DNA of 51,729 nucleotides from Candidatus Kapaibacterium sp. (GTDB lineage Bacteria; Bacteroidota; Ignavibacteria; Kapaibacteriales; UBA4661): NCBI GenBank assembly GCA_025358765.1, contig JANYIG010000135.1, positions 1 to 51,729 of the forward strand, given 5' to 3'. The notes under the pieces are model-generated. The model was not told the DNA's origin and searched no databases. It saw only the letters and a list, made by a program, of their open reading frames with translations. Below, in pieces: positions 1 to 51,729 of this stretch. Each line of letters begins with the position of its first letter. Position 1 is the stretch's first letter. Both the position numbers and the translations under genes were made by a program.

Positions 1-6
1 CTCTTG

Positions 7-119
7 TGTTTGCCCTCACCCAACCCTCTCCCAAAGGGAGAAGGCTTCAGAAGACATTGATTTTCTTTGTCTTCGCTCCTTCTCCCTTTGGGAGAAGGCG
101 GGGGATGAGGGGCGAAACA
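7..119. repeat. Palindromic intergenic repeat, copy 1
   Basis: Imperfect palindrome. The left side starts with CCCTCACCC and CCCTCTCCC blocks, and the right side ends with GGGGATGAGGGG. It contains a perfect hairpin at 78-98, with arms CCTTCTCCC and GGGAGAAGG and a TTT loop. The same 21 nt recur unchanged at 24897-24917 inside the second copy. It lies downstream of the aldehyde dehydrogenase stop, so it could also act as a transcript end. No transposase is present, and REP or MITE-like is an inference. Confidence 0.7.
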
Positions 120-172
120 GACAATTTTATCTAAACTTCAACACATTGAAAAACCATGCTAAAAAATCAGAG

Positions 173-1657
173 CTATTGCTTCCATTTATTATCTACAAAC
201 CGCCAAAGGTCAAGCGGATTGCGGTATTGCAGTTCGGGCGGTAAAAAATTGTCGGGAACATTTTGAAAACAAACGGGGCGCACAAAACGTTTGATAGCAC
301 CTGTTCCCACCGACGTAAATCGTGCATCGGTTGTAGCCGGAAATCCGCCACCGTGCTGCATGGAAGAACACACCTCCACCCCTGTTGGCACGCCGTTGAA
401 AACCACCCTGCCCGTTTTTTGCGTAAGGTCGTCAAAAATATCAGCGTGTTCATTCATATCCGCTTCCGTTGCCATCATCGTTGCAGTGAGTTGTCCGTCG
501 AGGTTTTGTATCACCTGCCGCAATTCTGCTTTGTCGCGGCAGCGAACAAGCAATGTATACGGTCCGAAAATTTCTTCACTGAGCAAAGGGGAAGTAAGGA
601 ACGTTTGTGCATCCGTGTATGCTACGGTGGGCTGTCCAAGCAAAGAATTTTTCGGTTCCTCAGAAAGAACGGATTGTTCATCAAGATTTACGCCCTTGCA
701 CTCAAGCACGTGTGCGCGACGGGCAGCATATTGTTCGGCAATCCCGGCGTGAAGCATCAAAGCGGGTTGGATGGCATTCATCGCAACAACAAAAGTTTTG
801 GCGAAACGTTCAAATGCGGGGCTGTTGATGCCAACTATGATGCCGGGTTTTGTGCAAAATTGCCCTCCGCCAAGCGTCACAGAATCTGCAAGTTGTTTCG
901 CAAGTGCCTCCGGGAATGCTTCGATACTATGCGGTAAAAGAACAACGGGATTCACACAACCCATTTCGGCAAAAACGGGGATTGGCTGCGGTCGCGTCAT
1001 AGCCGCATCAAACAAAGCTTTGCCGCCTTGAAACGATCCTGTAAAGGCAACAGCTTTGGCGGCAGGATGCTGCGCCAATGCGAGCGAAATATCATTGCCG
1101 CCGTGGAGGTGAATAAAAATATCTTCGGGTGCTTTGCTGCAATGCGCCAATGTGCGGCGAGCGGCTTTTTGAATAGCCTCGGCAACAAGGTCGGACGAGT
1201 GTGGGTGCGCCGGATGCGCCTTTAGCACAACCGAACATCCGGCAGCAAGCGCCGAAGCCGTGTCGCCACCTGCGGTAGAAAAAGCTAAAGGGAAATTACT
1301 TGCACCGAACACGACAACGGGACCAAGAGGCATAAGCATTTTGCGAATATCGGGTTTGGGCGCGGGTTGTCTTTCCGGCAGTGCTGTATCAATACTGGCT
1401 TCCACCCATGAACCTTCTTCGACAAGCGCCGCAAACATGTTGAGTTGTGCTATTGTTCGTCCACGCTCCCCGACAAGGCGAGTCTGCGATAAATTTGTCT
1501 CGGACGCGAGTGTTTTTATCAGCGTATCGCCAAGATTCTCAAGTTCTTCGGCAATCGCACGAAGCAAAGCTGCTCGGTTCGTCCCCGCAACACGTCGGAA
1601 CATATCAAAAGCAGCGACAGAACGGTCAAACATTGCGTCAATCATCTTTTGGGTCAT
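173..1657 (-). CDS. Alpha-ketoglutaric semialdehyde dehydrogenase (NADP+)-type aldehyde dehydrogenase
   Basis: This 494-residue protein is full length for the family and would oxidise 2,5-dioxopentanoate (alpha-ketoglutarate semialdehyde) to 2-oxoglutarate in the cytoplasm. The motif FGASNFPLAFS (about 118-128), with AGGDTASALAAGC after it, is typical of the ketoglutarate-semialdehyde branch. The catalytic Cys is in GGGQFCTKPG (Cys268) and the general-base Glu in AEMG (Glu231). It lies 30 nt downstream of a DapA-family lyase on the same strand, and that pair is known from hydroxyproline and some sugar-acid pathways. The AraC gene divergent to the pair resembles the regulator found beside hydroxyproline genes in Bacteroidota, so the hydroxyproline route is favoured. 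Family assignment is firm; the substrate is inferred from context. The rest of the operon may lie beyond position 1. Confidence 0.9.
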   Translation of the reverse strand: MTQKMIDAMFDRSVAAFDMFRRVAGTNRAALLRAIAEELENLGDTLIKTLASETNLSQTRLVGERGRTIAQLNMFAALVEEGSWVEASIDTALPERQPAPKPDIRKMLMPLGPVVVFGASNFPLAFSTAGGDTASALAAGCSVVLKAHPAHPHSSDLVAEAIQKAARRTLAHCSKAPEDIFIHLHGGNDISLALAQHPAAKAVAFTGSFQGGKALFDAAMTRPQPIPVFAEMGCVNPVVLLPHSIEAFPEALAKQLADSVTLGGGQFCTKPGIIVGINSPAFERFAKTFVVAMNAIQPALMLHAGIAEQYAARRAHVLECKGVNLDEQSVLSEEPKNSLLGQPTVAYTDAQTFLTSPLLSEEIFGPYTLLVRCRDKAELRQVIQNLDGQLTATMMATEADMNEHADIFDDLTQKTGRVVFNGVPTGVEVCSSMQHGGGFPATTDARFTSVGTGAIKRFVRPVCFQNVPDNFLPPELQYRNPLDLWRFVDNKWKQ

Positions 1658-1687
1658 ACCGTGATTCCTTGCTTTCTGGTTCTTGAA

Positions 1688-2584
1688 TTAAATATTGGGT
1701 CGCGTTTTCACAGCCTCAGTGATAATGCTCATAATGCGTTCCCGTTCTTCCCCGACAAGCGTCAAACGAGGCGCACGTACGTGTTCAGTACCTAAACCCA
1801 CAACGGATTCGGCAAGTTTAATGTATTGCACGAGTTTTGGGTGAATATCCAGTTCCAAAAGCGGCAAAAACCAACGATAGATGGCAAGTGCCTCGTCTAT
1901 TTTTCCGGCTTTTGCCAGACGATAGACAGCAACGGTCTCGTGAGGAAAAGCACACACCAACCCCGCTACCCAGCCATCCGCGCCCAAAAGCAGGCTTTCT
2001 AATGCGAGCGTATCCACACCGCACAAAATCTTGAACCGTTCGCCAAAGCGATTTATCATGCGGGTTACGTTCGACACATCACGGGTGGATTCTTTCACGG
2101 CTTGAATATTTGGGCAACTCGCAAGTTCCTCGAACATATCCAGCGTTACCTCTACTTTGTAATCTACTGGATTATTGTAAATCATAATGGGTAAATCGGT
2201 TGCAGCAGCAACATCCTTAAAATATTGGACTGTCTCACGGTGATCGGATTTGTAACGCATAGGCGGCAATAGCATCAAACCACGTGCGCCAAGTTTTGTT
2301 GCGTGTGCGGCAATAGCAACAGCATCACGCGTGGCTCCTTCGGCAATATTCAACACAACGGGAATGTTGTCTCCCGTAATTTCTATCGTGCGGCGCGTGA
2401 GCATATTTTTTTCATCGGTGGTCAGAACGCTGGATTCGCCAAGTGTTCCACCCAAAATAATACCATCTACGCCAGCTTCTATCTGAGCCGCAATATTTTT
2501 TTCAAACGCGGCAATATCCAATGCACCATCTGCGGTAAATTTTGTTGTGACCGCCGGAAAAATGCCCTTCCAAATAATACTCAT
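1688..2584 (-). CDS. DapA-family lyase, probable 1-pyrroline-4-hydroxy-2-carboxylate deaminase
   Basis: TIM-barrel class I aldolase/lyase of 298 residues from the ATG at 2584. That start gives the usual family N-terminus (MSIIWKGIFPAVTT). The longer reading from 2683 adds 33 residues with no family resemblance. Visible hallmarks are GGTLGES (45-51), the active-site Tyr in IMIYNNP (Tyr136) and the Schiff-base Lys in AVKEST (Lys164). The family includes dihydrodipicolinate synthase, ketodeoxy-sugar-acid dehydratases and the hydroxyproline-pathway deaminase. Pairing with a ketoglutarate-semialdehyde dehydrogenase argues for a product that becomes that semialdehyde, as in hydroxyproline (Pyr4H2C deaminase) or pentonate routes. 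Lysine biosynthesis is unlikely in this context. Exact substrate is unproven. Confidence 0.85.
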   Translation of the reverse strand: MSIIWKGIFPAVTTKFTADGALDIAAFEKNIAAQIEAGVDGIILGGTLGESSVLTTDEKNMLTRRTIEITGDNIPVVLNIAEGATRDAVAIAAHATKLGARGLMLLPPMRYKSDHRETVQYFKDVAAATDLPIMIYNNPVDYKVEVTLDMFEELASCPNIQAVKESTRDVSNVTRMINRFGERFKILCGVDTLALESLLLGADGWVAGLVCAFPHETVAVYRLAKAGKIDEALAIYRWFLPLLELDIHPKLVQYIKLAESVVGLGTEHVRAPRLTLVGEERERIMSIITEAVKTRPNI

Positions 2585-2776
2585 AATTTGTGTAGATAAT
2601 GATGTTTTGAGTTCAATGAATTGTCCCAGAATTATCTCAATGTCAGCACAAAAATATAAAGCAATGAGCATAACAAGTTTCATTGTTTTTAATCAATACT
2701 AATACGATTTTGATATATTGCGGGCAACAGGGAAAGAAATGGCGTTAAAATACCGCACATTTATTCAAAGCAAACG
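2585..2776. promoter_or_regulatory. Divergent intergenic region between the lyase gene and the AraC regulator
   Basis: An AT-rich 192-bp gap separates the minus-strand catabolic pair from the plus-strand regulator, so it must hold both promoters and probably the AraC operator. I see no confident -33/-7 elements or clear operator repeat, so only the location is asserted. Confidence 0.5.
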
Positions 2777-3655
2777 ATGAAAATTATTCCGTTTAATATC
2801 CCCAAGATACGCACCGAAGCCGTGCGTGTACAAATTGATGACGCGCCGCATTTGTATGACAATTTGCACCGCCACCGAGAAATCCAAATTACGACCATTG
2901 TGGAGAGCGAAGGGACGCTGATTGCGGGTGATTATGTGGGCAGGTTTGGTGTTGGTGACGTATTTGTGATGGGCAGTAATTTGCCGCATGTTTTCCTCAA
3001 CGATGCTCAGTATTACAAGCCCGGAAGCGGCTTGCGGGCGCTTGCATTTTCGCTATTTTTCGATAGGGATTATATGGGTGAAGCGTTTTGGAATTTGGAC
3101 GAAACGCGGGACGTACTCGATTTTTTGAATACTTCTGCCGGTGGTTATCGTGCCGTAGGCGCAACACGTGTGCAAACGGTTGAACTTTTACGGGCGATTA
3201 TTCACGCTCACGGTGCGGAAAAGCTGGTGATTTTTTTTCAAATCTTACAAACCTTGAGCACCTCATCAGAGCTTTTGCGGCTTGCTTTGCTTCCCGTCAC
3301 CACATATTCCGACACTGAAGGTCATCGTATGAACGACATTCTTCGTTTTACGCTCCGCGAAAGCCGTCGCGCTATTAGTACCGCAGAAGTAGCAGAGGTT
3401 GCCCATTTAACGCCCGAAGCCTTCTGCCGATATTTTAAGCAACGTACCCGAAAAACGTACAACCAATATGTAAACGAAATTCGTGTGAGCAACGCTTGCA
3501 ACCTTTTGCTTCAGAACGATATTCCCATTTCGGCGGCGTGCGAGGAATCAGGCTTTCATAATCTTTCCCATTTTAACCGAATCTTTAAACGTGTGACGGG
3601 CAAAACGCCGAGTCAATACATTCGCCTTGCACACGAGGAACTACACAAAAAATGA
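2777..3655 (+). CDS. AraC-family transcriptional regulator
   Basis: This 292-residue regulator has an N-terminal cupin-like sensor domain (HLYDNLHRHREIQIT near 25-40; GDVFVMGSNLPHVF near 56-70). A C-terminal double helix-turn-helix spans about 190-285, with the typical second-helix signature SGFHNLSHFNRIFKRVTGKTPSQY. It reads divergently from the lyase and dehydrogenase genes and probably controls them in response to a small-molecule ligand such as hydroxyproline or an intermediate. The sensor type resembles AraC proteins found beside hydroxyproline genes in Bacteroidota; that likeness is from memory of the family and was not computed. Confidence 0.9.
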   Translation: MKIIPFNIPKIRTEAVRVQIDDAPHLYDNLHRHREIQITTIVESEGTLIAGDYVGRFGVGDVFVMGSNLPHVFLNDAQYYKPGSGLRALAFSLFFDRDYMGEAFWNLDETRDVLDFLNTSAGGYRAVGATRVQTVELLRAIIHAHGAEKLVIFFQILQTLSTSSELLRLALLPVTTYSDTEGHRMNDILRFTLRESRRAISTAEVAEVAHLTPEAFCRYFKQRTRKTYNQYVNEIRVSNACNLLLQNDIPISAACEESGFHNLSHFNRIFKRVTGKTPSQYIRLAHEELHKK

Positions 3656-3706
3656 TATATTGCAACGTACCTTCCATGTATAGCGATTATTCTCAAAACA
3701 TCTACT

Positions 3707-4285
3707 ATGACAACACAATGGGTAACGGCAATCACTGTTGTAGTAATGCTTATATGGTATGCAGACGTTCATGCCCAAAGCATAACAGCTTCAAATCGCA
3801 AGCAAATATCGTCGAACACTCTTCAGTTGGCGACGGTTTCCGAGCCGGGTATCCGTTTGACGATATATGGTTATGTCCGAAATCGGGGTGGACATCCTAT
3901 TGCTGATGCAGAATTGCACATTTATCAGGCAGACGCAAGTGGTCGGTACACACCGGAAAAACCCATGGACGAGCCACATGCCCGCTTGTCGGGTTGGATA
4001 CGCACCGTGAACGATGGGCGATTTGAGCTGCGAACTATCCGACCCGGTGGATATCCGCTTCCTATCAAGCTCGGCGACCGAGAACGGAAAATCCCAGCCC
4101 ACATTCATATTGACATTGCTGCTTCGGGATATCGAAAGCGACAAGTTCAGGTTGTTTTTGCCGATGACCCATTGCTGACTGATTCGTACTGGATAGAATG
4201 GGTAAAGAAACTCAAGCAACCAGTTCTCACTGTCCGTTCGGATGAAAATGGCGTTGTTGGGGAGTTGATTATTATTCTTGAATAG
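3707..4285 (+). CDS. Secreted intradiol ring-cleavage dioxygenase-like protein
   Basis: This 192-residue protein has a Sec-type signal peptide ending near Ala-Gln 23-24 (VHAQ). The mature part is the beta-sandwich domain of protocatechuate/catechol intradiol dioxygenases. All four non-haem Fe(III) ligands expected in that family are visible: Tyr81 in GRYTP, Tyr116 in GGYPLP, and His132 and His134 in PAHIHID. It is shorter than typical cytoplasmic enzymes and is exported, like the extracellular intradiol-dioxygenase-like proteins of Bacteroidota and fungi. It is followed after about 117 bp by a secreted amidohydrolase on the same strand, so a joint role in processing an aromatic compound outside the cytoplasm is possible. 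Substrate unknown. Confidence 0.8.
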   Translation: MTTQWVTAITVVVMLIWYADVHAQSITASNRKQISSNTLQLATVSEPGIRLTIYGYVRNRGGHPIADAELHIYQADASGRYTPEKPMDEPHARLSGWIRTVNDGRFELRTIRPGGYPLPIKLGDRERKIPAHIHIDIAASGYRKRQVQVVFADDPLLTDSYWIEWVKKLKQPVLTVRSDENGVVGELIIILE

Positions 4286-4402
4286 ATTACGATGGGAAGT
4301 GGTCGGTAAAGGCTGCAACTTCGCCCCAGATGCTGCGTACACAAAAAACTGTCACAATTATCGTGACAATCCACAGAAGTTGTATTCTATCTGAATATCC
4401 GT

Positions 4403-5575
4403 ATGTTATTCCGTTCCTTCCCGCATCGTGTTTTGTTTGTTTCCATCATTGTTTTCAGCGCATCGTGCTTTTACGCACAAATCCTTTCCGCACAAACTCT
4501 CCCGCCCCAGTTTCGCTCGAAATTCGCGCCCTCGACATCTGCCACGATGACGATTGAAGAATATGAGCCAAAATCCATGCTTGTTGTGCCGGAACATCCC
4601 GTAAAACGGGCAAAATATCCATTTATTGATGTACACAATCATCAAAACGGCGGGATGTCAAAGCAAGATTTAGAACGCCTTGTGACCGAGATGGACAGTA
4701 TCAATATGCGGGTGATGGTGAATTTAAGTGGCGAGAATGGTGAACGCTTAAAGCGGAATGTGGAGAACATGCACAGCAAATATCCGAAGCGTTTTATCAC
4801 GTTTGCGAATGTTGATTTTTCGATTGACCGTATGGACGACCCAAACTTCGGAAAAAAAGCCGCCGCGCAGCTCGAACAGGATTACAAAAATGGCGCACGA
4901 GGCTTAAAAATTTATAAAAACTTGGGGCTAACCGTACGCGACACCAGCAATCGCCGCATTCCTACCGACGACCCACGCTTAGATCCTATATGGCAAAAAT
5001 GCGCGGAACTCGGCATCCCGGTGTTGATTCATACGGGTGAACCACCATCATTTTTTGAGCCTCATGATCGTTTTAACGAACGTTGGTTAGAACTCAAACA
5101 ATTTCCAAACCGAGCACGTCCGGGTGACGTGTATCCGCCATGGGAGCAAGTGATGCAAGAACAACGAAATTTGTTCCGCAAACACCCGCGCACGAAATTT
5201 ATCGCCGCGCATTTTGCATGGTTAGGGGGCGACTTGGCACGGCTTGGTAAGGTGTTGGACAGTTTACCGAACGTCTCAACGGAGTTCGGGGCAATTATTG
5301 CTGAATTAGGCAGGCAGCCGCGATTTGCACAGGAATTTTTTATTAAATATCAAGACCGTCTTTTGTTTGGCAAAGACACGTGGGAGATGAGCGAATATCA
5401 CACGTATTTCCGTGTGTTGGAAACGGACGACGAGTATTTTGACTATTTCCGAAAGCGCCATGCTTTTTGGAAAATGTATGGATTACATTTGCCGGATGAG
5501 GTTTTGAAAAAAATCTACTGCAAAAATGCCCTCAAACTTTTCCCGCACTTAGATGCAACGGTCTTCCCGCAATAA
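4403..5575 (+). CDS. Secreted amidohydrolase-family metal-dependent hydrolase/decarboxylase (Amidohydro_2 type)
   Basis: This 390-residue protein has an N-terminal hydrophobic export signal (about 8-30). The TIM-barrel amidohydrolase domain carries the metal-binding HxH after strand 1 (PFIDVHNH, His78 and His80), further His in VLIHTGE (His210) and FIAAHFAW (His270), and the late Asp in LLFGKDTWEM (Asp325). This is the pattern of the Amidohydro_2 branch, which includes gamma-resorcylate and related decarboxylases. Export is unusual for that branch. It lies downstream of the intradiol-dioxygenase-like gene. Whether it hydrolyses or decarboxylates cannot be read from sequence. Confidence 0.8.
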   Translation: MLFRSFPHRVLFVSIIVFSASCFYAQILSAQTLPPQFRSKFAPSTSATMTIEEYEPKSMLVVPEHPVKRAKYPFIDVHNHQNGGMSKQDLERLVTEMDSINMRVMVNLSGENGERLKRNVENMHSKYPKRFITFANVDFSIDRMDDPNFGKKAAAQLEQDYKNGARGLKIYKNLGLTVRDTSNRRIPTDDPRLDPIWQKCAELGIPVLIHTGEPPSFFEPHDRFNERWLELKQFPNRARPGDVYPPWEQVMQEQRNLFRKHPRTKFIAAHFAWLGGDLARLGKVLDSLPNVSTEFGAIIAELGRQPRFAQEFFIKYQDRLLFGKDTWEMSEYHTYFRVLETDDEYFDYFRKRHAFWKMYGLHLPDEVLKKIYCKNALKLFPHLDATVFPQ

Positions 5576-5658
5576 TGCTTGTGTACAAAAAAATATTAGC
5601 CGCGAGGGAGTTTTAATTTTTTGAGTGTTATTGCAAATTCATCAATAAATTATCTACT

Positions 5659-6180
5659 ATGAATGGAACCCTTCTTGAAACGGAACGCCTGTTGCTGCGA
5701 GAGTTTACGCTTGCAGACAGCAACTTTATTGTGGAATTACTCAATACGGAGGGGTGGATAAAATATATTGGGGATAGGAATGTTAAAACTACCCAAGATG
5801 CAGAGAGGTATCTAACGAACGGACCACTCAACAGTTATCGAACAAATGGTTTTGGATTGAGTTTGGTAATGATAAAAACAGATGGCAAGCCAATAGGTAT
5901 GTGCGGTTTAATACAAAGAGAGCATTTGGATTGCCCTGATATTGGGTTTGCATTTTTACCAGAGTACGTTGGACAAGGTTATGCCTACGAGATTGCGAAA
6001 AAGGTCGTACAGCATAGTATGAAGCAATTGCATTGCAACAAAATTCTCGCCATAACGATTCCGACAAATCATTCATCTATAACATTATTAGAAAAAATTG
6101 GGTTCACGTTTGAGCGTAAGTTTATCACGCCTGACACGAATGAGGAGCTTTGTCTTTACAACATTATGAAAGAAGGCTAA
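5659..6180 (+). CDS. GNAT N-acetyltransferase, RimJ/RimL type
   Basis: This 173-residue cytoplasmic GCN5-related acetyltransferase starts with the typical MNGTLLETERLLLREFTLAD N-terminus. It has the acetyl-CoA loop region (PDIGFAFLPEYVGQGYAYEIAKKVV, 93-117) and the late IPTNHSSITLLEKIGF segment (131-146) used by ribosomal-protein or small-molecule acetyltransferases. The length is normal. It stands alone before a MarR remnant, and its substrate is unknown. Confidence 0.88.
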   Translation: MNGTLLETERLLLREFTLADSNFIVELLNTEGWIKYIGDRNVKTTQDAERYLTNGPLNSYRTNGFGLSLVMIKTDGKPIGMCGLIQREHLDCPDIGFAFLPEYVGQGYAYEIAKKVVQHSMKQLHCNKILAITIPTNHSSITLLEKIGFTFERKFITPDTNEELCLYNIMKEG

Positions 6181-6202
6181 CAAGGCGAATCATAGCGGAA
6201 AA

Positions 6203-6424
6203 ATGCCGAAAGTTTTGTATTCCAACCCGAATTATGTAAAATTGATGCGCCGCGAACATTCGACGGACACGAGAGCAAAAACGGTTGGTTTGACGGAAGC
6301 AGGAAAAAAATGTGTGCAGCAAACGGTCAAGGCAGTGGAAAAAGTTGATGCAGATTTTTTTGCACCCCTTGGCGATAAAGTAAGTACCTTTAACAAACAG
6401 CTTCTTTTACTTATGGGTAAATAA
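6203..6424 (+). pseudogene. Truncated MarR-family regulator (C-terminal remnant)
   Basis: The 73 encoded residues match only the wing and dimerisation helices of a MarR regulator. RREHSTDTRAKTVGLTEAGKK is the usual wing (D-x-R x6 LT-x-x-G), followed by a C-terminal helix that reads AVEKVDADFFAPLGDK. The N-terminal helices and the recognition helix are missing, and the upstream 20 nt after the GNAT stop hold no in-frame remainder. It probably cannot bind DNA in the normal way, and a decayed gene is the simplest reading. Confidence 0.6.
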
Positions 6425-6575
6425 TTTTCTCAAAAAACTCGTGGTGATCACAACATTTTTGGAGCCGTGAACGGGAATTACGTTGAGAGCGCTCATTATA
6501 TTTTTATACCTTGTAGATTCTCTGCGCTCGAATCCGTTCAATACTAAATCCTCAACGCATTAAAAAGAATAATCT

Positions 6576-6788
6576 ATGAAAGTTCCTCCGCGCTGGAAAA
6601 CTGCGCTTTTGATTTGGCTGGGTATCTATCCGACCGTCACTCTTGTCAGTTGGATAATAGGAGTCTATGCTACTGATTTACCACTCCCGCTTCGAACCTT
6701 ATGTTTGACGGTGATTGTTGTACCGCTCATGGTGTGGGTAATGATACCTGTTTTACAGAAGGCATTGCACCGTTGGTTGAATAAATAA
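6576..6788 (+). CDS. Small two-helix membrane protein (C-terminal part of ABM-type membrane proteins)
   Basis: This 70-residue protein has two predicted membrane helices (about 10-30 and 40-60) and a basic C-terminus. The motifs PPRWKTALLIWLGIYPTVT and LPLPLRTL resemble the membrane tail of antibiotic-biosynthesis-monooxygenase-like proteins, which also exists as a free small protein. The stop codon overlaps the next start by one base (TAATG), so the two are probably co-translated. Function unknown. Confidence 0.6.
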   Translation: MKVPPRWKTALLIWLGIYPTVTLVSWIIGVYATDLPLPLRTLCLTVIVVPLMVWVMIPVLQKALHRWLNK

Positions 6789-7180
6789 TGGAGGGTTTTA
6801 TTATGCTCATTCTCATTTTTGGGTTATTTCTCATCATGAACCCTATAAACATATACTCCGCCGATGTCTGCTCTTGTTCTGGTGAGAACCCTGTTGTGGG
6901 TTCATCAGTTAAAATTCGAGGTCGGTTCTCCGCTTGGAATGGAAATCCTACATTTCGGATTTGGGTTGTTGGAACCAAACGCATACTTGGCGTTCGAGAT
7001 GGTACAAAATTACCAAACAATCTTCACGCTCTTCTTGACGACTTTGATACCAAAATCATGGGAGATTTTGTCGTCTGTCCCCTGACAAAACCCAAACACG
7101 GTGTCATGCAAATTGTCTGTGTGAGTTCGGCTTCAAATTTACGGAGAGATAAAAAGTCAATACATCACGCACGTACATAA
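6788..7180 (+). CDS. Hypothetical exported protein
   Basis: This 130-residue protein has an N-terminal hydrophobic stretch (about 5-22), consistent with a signal peptide or anchor. It is followed by a Cys pair (DVCSCSG) and a small domain containing GRFSAWNGNPTFRIWVVGT and RILGV. I recognise no characterised family, though similar short exported domains with an NGxPTFRIW motif occur in environmental bacteria. Its start overlaps the preceding stop by one base. A second ATG at 6803 is a possible start. Function unknown. Confidence 0.55.
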   Translation: MEGFIMLILIFGLFLIMNPINIYSADVCSCSGENPVVGSSVKIRGRFSAWNGNPTFRIWVVGTKRILGVRDGTKLPNNLHALLDDFDTKIMGDFVVCPLTKPKHGVMQIVCVSSASNLRRDKKSIHHART

Positions 7181-7288
7181 GACTCTGCGATGAAGCACTT
7201 AAAGCACTCGTAAAAATCAACAGTTCGGATATTTTCTACGCTATGAAATCGCGTAATATTTTGATTTGTCAATCATTTTTGTGCATTT

Positions 7289-7693
7289 ATGATATTTTTT
7301 CGCCATTACCGCAGTATTATTTGTGGTTGGATTGTGCTGTGGGGAATCCTCTGTTCATGCGCGAGTGTTGGGAAGATCACAAACCAAGACGATAGTGAAT
7401 GTTTGAAGAATTTCCAGACACAACTTGCACTTGTAATGACGGAAGAAGGAGAACCGCAATTATCGGCACAACGTATTGCGTCGAAAATTGTGGCGGGATT
7501 GAGTTTTCACCCGCTTGGGCGAAGAATATTCCTTGTTGAAGGTGAAGATACCGATTATTCTTTTTTCATCCAGAATAACAATGGGCAATGTGTTTTACGC
7601 CTCGTAAGAACACGGAAGGGTTTCACCACCTACACGAATAACCTCACGTATATCAACTCCAAAGATATTCCGATCTGCCGTTGCGAAGATTAA
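7289..7693 (+). CDS. Hypothetical lipoprotein
   Basis: This 134-residue protein has a signal sequence ending in a lipobox-like ILCSC (Cys at about 24), so it is probably a membrane-anchored lipoprotein. The remainder is a small domain rich in beta-strand patterns (NNGQCVLRLVRTRKG) with a CRC motif near the end. I recognise no family. It is preceded by about 108 bp of AT-rich DNA and is likely transcribed on its own. Confidence 0.5.
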   Translation: MIFFRHYRSIICGWIVLWGILCSCASVGKITNQDDSECLKNFQTQLALVMTEEGEPQLSAQRIASKIVAGLSFHPLGRRIFLVEGEDTDYSFFIQNNNGQCVLRLVRTRKGFTTYTNNLTYINSKDIPICRCED

Positions 7694-7881
7694 TTTATTA
7701 TTTGATATAGGTTTTATTCCCCTTGTGTTTTATCATCTTTTGTAGGACAATTGCACGTTTTTATGTTTCCCGTGTAAATCAACCTTTCTCTTGAAACCAG
7801 GCTCTAATGGCAAAGTCTGGCTTTTTGTTTGTAAAGTGTCGGATAGACATATTACGTCAATGTAGTAAATTAAAGAAAATA

Positions 7882-8694
7882 ATGATTACAATTCTTCTCG
7901 ACACACTTCCTATAGAAATTATGGCTCTCCTGCTTGTTTTACCCGCAATGGTTATTGCCGGAATCCTACCGTTTGTTATCAAACGGATATTTTTCAGGGA
8001 CTATAAAGGTGAAAGTCAAGAGATTACGAGTGCAAAATTTTCGATGATTGGCGGCTTATATGCAGCGTTGTTGGCTTTTATTGTGGTCTTGGGTTGGCAA
8101 GACCTTCAGGATGCTGAGAATGCTTGTCATCAGGAGGCGGACAGTGCCGTCAATCTTTTCCGCTTGGCGGGTGGGTTCTCGGATTCTGTACGGGTACCAC
8201 TTCGTGGTAAGCTGCGCGAATACGTGACGGTTATTATTGAAAAGGAATGGAAGACGATTGCGTACGGTGAACAGCATCCTGAGGCAAATCTGCTGTACAA
8301 CAGCATTTACAATCAATACGTACATTTACAACCCTCCGGCGAACAACAGTCGGCGCTTTATTCCCAATCCTTAGACATGCTGGGGCGTTTTTCTGATGGA
8401 CGCATCAAACGCTTGTTGGCAAGCCGTGCCGATATGCCAATATTGCTGTGGGTGGTGTTGGTCGTGGGCGGTATCGTGACCGTAAGTTTCACGTCATTTT
8501 TTCATTCGCATAATATGCGGATCCAAGCGGCGATGAATGCTGTTTTGGCGGGAATGATTGTACTAATTTTGCTTTTGGTAACGGTGCTTGACCACCCATT
8601 CACTGGTAATATGCGCCTTCAGCCCGACGAGTTCCACGAAGCTCTCAAGGTGATGGATGAATTTATCCATATTGAGCAGCAAAGTGGAAAATAA
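7882..8694 (+). CDS. DUF4239 (bestrophin-like domain) membrane protein
   Basis: Integral membrane protein of 270 residues from the ATG at 7882; an in-frame ATG at 7807 would add 25 residues of no family character. There are two N-terminal helices (about 10-35 and 50-70), a soluble middle part with DAENACHQEADSAVNLFRLAG (about 75-95), and two C-terminal helices (about 183-203 and 213-233) before a short tail. The order and the LDHPFTG motif near the end are typical of DUF4239. The family is proposed to be channel-like, but its role is not established. Confidence 0.75.
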   Translation: MITILLDTLPIEIMALLLVLPAMVIAGILPFVIKRIFFRDYKGESQEITSAKFSMIGGLYAALLAFIVVLGWQDLQDAENACHQEADSAVNLFRLAGGFSDSVRVPLRGKLREYVTVIIEKEWKTIAYGEQHPEANLLYNSIYNQYVHLQPSGEQQSALYSQSLDMLGRFSDGRIKRLLASRADMPILLWVVLVVGGIVTVSFTSFFHSHNMRIQAAMNAVLAGMIVLILLLVTVLDHPFTGNMRLQPDEFHEALKVMDEFIHIEQQSGK

Positions 8695-8721
8695 TTTTAT
8701 TCGTGCCGAGCTGTGGTGTTG

Positions 8722-10011
8722 CTACCGTTTTGGTTTTCGTTGGAGAACAGAATATGATGCCTTAAACTCTTGGAAGTCGTGAATAGCGTTTTTGCTGTAT
8801 GTTTCAGCATAATCCAAAAGAGTGCCAAACCAGCGTTGACTATGCTCGGCAAATTCAATTAATTCATCGGCAATTGCCGAACCCTGTCGCCCTGAACTCC
8901 TTAGTTGCGCCCACGCCGTCACGCGGGCAATCGTGACAATATACGCCCGTAAGCGAGTAATATCACCACCCCACTCTTCCAAATTAACCTTGCCTGCCGT
9001 TGGTTGAAGTTCCCGAATAATAAAGGGTACTCCCTGTATCTCCACCGCATTCAATAGCGGAGGAGGCATCATCTGCATTCGTTTTTGAACCTCAACCACT
9101 CGATGTGCTTCATTCAGCCATTGCGGTTGACGAATAGACTGCCACGGCTTATTTGCCAAAGCTGGCGGTGAGAATTGTAGTGCCGAAGGGGTCATTTTTT
9201 TCACATCCAACACAAAATGGTTATCAGGCGAACTCTTCGTCCCGATCAGAACGGCATACCGCGATAAGCCCAAACTCCCCGTGCCTGCTAATCGGTGGGC
9301 AACATCCATTACCGTATAAACATCGGGATTATGTTGAGTTGCCCGAAATGCTTCAATAAAAGAATGAATCGTTGAGCGCTCTTCGTCAGTTACTGGTGTA
9401 TAATGGATTCCATCAAGAATAAATCGTCGTTTTTTATTTTTTAGAATGGTACGCCGCGCTAAAAAATCTTTTCGTTGACCTTTTTTCATCCGCAATAACA
9501 ACTTTTTTACCATGTCTGTTTTGAGCATGTTGGTTGTCGTGTTCTGCTCCAGATACCCGGCTTTACCCTCAGCCAATGTAGCTGCATAAACTTCAAGGAA
9601 TGTACGGCATAATTTTTTAACGTCGTTGGCTCCTACCTTCAGCCAACGCCCACTGAGAATAATGCTTGTGATAAGCCGTACAAGATCAACAGTGCATGGT
9701 GCAAGATAGGCTTCATCAAAATCATTGATGTCAAAATACACCAGTCCGTTATTTCCTTGAAAACTTCCAAAATTTTCAAGATGCAAATCCCCACATACCC
9801 ACGTTATAGGAGGCTTGGGCGAGGAAAAGTCCAAAGACCAATCTTCATAAAATAGATGACACGTGCCGCGTAAAAAGCGCACAGGGTTATCACACAAGAG
9901 TTTATATTTCAGTGCTTGTATATCTTCGGGGCGGTCGCGGTTATATGAAAATATACGTTCCGTCACGGTGAGCGTTTCTTTGGGTTGTTTGGCTGGTTGT
10001 TTTCGCATCAT
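8722..10011 (-). CDS. DUF2252 family protein (kinase-like fold)
   Basis: This 429-residue cytoplasmic protein carries the DUF2252 hallmarks: RFLRGTCHLFYEDW, WVCGDLHLENFGSFQG and VYFDINDFDEA, the last two resembling the catalytic and metal-binding loops of aminoglycoside-phosphotransferase-like kinases. It then has a long helical C-terminal part. The length fits the family. It is convergent with the DUF4239 gene and separated from the ROK gene by 188 bp. The substrate of this family is unknown. The kinase-like fold is inferred from the GDLHLEN and DINDFDE motifs. Confidence 0.88.
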   Translation of the reverse strand: MMRKQPAKQPKETLTVTERIFSYNRDRPEDIQALKYKLLCDNPVRFLRGTCHLFYEDWSLDFSSPKPPITWVCGDLHLENFGSFQGNNGLVYFDINDFDEAYLAPCTVDLVRLITSIILSGRWLKVGANDVKKLCRTFLEVYAATLAEGKAGYLEQNTTTNMLKTDMVKKLLLRMKKGQRKDFLARRTILKNKKRRFILDGIHYTPVTDEERSTIHSFIEAFRATQHNPDVYTVMDVAHRLAGTGSLGLSRYAVLIGTKSSPDNHFVLDVKKMTPSALQFSPPALANKPWQSIRQPQWLNEAHRVVEVQKRMQMMPPPLLNAVEIQGVPFIIRELQPTAGKVNLEEWGGDITRLRAYIVTIARVTAWAQLRSSGRQGSAIADELIEFAEHSQRWFGTLLDYAETYSKNAIHDFQEFKASYSVLQRKPKR

Positions 10012-10199
10012 CGTTAATGCTCATTGTAACGGAGAATAAAAATCCAATATTTGTTATAGATGGCGTGGTTGATTTTGCTTTTAAGAGACACGTTCAAGCG
10101 AAGGTGCAATACAACCTGCTTACACGGCATTATACCGTAACAACATCTCGTGGTACAACCGAGGGCACCTGCAAATAGAGAGATTTTGTGTATTGCAGT

Positions 10200-11210
10200 C
10201 TATTGTTTTTGTGTAGTCAAAGAAGCTGTTGCAGCAGTCAAGTCCTTCCATATCAGTGCTGCTGCTCCCAACACGGCTGCGTTATGATTCATCAATGAGG
10301 ATACAAGCAATGTTGTTTTTCCTTTGAAGATGTGTAAGGTATTCTCTTCCATCGCTCGTTGTGTGGGCGCGAGAATCAGGTCGCCGGAGGCTGCTAACCC
10401 ACCAAAAAGGATAATTGCTTCGGGGCTGAAACATGCAATTACGTCCGCCAATTTGCGACCAAGCAATTCACCCGTTTGTTCAAACGCCCGATGAGCAATC
10501 ACATCACCTGCCAGTGCCGCACGGGCTATGTCGGCGGCGTTTATAGCGTTTGGTTCGGTTCTGCGAAAAATGCTATCGTCCGTGTATTCCGCCAAAAGGC
10601 TTAACACTGTGCGCCGAATCCCGCTTGCAGAAACGTATGTTTCCAAGCACCCGCGCCGCCCGCATCCACACATTCTACCGTTGGGATCAACAATCGTATG
10701 CCCAAGTTCTCCTGCAAAACCGTCCGCGCCGTATAAAACATCGCCATTAACCACAATACCACTTCCCAAACCCGTTCCGAGCGTGATGATGATAAAATGT
10801 TTCATGCCCCGCGCCGCGCCAAAGAGCATTTCGCCAAGAGCGGCGGCGTTCGCATCGTTCGTGAGTGCAACGGGAACCGCAAATTCTTCCTCTACAATCC
10901 GCTTCAAATGGACAACTTGCCCCCAATTCAGGTTTGGCGGTTGTTCGATTGTACCTGTGTAATAATTTGCGCTCGGTGCGCCGATACCGATGCCTTGCAA
11001 CACGCAGCGATCTTCGACATTGTGCCATAATAAGCGCATTCGGTCGTATAAACGCGGCAAAAAAAGCGTTATTGGTTCGTGAGCAAGTGTGGGAATGGTA
11101 TCGTCTGCAAGGCAATTACCATCACGGTCAACAATGCCAAAAGCTGTGTTCGTGCCGCCAATGTCAATACCAAATGTTACCTGTCGTAATGTGTTCTGAG
11201 GAGGAGTCAT
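10200..11210 (-). CDS. ROK-family sugar kinase
   Basis: This 336-residue ROK kinase has an N-terminal phosphate-binding DIGGTNT (16-22), the catalytic Asp in TNDANAA (Asp119), the sugar-binding ExGH in GELGHT (168-172), and the zinc motif CGCGRRGCLE (181-190). It would phosphorylate a hexose or N-acetylhexosamine with ATP in the cytoplasm. As the last gene of the glycosidase run, it is placed to handle mannose, GlcNAc or glucose released from glycans. ROK sequences do not fix the sugar reliably, so glucokinase, mannokinase and GlcNAc kinase all remain possible. Confidence 0.88.
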   Translation of the reverse strand: MTPPQNTLRQVTFGIDIGGTNTAFGIVDRDGNCLADDTIPTLAHEPITLFLPRLYDRMRLLWHNVEDRCVLQGIGIGAPSANYYTGTIEQPPNLNWGQVVHLKRIVEEEFAVPVALTNDANAAALGEMLFGAARGMKHFIIITLGTGLGSGIVVNGDVLYGADGFAGELGHTIVDPNGRMCGCGRRGCLETYVSASGIRRTVLSLLAEYTDDSIFRRTEPNAINAADIARAALAGDVIAHRAFEQTGELLGRKLADVIACFSPEAIILFGGLAASGDLILAPTQRAMEENTLHIFKGKTTLLVSSLMNHNAAVLGAAALIWKDLTAATASLTTQKQ

Positions 11211-11225
11211 ATTGATTTGTAGGAA

Positions 11226-12218
11226 TTAGCTTTTTGCATAATATTCAGCTTTAAATGTTGTGTGTTCGCCATTGCGATACAACGCCACAGTAAAATCTTT
11301 CGTCAGGCTAAATGCACCAATGTCGCCGTTTTTGCCCAGCGCAACAAATCCAACTTGAAGCTCTTTGTAATGAGTATTTTTTTTTGCAATACGCTCTATG
11401 GCAAGCTCACAGGCTTGTTGTGGAGTTTTTCCGCTTCGCATCAGCTCCGTCACCAAAAAACTTCCAACGGATTTGATCACAATTTCGCCAAGACCGGACG
11501 ACGTAACCGCACCAACTTCATTATCCACATACAAACCCGCGCCGATAATGGGTGAATCCCCCACACGCCCGTGCAGCTTAAACGCCCAACCACTTGTGGA
11601 GCAAGCGCCGGAAAGATTGCCGTTTTTGTCTAAGGCGAGCATCCCGATTGTATCGTGATTATCTTTGCTCACGTGCGGCAAGACAAGCGGCTTCTGCTGC
11701 TTTTTCCATTTTGACCACTCAGCTTTTGCATTCGGTGTGAGAAGATTTTCCCGTTTGAAACCATTTGCAAGGGCAAAATCGAGCGCACCTTTGCCCACAA
11801 GCATCACGTGTGGTGTTTTTTCCATCACGCGGCGTGCAACAGAGACGGGGTGCATAATTCCTTCCAAAGCAGCAACAGAACCAACATTGCCAAACTCATC
11901 CATCACCGAAGCATCAAGCGTGACAATGCCCTCACGGTCGGGTAAGCCGCCATAGCCCACGCTTGTATCGTTCGGGTCAGCTTCCGTAAGTCGTACCCCC
12001 TGCTCAATAGCGTCTAATGCCCGCCCACCCCGCTCCAACAGGGCAGCCGCCACACGATTAGCGGGAATATTCGGCTCCCACGTTGTGATGATAACAGGCG
12101 AACTTGCCGGAGTCGGTAACTTCATCTTGCCGTAAACGGCAGGTTCGGCAAGGGCAAGTGTTGCCGATGCAATTGCACCATGGACAAAATCACGCCGCGA
12201 AAAAGAAGAATTGCTCAT
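11226..12218 (-). CDS. N4-(beta-N-acetylglucosaminyl)-L-asparaginase (glycosylasparaginase)
   Basis: N-terminal-nucleophile hydrolase of 330 residues that cleaves the GlcNAc-Asn bond left after glycoprotein breakdown. The start at 12218 places a twin-arginine signal (SRRDFVHGAIASATLALA, 7-24) at the N-terminus, so export by Tat is likely. The longer reading to 12308 would overlap the GH92 gene. The autoprocessing site is NHDTIGML, with Thr190 as nucleophile after cleavage. GVRLTEADPNDTSVGYGG, the GSVAALEG region and HGRVGDSPIIGAGLY are conserved family segments. It sits directly downstream of the GH92 and GH2 mannosidase genes, as expected for N-glycan catabolism. Confidence 0.93.
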   Translation of the reverse strand: MSNSSFSRRDFVHGAIASATLALAEPAVYGKMKLPTPASSPVIITTWEPNIPANRVAAALLERGGRALDAIEQGVRLTEADPNDTSVGYGGLPDREGIVTLDASVMDEFGNVGSVAALEGIMHPVSVARRVMEKTPHVMLVGKGALDFALANGFKRENLLTPNAKAEWSKWKKQQKPLVLPHVSKDNHDTIGMLALDKNGNLSGACSTSGWAFKLHGRVGDSPIIGAGLYVDNEVGAVTSSGLGEIVIKSVGSFLVTELMRSGKTPQQACELAIERIAKKNTHYKELQVGFVALGKNGDIGAFSLTKDFTVALYRNGEHTTFKAEYYAKS

Positions 12219-12300
12219 AGAATTGTCGTCGTCGCAAGCATGGTTGCGGTTGATAAATGAAAGAATTATGCCGTCGTAGAGATAGTGTGTTGTCCTGTCC

Positions 12301-15300
12301 CTACTCAATCACAATCTCGTCAATAAAAATATATGCTTTGTTGCCAGCGCCTAAATGCCACGCGGGAATATCGCCGTAATTGCGGGCAATAAGTTTCACA
12401 TACCGTGCAGTTTGCGGCGCGATTTTTTGTGCAAATTGTTTTGTTATGACGGTATAATCGTTGTCGGGAACGTCGGTTCGTATCGTCGCAACGGGCAAAA
12501 ATACTGTTCCGTTGGTCGAAACGGAAAATTCCACCGTGCGTGGCATCCAAATCCACGGACGAATATCTTGCAAAAAGCCTGCACCAACGTTCGAGATGGT
12601 TTGCAGTTTGCCCAAATCCACAACCGCCTCCACATCCGTTCCCCAATAACCTTGCCACGCACCCGCGCGGAAATCCCTGTTGCCACGAATACCATCAATC
12701 AGAGCCATTGCGCCACCCGCGGCGTATTGCGGCACGAACGTCGAACGTGTTTGTATTGTCCATTCGCGGGACAAATTCATAAACTCGGCGCTGACCGGAA
12801 CACTTACGGATGTCGCACCACCGCTTATTCGTGCGGCAATTGCTTTCACCGTACAAGTTGTTCCGATGGTAAACGGTTTGGTGTACGGACGTGATGTTAT
12901 CGTTGGTTCACTGCCATCCGTTGTGTAAAAGATGCTCGCGGCTGTCTCTGCACAACGAATCTGCACGTCCATTGTTGTTTTGAACGTTCGCGCCGGAGCC
13001 AAAATCGAGGGCGATGGGAGAATGAGATAATCGTTGATGGATGACTGCGGTGCATCACGTTCTGCTCCGCCCCACATCATATTCGGTTTGTCGCCCATTG
13101 CAAATTCAAGTGTTCCGCCCCGCATTAGGTCTTCATGCTTCAAATACGACTGTGTATGAGGCTTGCCACCAAGCGAAGCGGATTGAATATACAAATTTTT
13201 TGCGGAAACGGCTGGCGCTTTGATGATAAAGGTTTTGCCGTTTTCAAGATTGATACGCGCTTCTTTGAACAATGGCGTTCCGATGGTATAGAACGGCAGC
13301 CCGGGCGTAACCTGATAGAACCCCAATGCGCTCAACACGTACCAAGCGGACATCTGCCCGCAATCCTCATTGCCCGGCAATCCGTCTGGCTTTGATGTAT
13401 AGAGGCTGTCCAAAATATGGCGAACCAATGCTTGCGTTTTCCACGGCTTGCGAACGTAGTTGTACAAATACGCCATATTGTGACTCGGTTCATTGCCCTG
13501 CGCGTATTGCCCAATCAAACCTGTAATGTCTGCTTGTTCGCGCCCCGTCGTGCGTGGGTCAGCGCTGAAGAGCGCATCAATCTTTGCTTCAAGTTTATCG
13601 TACCCACCGAGCAACCGCGCAAGCCCTTGAATATCTTGCGGAGCAAAAAAACTATAATGCCAACTGTTCCCTTCGGTGTAATTAAAATTTACCTCACGAG
13701 GGTCGAATGGCGCAAACCAGCCTCCATTCTGCCTACCGCGCATGAACGTGGTTTCAGGGTCGAACATGTTTTTGTAATACTGTGCTCGCTGAATATACGT
13801 TTTGTAATCAGATTCTTTATTGAGCTGTTTTGCCATAACTGCAAAACACCAATCATCATACGAATATTCCAACGTTTTCGACACAGATTCCGCTTCGTCT
13901 TCTACTGCTATGAATCCTTGTTTTTGGTAGGCTTCCAAGCCAAAATGTTTGAGCGTTGCACTGTGCTTCATTGCTTCCAATGCTTTCTCCATATCAAACC
14001 CTCTGCCGTCTTCGGCAATGCCTTTAGCGGCAGCATCGGCAATAACAGAAACGGAATGATAGCCAATCATACAATCTGTTTCGTTCGCAGCAAGCTCCCA
14101 CACAGGCAGCCGCCCGCCTTGCTCGTAGTGCGTCAGGAACGTATTGATAAAATCCTTTGTGCGCTTTTGGTCAATGATGGTGTAAAGCGGGTGCGCCGCA
14201 CGAAACGTGTCCCAGAGAGAAAAAATTGTATATTCAGTGTGCTTGCTTGCCGTGTGAATGCGTCCATCCAAGCCACGATAGCTCCCGTCAATATCACTAA
14301 AAAGATTTGGTGCGCTCATTGCGTGATACAGCGACGTGTAAAATGTTCGCATCTGTTCTTCCGAGCCGCCGGACACTTCTATTTTGCGTAGTTCTTTGTT
14401 CCATGCGGCTTGCGCGGCGGAACGAGCATGTTCAAAATTCCCATCTTTAAGTTCCGCTTCAAGATTTTTCCGCGCACCTTCGATGCTCACCGCAGAAATA
14501 CCCACTTTGACGATGATGGCTTCGTTGGCTTTTGTCTCGAAACGCACAAACGCTTTCAGATTTTTCCCGTCAGCCTCACGCAATGGTACCTGAAGCGTGT
14601 CGTTCACCGCAATGCCAGACGCAACAAAGGGTTTAGAAAATTCCGCCACAAAATAAACATGTTGGTCACGCGCCCAAGCATCCGAGCGACGGAAACCTTC
14701 CAACCGATTATTGCCGACAATTTTCACGCTCGACGCAAGCACTTTGTCGCGGTGCAGCAAATCCAGAATGATTGTCGCCTGTTTTGTTGCGGGAAACGTG
14801 TATTTGTGCAATCCCGTACGTGGCGTGGCGGTCAATTCCACATCTATGCCGTCATCGTCAAGGCGCACGGCATAATAACCCGGATGTGCTTTTTCGGTGC
14901 TATGACGGAAAGCAGAATCATAGCCGGAGACAGCTGCTTTTTTCGGATTGCCTTGCGGAGCGTTTACAAACTGCGGTTCGCCTACCATGGGCATGAACAA
15001 AATATCGCCGTAATCCGAAACGCCTACACCGCTTAAATGTGTATGGCTAAAACCATATATCACGGAATCTGAATAATGATACCCCGAACAACCATCCCAG
15101 CCATCAAGCCGCGTATCAGGACTAAGTTGCACCATTCCGAACGGCGTGGTTGCTCCCGGATACGTATGCCCGTGACCACCAGTACCAACAAACGGGTTTA
15201 CATAGCGCGTATAATCAGCTTTGCCGGAGACAGAAGATTTATTTTTTGATTGAGCAAAAAGCAAATTTGTTGATATGCCGAAGGCGGCAAGGGCAAAGCA

Positions 15301-15360
15301 ACAAACAAGTGCGATGCACGAGCAAAGGCGCGAAGAATGGTTTTTCATAACGTTTGTCAT
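12301..15360 (-). CDS. GH92 alpha-mannosidase with chitobiase-C-like and F5/8C-like C-terminal modules
   Basis: This 1019-residue exported enzyme has a signal peptide (about 1-37, ending FAQS). The GH92 domain (about 50-765) starts with YVNPFVGTGGHGHTYPGA and contains the probable general acid in YTEGNSW (Glu563) and the acidic pair in GNEDCGQMSAWY (665-666). GH92 enzymes are Ca2+-dependent exo-alpha-mannosidases acting on N-glycans. About 250 residues follow the catalytic domain: a chitobiase-C-like module (IFYTTDGSEPT; about 790-865) and a discoidin-like module (about 880-1019). The ATG shares one base with the GH2 stop (TAATG), so translation is coupled. Linkage specificity (alpha-1,2, 1,3 or 1,6) cannot be read here. 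Confidence 0.94.
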   Translation of the reverse strand: MTNVMKNHSSRLCSCIALVCCFALAAFGISTNLLFAQSKNKSSVSGKADYTRYVNPFVGTGGHGHTYPGATTPFGMVQLSPDTRLDGWDGCSGYHYSDSVIYGFSHTHLSGVGVSDYGDILFMPMVGEPQFVNAPQGNPKKAAVSGYDSAFRHSTEKAHPGYYAVRLDDDGIDVELTATPRTGLHKYTFPATKQATIILDLLHRDKVLASSVKIVGNNRLEGFRRSDAWARDQHVYFVAEFSKPFVASGIAVNDTLQVPLREADGKNLKAFVRFETKANEAIIVKVGISAVSIEGARKNLEAELKDGNFEHARSAAQAAWNKELRKIEVSGGSEEQMRTFYTSLYHAMSAPNLFSDIDGSYRGLDGRIHTASKHTEYTIFSLWDTFRAAHPLYTIIDQKRTKDFINTFLTHYEQGGRLPVWELAANETDCMIGYHSVSVIADAAAKGIAEDGRGFDMEKALEAMKHSATLKHFGLEAYQKQGFIAVEDEAESVSKTLEYSYDDWCFAVMAKQLNKESDYKTYIQRAQYYKNMFDPETTFMRGRQNGGWFAPFDPREVNFNYTEGNSWHYSFFAPQDIQGLARLLGGYDKLEAKIDALFSADPRTTGREQADITGLIGQYAQGNEPSHNMAYLYNYVRKPWKTQALVRHILDSLYTSKPDGLPGNEDCGQMSAWYVLSALGFYQVTPGLPFYTIGTPLFKEARINLENGKTFIIKAPAVSAKNLYIQSASLGGKPHTQSYLKHEDLMRGGTLEFAMGDKPNMMWGGAERDAPQSSINDYLILPSPSILAPARTFKTTMDVQIRCAETAASIFYTTDGSEPTITSRPYTKPFTIGTTCTVKAIAARISGGATSVSVPVSAEFMNLSREWTIQTRSTFVPQYAAGGAMALIDGIRGNRDFRAGAWQGYWGTDVEAVVDLGKLQTISNVGAGFLQDIRPWIWMPRTVEFSVSTNGTVFLPVATIRTDVPDNDYTVITKQFAQKIAPQTARYVKLIARNYGDIPAWHLGAGNKAYIFIDEIVIE

Positions 15361-18101
15361 TAGTACGAATCAATAAGCGATTGAAGAAGAAGTAATTGAC
15401 GCAGGGCATCAGGTTCAATATCAGCATTTTGGCGCAGAGCATGAGCGCCTACAGGCATGACGGTTACTCGTCGAATCTCGCCCGGAAGCAGGTCGAAAAA
15501 ATTATCGCTAAAATGAACTTCACCCTCACGGAGGCTTAAGTACACATTTTTCGCAAGGGTATTTGATTGCAGTTCAATAACCGTGCGACCGCTCTCGCCG
15601 CTTATCTTCACGCTTATTTGCGGTTTGGAAAGTGCAGCATCTTTCGGCTGCGTGAAATACACCAAGCGCTTTGCAAGCGTCGAAGCATTATTCCCTGCTC
15701 CGCTTTTGAACTCTGCAACCAACACCGTCCGCGAACGGTCAGCCACGCCTAACAGAGCGGCTTCTGGTGTTGTGAATACGACTGAGCTTGCGTTGGCACG
15801 AGCCACAACGGGCAGGGAACTTGACCAAAGTTGTGTTCCGTCGAACGAAAGCAACCGTAATTCCAGCATCCCGCTCACATCGGTCAAACGATCAGAAACG
15901 AGATAAAGCTCTAACGAATCCTTGCCGTCTCCGGCACGATGACGGTGAGCAGAAAGTGCTACGTCCGCAAACAAGTCACGAACGGCGTAATGCAGCGCCT
16001 TCCAGCGCCCAAAATAATCGCGGCTCGACCACGACGTGACTTGCCAGCAATCGTTGAGCTGCCAATACAGGGTTCCCATACAATACGGTTTGGCGCGGCG
16101 GTGTGCTTCGATGGCGGTTGTTATGCCTTTTGCTTGCAGCAATTGTGTGACGTACACGTATTGCTCAAAGTTTTTGGCAGGTTTGTAATCGCGTTCCAAA
16201 TACGCTTGAATACTCGCGTAACCTGTAGGGTGCTTCTGGTGCGCCTTCATTGTAGCGGAGCTAATACTCAATTCTTCGATGCTTAACGAATTTGGTGCTG
16301 AGTTCGGTGCCGAGTTCGGCATGGCAAATGTTTTGATTGTCAGCATCGGTGGACACGCTTGCATCCCGTATTCAGACATAAAACGCCCTACTTTTTCTTC
16401 GTAGCGCTCGAACGGCTCCAAACCCCACCACACGCCCCAATAATGTGAATCTCCTTCGAGCATACTTTCAGCACGCCCCCAACCATGTTGCGGCGACGAA
16501 CGCCAGTAAAAACGCTGCGGGTCGTGTTCGGCAACAGCAGCCGGTAATACGTCGTGAAATATACGTTCGTACCAACTCCAGATTCGCGCGGAATCGGCAG
16601 AGGAATAGCCATATTGTTTTTGCCAACCCCAATTATGCCACGCCTCATCAATTTCATTGTTGCCACACCAAAGCGCTATACATGGGTGATTCCGCAAACG
16701 TTTTACGTTATCTATTGCCTCTTGTCGAACATTTTCCACAAACGCGCTGTCGCCCGGAACCATCGCACAGGCAAACATAAAATCTTGCCATACTAAAATA
16801 CCCTGTTCGTCGCAAAGGTCGTAGAATTCATCCCGTTCGTAGGTTCCCCCGCCCCACACTCGGAGCATGTTCATATTCGCCATTGCCGCATCGCTCACCA
16901 AACGGCGATAATCCTCTGTGGTCACACGCGGCAAAAAACTGTCCGGCGGAATATAATTTGCGCCCTTCATAAACACAGGAACACCGTTCAAACGCACCAT
17001 AAAACTTTGCCCTGCTGGCTTTGATGCCGAATTCGGCGCAGTATCTTTTTTCTGATCTTTTTCCTGCACAATCTCAAGTGTCCGCAATCCAATCCGCGTC
17101 GTGGCAGAATCCAACACGCGTTTTCCCACTCCATTTTCGACTATATCGCAGTGAATCGAATATAAATGCGGTTTGCCCAAACCGTTGCACCACCACCTCT
17201 GCGGGTTATTGAGTGAACACTTTATTACCACACGGTTTGAGCCTTTTTGCAACGTGACGCGCTGCTTATTCAATTCTACCCCAAAAAGGTTTATTCCGGC
17301 AGGTTGCCGAAGTCGGCAACGTTCGGAGACGTGAACCGTTGTCGTCATCGGACGTGCAGCACGAATTTCAGCAATCACGCTCAACCGCGCTTCTTTGTCC
17401 GTGAGCGATTGTTGCACCACGTGAACCGATTCCAAGTGTACCCCACTCCACGCCTCCAAATGTACCGATCGCCAAATGCCACACGTAATAAATCGCGGAC
17501 CCCAATCCCAACCATAATGATACTGGGCTTTACGGCTCCATACTTTTCCCGTAGAATCATCGCCACCAAGCGTAAACGGAATTTGCTTCGTAAGGGCAGC
17601 ACCACGCGTTGTTGCCGGGTCGAACACCACACGTATTGTGTTGTTGCCTATTTTCAAATACCGCTTGCTATCAATCCGCCACGTGCGAAACATATTATTC
17701 GCTTGCAACACCGACACATTATTGATGTAAACGTGAGCATATGTATCCAAACCCTCAAATACAAGCTCCACTGCGTCGTTGGCGAGCAGCGCCGCAGAAC
17801 ACATAGTCGTTGTTTCATATTCCCACGATTCGCGCTCCACCCACTGAACGCGAGATTCATTCACACCTTCAAAAGGGTCAGGAATAATGCCGTGCCGCAA
17901 CAAATCTGTGTGAATCGTACCGGGAACCGTCGCTGCAAACCAGTGCATACTTAATTTGCCGGTGCCAATTTTGCGAAAACGCCAACCGTCCTTAATAGGA
18001 ATAGTGGTCATGGCAATAATGTCTGTAGCACCTGCACACAATAGGCAACATCCTGCACACAATAACCAGCGCGACCAATATGAAAAAAATACGTGCTTCA
18101 T
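15360..18101 (-). CDS. GH2 beta-mannosidase
   Basis: This 913-residue exported enzyme removes beta-mannose from non-reducing ends, including the Man-beta-1,4-GlcNAc of the N-glycan core. It has a signal peptide (about 1-30), a sugar-binding domain opening with DGWRFRK and ATVPGTIHTDLL, the sandwich domain with HYGWDWGPRF, and the TIM barrel. The general acid/base is in WCGNNEIDEAW (Glu483) and the nucleophile in FMSEYGMQ (Glu577). A short repetitive PNSAPNSAPNS segment sits inside the barrel region after the nucleophile and is probably a surface loop. Its ATG overlaps the CutC stop by four bases (ATGA), and its stop overlaps the GH92 start. Confidence 0.94.
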   Translation of the reverse strand: MKHVFFSYWSRWLLCAGCCLLCAGATDIIAMTTIPIKDGWRFRKIGTGKLSMHWFAATVPGTIHTDLLRHGIIPDPFEGVNESRVQWVERESWEYETTTMCSAALLANDAVELVFEGLDTYAHVYINNVSVLQANNMFRTWRIDSKRYLKIGNNTIRVVFDPATTRGAALTKQIPFTLGGDDSTGKVWSRKAQYHYGWDWGPRFITCGIWRSVHLEAWSGVHLESVHVVQQSLTDKEARLSVIAEIRAARPMTTTVHVSERCRLRQPAGINLFGVELNKQRVTLQKGSNRVVIKCSLNNPQRWWCNGLGKPHLYSIHCDIVENGVGKRVLDSATTRIGLRTLEIVQEKDQKKDTAPNSASKPAGQSFMVRLNGVPVFMKGANYIPPDSFLPRVTTEDYRRLVSDAAMANMNMLRVWGGGTYERDEFYDLCDEQGILVWQDFMFACAMVPGDSAFVENVRQEAIDNVKRLRNHPCIALWCGNNEIDEAWHNWGWQKQYGYSSADSARIWSWYERIFHDVLPAAVAEHDPQRFYWRSSPQHGWGRAESMLEGDSHYWGVWWGLEPFERYEEKVGRFMSEYGMQACPPMLTIKTFAMPNSAPNSAPNSLSIEELSISSATMKAHQKHPTGYASIQAYLERDYKPAKNFEQYVYVTQLLQAKGITTAIEAHRRAKPYCMGTLYWQLNDCWQVTSWSSRDYFGRWKALHYAVRDLFADVALSAHRHRAGDGKDSLELYLVSDRLTDVSGMLELRLLSFDGTQLWSSSLPVVARANASSVVFTTPEAALLGVADRSRTVLVAEFKSGAGNNASTLAKRLVYFTQPKDAALSKPQISVKISGESGRTVIELQSNTLAKNVYLSLREGEVHFSDNFFDLLPGEIRRVTVMPVGAHALRQNADIEPDALRQLLLLQSLIDSY

Positions 18102-18874
18102 AACCGTGTATTCAAAACTTTCTCCAAAACTGCTTCCGCAGCCGTTCGTATGGCACGAAGTCGCTCTGCACTTGTGTGTTGGAGGGTGAATTCTGCGCCA
18201 GCAGCGGTTCCCATAGCAAGTTCGGCGCGGCGAAATTCCATAGCACTGTCGCGCAATACTTTTGCTGAAGCGTGAACCTCACGTACCCCTGTTTGTTCCA
18301 CAATCGGCACGACGGTATCAACACTAACGCCGCCGCCGGGCATGATAATGATTCTTCCGGCAGCTATCCGAACCAATCGTGCGAGCAACGGAATCCCCTG
18401 CAAAGCGCTTGCTGCCTGACCGGATGTAAGCACACGGTCAACACCAATCGCAATAAGTTCTTCCAACGTTTGTTCTGCATCCCGCGCCATATCGAACGCA
18501 CGGTGAACCGTGACTCCAAGCGGTCGGGCATTTTCCACAAGTTCGCTACAGCGCTCCACATCAAGCGAGCCGTCAGCGCGAAGAACGCCGAACACCACAC
18601 CATCTACGCCAATGCTCTTACACATTGAAATATCGTACTTCATCACCTCGAACTCCGCCGCCGAATACAAAAAATCACCACCACGAGGGCGGATAATCGG
18701 ATAGATTGTAAGTGAAAGTTGTTTTCGTGCAAGATCCATCGTCCCGTAACTTGGCGTGATACCACCATCGGCGGGGCTGGCGCAAAGTTCAACGCGGTCG
18801 GCTCCGCCACGCTCGGCTTCCACAGCATCGTCGAGGGAATACACACAGGCTTCGAGAGTGAGGCGATGATTCAT
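18098..18874 (-). CDS. cutC: CutC-family protein
   Basis: TIM-barrel CutC protein of 258 residues from the ATG at 18874. The longer frame begins at 18892 with TTG and lacks family resemblance. Conserved segments are LEACVYSLDDAVEAERGGADRVELCAS, IRPRGGDFLYS, GVVFGVLRADG, VTVHRAFDMA and the terminal MPGGGVS and EVHASA. The family was named for copper homeostasis in E. coli, but that role is doubtful. Its position between glycosidase genes, with a four-base overlap into the beta-mannosidase, suggests a role in glycan or amino-sugar metabolism. That is inference. The protein has no signal peptide. Confidence 0.92.
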   Translation of the reverse strand: MNHRLTLEACVYSLDDAVEAERGGADRVELCASPADGGITPSYGTMDLARKQLSLTIYPIIRPRGGDFLYSAAEFEVMKYDISMCKSIGVDGVVFGVLRADGSLDVERCSELVENARPLGVTVHRAFDMARDAEQTLEELIAIGVDRVLTSGQAASALQGIPLLARLVRIAAGRIIIMPGGGVSVDTVVPIVEQTGVREVHASAKVLRDSAMEFRRAELAMGTAAGAEFTLQHTSAERLRAIRTAAEAVLEKVLNTRL

Positions 18875-18901
18875 ACAGACGGCTTCCGTCAATTGTTTTT
18901 G

Positions 18902-20047
18902 CTATTTGACTGATTTTGTGGCTGCTTTAAAAGACTTCCATTTTGCATCGTCCATGGTTCCAAGGTCGAACAAAGATACTCCAGCAGCACCGGCTTTCAT
19001 AGACACCGTGACTGCTTGCTCTAATTCCGACGGACTCAATGCCGGAACAAACAGCCCGCTATAAATGGGCTTTTGAACAACCAAATCTTTGATTTCCTCT
19101 TTTGTTCGTTCGCCTATCCACGCAATATCTCCATAATAAAAATTATGATACAACATCGGTGCGGCAAAATCCAAATTCCATTTGCGCCATTCTTGTCGAA
19201 CGGATTGCCAGTTCGGAAACACAGCGGCAGAAGTCATTTTGTTATATTTTTTAACCGTTGGTATCAGCTTGCCATTAACCACGTTCGTAACACTGTCATG
19301 GCGAAACTGTCTCCATGCCGCATTAGCAGAAGGGTCTTTCAAATCGGTAAGCGGGTCAATTCCGGTTTGGGCTTTGAACTGTGTACGGCAGATATCAGAG
19401 TATGAATAATCGTACTCAGGATATTCACGGTCTTGCTTAATTTTGTATTTAGGCTGCAAGGCAGCAGCAATAATCACATCCGGCAAGCGCACATAATCGA
19501 AATGTACACCTGTGATACCGTTAATTTGGGCTAACGATTCCACCGTGCCGCGAACAAACTCCATTGCTTCGTCGTTGCACGGGTCTAAAAACTTGTAATA
19601 ATCAACATACGCGGGCTTTACGACCGATGATTCCCCTTTCCCGTTCACAGCAAACCAATCGGGATGTTTTTTGATAATACTTTCTATATTGCAAGGCATG
19701 GTGTGCATCCACGTGTGAATCTCAAGCCCAAGCGATTTGCAGATGGGAATGAGTTTGCTGAGAACGTCTTCCTCCACCGGAAGGCGATTGGTATCAAAAA
19801 ACGCCATATGATTATTATACACTTCAAGGATGATTCCATCAATACCATGAGCTTTTGCATTGCCGAATAACTGTTTGTAATAATCCGCGCTTTTGCCTTT
19901 TTCTGGAATTGTCCACGCATAATTTTTCGATGGTGTTTTTTGTGAATCATAGGTGGTTTCTGCCTTTGCCTTCTCCAAAAATATCTGGGGCAAAGCGAGG
20001 GCAACAGAACCAAGGCTAAGTTGTTTGAGTAGTGTTCTTCTTTTCAT
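18902..20047 (-). CDS. Exported GHL10/DUF187-like putative glycoside hydrolase
   Basis: This 381-residue protein has a twin-arginine-like N-terminus (KRRTLLKQLSLGSVALALP), so it is probably exported. The body is a TIM-barrel resembling the GHL10 (DUF187) group of putative glycoside hydrolases: ILEVYNNHMAFF, EIHTWMHTM, HPDWFAVNGKG, ITGVHFDYVRLP and DFAAPMLYHNFYYG. The last segments hold the acidic residues likely to be catalytic. No activity is known for close members to my knowledge. It lies between GH3 and CutC in the glycosidase run, so a glycan substrate is likely. Confidence 0.8.
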   Translation of the reverse strand: MKRRTLLKQLSLGSVALALPQIFLEKAKAETTYDSQKTPSKNYAWTIPEKGKSADYYKQLFGNAKAHGIDGIILEVYNNHMAFFDTNRLPVEEDVLSKLIPICKSLGLEIHTWMHTMPCNIESIIKKHPDWFAVNGKGESSVVKPAYVDYYKFLDPCNDEAMEFVRGTVESLAQINGITGVHFDYVRLPDVIIAAALQPKYKIKQDREYPEYDYSYSDICRTQFKAQTGIDPLTDLKDPSANAAWRQFRHDSVTNVVNGKLIPTVKKYNKMTSAAVFPNWQSVRQEWRKWNLDFAAPMLYHNFYYGDIAWIGERTKEEIKDLVVQKPIYSGLFVPALSPSELEQAVTVSMKAGAAGVSLFDLGTMDDAKWKSFKAATKSVK

Positions 20048-20065
20048 GTTTTTACGATGTACATT

Positions 20066-22336
20066 TTAAGGGTTGTAAAAAAATCGTTTTCGATTGACGC
20101 TTTGCGTCAGGTTGCCGACCGACACAGTAAAATAACCCGCTTCCAACAAGCGTTTGCCGTCACCATCGGGAAAGCTCAAATGTGCTGTGGGGCTAATCTC
20201 AAACGTAAACGTTTTACGTTGGTTGGGTTGTAATTCTTGCTTTTCATAGTGTTTGAGCAGTTTGACCGGACGCGATATACTACCGACTTCATCGCTCACA
20301 AACCACAGCACGGCTTCTTTGCCCGTTCGTTGGCTTTTGTTCGTCACGGTCACTGTCGCCACAATATGGTTGCTGCCGCTTATTACTGAATCGGAGAGCG
20401 TAAGGTTGGAATACTCGAACGACGAATAACTTAAGCCGTATCCAAACGGAAACAATGCTGTTGAACGCTCCGACGCTGTGTGATGGTATGGCACACAATG
20501 CCCGGGAAATTTTGGATACGAAACCGATAATTTCCCGCTTGGGTTGGTTTTACCACTCAATACCTCCGCGATTGCCTGCCCACCCTCGTATCCGGGTAAT
20601 CCCGCCCATAGAATCGCACTCGCATTTTCCACAAATGGCGTAATAAGGCGCGGACGACCTTCCACTAACACAAGAACGTTTGGTTTACCCGTTTGCTGCA
20701 CCGCCGTAACAATAGCGGATTGTGTGCTGTCGAGGCTCAAATCACTGATATTGCCATTACTCTCTGCGTAGGGAATTTCTCCTGTGGCAACGATGATATA
20801 TTCCGCCCGTTTCGCTTTTGCTGCAAACTCCGCCCGCAGCGCAGAACCCACAGCGCCAATGCCATCCATCCATTCAACAACAGCATTTGGAAATTCGGTT
20901 TGCAACCCTTCGACGATGGTTTTTGCTCCAATCGGATAACGCGGGTCGTCGTCACGGCGAGGACCTTCCCAATTCAGCGACCACCCACCACCCAAGTTCC
21001 GACGCGACGTGGCGGAAGTTCCCACAACAAATAATGAATGGACGCTTTGCGGAAATGGCAATGCTGCCGAACCCAGTAATGGAGCGTTCGTATTTTTAAG
21101 CAATACTAATGATTCCCGCGCCGCTTCTAAGGCTTTTTGACGATGCTCCGGTGCGCCAATCCGCGAAAAACGGTCATTGCGGGGATAAGGATGCTCAAAC
21201 AACCCGAGCGCAAATTTGAGCCGCAAAATACGCCGCACCGAAGTATTGATGCGCTCTTCCGATACCGCACCCTCCCGCACAAGCTCATTCGTAATCCGAC
21301 AAAAATCCGTTGTGAATGGTGTCATCGCCATATCAATACCCGCATTCAGCGCAAGTAACGTTGCTTGTTTTTCATTTTCGGCGATTTTATGGCGAAACAC
21401 CAAACCACGAATATCTTCCCAATCCGTAACCGCCACGCCTTGAAAACCCATCGCCGTTCGGAGCAAATCCGTAAGAATGCGCTTCGAGGCGTGAACCGGC
21501 TCGCCGTTAATGTCGCTGCTGTTAATCATTACGGTTGAGATGCCCGCATCAATCGCCGCTTGGAACGACGGACGAAACACCTCGTGCAATCGCTGGTTGG
21601 GAATGGAAGCCGTTGTTCTATCCCATCCAGATTTGGGGTCGGAATAACCCAAAAAATGCTTCGCGCAAGCAGCTAATTTGTATGGAGCGATGGCAGTATC
21701 ATTTTGCAGCGCTGTCACGTAGAGCGCTCCCATTGTTGCCGCGACGTGTGGGTCTTCGCCAAAGGTTTCGTACAACCGCGACCAATAGGGCTGTACACCA
21801 ACATCTAACACAGGTGCAAAAATCCAATGATGACCTAAATCCGCCGATTCGCGGGCGGTTATTTCCGCCATCTGACGTACAAAATCGTCGTTGAACGTCG
21901 CGCTTATATTAATGTTATGCGGAAAAATGGTTGCTTGCGAAACATAACTTGCGCCGTGCATATGGTCAACTCCGTAGATAATCGGAATATGCAGCCGCGA
22001 TTCCCTCATGGCGATGTGCTGAAGCTGGTCGGAAAACTCGAACCATTGCTGCGGGGAAACGGCTATCCCATTCAAAAACGAGCCAATATGGTAGGTGCGG
22101 ACGAAGGAAAGAAGTTTTGTGGTGTCCAAAATCGGCACAGAATCATGAGCCGAAATCATTGTATAATTTATCTGCGTCATCTGCCCAATTTTTTCTTCCA
22201 GTGTCATTTGGCTGAGAAGTGATTCGACCCGTTTTTCGATGGGAAGAGCAGCATTATGGTAGTCATCATGGGAAGTACAACCCACCAAGAGTAGCACACA
22301 CAGCGCACAACCAGAAAGTACGTGGATAATCTTCAT
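20066..22336 (-). CDS. GH3 beta-glycosidase (BglX-like lipoprotein)
   Basis: This 756-residue protein is a probable lipoprotein with lipobox LLVGC (Cys20). The GH3 N-terminal barrel carries MTLEEKIGQM, IIYGVDHMHGA, the DLGHHWIFAPVLDV region and the nucleophile Asp in GVAVTDWEDI (Asp305). The alpha/beta sandwich and a C-terminal FN3-like domain follow, ending near KRFFYNP. Layout and length match periplasmic beta-glucosidases such as BglX. In this context a beta-linked GlcNAc or glucose substrate is also possible. The final coding bases include one of the TGACGC-NNN-GCGTCA dyads (20095-20109). Confidence 0.92.
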   Translation of the reverse strand: MKIIHVLSGCALCVLLLVGCTSHDDYHNAALPIEKRVESLLSQMTLEEKIGQMTQINYTMISAHDSVPILDTTKLLSFVRTYHIGSFLNGIAVSPQQWFEFSDQLQHIAMRESRLHIPIIYGVDHMHGASYVSQATIFPHNINISATFNDDFVRQMAEITARESADLGHHWIFAPVLDVGVQPYWSRLYETFGEDPHVAATMGALYVTALQNDTAIAPYKLAACAKHFLGYSDPKSGWDRTTASIPNQRLHEVFRPSFQAAIDAGISTVMINSSDINGEPVHASKRILTDLLRTAMGFQGVAVTDWEDIRGLVFRHKIAENEKQATLLALNAGIDMAMTPFTTDFCRITNELVREGAVSEERINTSVRRILRLKFALGLFEHPYPRNDRFSRIGAPEHRQKALEAARESLVLLKNTNAPLLGSAALPFPQSVHSLFVVGTSATSRRNLGGGWSLNWEGPRRDDDPRYPIGAKTIVEGLQTEFPNAVVEWMDGIGAVGSALRAEFAAKAKRAEYIIVATGEIPYAESNGNISDLSLDSTQSAIVTAVQQTGKPNVLVLVEGRPRLITPFVENASAILWAGLPGYEGGQAIAEVLSGKTNPSGKLSVSYPKFPGHCVPYHHTASERSTALFPFGYGLSYSSFEYSNLTLSDSVISGSNHIVATVTVTNKSQRTGKEAVLWFVSDEVGSISRPVKLLKHYEKQELQPNQRKTFTFEISPTAHLSFPDGDGKRLLEAGYFTVSVGNLTQSVNRKRFFYNP

Positions 22337-22393
22337 ATTCGCTTTCTCACAAATAGGTTTTCAGTGAATCCATTGGAGTATCGTTTATCGCCC

Positions 22394-24781
22394 TTACTCA
22401 ATGCTAATTTCATCCACCATGAGCCACGGTTTATTACCTGCACCTGTTTTGCCAACGGGGATTGTGCCGAAGTTTGTCAATTTGAGTTTTACAAACCGCG
22501 CCGAGGCAGCACCAACCGTAAACACCGCTTGCTGACCGGCTTTCAGAACATCGTTTTGGTCAAGTTTACCCACCGCACGGAATGTTTGCCCGTCATCCGA
22601 AAGCCAAAGCTCTACGCTGGAAGGCGCATAAATCCATTGTCCTTCGCCAACGTACCAACCAACACGAACTGTCGAACATGATTGCGCCGTTTGTAAATCT
22701 ACGGTTGCTTCACAATCTTTTCCCTCGAACCCAAGCCACTGACTTCCTTTGAAGCGTTTTTCGCCGCGAATACCATCCACCAGCGTAAATGCACCGGCAT
22801 TGGTGTATTTTGAATGAGGCGGCTCCGCAAGTTGAACACTTTTTCCCGTCGCTTTGTTGATGCCGAGTGCTTGTTCCGTTACCGTACTTTTACGTTCCGT
22901 GCCTTCGATAACGGCAGCTTTTACCGTAACGCTACGCTCTAACGCGAACGGCGCTGCGTAGCGTGTGGATTGGGCAGTTGGTGCGCTGCCATCAGTTGTG
23001 TACGTAATAAACCCAGACGCGCGGTTCGTATTATTTTTGAGCGCTTGTGATTGCAAACTCACTTGCAAACCGAACATGCCCGATGCTGCGGAAAACGGGT
23101 TCAAAGAAAGCTCCACCTCGAACAATGATTTTGCATAGTTTATATGCCATTTATCGAGTATGGGCAAATGTGCAACAAGCCTTGTGGTAAAATCATCATA
23201 ATTTTTGCGCTCTGGAGCCGTCCACACAACCTCCGCAAGCGCACACAAACGAGGAAATACCATATACTCAATATGGCTCGCTGTTTTCATGTACTCCGTC
23301 CACACGTTTGCTTGTGCGCCGAGAATATATTTGCGCTCATCGCCCGAAAGCTCGGCAGGAATTGGTTCGTAGCCATACACCTTCTCAAGCGGAAGGTATC
23401 CACCGATAGCAACAGGCTCGCTCGGATTGCGCGATTGGTAATAGTCAAAATAACAATGGCTTCCGGGCGACATCACCACAAAATGTTTTTCCTTGGCAGC
23501 CGCAATACCGCCTTCTATGCCGCGCCACGACATCACCGCAGCGTTTGGCGCAAGCCCGCCCTCCAAAATTTCATCCCAACCAATAATTTGCCGTCCTTTG
23601 CTGTTCACAAACTTTTCAATACGCTGAATAAAGTAGCTCTGTAAGCCATGTTCATCCTTCAAATTGTACTTTTTGATGAGTTCTTGGCAATACGGGTCTG
23701 CTTTCCAACGGGTTTTGGGGCATTCGTCGCCGCCAATGTGGATATATTTTGACGGAAAAAGTGCTATTACTTCCGTCAGGACGTTTTGCAAAAACGTAAA
23801 CGTTGCTTCTTTCGGAGAAAACACATCGTCGAACACGCCCCACGTTTTGCCTACCTCAAACGGTCCGCCCAAGCCGTTTTCGGCTGGGCAAGAAAGCTCA
23901 GGATACGCCGCAAGCGCCGCAAGCGCGTGTCCCGGCAATTCGATTTCAGGAACGATGGTGACGTGCCGTTTGCAGGCATATTCCACCACATCTTTGATTT
24001 GCTTCTGCGTGTAGTAGCCGCCATGCCGAACAGTGTCGAACTTTTGTGGAATGTCATCGTTGTAATGCCCGATAAGCGTCCCTTTGCGCCATGCACCTAC
24101 TTGAGTAAGGCGCGGATATTTTTTGATTTCAATACGCCAACCTTGGTCTTCGGTCAGATGCCAATGAAACGTATTCATTTTGTAGAACGCCAACATATCA
24201 ATCGTTCGTTTGACAACCTCCACCGGCTGAAAATGCCGCCCAACATCAAGGTGCATCCCCCGCCACGAAAAACGCGGTGCATCTTGAATAACAGCACACG
24301 GCACTTCAATGCTCCGTTGTTTGTCAGTATGAGAAGCAGCACCAGCCAATTGAAGCAACGATTGCAATCCATACCACACGCCTGCACCCTTGCCACCGCG
24401 AATAGTGATGGTGTTTGGAGTAATAGTCAATGTGTAACCGTCTTGAGGCAATGATGAATCGCCATTGATCAGCTGGATACTTGCTTTTGCAGAAGTCGGC
24501 ATCGAAGAAGACACGCGAAGCTGTACACCGCATACAAGGCGGAGATGTTCAACAAAAAGCGCGGCATCATCTCGAAGGTTTGCACTACCCGCAACGACCA
24601 CAACACGCTCAGAAAGCATGAACAAACCTGATTGACGTTGCACGGAAGCGGGTTGCGGGATGATGGGCAACCCGCCGTTGCCGGCTGAATTTGTTGTCTC
24701 AAGCTGTATAGCAGCAAACATAGTGTATGGCATTACTGCACAACTACATAGCAGACAGAGAATACACAAGCGAATAGTCAT
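22394..24781 (-). CDS. GH20 beta-N-acetylhexosaminidase with C-terminal accessory modules
   Basis: This 795-residue exported enzyme has a signal peptide (about 1-24). It contains a GH20b N-domain (to about 165) and a GH20 barrel starting FSWRGMHLDVGRHF. The catalytic Asp-Glu pair of substrate-assisted catalysis is in IHIGGDECPKTRW (Asp352-Glu353). The C-terminal modules mirror those of the GH92 enzyme: a chitobiase-C segment with YTTDGSAPT, then a discoidin-like domain beginning near LVDGIRGEKRF. It would remove terminal beta-GlcNAc/GalNAc, here most plausibly from the chitobiose core or complex antennae. Confidence 0.95.
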   Translation of the reverse strand: MTIRLCILCLLCSCAVMPYTMFAAIQLETTNSAGNGGLPIIPQPASVQRQSGLFMLSERVVVVAGSANLRDDAALFVEHLRLVCGVQLRVSSSMPTSAKASIQLINGDSSLPQDGYTLTITPNTITIRGGKGAGVWYGLQSLLQLAGAASHTDKQRSIEVPCAVIQDAPRFSWRGMHLDVGRHFQPVEVVKRTIDMLAFYKMNTFHWHLTEDQGWRIEIKKYPRLTQVGAWRKGTLIGHYNDDIPQKFDTVRHGGYYTQKQIKDVVEYACKRHVTIVPEIELPGHALAALAAYPELSCPAENGLGGPFEVGKTWGVFDDVFSPKEATFTFLQNVLTEVIALFPSKYIHIGGDECPKTRWKADPYCQELIKKYNLKDEHGLQSYFIQRIEKFVNSKGRQIIGWDEILEGGLAPNAAVMSWRGIEGGIAAAKEKHFVVMSPGSHCYFDYYQSRNPSEPVAIGGYLPLEKVYGYEPIPAELSGDERKYILGAQANVWTEYMKTASHIEYMVFPRLCALAEVVWTAPERKNYDDFTTRLVAHLPILDKWHINYAKSLFEVELSLNPFSAASGMFGLQVSLQSQALKNNTNRASGFITYTTDGSAPTAQSTRYAAPFALERSVTVKAAVIEGTERKSTVTEQALGINKATGKSVQLAEPPHSKYTNAGAFTLVDGIRGEKRFKGSQWLGFEGKDCEATVDLQTAQSCSTVRVGWYVGEGQWIYAPSSVELWLSDDGQTFRAVGKLDQNDVLKAGQQAVFTVGAASARFVKLKLTNFGTIPVGKTGAGNKPWLMVDEISIE

Positions 24782-24820
24782 AGTGTAGGCTAAATAAATA
24801 TTGAGAAAAATTTCAAGGTA

Positions 24821-24964
24821 TCCTTAAAGGCAATGTCATTAAGTTAAGCCCCTCACCCAAACCCTCTCCCAGAGGTAGAGGGCTTCAAATCTCCCTCCTT
24901 CTCCCTTTGGGAGAAGGTCGGGATGAGGGAGATTCCTTAACTTAATGCCATTGATCCTTAAAGG
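24821..24964. repeat. MITE-like palindromic element, copy 2, with terminal inverted repeats
   Basis: The element fills most of the gap between GH18 and GH20. The outer arms 24821-24848 and 24936-24964 are imperfect inverted repeats of about 28 bp (TCCTTAAAGG...TTAAGTTAAG against its reverse complement). They enclose a core with the same CCCTCACCC/GGGATGAGGG blocks and an identical 21-nt hairpin (24897-24917) found at 78-98. No coding capacity. It may have inserted within the operon and could change transcription read-through. Confidence 0.75.
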
Positions 24965-24977
24965 CGCGAAGAACTCA

Positions 24978-25973
24978 TCACTTTTTTGAAACCTCATTGA
25001 TTGCCCGCAACAGCGACGTGGAATCATGCGTGTCGTGTCCTACTTCCCAAATCATAATGCCACCACCCTGCTCTATTGCGAGCTTCGTTTTTGCCTTCAT
25101 CGTTGGAATTCCGTTGTAAAAGCAGCCGTTCACCTCGTCTTTCGTCGGTGCAGTCTTGTCTTGCTCCACAAGGCTTTTGTACGAACCGTTACCATTCTTT
25201 GATGGTTTACCGTAAAACGGTACGCCGAGGATTGCTTTTTCTTTGGGAAGCCCTTTTGCTAACCAATATTGAAGCGCTTGTTTGGCAACGTCAAGCGACG
25301 AATGTGGAGGGGTTTGTGCGTCATACGCCATGATGTTGATAAAATCTACCACGTTGAACACCGAAGGCAAAATGCCATCACCAGTTTTACCACCAGACAC
25401 CACGGCGGCGCTCAGGATTTTTTTTTGCTGATGTAATTCCTTGCCAAGCGCGGTCATCAGCGTATCGAAATACCGCGCTGACACACCAACAATGCCGTCT
25501 CCGGCATCGGGATATTCCCAGTCCATATCCACACCGTCGAGGTTGTACTCCTTCACCATCTGCATGACGGTTGCGATAAACGTTTCGCGGCTTGTGCGCG
25601 ATGCTGCAAGCTGCTCAAATGCTGTGTCGTTTCCTCCACCATCACCCAAATCCCAACCGCCGATAGCAAGACAGGCTTTTACGTTTTTTGCATGAGCAAG
25701 CGCCACCATCTGCTTGAGTGATGCCGGGTTTTGTAGAAAAACTCGTCCATCGGCTTTGGGCGTTGCAAACGAATAATTGATATGTGTAAGTTTGTCGTAT
25801 TGAAGACTATCTGGCGAGCCATTCCACGATGCCCAATATCCAATAATGGGAAACGTTTTATTGGAAGCAGATTCGGTAGGCTGTCCGCCACCTGCACGAC
25901 AAGAGGAACAAAACAGGATAAAAACGCAAGCGATGGGAATACTACACTTGATGGGGTGAAAATGATTGAGCAT
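24978..25973 (-). CDS. GH18 glycoside hydrolase (chitinase or endo-beta-N-acetylglucosaminidase)
   Basis: This 331-residue probable lipoprotein has a signal ending in LFCSSC (Cys25). The GH18 barrel contains the SxGG-like CLAIGGWD (strand 3), the catalytic DGVDMDWEYP (146-155; acid Glu153), INIMAYD, and the final-strand GIMIWEVGHD. The family splits into chitinases and endoglycosidases that cut between the two core GlcNAc residues of N-glycans; both use the same motifs. The N-glycan-type neighbours favour an endoglycosidase, but the MAYD motif is equally usual in chitinases. A start at 25973 gives the correct lipoprotein signal. Confidence 0.88.
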   Translation of the reverse strand: MLNHFHPIKCSIPIACVFILFCSSCRAGGGQPTESASNKTFPIIGYWASWNGSPDSLQYDKLTHINYSFATPKADGRVFLQNPASLKQMVALAHAKNVKACLAIGGWDLGDGGGNDTAFEQLAASRTSRETFIATVMQMVKEYNLDGVDMDWEYPDAGDGIVGVSARYFDTLMTALGKELHQQKKILSAAVVSGGKTGDGILPSVFNVVDFINIMAYDAQTPPHSSLDVAKQALQYWLAKGLPKEKAILGVPFYGKPSKNGNGSYKSLVEQDKTAPTKDEVNGCFYNGIPTMKAKTKLAIEQGGGIMIWEVGHDTHDSTSLLRAINEVSKK

Positions 25974-26000
25974 AATAACGTGACAACATGTTGATGAGAA

Positions 26001-27740
26001 TTAAGGGTTTGCAGACAACATCTCAAGTAATTCCTTTCGTTTGGCGCGAAAACTTTGGATATCCATATCGTACCAATCCAATCGGTACGCCACTTGTCGC
26101 GCCATTTCTTTTGTTTTTTCGGGGTATTTTTTTTCTGCCATTCGGAGCAATTCATAATCCACAAGACCGTCACGCATAGCTTCCATACGCACCGAACTCC
26201 AAATTTTGCCTTGCCCGTTTCGGCTCCCGGGATACACAATCCAGCCGTCACCGCCCGGCATCACATTTCCTAACTCGGGAATAACACCACTTGTTTCGCC
26301 AAAGGGGTTGCTGCCCCACGCATTCCAGCCCCAATGCAAGTAGCCTGTAGCACCAAAACGATAGTTAAGCCAATGCAGAATGCGGGTTTTTAACAATGGC
26401 TGTTCGATAAAGCGGTTAGCGTAGTTTCCTTGCGGCGCAAGACAAGTGTAAAACCATACTTCCTTGCCCGGCTTGTGGCGTTGTGCCTGATAAAAAGCAC
26501 TGTCTTCATGGAAAAAATTTAATTGCGGAACCCAAACGTCAATCGTCTCTTCGACATCTTTGCTATGGCAAGCCTCAATAATGCGAAGTTCCGGCGCAAC
26601 GCTCCGCACAAAACGTGCAATAGCAATGTACGATGTGGTATTGGCGGGGATCGGCTCGTCGGCAAGATGCTGCATATAACGTTCTAACCACCCTTTTGCC
26701 TTTAAGTGTTCCACCAATGCCCGCAAATACTGACGGTAAAAACGTTGTGCGGTGGAATCACTTATTGGTTTTGAGGTAAATTCTATTTTCCCCGAGCCTG
26801 CCCGTTTTTCCGGTACACCTACGACAAACGCAGTCTCCCACGTACCTTCGCGTCCGCCTATATGCCCGCCCTCAATCCGCCCAATAGTGCCTTCCTCTAT
26901 GAAAATAGACACCATTGTATCAAACTTCGCAAAATCGAACGTGTATTTGTCGCCCTTCACAGAAAAATCCATCAAGTGTAAAGGACTTATGAGCGCCACA
27001 TTTTGACGAAAAGACTTCATCGCACGAGCGCACAATCGAACGGTTTCCCAATACGGCTTGGAATAGGGTTCAACATTATTGCCATTGTTGAGCAGTTTGA
27101 GTTGCTCCTCGCCCAAAAAGAACCAATTCGTCACCCAAAGCGTTTGTGGGGGTAACGTGACGGGATAAACAACGATGGTAAATTCCTTCGTGCGTTCAAA
27201 TTGTTTGCCGTCCGCCGTTCCCATTACTGTTACGCGCCCTTTGTATGTGCCGGCAACAGCAGTGGCGGGAATTGGCACGGTAAGCCAGATAGATTGTGGT
27301 GTTCGGGCAGGAATATCCCGCGTAGGTTCTTCTATGATTGGGTCGGGATAAAAACCGGACGGGGATACCAGTTGATCAAATCCACGCACAGGCACAGAGC
27401 GGCTTACGTGGACATACCCCACAAAACCCGTTGTGGGCGCAAATTGACGCGCTGCGTCAAGCGGCTTGCCCTGCGCGTCACGTATATCCACACGCACGGA
27501 GCATTGGCGAATGTTGCTGTCGTGCCAAAGCACAACCTGGAATCCGGCGTGTTCGCCACGACAAACGTTCATCTCCGCAGGTGCATCGGGGAAATAGGTA
27601 CGGTCGGGTAATACTTTTTCTAAGGGGTCAACAAAAGCAAGAATGGGTTGTGCTTCTGCTGCTGCATAAACGAACATGGAAGCAAGAGCGCAAAACGCAG
27701 TAACAAGAGCGTGTACTCTGAAAAAAGAAGCATAGTTCAT
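26001..27740 (-). CDS. Exported DUF4091 protein, GH123-like putative glycosidase
   Basis: This 579-residue protein has a signal peptide (about 1-31, ending AEAQP). A beta-sandwich N-domain (VCRGEHAGFQVVLW, IPATAVAGTYKGRVTV) precedes a barrel with DUF4091 at the C-terminal end (MRDGLVDYELLRMAEKK). The acidic pair in LADEP (about residue 365) is the likely active-site Asp-Glu, as in GH123 beta-N-acetylgalactosaminidases that use neighbouring-group catalysis. Assignment to GH123 is only by resemblance. A TGACGC-NNN-GCGTCA dyad lies in the coding sequence at 27445-27459. In this operon it may act on a HexNAc-containing glycan. Confidence 0.82.
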   Translation of the reverse strand: MNYASFFRVHALVTAFCALASMFVYAAAEAQPILAFVDPLEKVLPDRTYFPDAPAEMNVCRGEHAGFQVVLWHDSNIRQCSVRVDIRDAQGKPLDAARQFAPTTGFVGYVHVSRSVPVRGFDQLVSPSGFYPDPIIEEPTRDIPARTPQSIWLTVPIPATAVAGTYKGRVTVMGTADGKQFERTKEFTIVVYPVTLPPQTLWVTNWFFLGEEQLKLLNNGNNVEPYSKPYWETVRLCARAMKSFRQNVALISPLHLMDFSVKGDKYTFDFAKFDTMVSIFIEEGTIGRIEGGHIGGREGTWETAFVVGVPEKRAGSGKIEFTSKPISDSTAQRFYRQYLRALVEHLKAKGWLERYMQHLADEPIPANTTSYIAIARFVRSVAPELRIIEACHSKDVEETIDVWVPQLNFFHEDSAFYQAQRHKPGKEVWFYTCLAPQGNYANRFIEQPLLKTRILHWLNYRFGATGYLHWGWNAWGSNPFGETSGVIPELGNVMPGGDGWIVYPGSRNGQGKIWSSVRMEAMRDGLVDYELLRMAEKKYPEKTKEMARQVAYRLDWYDMDIQSFRAKRKELLEMLSANP

Positions 27741-27819
27741 AGTCGTTTGCTTGTGATTGTGAACGAAAATATATCGTTATGTGGAAGCAATGAACGTTGC
27801 TGTTTTCGATAACACGCAA

Positions 27820-28485
27820 TCATTTGCTGACACTCTCCGCCATTAGTAATTTTGTCAATGCTGCTTGATAATCGTTTGGTATCTGGTCTGGACGACTCAT
27901 AGTGATACTCAGGTCTCGCAAACGACCATCCCGCAAACCATAAACCCAACCATGAACCGACAACTCGTGACCGCGTGTCCATGCGTCCTGCACGATGCTT
28001 GTTTGACACACATTCAGCACTTGTTCGATCACATTGAGTTCGCAAAGCTTGTTGCAGCGGTCATGCTCTTCGGCAATGGCAGCCAATGAAGATTCATGCC
28101 GGGAATACACATCTTGAACATGGCGCAACCAGTTATCAACAAGCCCCAATCGCTCTTTGCGTAAGGCGGCGCGGATGCCACCGCATCCATAGTGACCACA
28201 TACAATCACGTGCTTCACCTTCAACACATCAACAGCAAATTGCAGAACAGACAAACAGTTCAAATCCGTGTGGACAACCACATTAGCAACATTGCGATGC
28301 ACAAATAATTCGCCCGGCAAAAGCCCCACTATTTCGTTAGCCGGAACACGGCTATCGGAACAACCAATCCAAAGATACTCCGGCGATTGTTGGCGAGAGA
28401 GTTTCATAAAAAAACCCGGATCGCGCTCCTGAATCTGCGCCGCCCACGCTTGATTATTCTCAAACAGTTGATGTAGTTTGCTCAT
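27820..28485 (-). CDS. Beta-carbonic anhydrase
   Basis: Zinc enzyme of 221 residues interconverting CO2 and bicarbonate in the cytoplasm. The start at 28485 (MSKLHQLFEN) fits the family; a TTG at 28500 would add five residues. Zinc ligands are Cys42 in IGCSDSRVP, His98 and Cys101 in CGHYGCGG, with the catalytic Asp44-Arg46 dyad in CSDSR. It is a housekeeping-type enzyme within the glycan operon region and has no obvious link to it. It may simply share the transcript. Confidence 0.95.
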   Translation of the reverse strand: MSKLHQLFENNQAWAAQIQERDPGFFMKLSRQQSPEYLWIGCSDSRVPANEIVGLLPGELFVHRNVANVVVHTDLNCLSVLQFAVDVLKVKHVIVCGHYGCGGIRAALRKERLGLVDNWLRHVQDVYSRHESSLAAIAEEHDRCNKLCELNVIEQVLNVCQTSIVQDAWTRGHELSVHGWVYGLRDGRLRDLSITMSRPDQIPNDYQAALTKLLMAESVSK

Positions 28486-28649
28486 CGTTAATTTCAGCAA
28501 TGCTGCTCCTTATTTGTGGTTGTATTTTGTTGTTTATCACAATCGAATTACCGCAAGCGGTCGCTTCCAATAAAACATCTTCCGATACAAACAACAAATA
28601 CGCACACTTCAAGGTTTCGGCAAAGAAGAAATGCTACTCTTCAAAAAAA

Positions 28650-29363
28650 TCATTTGCTAAAAAGAACGGGGAACAGCATATCCGCCACAAGTTGATTGCC
28701 TTTATCATTCAGATGAACTCTATCGTTCGTAAGGATTCCCGACTCAGCATTTGTAGGATTATGGGCAAAATTATATTCCAAAAATGCCTTACGGAAATCG
28801 CACAGAGAGCAAGAATACTGTTTGGCAAGGCGGCGGATAATATTCGCATAATGATTCAAATCGCCATCTTGTGGGTTTGAAGCATCCGTTCGTTCACCAA
28901 TAACGGCTGGTGTACAAAGAATCACCTTGATTGATTTTTCTTGGAGCTTTTTGATGATGGCACTATAAAATTTTTCAAATTTGTCCGCATCCGTGCCTGT
29001 TCCCAACAATGTTTTGTGCCACACGTCATTCACGCCGACGAAAATAACAACCACCGAAGGGTTCTTTCGGAGAACATCCTCATCGAGTCGGCCATACAAA
29101 TCATACACTTTATTGCCGCTTACGCCCGCCCCGACAAGCTCGTAACTACTGATACCCTCTTGCACAAGACGTTGTTTTATTTTTGTTACATACCCGCCAG
29201 CGTTCACACCCAATTCGGTAATGGAATCGCCAAAAAATATGACGCGAGTGGTTGATTGACTGCTCATAGAGACAGTAGTTAGGCATAGAGTGGTCAGGCT
29301 TACCAAAACCGCAAAAAGCAGATGTTTTGCCGTTGTTCTTGCTGTTATTATCAGTGTTTTCAT
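28650..29363 (-). CDS. Exported SGNH/GDSL hydrolase
   Basis: Esterase or acyl hydrolase of 237 residues from the ATG at 29363. That start gives a signal peptide (about 1-33). Reading from 29708 would run through the neighbouring gene. Block I is FFGDSITE (Ser47 nucleophile), block III VGVNDVWH, and the terminal Asp/His pair is NDRVHLND. The family removes acyl groups from carbohydrates or lipids, so glycan deacetylation is a reasonable idea in this locus. It starts four bases after the DUF4188 stop. Confidence 0.88.
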   Translation of the reverse strand: MKTLIITARTTAKHLLFAVLVSLTTLCLTTVSMSSQSTTRVIFFGDSITELGVNAGGYVTKIKQRLVQEGISSYELVGAGVSGNKVYDLYGRLDEDVLRKNPSVVVIFVGVNDVWHKTLLGTGTDADKFEKFYSAIIKKLQEKSIKVILCTPAVIGERTDASNPQDGDLNHYANIIRRLAKQYSCSLCDFRKAFLEYNFAHNPTNAESGILTNDRVHLNDKGNQLVADMLFPVLFSK

Positions 29364-29367
29364 TGGG

Positions 29368-29853
29368 TCACGTTGTTTCGTCTTTGTGAGCGCCGCGCCG
29401 TAAGCGACCACCGGCTGATTCATATACCCCAGCAGCTGGCACAAGTTCTGCAACCTTGCCCAAACCACGCGGCGGCATGTTATTATACACCGTTTCGTAA
29501 TTTCCGGCGGTAATGACATAGGTTTCATGCCAGATGCCCACGTCGCCATTACTTCTGATGGCTCGGTTAAACGCCCTCCACGCCGGATAATGCTGCCCGT
29601 CTTTATCTTTGGCATAGCGCTCCAAATGCTCGAACGACCGCCAATATTGGATGGAAGTTCCTCCACTGCTCTCATATCCCAAAAAACCGCTCTCCGGCTT
29701 TGCTGCAAGCTCCTTGAGCATTCTGGGCATTGCCAGCGCTACTGGCAGCCATTTGTGAATTTTCCAAAACTGATTAATGCGCATTCCAATCAGAAAAACG
29801 ACAAAATCGCCTTCAATTTTTGCCGCCATGCGTTGGTTGATAATTGCTGCCAT
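29368..29853 (-). CDS. DUF4188 family protein (monooxygenase-like)
   Basis: This 161-residue protein starts [26 protein letters not shown] and contains [26 protein letters not shown] and [21 protein letters not shown], the standard DUF4188 segments. These belong to a ferredoxin-like fold related to phenylacetaldoxime dehydratase and ABM-type monooxygenases. Reaction unknown. It lies between GH47 and the SGNH hydrolase with short gaps of 11 and 4 nt, so it is within the operon. Confidence 0.85.
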
Positions 29854-29864
29854 ATACGTACCCT

Positions 29865-31256
29865 TTAACGGTGATGAATATAATGAATACTGAGCGGGTG
29901 CGCTTCGGTATTGAACACAACCTTCTTCAAATCCAAAACGTTTTCCGGAGCAAAAAGCAGATACGCGTACTTTAAGGTTTCGGCAAAAAAGAAACTTTCC
30001 ATTGAGTCTTCTAACTCAAACGTTGCAACATTTTTTACGGCAGCATACCCAACGTCAGTTTTACATTTGTTGAGAATATCGCCTACCATCCGTTTTCCCA
30101 TCTGTACATACAGGTCGTTTTTGGTTGTGCGATATAGATAAAAACAACTCTCAATATTTTCGGGACGCAAGGGATAATCGCCATACTGTAAAGAATCCGT
30201 CCGAAAATTGAAGCGCTCGGGTTCAATGCCAAAATGCGTCCACATATAATAATTTCCGGTTTGCACATTTTTTGCCGTAACCACATCGCCGGAAAGCGCT
30301 GCCAACCCCGCATAAAAAGCGTCTAATGCTCCGTAAACCGGGCGTGTTTCTTTGCCGGAATTCATATCAACGCGGGTACAATACCAACCGGAAGGCACTT
30401 CTTTCAACAACCATTTTTTGATAGCCGTATTTGAAACCTCCCATGCTTCCTTACATTCTTTGTCGCCAAAAAGCAGCCATGCCTTGTACAAATACTCGTA
30501 ATACGAATCAATCCTGCCACTTATATGGCTCTCCGTATTTGTCCATATGCCGCTGGTCACATCAATAAGCGTTCCAACTAAATCAAGGCTACTGCGCCGT
30601 TTATAAATCTCCAGCGTTGCTTTTTTAGCAACCTTGTAATACACAGAATCGCCTGTGCATTGAGTGAGTTTCCCAAATTCGAGCAAACACGTTCCTATTT
30701 CCGCTGGATTACTGATGGAATCTCGCACCCGTCCGGTTTGAAGATGCACATACCGATATGGCATTCCCGTTGGAGACGCAAAGGCAGGCAAAAGACGTTT
30801 GCCTAAATCCTCAGCCAATTGCAAAAATCGTTTGTCGCCATCTAATTCATATGCAGAAAGCAAACCACCAAGCAAGCGAATCGTAATTTCAAAAAACTGC
30901 ACTTCTTCGTTCACATCAAACCGCAGTTTGGAAAAAATCAACTCTTTGCTTTCTTTTGCCTCCGTCTTCAGTCCCAACAAAAAAAACGTATCGAAAGCAT
31001 CCACAGGTGTCATCAAAAACGAAGTGCCATACCAGTTGTGTCCTTTTTTACTAATGGGTTTGAGAGCATCGTATCCCCACGCATACTGTTTGTAGCCACT
31101 CCAAGCACGTTGGCACGCTGTTTTTACCGTGTTCTGCATTTCATTTTTCTGTTGCTCCGTCATATTGCCGGAAGCAGCAAGTTGCGCCGAACACAAACTA
31201 TTGCTTGCCAGCAGGACTGCAACAGTCAGCAAAAAAAGCACTCGTTGTTTTGTCAT
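29865..31256 (-). CDS. GH47 alpha-1,2-mannosidase (class I mannosidase type)
   Basis: This 463-residue exported enzyme has a signal peptide (about 1-24, ending LCSAQ). The (alpha/alpha)7 barrel has all segments of class I alpha-1,2-mannosidases. The probable acid is Glu123 in [18 protein letters not shown], with Asp250 in [11 protein letters not shown] and Glu366 in [14 protein letters not shown]. The calcium-binding Thr450 is in the terminal FNTEAHPL, and [16 protein letters not shown] is also present. These match catalytic positions in ER mannosidase I, so the enzyme looks active and inverting. GH47 is mainly eukaryotic; a few bacterial members are known, such as one from Caulobacter sp. 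K31. It is probably periplasmic and trims alpha-1,2-mannose from high-mannose glycans. Confidence 0.93.
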
Positions 31257-31286
31257 TATCGGTTGTGATGTTGTTAGCCGAAAAAT

Positions 31287-32681
31287 TTAATTTGTTCGTG
31301 AAGGGTTTTTCAGGCGAATTTTTGCCAATAATAATTCTCCGACCCGCTTGCCTTGTTGTTGCCCATTTTCGATAGCGGCACGGTAATGAATCCCACCGTA
31401 TAATCGGCTCACGGCGGCTTCTTGCGCGGCAGCGTTGAAGGAAGGAAATTTCCGTATTGGTAGCCCGTATTCCGTTTCTGTTGTGTCGTCAAACCCAAAA
31501 TTATCGCCAAAAAGCGACGTAAGCGCCGCAGCCGCAGCCGTTGAAATCACGGAGTGCCCGCTTGGATATTCCGGAAACGGTGGTGTTTGCAGAATCGGTT
31601 TCCATTCTTCATCAATCGTAGCGTTGATATAGCTTTCGGGGCGAACAAGTTGGCTCCGATATTTTTCATCCCAACATGAAATAAAACCATCGAATAATGC
31701 CAATGCCGTCAGCGCATATCCTGCCGATGCACGAACCATGTCCGCCCCAACCTTCCGTGCAGTAATGCCCGCAACAGACATCCAATGTCCGCCCGGAGAA
31801 AGTTTTTTCGTCGCAAAATTTAGGTGTCCCTGAATATTCAAAAAAAATGGATTGCAATCCCAAAAGCTCGCAATGGCGCGTTGTTCCGCCGTTGGGTTCT
31901 TGCCAATATCATACACTTCTTTCGCCTGTTTGTAAAACTCTGATGTTTTGTCCGTGCTGAACGTAGGCGGCGGCACGGGTTTACATTGCGAGGCAGAATC
32001 TAACACCATCGTTCGTATCTTGTTCCAATGCGGGTCAACGGCAGCCATGTAACCGGGCGGCGTGGGAATCCATGCTCCGGGTGTTTTTTTGAGCGAATAC
32101 CGTTTCATAGCACGGGTTTCTTTATAGCGGTCTTTTGCCGCCCACGAAAGAATAAAGTCTGCAACGCGCTTACCAAAGGCTTTGGAAGAATCTATAACTT
32201 CTGGTGGATACCCTTTTGCAGCGTACCCCGCATAAATCACGCGTACAGAATCCTCTAATGCTTGTTCCGAGAACACGAGTTTTTTTGCAGTTTCCACAAA
32301 TGCCGCTACCGCCGCCAACGAATAACTTACGGACTTATCCGCACGAGCCGTCGCGGTGGGAACAGCTTGCAACGAACGGATTTGCCCTGCTAACGAAGCG
32401 TATTCTTTGGCATCTTGCACTAAAACTTCATACGCCGCAATGCTCGCATACACATAAATGCGACTCGCAACAGTCGGCGGAAAAATATCATGCACTATCA
32501 CACCCGTCAACGCTTGTTCGGCACGGTAAAGCGGGTTGGCATCACGCTCCCATCGTTTCCACTGCTCTTGCGGTGCTGCCGGAGACGGTTGTGCACAACA
32601 ATTCAGTGCAATGAAAAAAAATCCTATTGATACAAGTGATTTCACGATATTCTCCCTACATATTCTTGGTATGCTTGTCAT
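31287..32681 (-). CDS. Vanadium-dependent haloperoxidase/PAP2-like phosphatase, exported
   Basis: Protein of 464 residues from the ATG at 32681, which overlaps the VCBS stop by four bases (ATGA). That overlap decides the start over the one at 32693. It has a signal peptide (to about NCCAQ). Oxyanion-binding residues of the PAP2/haloperoxidase superfamily are visible: KYRSQLVRPESY (Lys...Arg), PSGHS, and SRLYGGIHYRAA (Arg...His). Such proteins may be haloperoxidases or acid phosphatases; the sequence alone does not decide. In Bacteroidota it often follows SusC/SusD and a VCBS protein, as here. Confidence 0.85.
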   Translation of the reverse strand: MTSIPRICRENIVKSLVSIGFFFIALNCCAQPSPAAPQEQWKRWERDANPLYRAEQALTGVIVHDIFPPTVASRIYVYASIAAYEVLVQDAKEYASLAGQIRSLQAVPTATARADKSVSYSLAAVAAFVETAKKLVFSEQALEDSVRVIYAGYAAKGYPPEVIDSSKAFGKRVADFILSWAAKDRYKETRAMKRYSLKKTPGAWIPTPPGYMAAVDPHWNKIRTMVLDSASQCKPVPPPTFSTDKTSEFYKQAKEVYDIGKNPTAEQRAIASFWDCNPFFLNIQGHLNFATKKLSPGGHWMSVAGITARKVGADMVRASAGYALTALALFDGFISCWDEKYRSQLVRPESYINATIDEEWKPILQTPPFPEYPSGHSVISTAAAAALTSLFGDNFGFDDTTETEYGLPIRKFPSFNAAAQEAAVSRLYGGIHYRAAIENGQQQGKRVGELLLAKIRLKNPSRTN

Positions 32682-35600
32682 GGTTTTTTCCAACGAAACA
32701 CCTGAACAGGTTCGTCGTTTTTCGCAATAACTAATACATTTCCACCTGAACCGCTTTTTACGCTTGCTATTGCCCGCACATCGCCGCCAGCGTAGAGTCC
32801 ACTTTCGTAAGGCATTTGCGGAATAAAATTCCCCTTTTCAGTGCCGTATCCGGCAGTGCCGTAGAGCAACACGCCCAACCCAGCATCACAACGACCCATC
32901 TGCGTACGGTATGGATAAAAATTTCCAACACACAAAATATCCTTGCGTCCGTCACGGTTAAAATCATCCACCACAATACCGTGAACCTTCGAGAACTGCG
33001 CCATAATAGGTAAAGCTTTTATCGTAAATCGCCCTTTGCCGTCGTTCCAAAACACACTGGTAGCGGCATAATCACACGTAAACACTGTTGCTTGTGCTAC
33101 TTGCTCTTTCGGAAAGATCGTTTCGAGGGTTGCATCGGCGTAATCGGCGTATTTCACGAACTTTCGACGAAGCGGCGTAATCTGTTCCAAAAGCTCATCC
33201 CGCGAGGGGTATGGATATTTCTTTCCTTGAACGTAATAACACAAAATTGGGTCAACCACGCCGTTGTTATCGAAGTCGCGGGCGAAAATTTGCATCGGCT
33301 GTTCTTTGCTGATGTGGAACTGACTATTCACACCACAATTGCCGATAATCATGTCCATATCACCGTCACCATCAAGGTCGCTCATGGTGATGGTTGTCCA
33401 CATCCCGCTTGTATTCAGTAAACCCGCCTCTTGCGAGGCATCACGTAAAATGGTTGTGCCTCCCTGACGCATTGCGTCCCGTTCGCTGAGAAATAGTTTT
33501 ACAGGCATCCAATCACCCGCAAGCACGAGGTCAGGGAGTTTGTCACCGTTCATGTCTTGCCACGCAGCACTTGTGACCATGCCGGGTTTGAGTAAATCCT
33601 TACACACGGATTCTGTAACATCGGTAAAACGAACCGAACCGTTTTTTGAATCATTACGGAGAAGATAACTTCTGCCTGCAAACGGGAACGAACCAGGCTG
33701 GCAGCGTCCACCAACGAACAAATCTACATCACCGTCGCCATCAAAATCTCCTGCGGCAATAGCTTGTGTGCTGGTTGGCATAGAAGGCAGAGCATCCGTG
33801 GCTTTGACAAACCTTCCTTTGCCGTCGTTTAGATATAATTTGTCTTGATAGGCAACGGAATTGGGTTCCGGTTCATTACCGCCAAACGCGAGATACAAAT
33901 CTTTGTCGCCGTCGCCGTCTGCGTCGAAAAAGAGTGCGCCGACAACATCGCAAAGATTATCATCCTTCCATGCTTGCACGGGTGCAAGCGCAAAGCCGAA
34001 GTCGGCTTTTTTCCCGTCGCTTTGCTGAAGATTTTGTTGAAGATACAGTGCGCTTGCTTGTTCCATCGCACCGCCTAAAAACACGTCGTCCAAACCATCA
34101 CCATTCACATCCGCCGTTGCAAGCGCTGGTCCCATCCGCGAGAGTTGGTACGGCAAAAGAAATTCAGACTTAAAATCTACAAAGTCATTCTCGATATGCG
34201 TAAAATTCAGCCCCGATTGTTTTGTTATGTCGCTGAGGAATGCTTGCTGCTTGATGAATGCGTCAAACGGCTCGGTTCCTTTTGTTAGCTTGGCATCGTT
34301 TTGATTGATGGTCAATATTTGGTTTGCTGCCACTTTGCTGAGAATACTTTCGGAGCCATCCGCCCAAAAGATTTTTACTTCTTTTACCGTCGTATTGGTT
34401 CCCAATCCAAAATGAAGCGTATAATCCACCGACGATTGATAGCCACGCACGGGATATAATTCTTGCAGTTGCCGTTCGCTGATTCCGTTGGATTCACACA
34501 CAACAAGCACTTTTGCACCGAGCGCAAACGTATTGTCACCACGCCCTTTCAGGCGGATGTTCAGATAATTTGCTTGAAGCTGTGTTTCTGCATTATTGCG
34601 ATAAATTGACGCAGGCTCGTTTTGATGGTTGATAATCATATCCAAATCGCCATCATTATCCAAATCCGCATACACCGCACTGTTCGAGACGCTCAAACGA
34701 TACAACCCCCATTGTTTGGTTGCATTGGTAAATGTCAAGTCGTGATTGTTGCGAAATATGTAGTTAGAGAGTTTTGTTGAAGGCATTTTCTTCACAAGAT
34801 CGAACGTACGAAATTTAATATTCCCCTTTTGCGCCTCGTCTATTCGTGCATCGGCAACCGTATATTTGAGGAAATCCATATTCGTATAATCACGCAAATA
34901 ACCGTTCGAGATAAACAGGTCTTTCCAACCGTCATTGTCAACATCAGCAAAAAGAGCCGACCAACTCCAATCTGTGTTCGATACGCCCGCAAGCTGCCCT
35001 ATTTCGCTAAACCGCAAATCGCCCCGTTCGTCCTCGCCCTGATTCAAATGAAGCATATTCCGCATCGTTTGATGATGATATCCGCTATCAACCAGCAAAT
35101 GATATTGGTCATATTCATCTGCGCCTTTGAGCAATTTTTGGCGACGATTATCCTCCGGTAACATATCAAGCGTCATCACATCGGGACGCAAATCGTTATT
35201 GTAATCCGCAACGTCCGCTCCCATCGAAAACTGCGAAATATGCGTAAACGATTTGCGAATGGATTCTCGGAACGTGCCATTTTTGTTGTTGATGTAGCAA
35301 TAATCTTGCTCGGCGTAATCGCTGGTTGTGTAAATATCTGCCCAACCATCGCCGTTCAAATCACTAATGGTCACGCTCAAGCCATAATTTATCGGATTGT
35401 TCACGATGCCCGCTTCACGGGTAACATCGGTAAATAATATTTTCCCATTTTCGGAGTCATTGCGGAACAGGCGGTTGCCATATTCGAGGCTTGGTGTGGA
35501 GCGCGTTTTGCGGGTATTCAGGAGCGGATTGTAGGTTTTAACGGAGTGATTGAGCAAAAACATATCCAAATCGCCATCAAGGTCGTAATCAAAAAAAGCG

Positions 35601-36163
35601 GCTTGCGTTGATTGCGTACCGGGCGCATCTAAACCATATTCTTTTGCTTTGTTGATAAACGTCGGTGCGCCATCACGGGAACCAGCCGGAACGCCTTGAT
35701 TGATAAAAAGTTCGTTGACTAATTTTTCAGGCGGCAGTTTTCCGGAATGACAAACGTAAATGTCAAGCAACCCATCCCCATTCACATCGGCAATACTTAC
35801 CCCTGTTGACCACGTTCCATTGCCCGCCACTCCTGCTTTGCTCGTGATGTCCTCGAACTTCAATTTTCCTTTATTCAGATAAAGTTTATTTTGTACAGTA
35901 TTTCCCGAAAAAAACAAATCGGGCAATCCATCATTGTTAAAATCCCCCACACCCACGCCATTACCGTTGTAGAGGTATTCATAATTCAGCACGTGGAGCG
36001 AATCGGTCTCTTCGAGCTTGTTTGTGAAATTCACGCCTGTTTCGGCAGGCGAAAGCACCGTAAACAACACAGCGTCGTTTTGAGGCTCCTTCCCACCCTC
36101 AAAAGCGGCAAGAGCACAACAGACCATGATCGTAATGGTTACCACTATAGATGTTTTCCTCAT
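32678..36163 (-). CDS. VCBS/FG-GAP and ASPIC/UnbV repeat protein, exported
   Basis: Large beta-propeller protein of 1161 residues from the ATG at 36163, with a hydrophobic export signal (MRKTSIVVTITIMVCCALAAF). Alternative ATGs at 36193 and 36205 are in frame. Many Ca2+-binding FG-GAP loops are visible, for example GDFNNDGLPDLFF, ADVNGDGLLDIYV, SDLNGDGWADIYT and ADLDNDGDLDMII. A UnbV/ASPIC segment in the middle (LKGRGDNTFALGAKV ... VKEVKIFWADGS) is followed by a second propeller. It is likely cell-surface or periplasmic and may bind glycan or protein. It follows susD and precedes the haloperoxidase-like gene; function is unproven. Confidence 0.88.
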   Translation of the reverse strand: MRKTSIVVTITIMVCCALAAFEGGKEPQNDAVLFTVLSPAETGVNFTNKLEETDSLHVLNYEYLYNGNGVGVGDFNNDGLPDLFFSGNTVQNKLYLNKGKLKFEDITSKAGVAGNGTWSTGVSIADVNGDGLLDIYVCHSGKLPPEKLVNELFINQGVPAGSRDGAPTFINKAKEYGLDAPGTQSTQAAFFDYDLDGDLDMFLLNHSVKTYNPLLNTRKTRSTPSLEYGNRLFRNDSENGKILFTDVTREAGIVNNPINYGLSVTISDLNGDGWADIYTTSDYAEQDYCYINNKNGTFRESIRKSFTHISQFSMGADVADYNNDLRPDVMTLDMLPEDNRRQKLLKGADEYDQYHLLVDSGYHHQTMRNMLHLNQGEDERGDLRFSEIGQLAGVSNTDWSWSALFADVDNDGWKDLFISNGYLRDYTNMDFLKYTVADARIDEAQKGNIKFRTFDLVKKMPSTKLSNYIFRNNHDLTFTNATKQWGLYRLSVSNSAVYADLDNDGDLDMIINHQNEPASIYRNNAETQLQANYLNIRLKGRGDNTFALGAKVLVVCESNGISERQLQELYPVRGYQSSVDYTLHFGLGTNTTVKEVKIFWADGSESILSKVAANQILTINQNDAKLTKGTEPFDAFIKQQAFLSDITKQSGLNFTHIENDFVDFKSEFLLPYQLSRMGPALATADVNGDGLDDVFLGGAMEQASALYLQQNLQQSDGKKADFGFALAPVQAWKDDNLCDVVGALFFDADGDGDKDLYLAFGGNEPEPNSVAYQDKLYLNDGKGRFVKATDALPSMPTSTQAIAAGDFDGDGDVDLFVGGRCQPGSFPFAGRSYLLRNDSKNGSVRFTDVTESVCKDLLKPGMVTSAAWQDMNGDKLPDLVLAGDWMPVKLFLSERDAMRQGGTTILRDASQEAGLLNTSGMWTTITMSDLDGDGDMDMIIGNCGVNSQFHISKEQPMQIFARDFDNNGVVDPILCYYVQGKKYPYPSRDELLEQITPLRRKFVKYADYADATLETIFPKEQVAQATVFTCDYAATSVFWNDGKGRFTIKALPIMAQFSKVHGIVVDDFNRDGRKDILCVGNFYPYRTQMGRCDAGLGVLLYGTAGYGTEKGNFIPQMPYESGLYAGGDVRAIASVKSGSGGNVLVIAKNDEPVQVFRWKKP

Positions 36164-36302
36164 TGCGAGATTTGCTGGCTTCGGCAAGGTCATTATTTGG
36201 CTCATTGTTTCGTAAGGATAGTGGTTGAACACAGTCGCTTATGCGAATCAGCATCATTTCATCGTGAATATGTATTCTTGAAGGCGAGAGGAAAACGGCG
36301 GT

Positions 36303-36339
36303 AAAAAGTGACCCACAAAAAAACTATTTTGTGGGTCAC
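36303..36339 (-). terminator. Intrinsic terminator after susD
   Basis: Perfect 13-bp stem: GTGACCCACAAAA (36308-36320) and its complement (36327-36339) with a six-base loop. On the minus strand it is followed by TTTTT (36303-36307). It lies between the SusD stop and the VCBS gene, so it would reduce downstream transcription relative to susCD. Confidence 0.8.
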
Positions 36340-36383
36340 GTTGACGCAATGCGTCAGAATCACTATCAATACAAATGCCCTTG

Positions 36384-37964
36384 CTATTGCTTATCCCACC
36401 ACACGCGACCTGTAAGGACGTTACCACCAGTAATGCGACCGACAGCCTCACTGTAATTGGTAGCATTTGCTGAGGATTCCAAGGCAGGATAGACCAAACG
36501 GCGCGGGATTGTACCATTCGTTGCATTACCCGGATACACAACAGGTGTGAGTTTCGGATAACCAGTGCGTCGCCAGTTCGACCACGCTTCAATATCGTTC
36601 AGATAGGTTGCTACCCAAAACTGCGTATTGATTTGTTCCAATTTCTCATCCGTCGAACCAGCCGATTTGAATGGATTTGCTTTGAGGAACGCATCGGTCT
36701 CCGCCTGCGTAATCACTGCACCAGCGCTAAATTGTTGGATAGCTTGCATTCCTTCGCTCACGGCTTCTTGGTACAAAACATCGGCACCTTTGCCAACGTT
36801 ATAACCACGAACGGCTGCCTCTGCCAACAAAAGTTTCACTTCCGTTGAAGTAATGATAAACGTTGGTCCATCCATCCGTGCAACGGTTTTGTTGTTCGGG
36901 CGAGTGTATTTATCAATCGAACCAGGATAACCCGGAGCTTTGGAAAGATCTGTTGCCGCGCCTCCAAGGTCGTACCCATTGGGCATGCCAAGCTGGTCAT
37001 CCAACTTTGTGCTAAGGTCTCCGGCACGTTCACCGAGCCACTGCAAACGAGGGTCTTTATTTGTCTTCAGCAAATCAACAAATGTTTTACTCAAGCGCAA
37101 GACGGTAATTTCATACCCAAGATTCATTACTTGGCTCAGACGATTTACGGTTGCGCGGTCGCCGCCGATATCGTGAGTAACAAACGCATTATCATTAGCA
37201 TTTTGGAATACACCGCCTGCTACTGCTTTTTCTACCCATGTTTTTGCGCCAGCCGCGTCAACTTTGCTCAAACGCGAACCCAAGCGTACCATCAACGAAT
37301 ACGCGAGCTTCCGCCATGCAGCCACACGAGCCGTGCCGGAGATTCTACCGTAGAACAAATCACCGTTAGGCATTGGCTCGGCATCGCTCAAGCCTTTTGC
37401 TGCTTCATCCAATTCTTTCAACATATCGGCGTAGATAGCAGACTGTTGGTCGTATTTCGGGGTAAACGAACCACCGTAATAACCACGGCCACCGTCGAAA
37501 TACGGCACATCGCCGTAAATATCGGTCACTCTGTGGAAAATAAGCGCACGAATAATCCGCGACATTTGGTACAGGTTTTTATACTGTGCTTTACCTTTGG
37601 TTTGTTCGACCAAATGCTGCACGGGGCGGATTTGTTCGTCGTACGCACGTTCAAAATAGGAAGCGGCATAACCCGAATTCAGGTTGTATTTATCTCCTGC
37701 CCAGTATCCTTGAACGGTAGCAAAATGCTGAATCATCACCGAACAATAGATAAGGTTTGTTCGCCATGTTTCATAGCTAAAATCTGTGCTTCCCGTGTAA
37801 GTAAGCTGCGACGTGGTCAATAAATATTCCGCGTTGAACGAGTTGTCATCGGGGCGCACCGGGTCGGTGTTTAATGCCTCGAAGTCCTTTGTACATCCCG
37901 TTGCCATAAGCATGACAACCGCGAACGCGACAAAACTTCTGTAATATTTGATACTCAAGTTCAT
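36384..37964 (-). CDS. susD: SusD/RagB-like outer-membrane nutrient-binding lipoprotein
   Basis: Protein of 526 residues from the ATG at 37964. It begins with a lipoprotein signal (MATGC, Cys24) and then DFEALNTDPVRPDDN, the usual SusD N-terminus. The helical body resembles the SusD-like_2 type (YFERAYDEQIRPVQHLVEQ; KLLLAEAAVRGYNVGKGADVLYQEAVSEGMQ; the late IEAWSNWRRTGYPKL). It binds oligosaccharide or glycopeptide at the cell surface and hands it to SusC. It is 88 nt downstream of susC on the same strand. The N-glycan ligand is inferred from the enzymes in the locus. Confidence 0.94.
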   Translation of the reverse strand: MNLSIKYYRSFVAFAVVMLMATGCTKDFEALNTDPVRPDDNSFNAEYLLTTSQLTYTGSTDFSYETWRTNLIYCSVMIQHFATVQGYWAGDKYNLNSGYAASYFERAYDEQIRPVQHLVEQTKGKAQYKNLYQMSRIIRALIFHRVTDIYGDVPYFDGGRGYYGGSFTPKYDQQSAIYADMLKELDEAAKGLSDAEPMPNGDLFYGRISGTARVAAWRKLAYSLMVRLGSRLSKVDAAGAKTWVEKAVAGGVFQNANDNAFVTHDIGGDRATVNRLSQVMNLGYEITVLRLSKTFVDLLKTNKDPRLQWLGERAGDLSTKLDDQLGMPNGYDLGGAATDLSKAPGYPGSIDKYTRPNNKTVARMDGPTFIITSTEVKLLLAEAAVRGYNVGKGADVLYQEAVSEGMQAIQQFSAGAVITQAETDAFLKANPFKSAGSTDEKLEQINTQFWVATYLNDIEAWSNWRRTGYPKLTPVVYPGNATNGTIPRRLVYPALESSANATNYSEAVGRITGGNVLTGRVWWDKQ

Positions 37965-38052
37965 GGTAGTTTCAAAAAGTTGACGCAATGCGCCAAGTTC
38001 ATAATTGTTAATTAGAAAAAAACACTGCAAACGCATTTCCATGAAATTCGCC

Positions 38053-41000
38053 TTAGAATTTCACATTGAGGTTGAACCCAATAGCACGCGTTGGCGGCAC
38101 ACCAGCAAGTTCAAGACCTTGAGCATTGCTTACATTGATGTTTGTCTCAGGATCAATGTTTGGTGTCTTTTTCATAAGAATTGCCAGATTACGAGCCACA
38201 AGCGACAACGTTATTTTTTTAACGGGTGTGCTTTCTAACCATGATGTCGGAAGATCATATCCAAGACTGACTTGACGAAGTTTGATGAAACTTGCGTCAT
38301 AGACAAACGGGGTGCCTATTTGTCCACCGATACGACCATAATAGCTTTGAATAAGTCCTGGTGTAACAAGTTTTGTGTTTGCTTTTCCATCTTCGGTAAC
38401 ACCAACACCAGTAATACCAGCATCACGACCCGGCAATGTTTCTTTATGCAAACCAAATTGGTACAAGTACGCATTGGTAGCAGAGTAGATTTTGCCGCCG
38501 AATTTGAAGTCAATCAACACACCCAAACTAAAGTTACCGTAGCGGAAATCATTTTCCCAACCACCCGTGTAAGGATGAACGCCACTGCCCATAGACACCA
38601 AATCACCTTGTTTCGGCAAACCATCGGCATCATAGACGATAGCGCCATTTTTATCACGAGCAAAATCATTCACGACTATTTGCGAAAATTCTTCACCAAC
38701 GCGGTGTTGAATAAACGCTACTTGTGTGCGTGATTGTGCAACGGTTAAGCTGGTTTGACCTTCAGCAAGAGCAACAACTTTGCTATTGTTCACACTAAAA
38801 TTGAACGAAGATGTCCAACCAAAGTCTTTTTCTTCGAGAATTTTACCGGAAATCAAAAGTTCAACACCAGTATTTTGTAGTTGACCATTGTTAATAATTG
38901 CCGATTGGAACCCAGACGTAGCCGAAACAGTTGCCGTAACAATCTCGTTTTTCGTATCTTTTTGATACCATGCCGCATCAATCGTAAGGCGGCTGTCAAA
39001 TAATCTCAACTCCAAACCCACTTCTAATTCCGAAACGCTCAACGGCTTCAGTTTTGTGTTAGGTAGAATATTGTCGAAACCACCGATAGGATTACCACTA
39101 ATTTTGCTGGCGTTGATGTTATAGTAGAGCTTCGTTGCGTAAGGGTCGGTATCGCCACCCACTGTTGCATACGCCACACGAATTTTACCAAAGGAGAGCC
39201 AATCTGCTTTAAGTGCTTCAGAGAAGACAAAACTACCGCTCAAAGAAGGATAAAGGTACGCGTAGTTGTCTTTGGAAACTGTAGAGAACCAATCATTACG
39301 AGCCGTTGCGTTCAAAAACAACATTTCTTGAAACGATAATTCTACTGAACCATAGACTGATTGCACTTCTTTTTGGAAAATACGATAGCTCGGTACGCTC
39401 GTGATAGCATACTGTGGATTGTAAATATCGGGGAATACAAGAGAGTTACCCGCAGCGCCATATGCTTCTGTTTTTGACTTTCTAACGCTTGCACCGACGG
39501 AAGCTGCGAGAGAAATATCGTTCGTTAATTCTTTATCCATGCCCAACAACGCATCAGCATTCACTTCCGATGTTGTTTGGCTGGTCTTATTCACACTACC
39601 AAAAGAACCAGTTGATAGATATGCTGTGCCTGCCGGAGTAATGCTGTTGGTCTGGAATGTGAAGTAATCCTGTCCAACACGACCTTGCAGATACAACCAA
39701 TCCGTAAGATTGTACTTCACGTTTGCCGAAGCAATAATTCTATTCTTTTGCGTCGCGTTCAAAAACTTGTACGCTGCAAAGTATGGATTGGTCACAAATG
39801 GATTGTCGGTAAAGTCCGTCAACTCGTGAAGGTATTGGTCAGTGCCGTTTCCATTCGGACCTTTAAGAATAGAAGCACTCATGCTTGTTGGCAGTATGCC
39901 GATAGCAAAATTACCATTGCCGGGAGAGTCACTTTGCCCCGGGCGATTGGTTGCGTTCTCGGTAGTGTAAATCACGCTGGCTTCACCAGACAGTTCCGGC
40001 GACAGTTTGAATGTTGTTCCAGCATTAAATGTTTTTCTGTTCAGGTCGCTATTTGGGTAAACGCCAGTATTACTCAGGTTAGAAGCCGACAATCGGTAGT
40101 TCGTACTTTCACTACCACCGCCGACAGCAACCGTATTCGTCCACGTGAGACCACCTCTGTAATAATCGCTTAGATTGGTGGATTGAAGGGAATATGGGCG
40201 AGAGACTCCATCGAATTGCACAACGCTGCTACCGTCCAATTTCGCACCCCAACTTGACAACCCAGCTACTCTTGCACTTGCAGCACTTGTTGGTTTGTTA
40301 CCTCGTACCCCTTGTCCGTATTGGTCTTGTTTATCAGAATAATCACGGATGCTTTCAAAAACCATATTGGAGTTGAATTCAACACCAATACCCTTTTCGC
40401 CGCCTTTGCCGCGTTTGGTTGCGATGATAATCGCCCCATTTTTTGCACGTGAACCGTACAACGCAGCAGCCGTAGCACCTTTAAGGACGTTCATGCTTTC
40501 AATGTCGTCTGGGTTGAGGGATGAAATACCATCACCCGCATCAAAACCACCCCACTGACCAGCACTGCCAAGATTACTGTTATCAATAGGAATACCATTG
40601 ACAACATACAAAGGCTGATTATCGCTCGAAATGGAGGTATTACCACGAATAACAACTCTGGATGAACCACCGGCACCCGAAGCAGGCGCACTAACATTCA
40701 CCCCAGACACCTTGCCGACCAACGCATTGGCAACGTTGGTTTCACGAGCTTGTGTCATCTCGTTGCCTTTAACAACAGCAGTCGAGTAGCCAAGTTTTTT
40801 TGATTCTTTTTTAATACCGAGAGCCGTTACAACAACATCTTCAAAGAGTTTCCAATCAACTTCCATTGAGACACTGATACTGCTTTTTCCAGCAATAGGA
40901 ACTTCCACCGTTCGATACCCGATAGACGAAAATACTAATGTTCCTTGCGGGTCGGAAAGCGGGAATTTGAAATTTCCTTCTTTATCGCTGATTGATCCTA

Positions 41001-41574
41001 CTCTACTACCTTTAAGCCGCACAGTTACTCGTGGCAAACCGACGTTTGATTCTTTATCAATAACCTTTCCAGAAATCGTTGCATCCTGTTGTGGTTGCGA
41101 TAACTTTTCTACGAGCATCGGTGATTCATTGATTGCGGCAGATGCTGAGAGTTCTTTCAAGGACTCTGCATTATTGCTTTGTTCTGCCACGAGTACGTTT
41201 TTTTTTGCGCTACCAACCTCTGTATCATTGCTACGAATAACAAAGGTGTCGTTATCAATCTTCTTGCAACGCAAATTCGTACCAGCCAATATTTGGTTGA
41301 GTTTTTGCTCAACATTATCGCCCGTTTTGATTGTATTGTCATTATTGACATACACATCGCGAATCAAAACAGCATTATGATTAAAACGTAATCCTTGTTT
41401 TGTTGACAAGTCATCCAATAAAGTTTTTAACGGCACATTATTATTGTGTTGCCCGCTATTATCAGCGAATCGTTGTGCTAATGCTTGTGCTGTTGCGACG
41501 TGCGAAACGCTCATCGCCAGCATAAGACTGAATAAGCAGAGCTTTGAACGGAAAGAGTACCTAAAGGTATTCAT
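38053..41574 (-). CDS. susC: SusC/RagA-type TonB-dependent outer-membrane transporter with STN domain
   Basis: Protein of 1173 residues from the ATG at 41574. It has a signal peptide (to about VATAQA), then an STN domain (about 45-100, VPLKTLLDDLSTKQGLRF) that typically contacts an anti-sigma factor. A carboxypeptidase-regulatory-like domain follows (SGKVIDKESNVGLPRVTVRLKG). The plug carries VVVTALGIKKESKKLGYS, GVNVSAPASGAGGSSRVVIRG and LKGATAAALYGSRAKNGAIII, and the beta-barrel ends in aromatic LNVKF. Presence of STN with neighbouring FecR and ECF-sigma genes fits trans-envelope signalling on substrate uptake. The substrate is inferred to be glycan or glycopeptide. Confidence 0.96.
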   Translation of the reverse strand: MNTFRYSFRSKLCLFSLMLAMSVSHVATAQALAQRFADNSGQHNNNVPLKTLLDDLSTKQGLRFNHNAVLIRDVYVNNDNTIKTGDNVEQKLNQILAGTNLRCKKIDNDTFVIRSNDTEVGSAKKNVLVAEQSNNAESLKELSASAAINESPMLVEKLSQPQQDATISGKVIDKESNVGLPRVTVRLKGSRVGSISDKEGNFKFPLSDPQGTLVFSSIGYRTVEVPIAGKSSISVSMEVDWKLFEDVVVTALGIKKESKKLGYSTAVVKGNEMTQARETNVANALVGKVSGVNVSAPASGAGGSSRVVIRGNTSISSDNQPLYVVNGIPIDNSNLGSAGQWGGFDAGDGISSLNPDDIESMNVLKGATAAALYGSRAKNGAIIIATKRGKGGEKGIGVEFNSNMVFESIRDYSDKQDQYGQGVRGNKPTSAASARVAGLSSWGAKLDGSSVVQFDGVSRPYSLQSTNLSDYYRGGLTWTNTVAVGGGSESTNYRLSASNLSNTGVYPNSDLNRKTFNAGTTFKLSPELSGEASVIYTTENATNRPGQSDSPGNGNFAIGILPTSMSASILKGPNGNGTDQYLHELTDFTDNPFVTNPYFAAYKFLNATQKNRIIASANVKYNLTDWLYLQGRVGQDYFTFQTNSITPAGTAYLSTGSFGSVNKTSQTTSEVNADALLGMDKELTNDISLAASVGASVRKSKTEAYGAAGNSLVFPDIYNPQYAITSVPSYRIFQKEVQSVYGSVELSFQEMLFLNATARNDWFSTVSKDNYAYLYPSLSGSFVFSEALKADWLSFGKIRVAYATVGGDTDPYATKLYYNINASKISGNPIGGFDNILPNTKLKPLSVSELEVGLELRLFDSRLTIDAAWYQKDTKNEIVTATVSATSGFQSAIINNGQLQNTGVELLISGKILEEKDFGWTSSFNFSVNNSKVVALAEGQTSLTVAQSRTQVAFIQHRVGEEFSQIVVNDFARDKNGAIVYDADGLPKQGDLVSMGSGVHPYTGGWENDFRYGNFSLGVLIDFKFGGKIYSATNAYLYQFGLHKETLPGRDAGITGVGVTEDGKANTKLVTPGLIQSYYGRIGGQIGTPFVYDASFIKLRQVSLGYDLPTSWLESTPVKKITLSLVARNLAILMKKTPNIDPETNINVSNAQGLELAGVPPTRAIGFNLNVKF

Positions 41575-41845
41575 AGCGTTACAGTCCTTTTGAAACTGTG
41601 AATGGAGTACGTGGATTAAGTGTAATGGTAGCACGGCAATGTATCGTATTATTCACGAACTATATTCCGCCATATAGTTGCTCTCGGGTGCGGATCCAAA
41701 AGCGTGTGAATGAGATGCTTACAAATGTGACTACCCCGATATATGTGCAGTAGAAGTAGAAAACACGCTTGTTTTCTGGCTGACCCAACCGAAATTGCCT
41801 ACTACTTCGGCAAAAACCGGATGTGCCCGTGTTGTTGCGCTAAAT
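41575..41845 (-). promoter_or_regulatory. susC upstream region with two perfect inverted repeats
   Basis: The gap between fecR and susC holds two perfect hairpins: AACTATAT (41659-41666) with its complement (41673-41680), six-base loop; and AGAAAACA (41758-41765) with its complement (41770-41777), four-base loop. Neither is followed by a T-run on the minus strand, so a role as operator or UTR structure is more likely than termination. The ECF-dependent susC promoter should lie here, but I cannot place it with confidence. Confidence 0.5.
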
Positions 41846-42943
41846 TTATCGCTCTTGCAAACGATTAATAGAGATTGTTGTGCCATCGCGGGAAATCTGA
41901 AGCTGGAATGACTCTGCGATTGCAGTCATAAGGAGGTTTACATTATCTGTCGGCACATTGCCTGTAAAAAGCAATTGTGCAAGCCCTTTATCGTGAAATC
42001 TTATATCGAGATCGTAATTTTCTTTGAGGGTTTGAGCGACTTCGCTAAGCGGAGTGTCTTCAAACAGGAATTTGTCGTCCTTCCACGAAGAAAAAAGTTC
42101 CGTTTTTACTCGCTTTTTTATCAATGTACGTTTGCCGTCTTCGGCATGGCATCGTACTTCAGATGCTTCACCCGGCAAAAGCTCAATCGGGCTAACGTTT
42201 TCTTGCGATGAACGTAGCCGTATTTTCCCCTCGTTTAATACAACCATTGTTCTGTTTCGGCGCGTGTTCACGTTAAATTCTGTCCCTAACACTTCCACCA
42301 TCGCATCGGCGGTTTGTACATGAAATTTCACGGGATTGCCGGAAAACTGCTGTTTAGACACTTTAAAAAATGCCTCACCTTTAAGAATTACTTCACGGTC
42401 AGAGGCAGGGTTCCATTGGTACGACAACTCAGAATTGGCATTAAGGACAACCTCGGAACCGTCCGGCAACGTAAGAGTCTGCGTTTCACCAAATGTTGTT
42501 GCGTACTGTACGGACGACGGTGACGACTTGTAATAGAGTACATAAATCATTGAGCATATAAGAACCGCAATTGAAGCTGCAGCTGCCCAATAATAGCGCT
42601 GGCGGTTTACTATCGTCTTCGGCAGGTGCAACAGTGTGAATATCCGTGGACGCGCAGACTTTGCTGCTCCGGCGATGCTGGCGCTTTGTTGTGTGCGAGA
42701 CACATTTGTTGCCTGAATACGTTGCCATAGAGTCTGTTGAGTAGCCTCGCTGGCTACAACAGCATTCACACGAAGGCTCGTGACGAGACTGCGAGCCTCC
42801 TTGATAAATTCTCGTTGCTCGGGGTTTTCCTGAAGCCATTGCTCCCACTGACGAGAAGCCTCTACATCGGAACCCCGCACGAATGCGCGAAATGATTCGT
42901 CCGATGCTACTTCAACGACCGATGTGTAGTGTTTATTATTCAT
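41846..42943 (-). CDS. FecR-family anti-sigma factor
   Basis: Protein of 365 residues from the ATG at 42943, immediately after a GTG that would add one residue. It has a cytoplasmic N-terminal part for sigma binding, one membrane helix (about 118-138, AAAASIAVLICSMIYVL), then the periplasmic FecR domain (TFGETQTLTLPDGSEVVLNANSELSY; EAFFKVSK; VEVLGTEFNVNT). A C-terminal DUF4974 domain ends near FQLQISRDGTTISI. It lies between the ECF sigma gene and susC, the standard arrangement for signal relay from SusC's STN domain. Confidence 0.95.
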   Translation of the reverse strand: MNNKHYTSVVEVASDESFRAFVRGSDVEASRQWEQWLQENPEQREFIKEARSLVTSLRVNAVVASEATQQTLWQRIQATNVSRTQQSASIAGAAKSARPRIFTLLHLPKTIVNRQRYYWAAAASIAVLICSMIYVLYYKSSPSSVQYATTFGETQTLTLPDGSEVVLNANSELSYQWNPASDREVILKGEAFFKVSKQQFSGNPVKFHVQTADAMVEVLGTEFNVNTRRNRTMVVLNEGKIRLRSSQENVSPIELLPGEASEVRCHAEDGKRTLIKKRVKTELFSSWKDDKFLFEDTPLSEVAQTLKENYDLDIRFHDKGLAQLLFTGNVPTDNVNLLMTAIAESFQLQISRDGTTISINRLQER

Positions 42944-43262
42944 CACAATACCTTACAATAAAAAGACGTAGTTAGCTACTTTCGATCAGCCATTTTTGGC
43001 TTTGTTCATTCTCAAAAAAAATCCCCGCTCTCTTTGGTGTTTCCGGCAACACCGTAAAACATTCTATAGAGCGGGGATAAGGAGTCGCTACGAAGAAGCT
43101 CTACAAACTGCTAAAGGGAGCTTCTACAAAAATCTCTACGATTGTGGTAAAAAAACTTTAAACTATTTTGAATTACTGGAGTGTGGTAAAAAAACAAGCT
43201 CCTGACACTTGGCGAGTCTATAGGAAGGGAGAGCTATAGAGAGTACACTTTGACGTATTGCG
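42944..43262 (-). promoter_or_regulatory. 319-bp sigma-fecR intergenic region with hairpins and direct repeats
   Basis: No gene is seen here. Besides the terminator at 43014-43078 it contains an inverted repeat GAAGCTC/GAGCTTC (43095-43101 and 43118-43124) and a perfect 14-nt direct repeat TGTGGTAAAAAAAC at 43143-43156 and 43182-43195, 39 nt apart. The spacing and AT content suggest a regulatory leader or protein-binding sites, but I cannot name a factor. A promoter for fecR downstream of the terminator is likely. Confidence 0.45.
43014..43078 (-). terminator. Branched intrinsic terminator between sigma and fecR
   Basis: Outer 11-bp perfect stem (ATCCCCGCTCT 43021-43031 with complement 43068-43078) enclosing a second hairpin, GGTGTT/AACACC (43036-43053). 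On the minus strand it is followed by a run of eight T (43014-43021). It would end or attenuate the sigma transcript before fecR. Confidence 0.75.
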
Positions 43263-43874
43263 TCATAGTAGAACGTGGAGCAGAAAAATATTGACCAGAA
43301 CAATTATCCCCATCAACAACGTACCTGCGTTTGCCTTTAATGTTGCCAAGGCTCGATAGATAAAATTATAGACTGTTTCAATTTCCACATTCATTGTTTC
43401 CGCAATTTGTTTGTGCGTAAATTCCTCATAATAGGCAAGATACAGCGCTTCTTTTTGTCGTTTCGGCAATTCAGCTATCAGTTTTTGGAGCTTTTGTTGA
43501 ATTTCTTTTGTTGCGTCGTCTTCAATAAGAGATAATTCGTGCGAGGGAATAATCTCAAACTCAAAGGTGGGCAACAAACTTTCTGACGACACAAGGTTTT
43601 TCCGTTGCTCAATCGTACCAACAATTAATCTTCGGAGCGAGCGAAATAAATAAAATTTTATGGATGTGGTGGCACCAAGCGTTTTGCGGTGTTCGTAGAG
43701 ATAGACAAACAAATCATGAATACAATCCTCCACAACTTCTTTGTTGCGATGTAGATGGTAGGCATAGCTATAGAGTTCTCGAACATAGTTCGTATATATC
43801 ATCTCATACGCCCGCTCATCCCCAGAGCGGAACGCATCCCAGAGTAATTCGTCTGTAAACCCAGGGTCTGGCAT
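43263..43874 (-). CDS. ECF-type RNA polymerase sigma factor with C-terminal hydrophobic tail
   Basis: This 203-residue protein has sigma region 2 (about 22-90; AYHLHRNKEVVEDCIHDLFVYLYEH) and region 4 (about 125-180; LPKRQKEALYLAYYEEFTHKQIAETMNVEIETVYNFIYRAL), typical of SusCD-linked ECF factors. The last 20 residues (about 184-203) are strongly hydrophobic and could form a membrane helix or associate with the FecR transmembrane segment. Such tails occur in some Bacteroidota ECF factors. It probably activates susC and downstream genes once FecR is relieved. Confidence 0.93.
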   Translation of the reverse strand: MPDPGFTDELLWDAFRSGDERAYEMIYTNYVRELYSYAYHLHRNKEVVEDCIHDLFVYLYEHRKTLGATTSIKFYLFRSLRRLIVGTIEQRKNLVSSESLLPTFEFEIIPSHELSLIEDDATKEIQQKLQKLIAELPKRQKEALYLAYYEEFTHKQIAETMNVEIETVYNFIYRALATLKANAGTLLMGIIVLVNIFLLHVLL

Positions 43875-43999
43875 GTGATTTCTATAAAAACGTTATGACA
43901 CCATAAATTTATGGATGGGACTATAATTTGGAAAAAGAGATGGCAACTACCTTCATCCGAAGTTTAGATGAATTTACAAAATCCATATTCAAACAATTA

Positions 44000-44020
44000 A
44001 ACATGGAACGCTTCCATGTT
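44000..44020. promoter_or_regulatory. Candidate parS centromere palindrome downstream of parB
   Basis: Perfect 21-bp palindrome: AACATGGAA (44000-44008), spacer CGC, complement TTCCATGTT (44012-44020). It is followed on neither strand by a T-run, so it is unlikely to be a terminator. Its place 23 bp past the parB stop fits a ParB-binding site. Role inferred, not shown. Confidence 0.45.
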
Positions 44021-44042
44021 ATTCTCCCCCAAGTATAACTTG

Positions 44043-44801
44043 TCATACTTGTGCTTCTTTTTTCAAAAAGGTTTGCAATTCACGAACGTATTTTTTTCGA
44101 GTTGCCTCGCTCGCCGCATGAAATCGGTCAAATGTTTTGCGAAGATCACTCAGTAATTTTACATCTACCGTTTCACCATTGACGCTTGGGGTTGTTGTGA
44201 TTGAGTCGTTTGATTGTTGCCTAATTTCTTTGCGAAACTTCTGCAATTGCTTTTGAACTGTTGCCGATTTTTGACCAGTTTCTTTAGCTATTTTTTCCGG
44301 TGTCAAGCGGTTTTCACCTCCCGTTGGTCGCCCATCCCGCGCTGCTAATACTTGCTCTTCAAAATCCGGATAGAGTATTTTGTATAATGCTATCCATTCA
44401 CCAAGCATTAACTGACGGCGAAGGACATTATCCTTAATAAGAAATTCACGCTCTTGTTCCTGAGTAAAGGGTTTTTTCTGATCTTCAATTATGTATTGAA
44501 CCGGCACGGTCTTCAACCCTATTTCTTGAGCAAGTTTAAGCCGATTATGACCTGCCAGAAGTGTGCCATCCATCTTTGCTACAAGCGGAACGATAATACC
44601 GCGCTTTGCAATATCCATACGTAAACGGGAGAAATACTCATCAGACTCCTCACGAAAATACGCTGTGTTGAGCGGGTTAGCCTTGAGCTTACGCAACGGT
44701 TCTTGGATGGGGTCAGACAACTGCAACCCATGTCGCGTGGTCACTGCAGCAGCATGACCAACCGCGGCATCTACGCTTGAGCTAAAATTCTTTTTTGCCA
44801 T
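44043..44801 (-). CDS. ParB-like partition protein
   Basis: This 252-residue protein has a ParB/Spo0J N-terminal nuclease-like domain (about 28-130) containing LLAGHNRLKLAQEIGLKTVPVQYI, where GHNR replaces the GERR seen in chromosomal ParB. A helix-turn-helix follows (LTPEKIAKETGQKSATVQKQLQKFRKEI, about 170-197), then a C-terminal helical region for dimerisation. Its ATG shares one base with the parA stop (TAATG), so the two are translationally coupled. It would bind a parS site and work with ParA to segregate a replicon. An inverted repeat CAAGTAT/ATACTTG (44030-44051) overlaps its stop. Confidence 0.88.
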   Translation of the reverse strand: MAKKNFSSSVDAAVGHAAAVTTRHGLQLSDPIQEPLRKLKANPLNTAYFREESDEYFSRLRMDIAKRGIIVPLVAKMDGTLLAGHNRLKLAQEIGLKTVPVQYIIEDQKKPFTQEQEREFLIKDNVLRRQLMLGEWIALYKILYPDFEEQVLAARDGRPTGGENRLTPEKIAKETGQKSATVQKQLQKFRKEIRQQSNDSITTTPSVNGETVDVKLLSDLRKTFDRFHAASEATRKKYVRELQTFLKKEAQV

Positions 44802-45571
44802 TATGCTACCTCTTCAATGAACTCACGGTTTAAAATTTCCATCACAACATCACCATAATCTTTTGCTGCAATTGAATGTGGCGCATAGCGGAAAATATCC
44901 ATTCCTCGCGCTGGAAACTCTTTAAGGGCAACGTTTTCGCGGATATACGTTTTGAAAACTAATCCCGGAAACATCTCATGCAGTCTTGCAGCAGTATCGC
45001 GGCAAATGACCTGGTTTTTTGCGTATTGCGTTATGAGTACACCCGAAACTCGTAGCGTTGGGTTGATGAGCTTTTTTTGAATCATGTTGATAATATCCAA
45101 AATCTTAGATAGCCCTTTCAGCGGTAAATATTCAGCCGACACGGGAATAAAGACCTCGTCAGCCGCAACGAGTGCCCCTTTTGTACATAGATCAAGTGTT
45201 GGCGGGCAATCTATCAAAATATAATCGTACTCGTCACGAATAGTATCCAATGCTTTGCGAAGAATTTTTTCACGCTCCATCGTGTTAAATAATTCAATTT
45301 CAATAGAACAAAGATCTAAGGTTCCGGGAAGAATATCCATCTCGTTAGGGCGGCGAATAATAGCCTCACTCACCGTGCAACGTTCGTGCATAACATCATA
45401 GAGCGTAGGATATTCCTCATCGGATAATCCTACACATGTTGTGAGATTTGCCTGTGCATCAGCATCCACGAGTAAAACGGTCTTACCAAGACGATACAAC
45501 CCCGCACCAATATTGAGCGCAGATGTAGTCTTACCGACCCCGCCTTTGTGATTGACAAAAGCAATAATCAT
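44801..45571 (-). CDS. ParA-type partition ATPase
   Basis: Small Soj-like ParA of 256 residues from the ATG at 45571. That start is supported by an AAGGAG ribosome-binding site five bases upstream and by the typical N-terminus MIIAFVNHKGGVGKTT. The deviant Walker A is KGGVGKTT (about 9-16), Walker A' lies at VLLVDADAQANLT, and Walker B at YILIDCPPTLD. There is no N-terminal DNA-binding extension, unlike P1-type ParA. It would move the ParB-bound replicon over the nucleoid. It follows rep and precedes parB. Confidence 0.94.
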   Translation of the reverse strand: MIIAFVNHKGGVGKTTSALNIGAGLYRLGKTVLLVDADAQANLTTCVGLSDEEYPTLYDVMHERCTVSEAIIRRPNEMDILPGTLDLCSIEIELFNTMEREKILRKALDTIRDEYDYILIDCPPTLDLCTKGALVAADEVFIPVSAEYLPLKGLSKILDIINMIQKKLINPTLRVSGVLITQYAKNQVICRDTAARLHEMFPGLVFKTYIRENVALKEFPARGMDIFRYAPHSIAAKDYGDVVMEILNREFIEEVA

Positions 45572-45778
45572 AAAAACTCCTTGAATGAATATCTTCAATG
45601 AAGATAACGCTGGGAAGAAAAGTCCGATATTCTGTAGTTGCAGCAAGTACAATGATACAGAATTTTAAAATAAAACCCTATTTCTGTCAGAAGTATGGTC
45701 GGCACAAGGGCAAAATCATGGAATAAGAATAAAGAAGGGGTAAAAAGCAGGGGTATGGAAGATATTACCGTACAATCC

Positions 45779-46732
45779 TTATATTCGCTCTGGCAAAACG
45801 GCAACATCACAGTTGACCATGGTAAAAATTTTCGTAGAATCTGCGCGGCGAGCTTCGTAATCACTTACTTTGATAAAAAGTGTCTCCGCTCCGCCCAAAA
45901 GCCGATACACACTGCCAAGAGGTAGTGTTGTAAATGTCATCAGTTGTGAGGTTCGTTGTTTGGGTACTCCTTTTTTTTGCGCTGATGGTTCCTCCTGTAC
46001 CGTATTATTTAACAAGTCTAATGAATTAGGTGCTTCGGTAATAGAAAATTTTACCGCGCTCACCGCCCTGCCAGACTTAAAATAGTGTGGTTGAACACGC
46101 AAATGGGAGCGCTGGTGGATTTCGTGTAGAGCTTTTTTTATGACCATCTGATTCAGCTTTTTAAATTCTGGGTATTCTTGCTGCTGAATCCCTAACAATG
46201 CCCGAAAACGGTCTATCGCTATTTCTGGCGTTTCGCCATATTTTTTGGTTGCATCATAATAATCCGCAAAAAGCTCGTACAGCGCAAAGCCGTGTTTGTC
46301 GTGAAACGTGTTTTGCAAGGAAAGTGATATACGCACATACACGCGAGGATGATATAACAGTTTTTTGAACTGCGGTGAAAATGAATATTCTATCACCCCT
46401 CTTCCTCGATCTTCCCAACCAGCAAGAAGCGGTGCACCACCACGAGATTTATCAACATCCCATTCAGCTTTTGTATCTTTTGCTAAAAAATTCCATTGCA
46501 CAAGCGTGGTTGCTAAGGTATTGAGCGCCCCCCGAACAAATTCATAATCGTTGGAATCATAGCTCAAGTATTCACCAAGGTCTGCCACACTTATGCTGTG
46601 AGCTTCTTCCGTTAACAAGCGGTCGTACGCGTTCGCCAGCAAGACATTCCAGAGCTTCCGCTCGAAAAGCGTGATGTGGTTCGTTATCTGAACCGCCGCG
46701 CTATGTTTTTTCAGAATTGATTTTTTCTTCAT
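45779..46732 (-). CDS. Plasmid replication initiator, Rep_3 type
   Basis: Protein of 317 residues from the ATG at 46732. The upstream 174 bases of open frame translate through the iterons and are unlikely to be coding. The first winged helix includes ITLFERKLWNVLLANAYDRL (about 18-37) and SISVADLGEYLSYDSNDYEFVRGALNTLATTLVQW, as in Rep_3 initiators. A second winged domain follows with TFHDKHGFALYELFADYYDATKKYGETPEIAIDRFRALLG. It would bind the iterons at 46831-46874 and start replication. It lies 207 bp upstream of parA on the same strand. Confidence 0.85.
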   Translation of the reverse strand: MKKKSILKKHSAAVQITNHITLFERKLWNVLLANAYDRLLTEEAHSISVADLGEYLSYDSNDYEFVRGALNTLATTLVQWNFLAKDTKAEWDVDKSRGGAPLLAGWEDRGRGVIEYSFSPQFKKLLYHPRVYVRISLSLQNTFHDKHGFALYELFADYYDATKKYGETPEIAIDRFRALLGIQQQEYPEFKKLNQMVIKKALHEIHQRSHLRVQPHYFKSGRAVSAVKFSITEAPNSLDLLNNTVQEEPSAQKKGVPKQRTSQLMTFTTLPLGSVYRLLGGAETLFIKVSDYEARRADSTKIFTMVNCDVAVLPERI

Positions 46733-47149
46733 AATACAATGTACAAAAGGTGAATAATGAAGACAAGAAATTTTCACATATTTTACAAATTGAATATCCA
46801 TAGTGTGGAAAACTTTTTTTTGCATTTTTTTTTCGTCCTGTAACCGTTCACCTTTCGTCCTGTAACCGTTCACCTTTGTATATTCAAAAAACGCATAAAA
46901 CCTCAAAACAACGTTGTTTTTCCGTGCGCCTAAACTCTTTAAACAGTAAAACGTTTAAACCTCTTAAACATTTCCCCTCGCAAATTTCATTATTCTAAAA
47001 CAGCAAAGTTCGCTAAGTACAAGTGATGAACAGCACTTGCAACTTTATCACGAAGGTAGTAACTTACAAGAAGTTATAGAATAAATCGGCTCACCTTCCT
47101 TTTTGGATCTGAGAATAATATTCGGGAAATGACCTTTGGGGATTGAATT
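46733..47149. other. Putative replication origin region and promoter region of the NHL/IPT gene
   Basis: This 417-bp gene-free stretch holds the two iterons (46831-46874), a perfect 16-bp palindrome AAAACAACGTTGTTTT (46905-46920), and a cluster of TTTAAAC/CTTAAAC motifs in AT-rich DNA at about 46930-46970 that could be an unwinding element. Further right lie hairpins CAAGTG/CACTTG (47020-47039) and TAACTT/AAGTTA (47060-47076), about 75 bp before the plus-strand start at 47150. No clear DnaA box (TTATCCACA) was seen here. Confidence 0.55.
46831..46874. repeat. Tandem 22-bp iterons
   Basis: Two perfect back-to-back copies of a 22-bp unit containing CGTCCTGTAACCGTTCACC, at 46831-46852 and 46853-46874, followed by three bases of a third unit. 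The 22-bp period gives about two helical turns, as in iteron plasmids. They lie about 100 bp upstream of the rep start, the usual place for Rep binding and autoregulation. Confidence 0.75.
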
Positions 47150-50100
47150 ATGAAAACATATACCACACGCAATTCGTTACGCGATGCGTTACGAAACATA
47201 TCTATTACCCGCCTTCTCGCTGTACTGTTTTTTGTTGCTACCCAGAATTATGCCTTGCCAGAGACGGTGTTTGCACAAGCTGTCACGACCTTTGCAGGTA
47301 GTGGCACTGCTGGCTTTATGAATGCAACAGGTACAGCAGCACAGTTTAGTTCTCCCGTTGGCGTAGCCGTAGATGGTGGTGGGAACATTTATGTGGCTGA
47401 TAAAGTAAATAATCGCATCCGCAAGATAACATCGGCAGGAGTCGTAACAACACTTGCTGGTAGTGGAACAGCCGGATGGATTGATGCAACAGGTGCGGCG
47501 GCACAGTTTAGTGCACCTCAAGGGGTGACGGTCGATGGTAGTGGAAATGTTTATGTGGCTGATGCTGGAAATCAGCGTATTCGCAAAATAACATCGGGAG
47601 GGGTCGTTACAACACTCGCCGGAAGCGGAGCAGCTGGTTTTTTAGATGCAACAGGCGCGGCTGCACAGTTTAATTTTCCTTTTGGCGTAACGGTGGATGG
47701 TTCTGGTAATGTTTATGTGGCTGATTTTCTCAATAAACGCATTCGTAAGATAACATCGGGAGGGGTTGTCACAACACTCGCCGGAAGTGGAGCGGCTGGT
47801 TTTTTAGATGCAACAGGAACGACTGCACAATTCAATCTTCCTTCCGGTGTGGCGGTCGATGGTGGTGGAAATGTTTTTGTCGCCGACCAAAACAATAATC
47901 GTATTCGTAAAGTAACATCGGGAGGAGTTGTTACAACACTCGCCGGAAGCGGAACGGCAAGCTTTGCTGATGGTACTGGAACGGCTGCACAATTTAACCA
48001 ACCTGCCGGAATAGCAGTTGATGCTGCTGGAAATGTCTTTGTTGCTGACCAAGGTAATAATTGTATTCGTAAAATATCTTCTACAGGTATAGTTTCAACA
48101 CTGGCAGGAAGTGTGACGGGTGGTTTTTTGGATGCAACGAGTACAGCAGCACAGTTTAACCAGGCAACAGGCGTAACCGTCAATGGTGCAGGTGTTGCCT
48201 TCATTGCTGATCAGGGTAATGAACGCATTCGTGCAATTTCAGTTCCACCCGCCCCAACAGTCACGAGTTTTACGCCCACAAGTGCTGGTGCCGGAACAAC
48301 TGTTACTATTACAGGAACAAATTTTTTGGGTGCTGGTGCCGTAAGTTTTGGTGGTGTATTAGCGACATCTTTTACCGTGGTTTCTGCTACACAAATTGAT
48401 GCTGTCGTGGCTGCGGGCGGAGCGAGCGGCAATGTGTCCGTTACAACAGCAGGAGGAACGGGACTTCTCGGTGGATTTACCTTTATCCCTGTACCAACGA
48501 TTACGAGCTTTACACCAACAAGTGCAGGACCGGGACTCACTGTGACCATTACAGGGACAAGTTTTACGGGCGCGACCGCTGTTAGTTTCGGCGGAACCGC
48601 GGCTACCAGTTTTATCGTCGTCTCTGCTACGCAGATTACTGCCGTCGTTGCCGCCGGCGCTTCTGGAAACATCTCGGTTACAACTCCCGGAGGGACGGGA
48701 ACGTTAGCAGGGTTCTCCTTCGTGCCAACACCGACGATTACCAGCTTTACGCCCACCAGTTCCGGAACAGGACTCACTGTTACCATCAATGGAACAAACT
48801 TTACGGGCGCGACGGTTGTGAGTTTTGGAGGAACCAATGCAGCGAGCTTTATTGTCGTCTCTGCTACACAAATTACTGCCGTTGTTGCCGCTGGAGCAAC
48901 CGGTAGCGCCTCCGTTACTACGCCAGGAGGCACAGCTACACTAGCCGGATTTACATTCGTTCCGGGACCGACGATAACGAGTTTTACGCCAACGAGTGCG
49001 GCAGGGGGAGTTACCGTTACCATTAACGGAACGAACTTTACGGGCGCGACCGCCGTTAGTTTCGGTGGAACCGCAGCAGCCAGCTTTATCGTCGTCTCCG
49101 CTACACAAATTACTGCCGTTGTTGCCGCGGTGGGGGCTACAGGTAATGTTGTCGTCACAACTCCTGGTGGGACTGCAACGCTAGCAGGATTTACCTTTGT
49201 TCCTGCACCGACCATTACCAGCTTTACACCAACAAGTGCCGGACCGGGCATGACCGTCACCATTAACGGAACAAATTTCACGGGCGCGACCGCTGTAAGG
49301 TTTGGTGGAACCAATGCTGCTAGCTTTATCATCGTCTCCGCTACACAAATTACTGCCGTCGTCGCCGCTGGAGCAACCGGTAGCGTCACTGTCACTACAC
49401 CCGGTGGGACCGCAACGCTAGCCGGATTTACATTCTTTCCGACACCGACTATCACCAGCTTTGCGCCAACGAGCGCTGGCCCAGGACTCACCGTCACCAT
49501 TACAGGGACTGGATTTACTGGTACTACTGCCGTTAGTTTTGGTGGAACCGCAGCAGCTAGCTTTATCGTCGTCTCCGCTACACAAATTACTGCCGTCGTC
49601 GCCGCAGGGGCGACCGGTAATGTTTCCGTTACTACGCCAGGAGGTACAGCAACACTAGCCGGATTTACATTCTTTCCTACGCCAACCATTACGAGCTTTA
49701 CACCAACGAGCGCAGCTGCTGCGGTGACGGTAACTATTACCGGAACAAATTTTACTGGAACAACTGCCGTTAGTTTTGGCGGCACAGCCGCTGCTAGCTT
49801 TATTGTCGTTTCCGCTACACAAATTACTGCCGTCGTGGCTGCGGGGGGTGCGACGGGAAATGTTGTTGTTACCACACCAGGTGGTACCGCGACGCTAGCA
49901 GGGTTTACGTTCACCTTTACAACACCAACAATAACGAGTTTTACGCCAACGAGCGCTGGTCCGGGGGCAACAGTAACTATTACCGGAACGAATTTCACTG
50001 GAACGACTGCCGTTAGCTTCGGCGGAACGGCGGCGGCTAGCTTTATCATCGTTTCCCCAACAACAATAACCGCTGTGGTCGCGGCGGGAGGTGCTACTGG

Positions 50101-51729
50101 AAGTGTTGACGTGACCAATCCGAGTGGGACTGCAACGCTAGCTGGATTTACCTTCTTCCCTACGCCAACTATTACCAGCTTTACACCCACCAGCGCGGCG
50201 GCTGGAGCAACAGTGACCATTACCGGAACAGGATTTACTGGCGCGACTCTTGTACGCTTCGGCGGCACGAATGCCGCGAGCTTTATTGTCGTTTCTGCTA
50301 CACAAATTACTGCCGTGGTCGCTGCCGGAGCCACCGGTACCGTGCGGGTGACAACACCTGGTGGAACGGTGACCTTAGCAGGGTTTACCTTCATTCCTAC
50401 GCCAACTATTACCAGTTTTACGCCTACAAGTGCAGGCCCGGGACTTACCGTTACCATTACTGGTACAAACTTTACCGGAGCGACCGCCGTTAGCTTCGGC
50501 GGCACTGCTGCCGCTAGCTTTATTGTCGTCTCCGCTACACAAATTACTGCCGTCGTGGCTGCCGGGGCGACGGGGAGCGTCTCCGTTACTACACCCGGTG
50601 GTACCGCAACGCTAGCTGGATTTACATTCTTCCCGACACCGACTATTACCAGCTTTACACCGACAAGCGCTGGTCCGGGGATGACCGTTACTATTACAGG
50701 GACAAATTTTACGGGAGCGACTGCTGTAAGGTTTGTCGGTACCAATGCTGCGAGCTTTATTGTTGTTTCTGCTACACAAATTACTGCCGTTGTTGCCGCA
50801 GGGGCGACCGGAAGCGCTTCCGTTACTACGCCAGGAGGTACAGCAACACTAGCCGGATTTACATTCTTTCCTACGCCAACCATTACGAGCTTTACACCAA
50901 CAAGTGCCGGTTCAGGACTCACTGTTACCATTACTGGTACAAACTTTACCGGAGCCACCGCCGTCAGTTTTGGCGGCACTGCTGCCGCGAGCTTTATTGT
51001 CGTCTCCGCTACACAAATTACTGCCGTTGTTGCCGCAGGGGCGACGGGGAGCGCGTCCGTCACTACGCCTGGTGGTACCGCGACCCTAGCCGGGTTTACC
51101 TTCTTTTCTACACCGACTATCACCAGTTTTACGCCCACAAGCGCAGCAGGGGGTGCCACCGTAACGATTACCGGTACAAACTTCACGGGCGCGACCGCCG
51201 TCAGTTTTGGTGGCACTGCAGCAGCCAGCTTTATTGTCGTCTCCGCTACACAAATTACTGCCGTCGTGGCTGCCGGAGGGGCAACGGGAAATGCATCGGT
51301 GACAACTCCCGGTGGGACTGCGACACTAGCCGGATTTACCTTTATCCCAGCACCAACCATTACCAGTTTTACGCCCACAAGCGCAGCCGGGGGTGCCACC
51401 GTAACGATTACTGGTACAAACTTCACAGGAGCCACCGCCGTTAGTTTTGGTGGCACTGCCGCCGCTAGTTTTATTGTCGTCTCCGCTACGCAAATTACTG
51501 CCGTCGTGGCTGCCGGAGGAGCGACAGGCAGTATTTTTGTAACCGCACCAGGAGGCACAGCAATATTAGCCGGATTTACGTTTATCCCTCCAGCACCAAC
51601 CATTACTAGTTTTACACCCACAAGTGCATCGGGTGGAGCAACCGTAACTATTACCGGAACAAATTTCACAGGAGCGACCGCCGTCAGTTTTGGTGGCACT
51701 GCCGCCGCGAGCTTTATTGTCGTTTCTGC
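47150..51729 (+). CDS. Giant exported NHL plus IPT/TIG repeat protein (partial, 3' end beyond window)
   Basis: This open frame from the ATG at 47150 runs to the window edge without a stop (1526 complete codons). A signal peptide (about 1-45; LLAVLFFVATQNYALPETVFAQ) precedes six NHL-type beta-propeller repeats with period 162 nt (54 residues) starting at 47285; each has FxxPxGVxVD, GNxYVAD, NxRIRKI and VVTTLAGSG. From about 48245, IPT/TIG beta-sandwich repeats follow, with 14 complete copies of 79-81 residues and one partial (core TITSFTPTSAGPG, FTGATAVSFGG, VVSATQITAVVAAG). Many repeats are almost identical. It is probably cell-surface or secreted. A C-terminal secretion domain would be expected beyond the window but cannot be seen. 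Confidence 0.9.
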   Translation, partial: MKTYTTRNSLRDALRNISITRLLAVLFFVATQNYALPETVFAQAVTTFAGSGTAGFMNATGTAAQFSSPVGVAVDGGGNIYVADKVNNRIRKITSAGVVTTLAGSGTAGWIDATGAAAQFSAPQGVTVDGSGNVYVADAGNQRIRKITSGGVVTTLAGSGAAGFLDATGAAAQFNFPFGVTVDGSGNVYVADFLNKRIRKITSGGVVTTLAGSGAAGFLDATGTTAQFNLPSGVAVDGGGNVFVADQNNNRIRKVTSGGVVTTLAGSGTASFADGTGTAAQFNQPAGIAVDAAGNVFVADQGNNCIRKISSTGIVSTLAGSVTGGFLDATSTAAQFNQATGVTVNGAGVAFIADQGNERIRAISVPPAPTVTSFTPTSAGAGTTVTITGTNFLGAGAVSFGGVLATSFTVVSATQIDAVVAAGGASGNVSVTTAGGTGLLGGFTFIPVPTITSFTPTSAGPGLTVTITGTSFTGATAVSFGGTAATSFIVVSATQITAVVAAGASGNISVTTPGGTGTLAGFSFVPTPTITSFTPTSSGTGLTVTINGTNFTGATVVSFGGTNAASFIVVSATQITAVVAAGATGSASVTTPGGTATLAGFTFVPGPTITSFTPTSAAGGVTVTINGTNFTGATAVSFGGTAAASFIVVSATQITAVVAAVGATGNVVVTTPGGTATLAGFTFVPAPTITSFTPTSAGPGMTVTINGTNFTGATAVRFGGTNAASFIIVSATQITAVVAAGATGSVTVTTPGGTATLAGFTFFPTPTITSFAPTSAGPGLTVTITGTGFTGTTAVSFGGTAAASFIVVSATQITAVVAAGATGNVSVTTPGGTATLAGFTFFPTPTITSFTPTSAAAAVTVTITGTNFTGTTAVSFGGTAAASFIVVSATQITAVVAAGGATGNVVVTTPGGTATLAGFTFTFTTPTITSFTPTSAGPGATVTITGTNFTGTTAVSFGGTAAASFIIVSPTTITAVVAAGGATGSVDVTNPSGTATLAGFTFFPTPTITSFTPTSAAAGATVTITGTGFTGATLVRFGGTNAASFIVVSATQITAVVAAGATGTVRVTTPGGTVTLAGFTFIPTPTITSFTPTSAGPGLTVTITGTNFTGATAVSFGGTAAASFIVVSATQITAVVAAGATGSVSVTTPGGTATLAGFTFFPTPTITSFTPTSAGPGMTVTITGTNFTGATAVRFVGTNAASFIVVSATQITAVVAAGATGSASVTTPGGTATLAGFTFFPTPTITSFTPTSAGSGLTVTITGTNFTGATAVSFGGTAAASFIVVSATQITAVVAAGATGSASVTTPGGTATLAGFTFFSTPTITSFTPTSAAGGATVTITGTNFTGATAVSFGGTAAASFIVVSATQITAVVAAGGATGNASVTTPGGTATLAGFTFIPAPTITSFTPTSAAGGATVTITGTNFTGATAVSFGGTAAASFIVVSATQITAVVAAGGATGSIFVTAPGGTAILAGFTFIPPAPTITSFTPTSASGGATVTITGTNFTGATAVSFGGTAAASFIVVS
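47285..48244 (+). repeat. Six 162-bp NHL repeats
   Basis: Repeat units begin near 47285, 47447, 47609, 47771, 47933 and 48095, each 54 codons. Six blades form a complete NHL-type beta-propeller. Units 3 and 4 are the most alike; unit 6 is the most diverged (lacks IRKI, has IRAI). Confidence 0.85.
48245..51729 (+). repeat. Tandem IPT/TIG coding repeats, about 237-243 bp each
   Basis: Unit starts (Pro before TITSF) fall near 48252, 48496, 48731, 48968, 49208, 49445, 49682, 49925, 50162, 50402, 50639, 50876, 51113, 51353 and 51596. The central block encoding ASFIVVSATQITAVVAA is almost unchanged at nucleotide level across copies, while the start of each unit varies (SAGPG, SAAGG, SAAAA). This suggests recent duplication or gene conversion. 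The last copy is cut by the window end. Confidence 0.9.

Follow-up and report, generated by a model that had tools for sequence, protein, structure and literature searches.

Genes of the locus

The window analyzed here, 51,729 nucleotides long, is an entire contig, and 30 window proteins were scanned with Pfam. The host is an environmental bacterium about which little is known. Contig ORFs and the Pfam scan gave 19 ORFs between positions 10200 and 43874, all on the minus strand, close to the 20 or so one-strand genes of an initial annotation; every family named there was present where it had been placed, on the minus strand, and scored above its own Pfam cutoff. The run begins with ECF sigma, FecR, SusC and SusD genes, continues through GH47, GH123, GH18, GH20, GH3, GHL10, CutC, GH2, GH92 and glycosylasparaginase (AGA) genes, and ends with a ROK gene. 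Four further ORFs in the block were absent from that annotation (carbonic anhydrase, GDSL, PAP2/haloperoxidase-like and FG-GAP/ASPIC-UnbV), which was also silent on the ParB, ParA and Rep3 genes into which the contig runs beyond the block.

The genes for an ECF sigma factor (43263..43874; Sigma70_r4_2, E 2.8e-16; Sigma70_r2, E 2.9e-7) and a FecR-type anti-sigma factor (41846..42946; FecR, E 2.5e-18; FecR_C) adjoin that for a SusC/RagA outer-membrane importer (38053..41634; TIGR04056, 598.6 bits, cutoff 368). At its N terminus, SusC has a weak STN-like stretch (PF07660, 15.9 bits, under the cutoff of 28.4). A gap of 10 bp separates it from a SusD-type surface lipoprotein (36384..38042; SusD-like_2, E 6.8e-74), for which a crude script found the lipobox ATGC; both models score above cutoff. 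The locus has the adjacent SusC-SusD and ECF/FecR genes of an ECF-controlled SusCD PUL.

Spacing within the GH3-GHL10-CutC-GH2-GH92-AGA-ROK segment is −8 to +18 bp. On the minus strand 3′ of SusD lies a terminator-like hairpin (36308..36339; a 13-pair stem, then TTTTT), one of 26 terminator-like sites, versus 20.6 ± 4.8 in shuffles. Because of this hairpin, the "single long locus" first described stands as a same-strand gene block but is not established as a single transcript. The same crude script found export-type N termini on the hydrolases, including GH47 and GH2, and saw none on CutC, ROK or the carbonic anhydrase.

GH47 is a family known chiefly from the secretory pathway of eukaryotes. 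The GH47 α-1,2-mannosidase gene of the window (29865..31256; E 1.2e-120) encodes a protein that matches N-glycan-processing mannosidases, with 240.7 bits against human ER mannosidase I. E123, D250 and E366, which we take to be the catalytic acids, and T450, presumably the Ca-binding Thr, are invariant in 8 aligned sequences and matched in the human enzyme. A Caulobacter relative is reported to cleave α-1,2-mannobiose (PMC10685318). The GH92 α-mannosidase (12301..15360; E 1.7e-182) had 6f8z as its best PDB match (E 4.5e-193), followed by 6f91 (E 3.4e-184), with 7zgm at E 2e-177. The 6f8z protein is reported to be an α-1,3-mannosidase (PMC9522356); 6f91 is labeled α-1,2, so GH92 may prefer either linkage. 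Profile and PDB matches thus predict GH47 and GH92 to be the α-mannosidases for the antennae.

The GH2 protein is of the β-mannosidase type (15360..18101; Glyco_hydro_2_N2, Mannosidase_ig and Ig_mannosidase), and a GH20 β-N-acetylhexosaminidase (22394..24781; E 2.5e-121) is also encoded. The GH18 protein (24978..25973; E 2.2e-50) is chitinase-like and contains the catalytic motif DGVDMDWE. Its best PDB match was 6xyz, a "candidate chitinase" (E 5e-36), and ChiD (59 bits) and Endo H (24.7 bits) both scored well under cutoff; in sequence it resembles chitinases more than endoglycosidases, and it is at most a candidate for the endoglycosidase that would start the pathway. The DUF4091 protein, initially counted as an unclassified hydrolase, is in fact a classified one (26001..27740; GH123_cat, E 1.9e-50): its domain is the GH123 catalytic domain, PF13320, which once bore the DUF4091 name. 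GHL10, a putative hydrolase with a twin-arginine motif (18902..20047; 35.7 bits, cutoff 27.9), had no PDB match at E 0.01. The GH3 protein (20066..22336), assigned to its family by Pfam and a probable lipoprotein (lipobox LVGC), is β-glucosidase/xylosidase-like, with every NCBIfam equivalog under cutoff. GH123 and GH3 have no obvious role on a plain high-mannose glycan.

No PNGase was found among the 30 window proteins by Pfam. A genome search for two families, GH29 fucosidase and GH125 α-1,6-mannosidase, gave no match, in line with the lack of an obvious fucosidase and a dedicated α-1,6-mannosidase noted at the outset.

Among the remaining ORFs, those for an FG-GAP/ASPIC-UnbV repeat protein (32678..36232; FG-GAP_3, E 6.5e-78; UnbV_ASPIC, E 2.8e-21) and a PAP2/vanadium-haloperoxidase-like protein (31287..32693; PAP2, E 4.1e-10; VCPO_2nd under cutoff) overlap by 16 bp. 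The GDSL esterase (28650..29708; Lipase_GDSL_2, E 2.2e-27) has a hydrophobic stretch only at residue 131, and its true start is probably near residue 115. A β-type carbonic anhydrase (27820..28500; Pro_CA, E 6.8e-56) and a ROK sugar kinase (10200..11210; ROK, E 3e-65) complete the set; the kinase scored 223.7 bits against the TIGR00744 glucokinase family, under the cutoff of 260.

Glycosylasparaginase and its neighbor CutC

AGA (11226..12308; PF01112; PDB 3ljq, E 1.5e-105) has a twin-arginine motif. It matched the Elizabethkingia glycosylasparaginase at E 1.5e-105 (356 bits) versus E 2e-38 (135 bits) for isoaspartyl peptidases, and the residues of the HDT processing site (H218, D219 and T220) are kept in 95% or more of the 22 sequences in an alignment. 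By sequence, it is predicted to be of the glycosylasparaginase subtype rather than an isoaspartyl peptidase. The claim that the locus holds a set for dismantling N-glycans held up in that AGA matches a true glycosylasparaginase and the enzymes together fit near-complete high-mannose breakdown.

CutC (18098..18892; Pfam E 1.6e-73) matches human CutC (3iwp, E 3e-72), and its model is a TIM barrel. Among the 105 genomes listed with both genes, CutC lay less than 2 kb from AGA in 56, spanning 11 families, versus 0.15 expected under random placement; the control pair GH47-CutC was linked in 0 of 13. A search for CutC led to eight plasmid records that were examined; in six of them, all alphaproteobacterial, amino-sugar genes stood beside CutC. 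Thirteen invariant polar residues are common to human CutC. No copper genes appeared among the annotated neighbors listed for 10 plasmid records, one of which has an RND efflux set. In a further survey, of 61 proteins, the neighbor families covered are the first 25 of 108.

We give even odds to the view that CutC, rather than being a copper protein, is a TIM-barrel enzyme that helps to break down amino sugars in the cytoplasm and is coupled to AGA in Bacteroidota. AGA chemistry leaves the glycosylamine 1-amino-GlcNAc; this, or a GlcNAc-derived phosphate or keto intermediate, might be the substrate. That CutC is instead a copper protein merely traveling with AGA, with no part in sugar breakdown, is a tentative alternative with less in its favor. 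Its annotation says as much, CutC and AGA are not within 2 kb of each other in 49 of the 105 genomes, the neighbors are unrelated in two of the eight plasmid records, and the surroundings of 18 unlinked CutC genes have nothing in common apart from two NagB-type matches, two of PIG-L type and one to GH2. Against this stand the linkage across 11 families with its empty control, the alphaproteobacterial amino-sugar neighbors, and polar residues that stay unchanged as far as the human protein, on what is modeled as a TIM barrel. The E. coli cutC region is reported to carry the promoter of the sRNA MicL as well (PMC8216713).

The AGA-CutC pairing is the chief by-product of this analysis: it offers a specific and cheap test for a widespread protein that humans also have, one with an unsettled function and a doubtful role in copper handling. 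If the metabolic reading is true, human CutC would be a forgotten metabolic enzyme.

Replicon genes, and proposed substrate and pathway

Still on the minus strand, and 168 bp from the ECF sigma gene, lies a gene for a ParB-like partition protein (44043..44801; ParB_N, 21.5 bits, under the cutoff of 26.3), followed by genes for a ParA partition ATPase (44801..45652; AAA_31, E 2.9e-57) and a Rep3 replication initiator (45779..46906; Rep3_N, E 1.4e-14; Rep3_C, E 2.1e-13). Rep3 likely starts near 46731, and upstream of that start is an iteron-like 22-bp tandem repeat in two exact copies only (46831..46874, plus strand). The contig carries Rep3 and ParA-ParB genes of the kind found on Rep3 plasmids. 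Its ends do not overlap, and one ORF runs off the end.

Gene content and order, signal-like N termini, conserved residues of the families, replicon genes and the linkage seen across genomes point to a PUL under ECF-sigma control that acts on peptide-bound high-mannose N-glycans and sits on a Rep3-ParAB plasmid, or on DNA derived from one, in a bacterium of a Kapabacteria family (probability about 0.7); activities, substrate and regulation are predictions from them. SusD and SusC would capture glycopeptides or freed chains and take them in, and the locus would be switched on by a relay from SusC through FecR to the ECF sigma factor. Once in the periplasm, the chains would lose their α-1,2-mannoses to GH47 and the remaining α-linked branches, perhaps α-1,3, to GH92. 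GH18 (or GHL10) might split the chitobiose core, GH2 would cleave Man-β-1,4-GlcNAc, GH20 would release β-linked GlcNAc, and AGA, exported by Tat, would cut the final GlcNAc-Asn bond. Mannose and GlcNAc would then enter the cytoplasm to be phosphorylated by the ROK kinase, and CutC would handle an amino-sugar intermediate there.

Could the target instead be a fungal or algal wall of mannoprotein and chitin, with GH18, GH20 and GH3 acting on chitin oligomers and GH47 and GH92 on α-mannan? The closest solved relative of GH18 is a candidate chitinase, GH3 is like β-glucosidases and xylosidases, and GH76 and GH125 genes adjoin a related locus on a Hymenobacter tibetensis plasmid. We think this unlikely, since AGA of the glycosylasparaginase subtype sits in the tightest-packed part of the operon, the GH2 β-mannosidase suits the N-glycan core, GH47 is nearest to N-glycan-trimming enzymes, and the Pfam scan of window proteins turned up no endo-α-mannanase. 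A more serious rival, though one we do not favor, concerns location: the PUL may be chromosomal, with Rep3-ParAB an integrated or decayed plasmid or the mark of a second chromosome rather than a free plasmid. The leftmost 10 kb of the window holds ordinary metabolic genes, terminal overlap is absent, the replicon end differs in composition, and the nearest Rep3 relatives, in G007, G002 and G004, lie on contigs of 92 to 240 kb with no ParAB detected in 20-kb stretches. On the other side, the Rep3, ParA and ParB genes lie side by side with open reading frames, the pairing with the PUL recurs in a second genus with a divergent Rep3, and related loci occur on complete circular Hymenobacter plasmids, one of which encodes a Rep3 initiator some 7 kb away from a GH92-ROK-AGA-CutC block.

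It is very improbable that the contig was misbinned or misjoined, so that the PUL, or the PUL and replicon genes, would be foreign to the genome. The assembly does have 362 contigs and 2.31% contamination. In composition, the whole window correlates at 0.91 with 20 pieces of its own genome, of which 3 read as N. Nine shorter pieces of that genome, each withheld in its turn, gave 0.77 to 0.93, and five Bacteroidota GH47 loci gave 0.20 to 0.62. The replicon end (43.9 to 51.7 kb) correlates at just 0.535, below the 0.77 to 0.86 of the other segments, and so may have come from elsewhere or be a misjoin. A closely related donor is possible, as a contig from another genus of the same family (G007:C58) also correlates at 0.86. 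Same-family genomes have syntenic parts. Next to ParB-ParA, the G007 contig carries AGA-GH2-CutC-GH20-SusD-SusC, ROK, GH92 and GH123, and it encodes Rep3 as well. In G005, ASPIC-PAP2-GH47 and GH47-GDSL-CA-GH92-GH123 lie on two contigs and the SusD, at 78%, on a third; its GH47, on JANYDO010000014 (Candidatus Kapaibacterium), is 85% identical to that of the window.

Comparison with known systems

The N-glycan PUL reading extends such loci to a Kapabacteria family; in one study of straw-degrading paddy soil, the CAZyme clusters of the Ca. Kapabacteria MAGs were reported to lack susCD (PMC10576277). It also brings GH47 into a SusCD system and suggests that plasmids, some of Rep3 type, carry loci for glycoprotein digestion across Bacteroidota. 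With the window SusC as query, none of 31 GH47 loci sampled from the phylum had a SusC match nearby (up to 20 kb on each side), and 1 of 79 named GH47 loci did (up to 10 kb, with both flanks present for only 30 of the 79). That sole match, L120, has ECF-FecR-SusC-SusD-GH65 in the opposite direction, about 0.9 kb from GH47. GH47 inside a SusCD locus looks uncommon, but because of L120 and of two named plasmids on which SusC/SusD genes and GH47 lie no more than 20 kb apart, the neighborhood is not unique.

The initial annotation also saw a different design here. This was not supported on comparison: AGA, CutC, ROK, GH92, GH18, GH20 and SusCD occur together on a Hymenobacter plasmid, and ECF/anti-sigma, SusCD and GH18 in Bacteroides thetaiotaomicron PUL72 and PUL16. 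What is unusual is GH47 in a SusCD locus, the Kapabacteria-family host, and Rep3-ParA-ParB 168 bp from the sigma gene.

The circular, 119-kb plasmid unnamed3 of H. tibetensis KACC 21982 (NZ_CP094672) encodes eight core proteins at 30 to 49% identity to those of the window (SusC 44%, SusD 48%, GH18 43%, GH20 43%, CutC 45%, GH92 46%, AGA 49% and ROK 30%), with ECF and FecR (34%) nearby. The comparison took in 45 of the 119 kb, and there GH47, GH123, GHL10, GH2, GH3, ASPIC and PAP2 had no match. Additional genes in that stretch encode NagB, LacI, an MFS transporter and a second SusCD set that includes GH76, GH125 and the FecR just mentioned. We know of no published name for this locus.

PUL72 and PUL16, described for high-mannose N-glycans, share ECF sigma/anti-sigma, SusCD and GH18 with the window, and PUL72 also GH92; unlike the window, PUL72 leaves a trisaccharide whose breakdown is completed by enzymes encoded elsewhere. 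The terms "GH47," "asparaginase" and "CutC" are absent from the main text of that source (PMC11180146).

A compact GH92-GH47-AGA operon occurs in eight genomes of one family, f35 (G123, G134, G138, G149, G185, G193, G249 and G260). GH47 lies less than 2 kb from AGA in all eight, with the GH92-GH47-AGA order in the five printed; unlike the window, no SusC/SusD match lies within 20 kb, and AGA is 50 to 53% identical. The vertebrate lysosome works similarly, bringing α- and β-mannosidase, β-hexosaminidase, aspartylglucosaminidase and a GH18 chitobiase into one compartment, but its α-mannosidases belong to other families, and bacterial import and regulation are found only on the side of the window.

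Architecture and predicted activities of the locus

The source genome is assembled in 362 contigs (4.86 Mb), of which the window is one in full (C142). The initial annotation had described a single gene block at 10200-43874, and a profile scan bore this out and extended it, finding 19 ORFs with named families, all encoded on the minus strand between 43874 and 10200. The polysaccharide utilization locus (PUL) begins on that strand with genes for an ECF sigma factor, FecR, SusC, SusD, an FG-GAP/ASPIC-UnbV protein, a PAP2/haloperoxidase-like protein and GH47, continues with a GDSL esterase, carbonic anhydrase, GH123, GH18, GH20 and GH3, and ends with the putative hydrolase GHL10, CutC, GH2, GH92, glycosylasparaginase (AGA) and a ROK kinase. 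The last seven genes, from GH3 to ROK, are spaced by only −8 to +18 b and therefore appear to form a single translation unit. Since a terminator-like hairpin lies 3′ of SusD, SusCD and the enzymes may differ in expression level. A search of the window for promoters found 27, against 31.5 expected. The ASPIC-UnbV and PAP2/haloperoxidase-like genes (31287-36232) overlap, and they remain beside GH47 in G005, a genome of the same family (locus L038). Elsewhere in the window, at 173-3655, genes for an aldehyde dehydrogenase, a DHDPS-family enzyme and an AraC regulator sit side by side, a set that we take to resemble a hydroxyproline-type pathway.

We predict that the locus is a PUL for high-mannose N-glycans, in which GH47 is an uncommon member. 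AGA scored 356 bits against glycosylasparaginase and 135 bits against isoaspartyl peptidase, and by this measure it is glycosylasparaginase-like, not an isoaspartyl peptidase. GH47 scored 240.7 bits against human ER mannosidase I and 238.8 bits against the Caulobacter enzyme, and the expected acids, whose roles we presume to be catalytic, were invariant across an alignment of eight bacterial sequences. The PDB structures nearest to GH92 were 6f8z, 6f91 and 7zgm. The label of 6f91 is alpha-1,2; PMC9522356 describes as alpha-1,3-mannosidases both BT3130 (6F8Z) and a GH92 from B. massiliensis, which we infer to be 7zgm. A division of labor in which GH47 would act on alpha-1,2 linkages and GH92 on alpha-1,3 linkages is a sensible prediction. 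The genome carries three GH92 genes. Searches of it for GH29 and GH125 gave no match, in agreement with the earlier remark that the locus has no obvious fucosidase or dedicated alpha-1,6-mannosidase. Judged by sequence, GH18 is the weak point of the N-glycan model: the solved structure that it matches best is a "candidate chitinase," and endoglycosidases score much lower. A PDB search with the GHL10 sequence found nothing at E 0.01, and the single-sequence structure model of GHL10 (pLDDT 42) gave no usable fold. According to a crude script, the hydrolases have export-type N termini, whereas CutC, ROK and the carbonic anhydrase look cytoplasmic; AGA and GHL10 carry a twin-arginine motif.

Linkage of CutC to glycosylasparaginase

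The presence of CutC (18098-18892) had been seen as an oddity of this locus. It is indeed in the locus, in one gene run with AGA (11226-12308) and 5.8 kb from it; in other genomes the two are often close neighbors. In a 395-genome sample of the phylum, CutC was found in 122 other genomes among the matches listed, and strong AGA matches, listed down to about E 2e-79, were found in at least 148 genomes. Both occurred in 105 genomes among the matches listed, compared with 46 expected by chance, an excess that shared ancestry inflates. The two genes lay within 2 kb of each other in 56 of these 105 genomes, spread over 11 of the 20 families concerned, where random placement would give about 0.15; AGA was directly upstream of CutC, on the same strand and less than 300 b away, in 43 genomes. 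As a control in the same genomes, GH47 lay within 2 kb of CutC in 0 of 13 and of AGA in 8 of 20. In three Hymenobacter plasmids, AGA and CutC are annotated with a 4-b overlap.

Ten plasmid records with an annotated CutC region were inspected. Two, from Hymenobacter, were picked from the AGA search and hence hold AGA by choice; the other eight were annotated, nonenterobacterial records from among 40 of the 58 CutC-search matches. Six of the eight, all alphaproteobacterial plasmids (records L269, L270, L271, L273, L274 and L275), had CutC among amino-sugar genes (NagA, NagB, ROK or BadF kinases, MurNAc-6-P etherase or GH20) or near Gfo/Idh oxidoreductases; the remaining two, from Parabacteroides and Cetobacterium, had CutC without amino-sugar neighbors. 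For CutC away from AGA, we took 20 loci (CutC recognized by script in 18) and scanned 61 of 72 neighbor proteins; apart from two NagB-type matches, two of PIG-L type and a single GH2, the best 25 of 108 neighbor families had nothing in common, which weighs against a general role of CutC in amino-sugar breakdown. CutC was also present in 15 of 16 genomes with GH47 loci that are acidobacterial going by their titles. We found no paper joining CutC with glycosylasparaginase or aspartylglucosaminidase in a literature search whose scope excluded the long systematic enzyme name and subscription papers, among them main studies of complex N-glycan PULs; other CutC searches showed no such link among the matches listed.

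In an alignment of 21 CutC proteins, mostly AGA-linked members, each of thirteen polar residues (E14, R33, E35, C37, R68, R70, E80, T128, H130, R131, D134, S157 and H207) was conserved in 20 or more. Human CutC, which is nearest in sequence among the solved structures, has all thirteen. An AlphaFold model built from two sequences was a TIM barrel (pLDDT 71, pTM 0.72), and its fold neighbors outside CutC include PdxJ, hexulose-phosphate synthase, KGPDC, OMP decarboxylase and pyruvate kinase. The modeled fold is compatible with catalysis but is no proof of it, and such general TIM-barrel neighbors show no function. The old copper phenotype has been attributed to the promoter of the sRNA MicL in the cutC region. 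PMC8216713 places this promoter in the E. coli cutC region. Our hypothesis is that CutC is an amino-sugar enzyme; this proposal can be tested, and we regard it as the most valuable outcome of the analysis.

A plasmid-type replicon and its host

Genes for ParB, ParA and a Rep3 initiator lie directly past the ECF end of the PUL, with 168 b between ParB and ECF. The probable start of Rep3 is at about 46731, and a 22-bp repeat is present in two exact tandem copies just upstream of it. Within the family, 8 of 10 genomes (the window's own and 7 of 9 others) hold relatives of this Rep3; among 89 additional genomes from the order, 2 do. The PUL is linked to a Rep3-ParAB replicon in this Kapabacteria family; an overlap between the contig ends was sought and none was found, so a circle was not demonstrated. 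The genome holds four Rep3 initiators, each adjoining ParA and ParB (contigs C142, C349, C324 and C125; stretches L232-L234). A giant ORF on the plus strand (47150-51727), with 15 TIG and 4 NHL stretches, starts just upstream of the rep gene and runs off the contig end.

NCBI taxonomy places Kapaibacterium under Bacteroidota, class Eximiradiia. The tetranucleotide correlation of the window with fetched pieces of its own genome was 0.91, against a reference range of 0.77-0.93 for nine own pieces (7-20 kb) left out in turn and 0.20-0.62 for five Bacteroidota GH47 loci. The replicon end (43.9-51.7 kb) reached only 0.535, compared with 0.77-0.86 for the other four window segments. A related Kapabacteria contig reached 0.86, so composition cannot separate this genome from a near relative. 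Synteny within the family also bears on the matter. G005, one of whose contigs is the identical reverse complement of JANYDO010000014 ("Candidatus Kapaibacterium sp."), has a syntenic GH47 block; its assembly is fragmented, and a 78% identical SusD lies on a different contig. A 43-kb contig of G007, from the same family, carries AGA-GH2-CutC-GH20-SusD-SusC, two-component regulators, ROK, GH92 and GH123 adjoining ParB-ParA; its Rep3 is only 29% identical to that of the window, and a search of G007 for GH47 gave no match. Taking composition and same-family synteny together, we consider misbinning unlikely for the PUL and, with less certainty, for the replicon end.

GH47 loci and known systems

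GH47 itself is not rare in the phylum: it was found at E ≤ 0.001 in 41 of 395 genomes, this one included, with a strong match in 31 others. The loci of these 31 (up to 20 kb each side) held GH92 in 14, AGA in 9 and both in 8, and a SusC or SusD match in none. Among 79 named GH47 loci (up to 10 kb), an overlapping set that includes G005's own contig and has both flanks in only 30, one had a SusC match. Because the counting script recognized GH47 itself in 26 loci of the first set (31) and in 71 of the second (79), the counts are lower bounds. The one match, in a Lentimicrobiaceae locus (L120, 1-11272), belongs to an ECF-FecR-SusC-SusD-GH65 run about 0.9 kb from GH47, divergent and pointing away from it; the query, the window's own SusD, misses the SusD type that Pfam finds there, and the claim is limited to SusC matches. 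SusC/SusD genes also lie within 20 kb of GH47 on Persicobacter and Flammeovirga plasmids. GH47 beside SusCD thus looks uncommon, though not unique. We rejected Persicobacter pPP6 and Flammeovirga p1 as parallels; GH47 there lies by glycyl-radical enzymes, with no other enzymes of the locus annotated beside it.

Bacteroidota loci with a 61-71% identical GH47, many of them lake-derived judging by isolate names, had no other window gene in the fetched flanks (tblastn, E 1e-10), and the locus was therefore not acquired as a block from them. GH47 lay within 2 kb of AGA in eight genomes of one family, in the order GH92-GH47-AGA in the five inspected. This compact operon, without the present SusCD type, was seen in stretches L039-L044 and L056-L068 (genomes G185, G138, G134, G249, G123 and three more).

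The view that the locus represents a different design was not supported by comparison with known systems. Two Hymenobacter plasmids hold related sets: in the 45 kb compared, NZ_CP094672 (H. tibetensis), which is complete and circular, has homologs of SusC, SusD, GH18, GH20, CutC, AGA, ROK, GH92 and FecR, and NZ_CP095062 (H. volaticus) has GH92, ROK, AGA-CutC and GH2, about 7 kb from a Rep3 initiator. PUL72 and PUL16 of B. theta share the ECF-SusCD plan, but PUL72 stops at a trisaccharide that is finished by enzymes encoded elsewhere (PMC11180146). The locus is a fuller version of an already known PUL type, probably carried on a recurring plasmid type.
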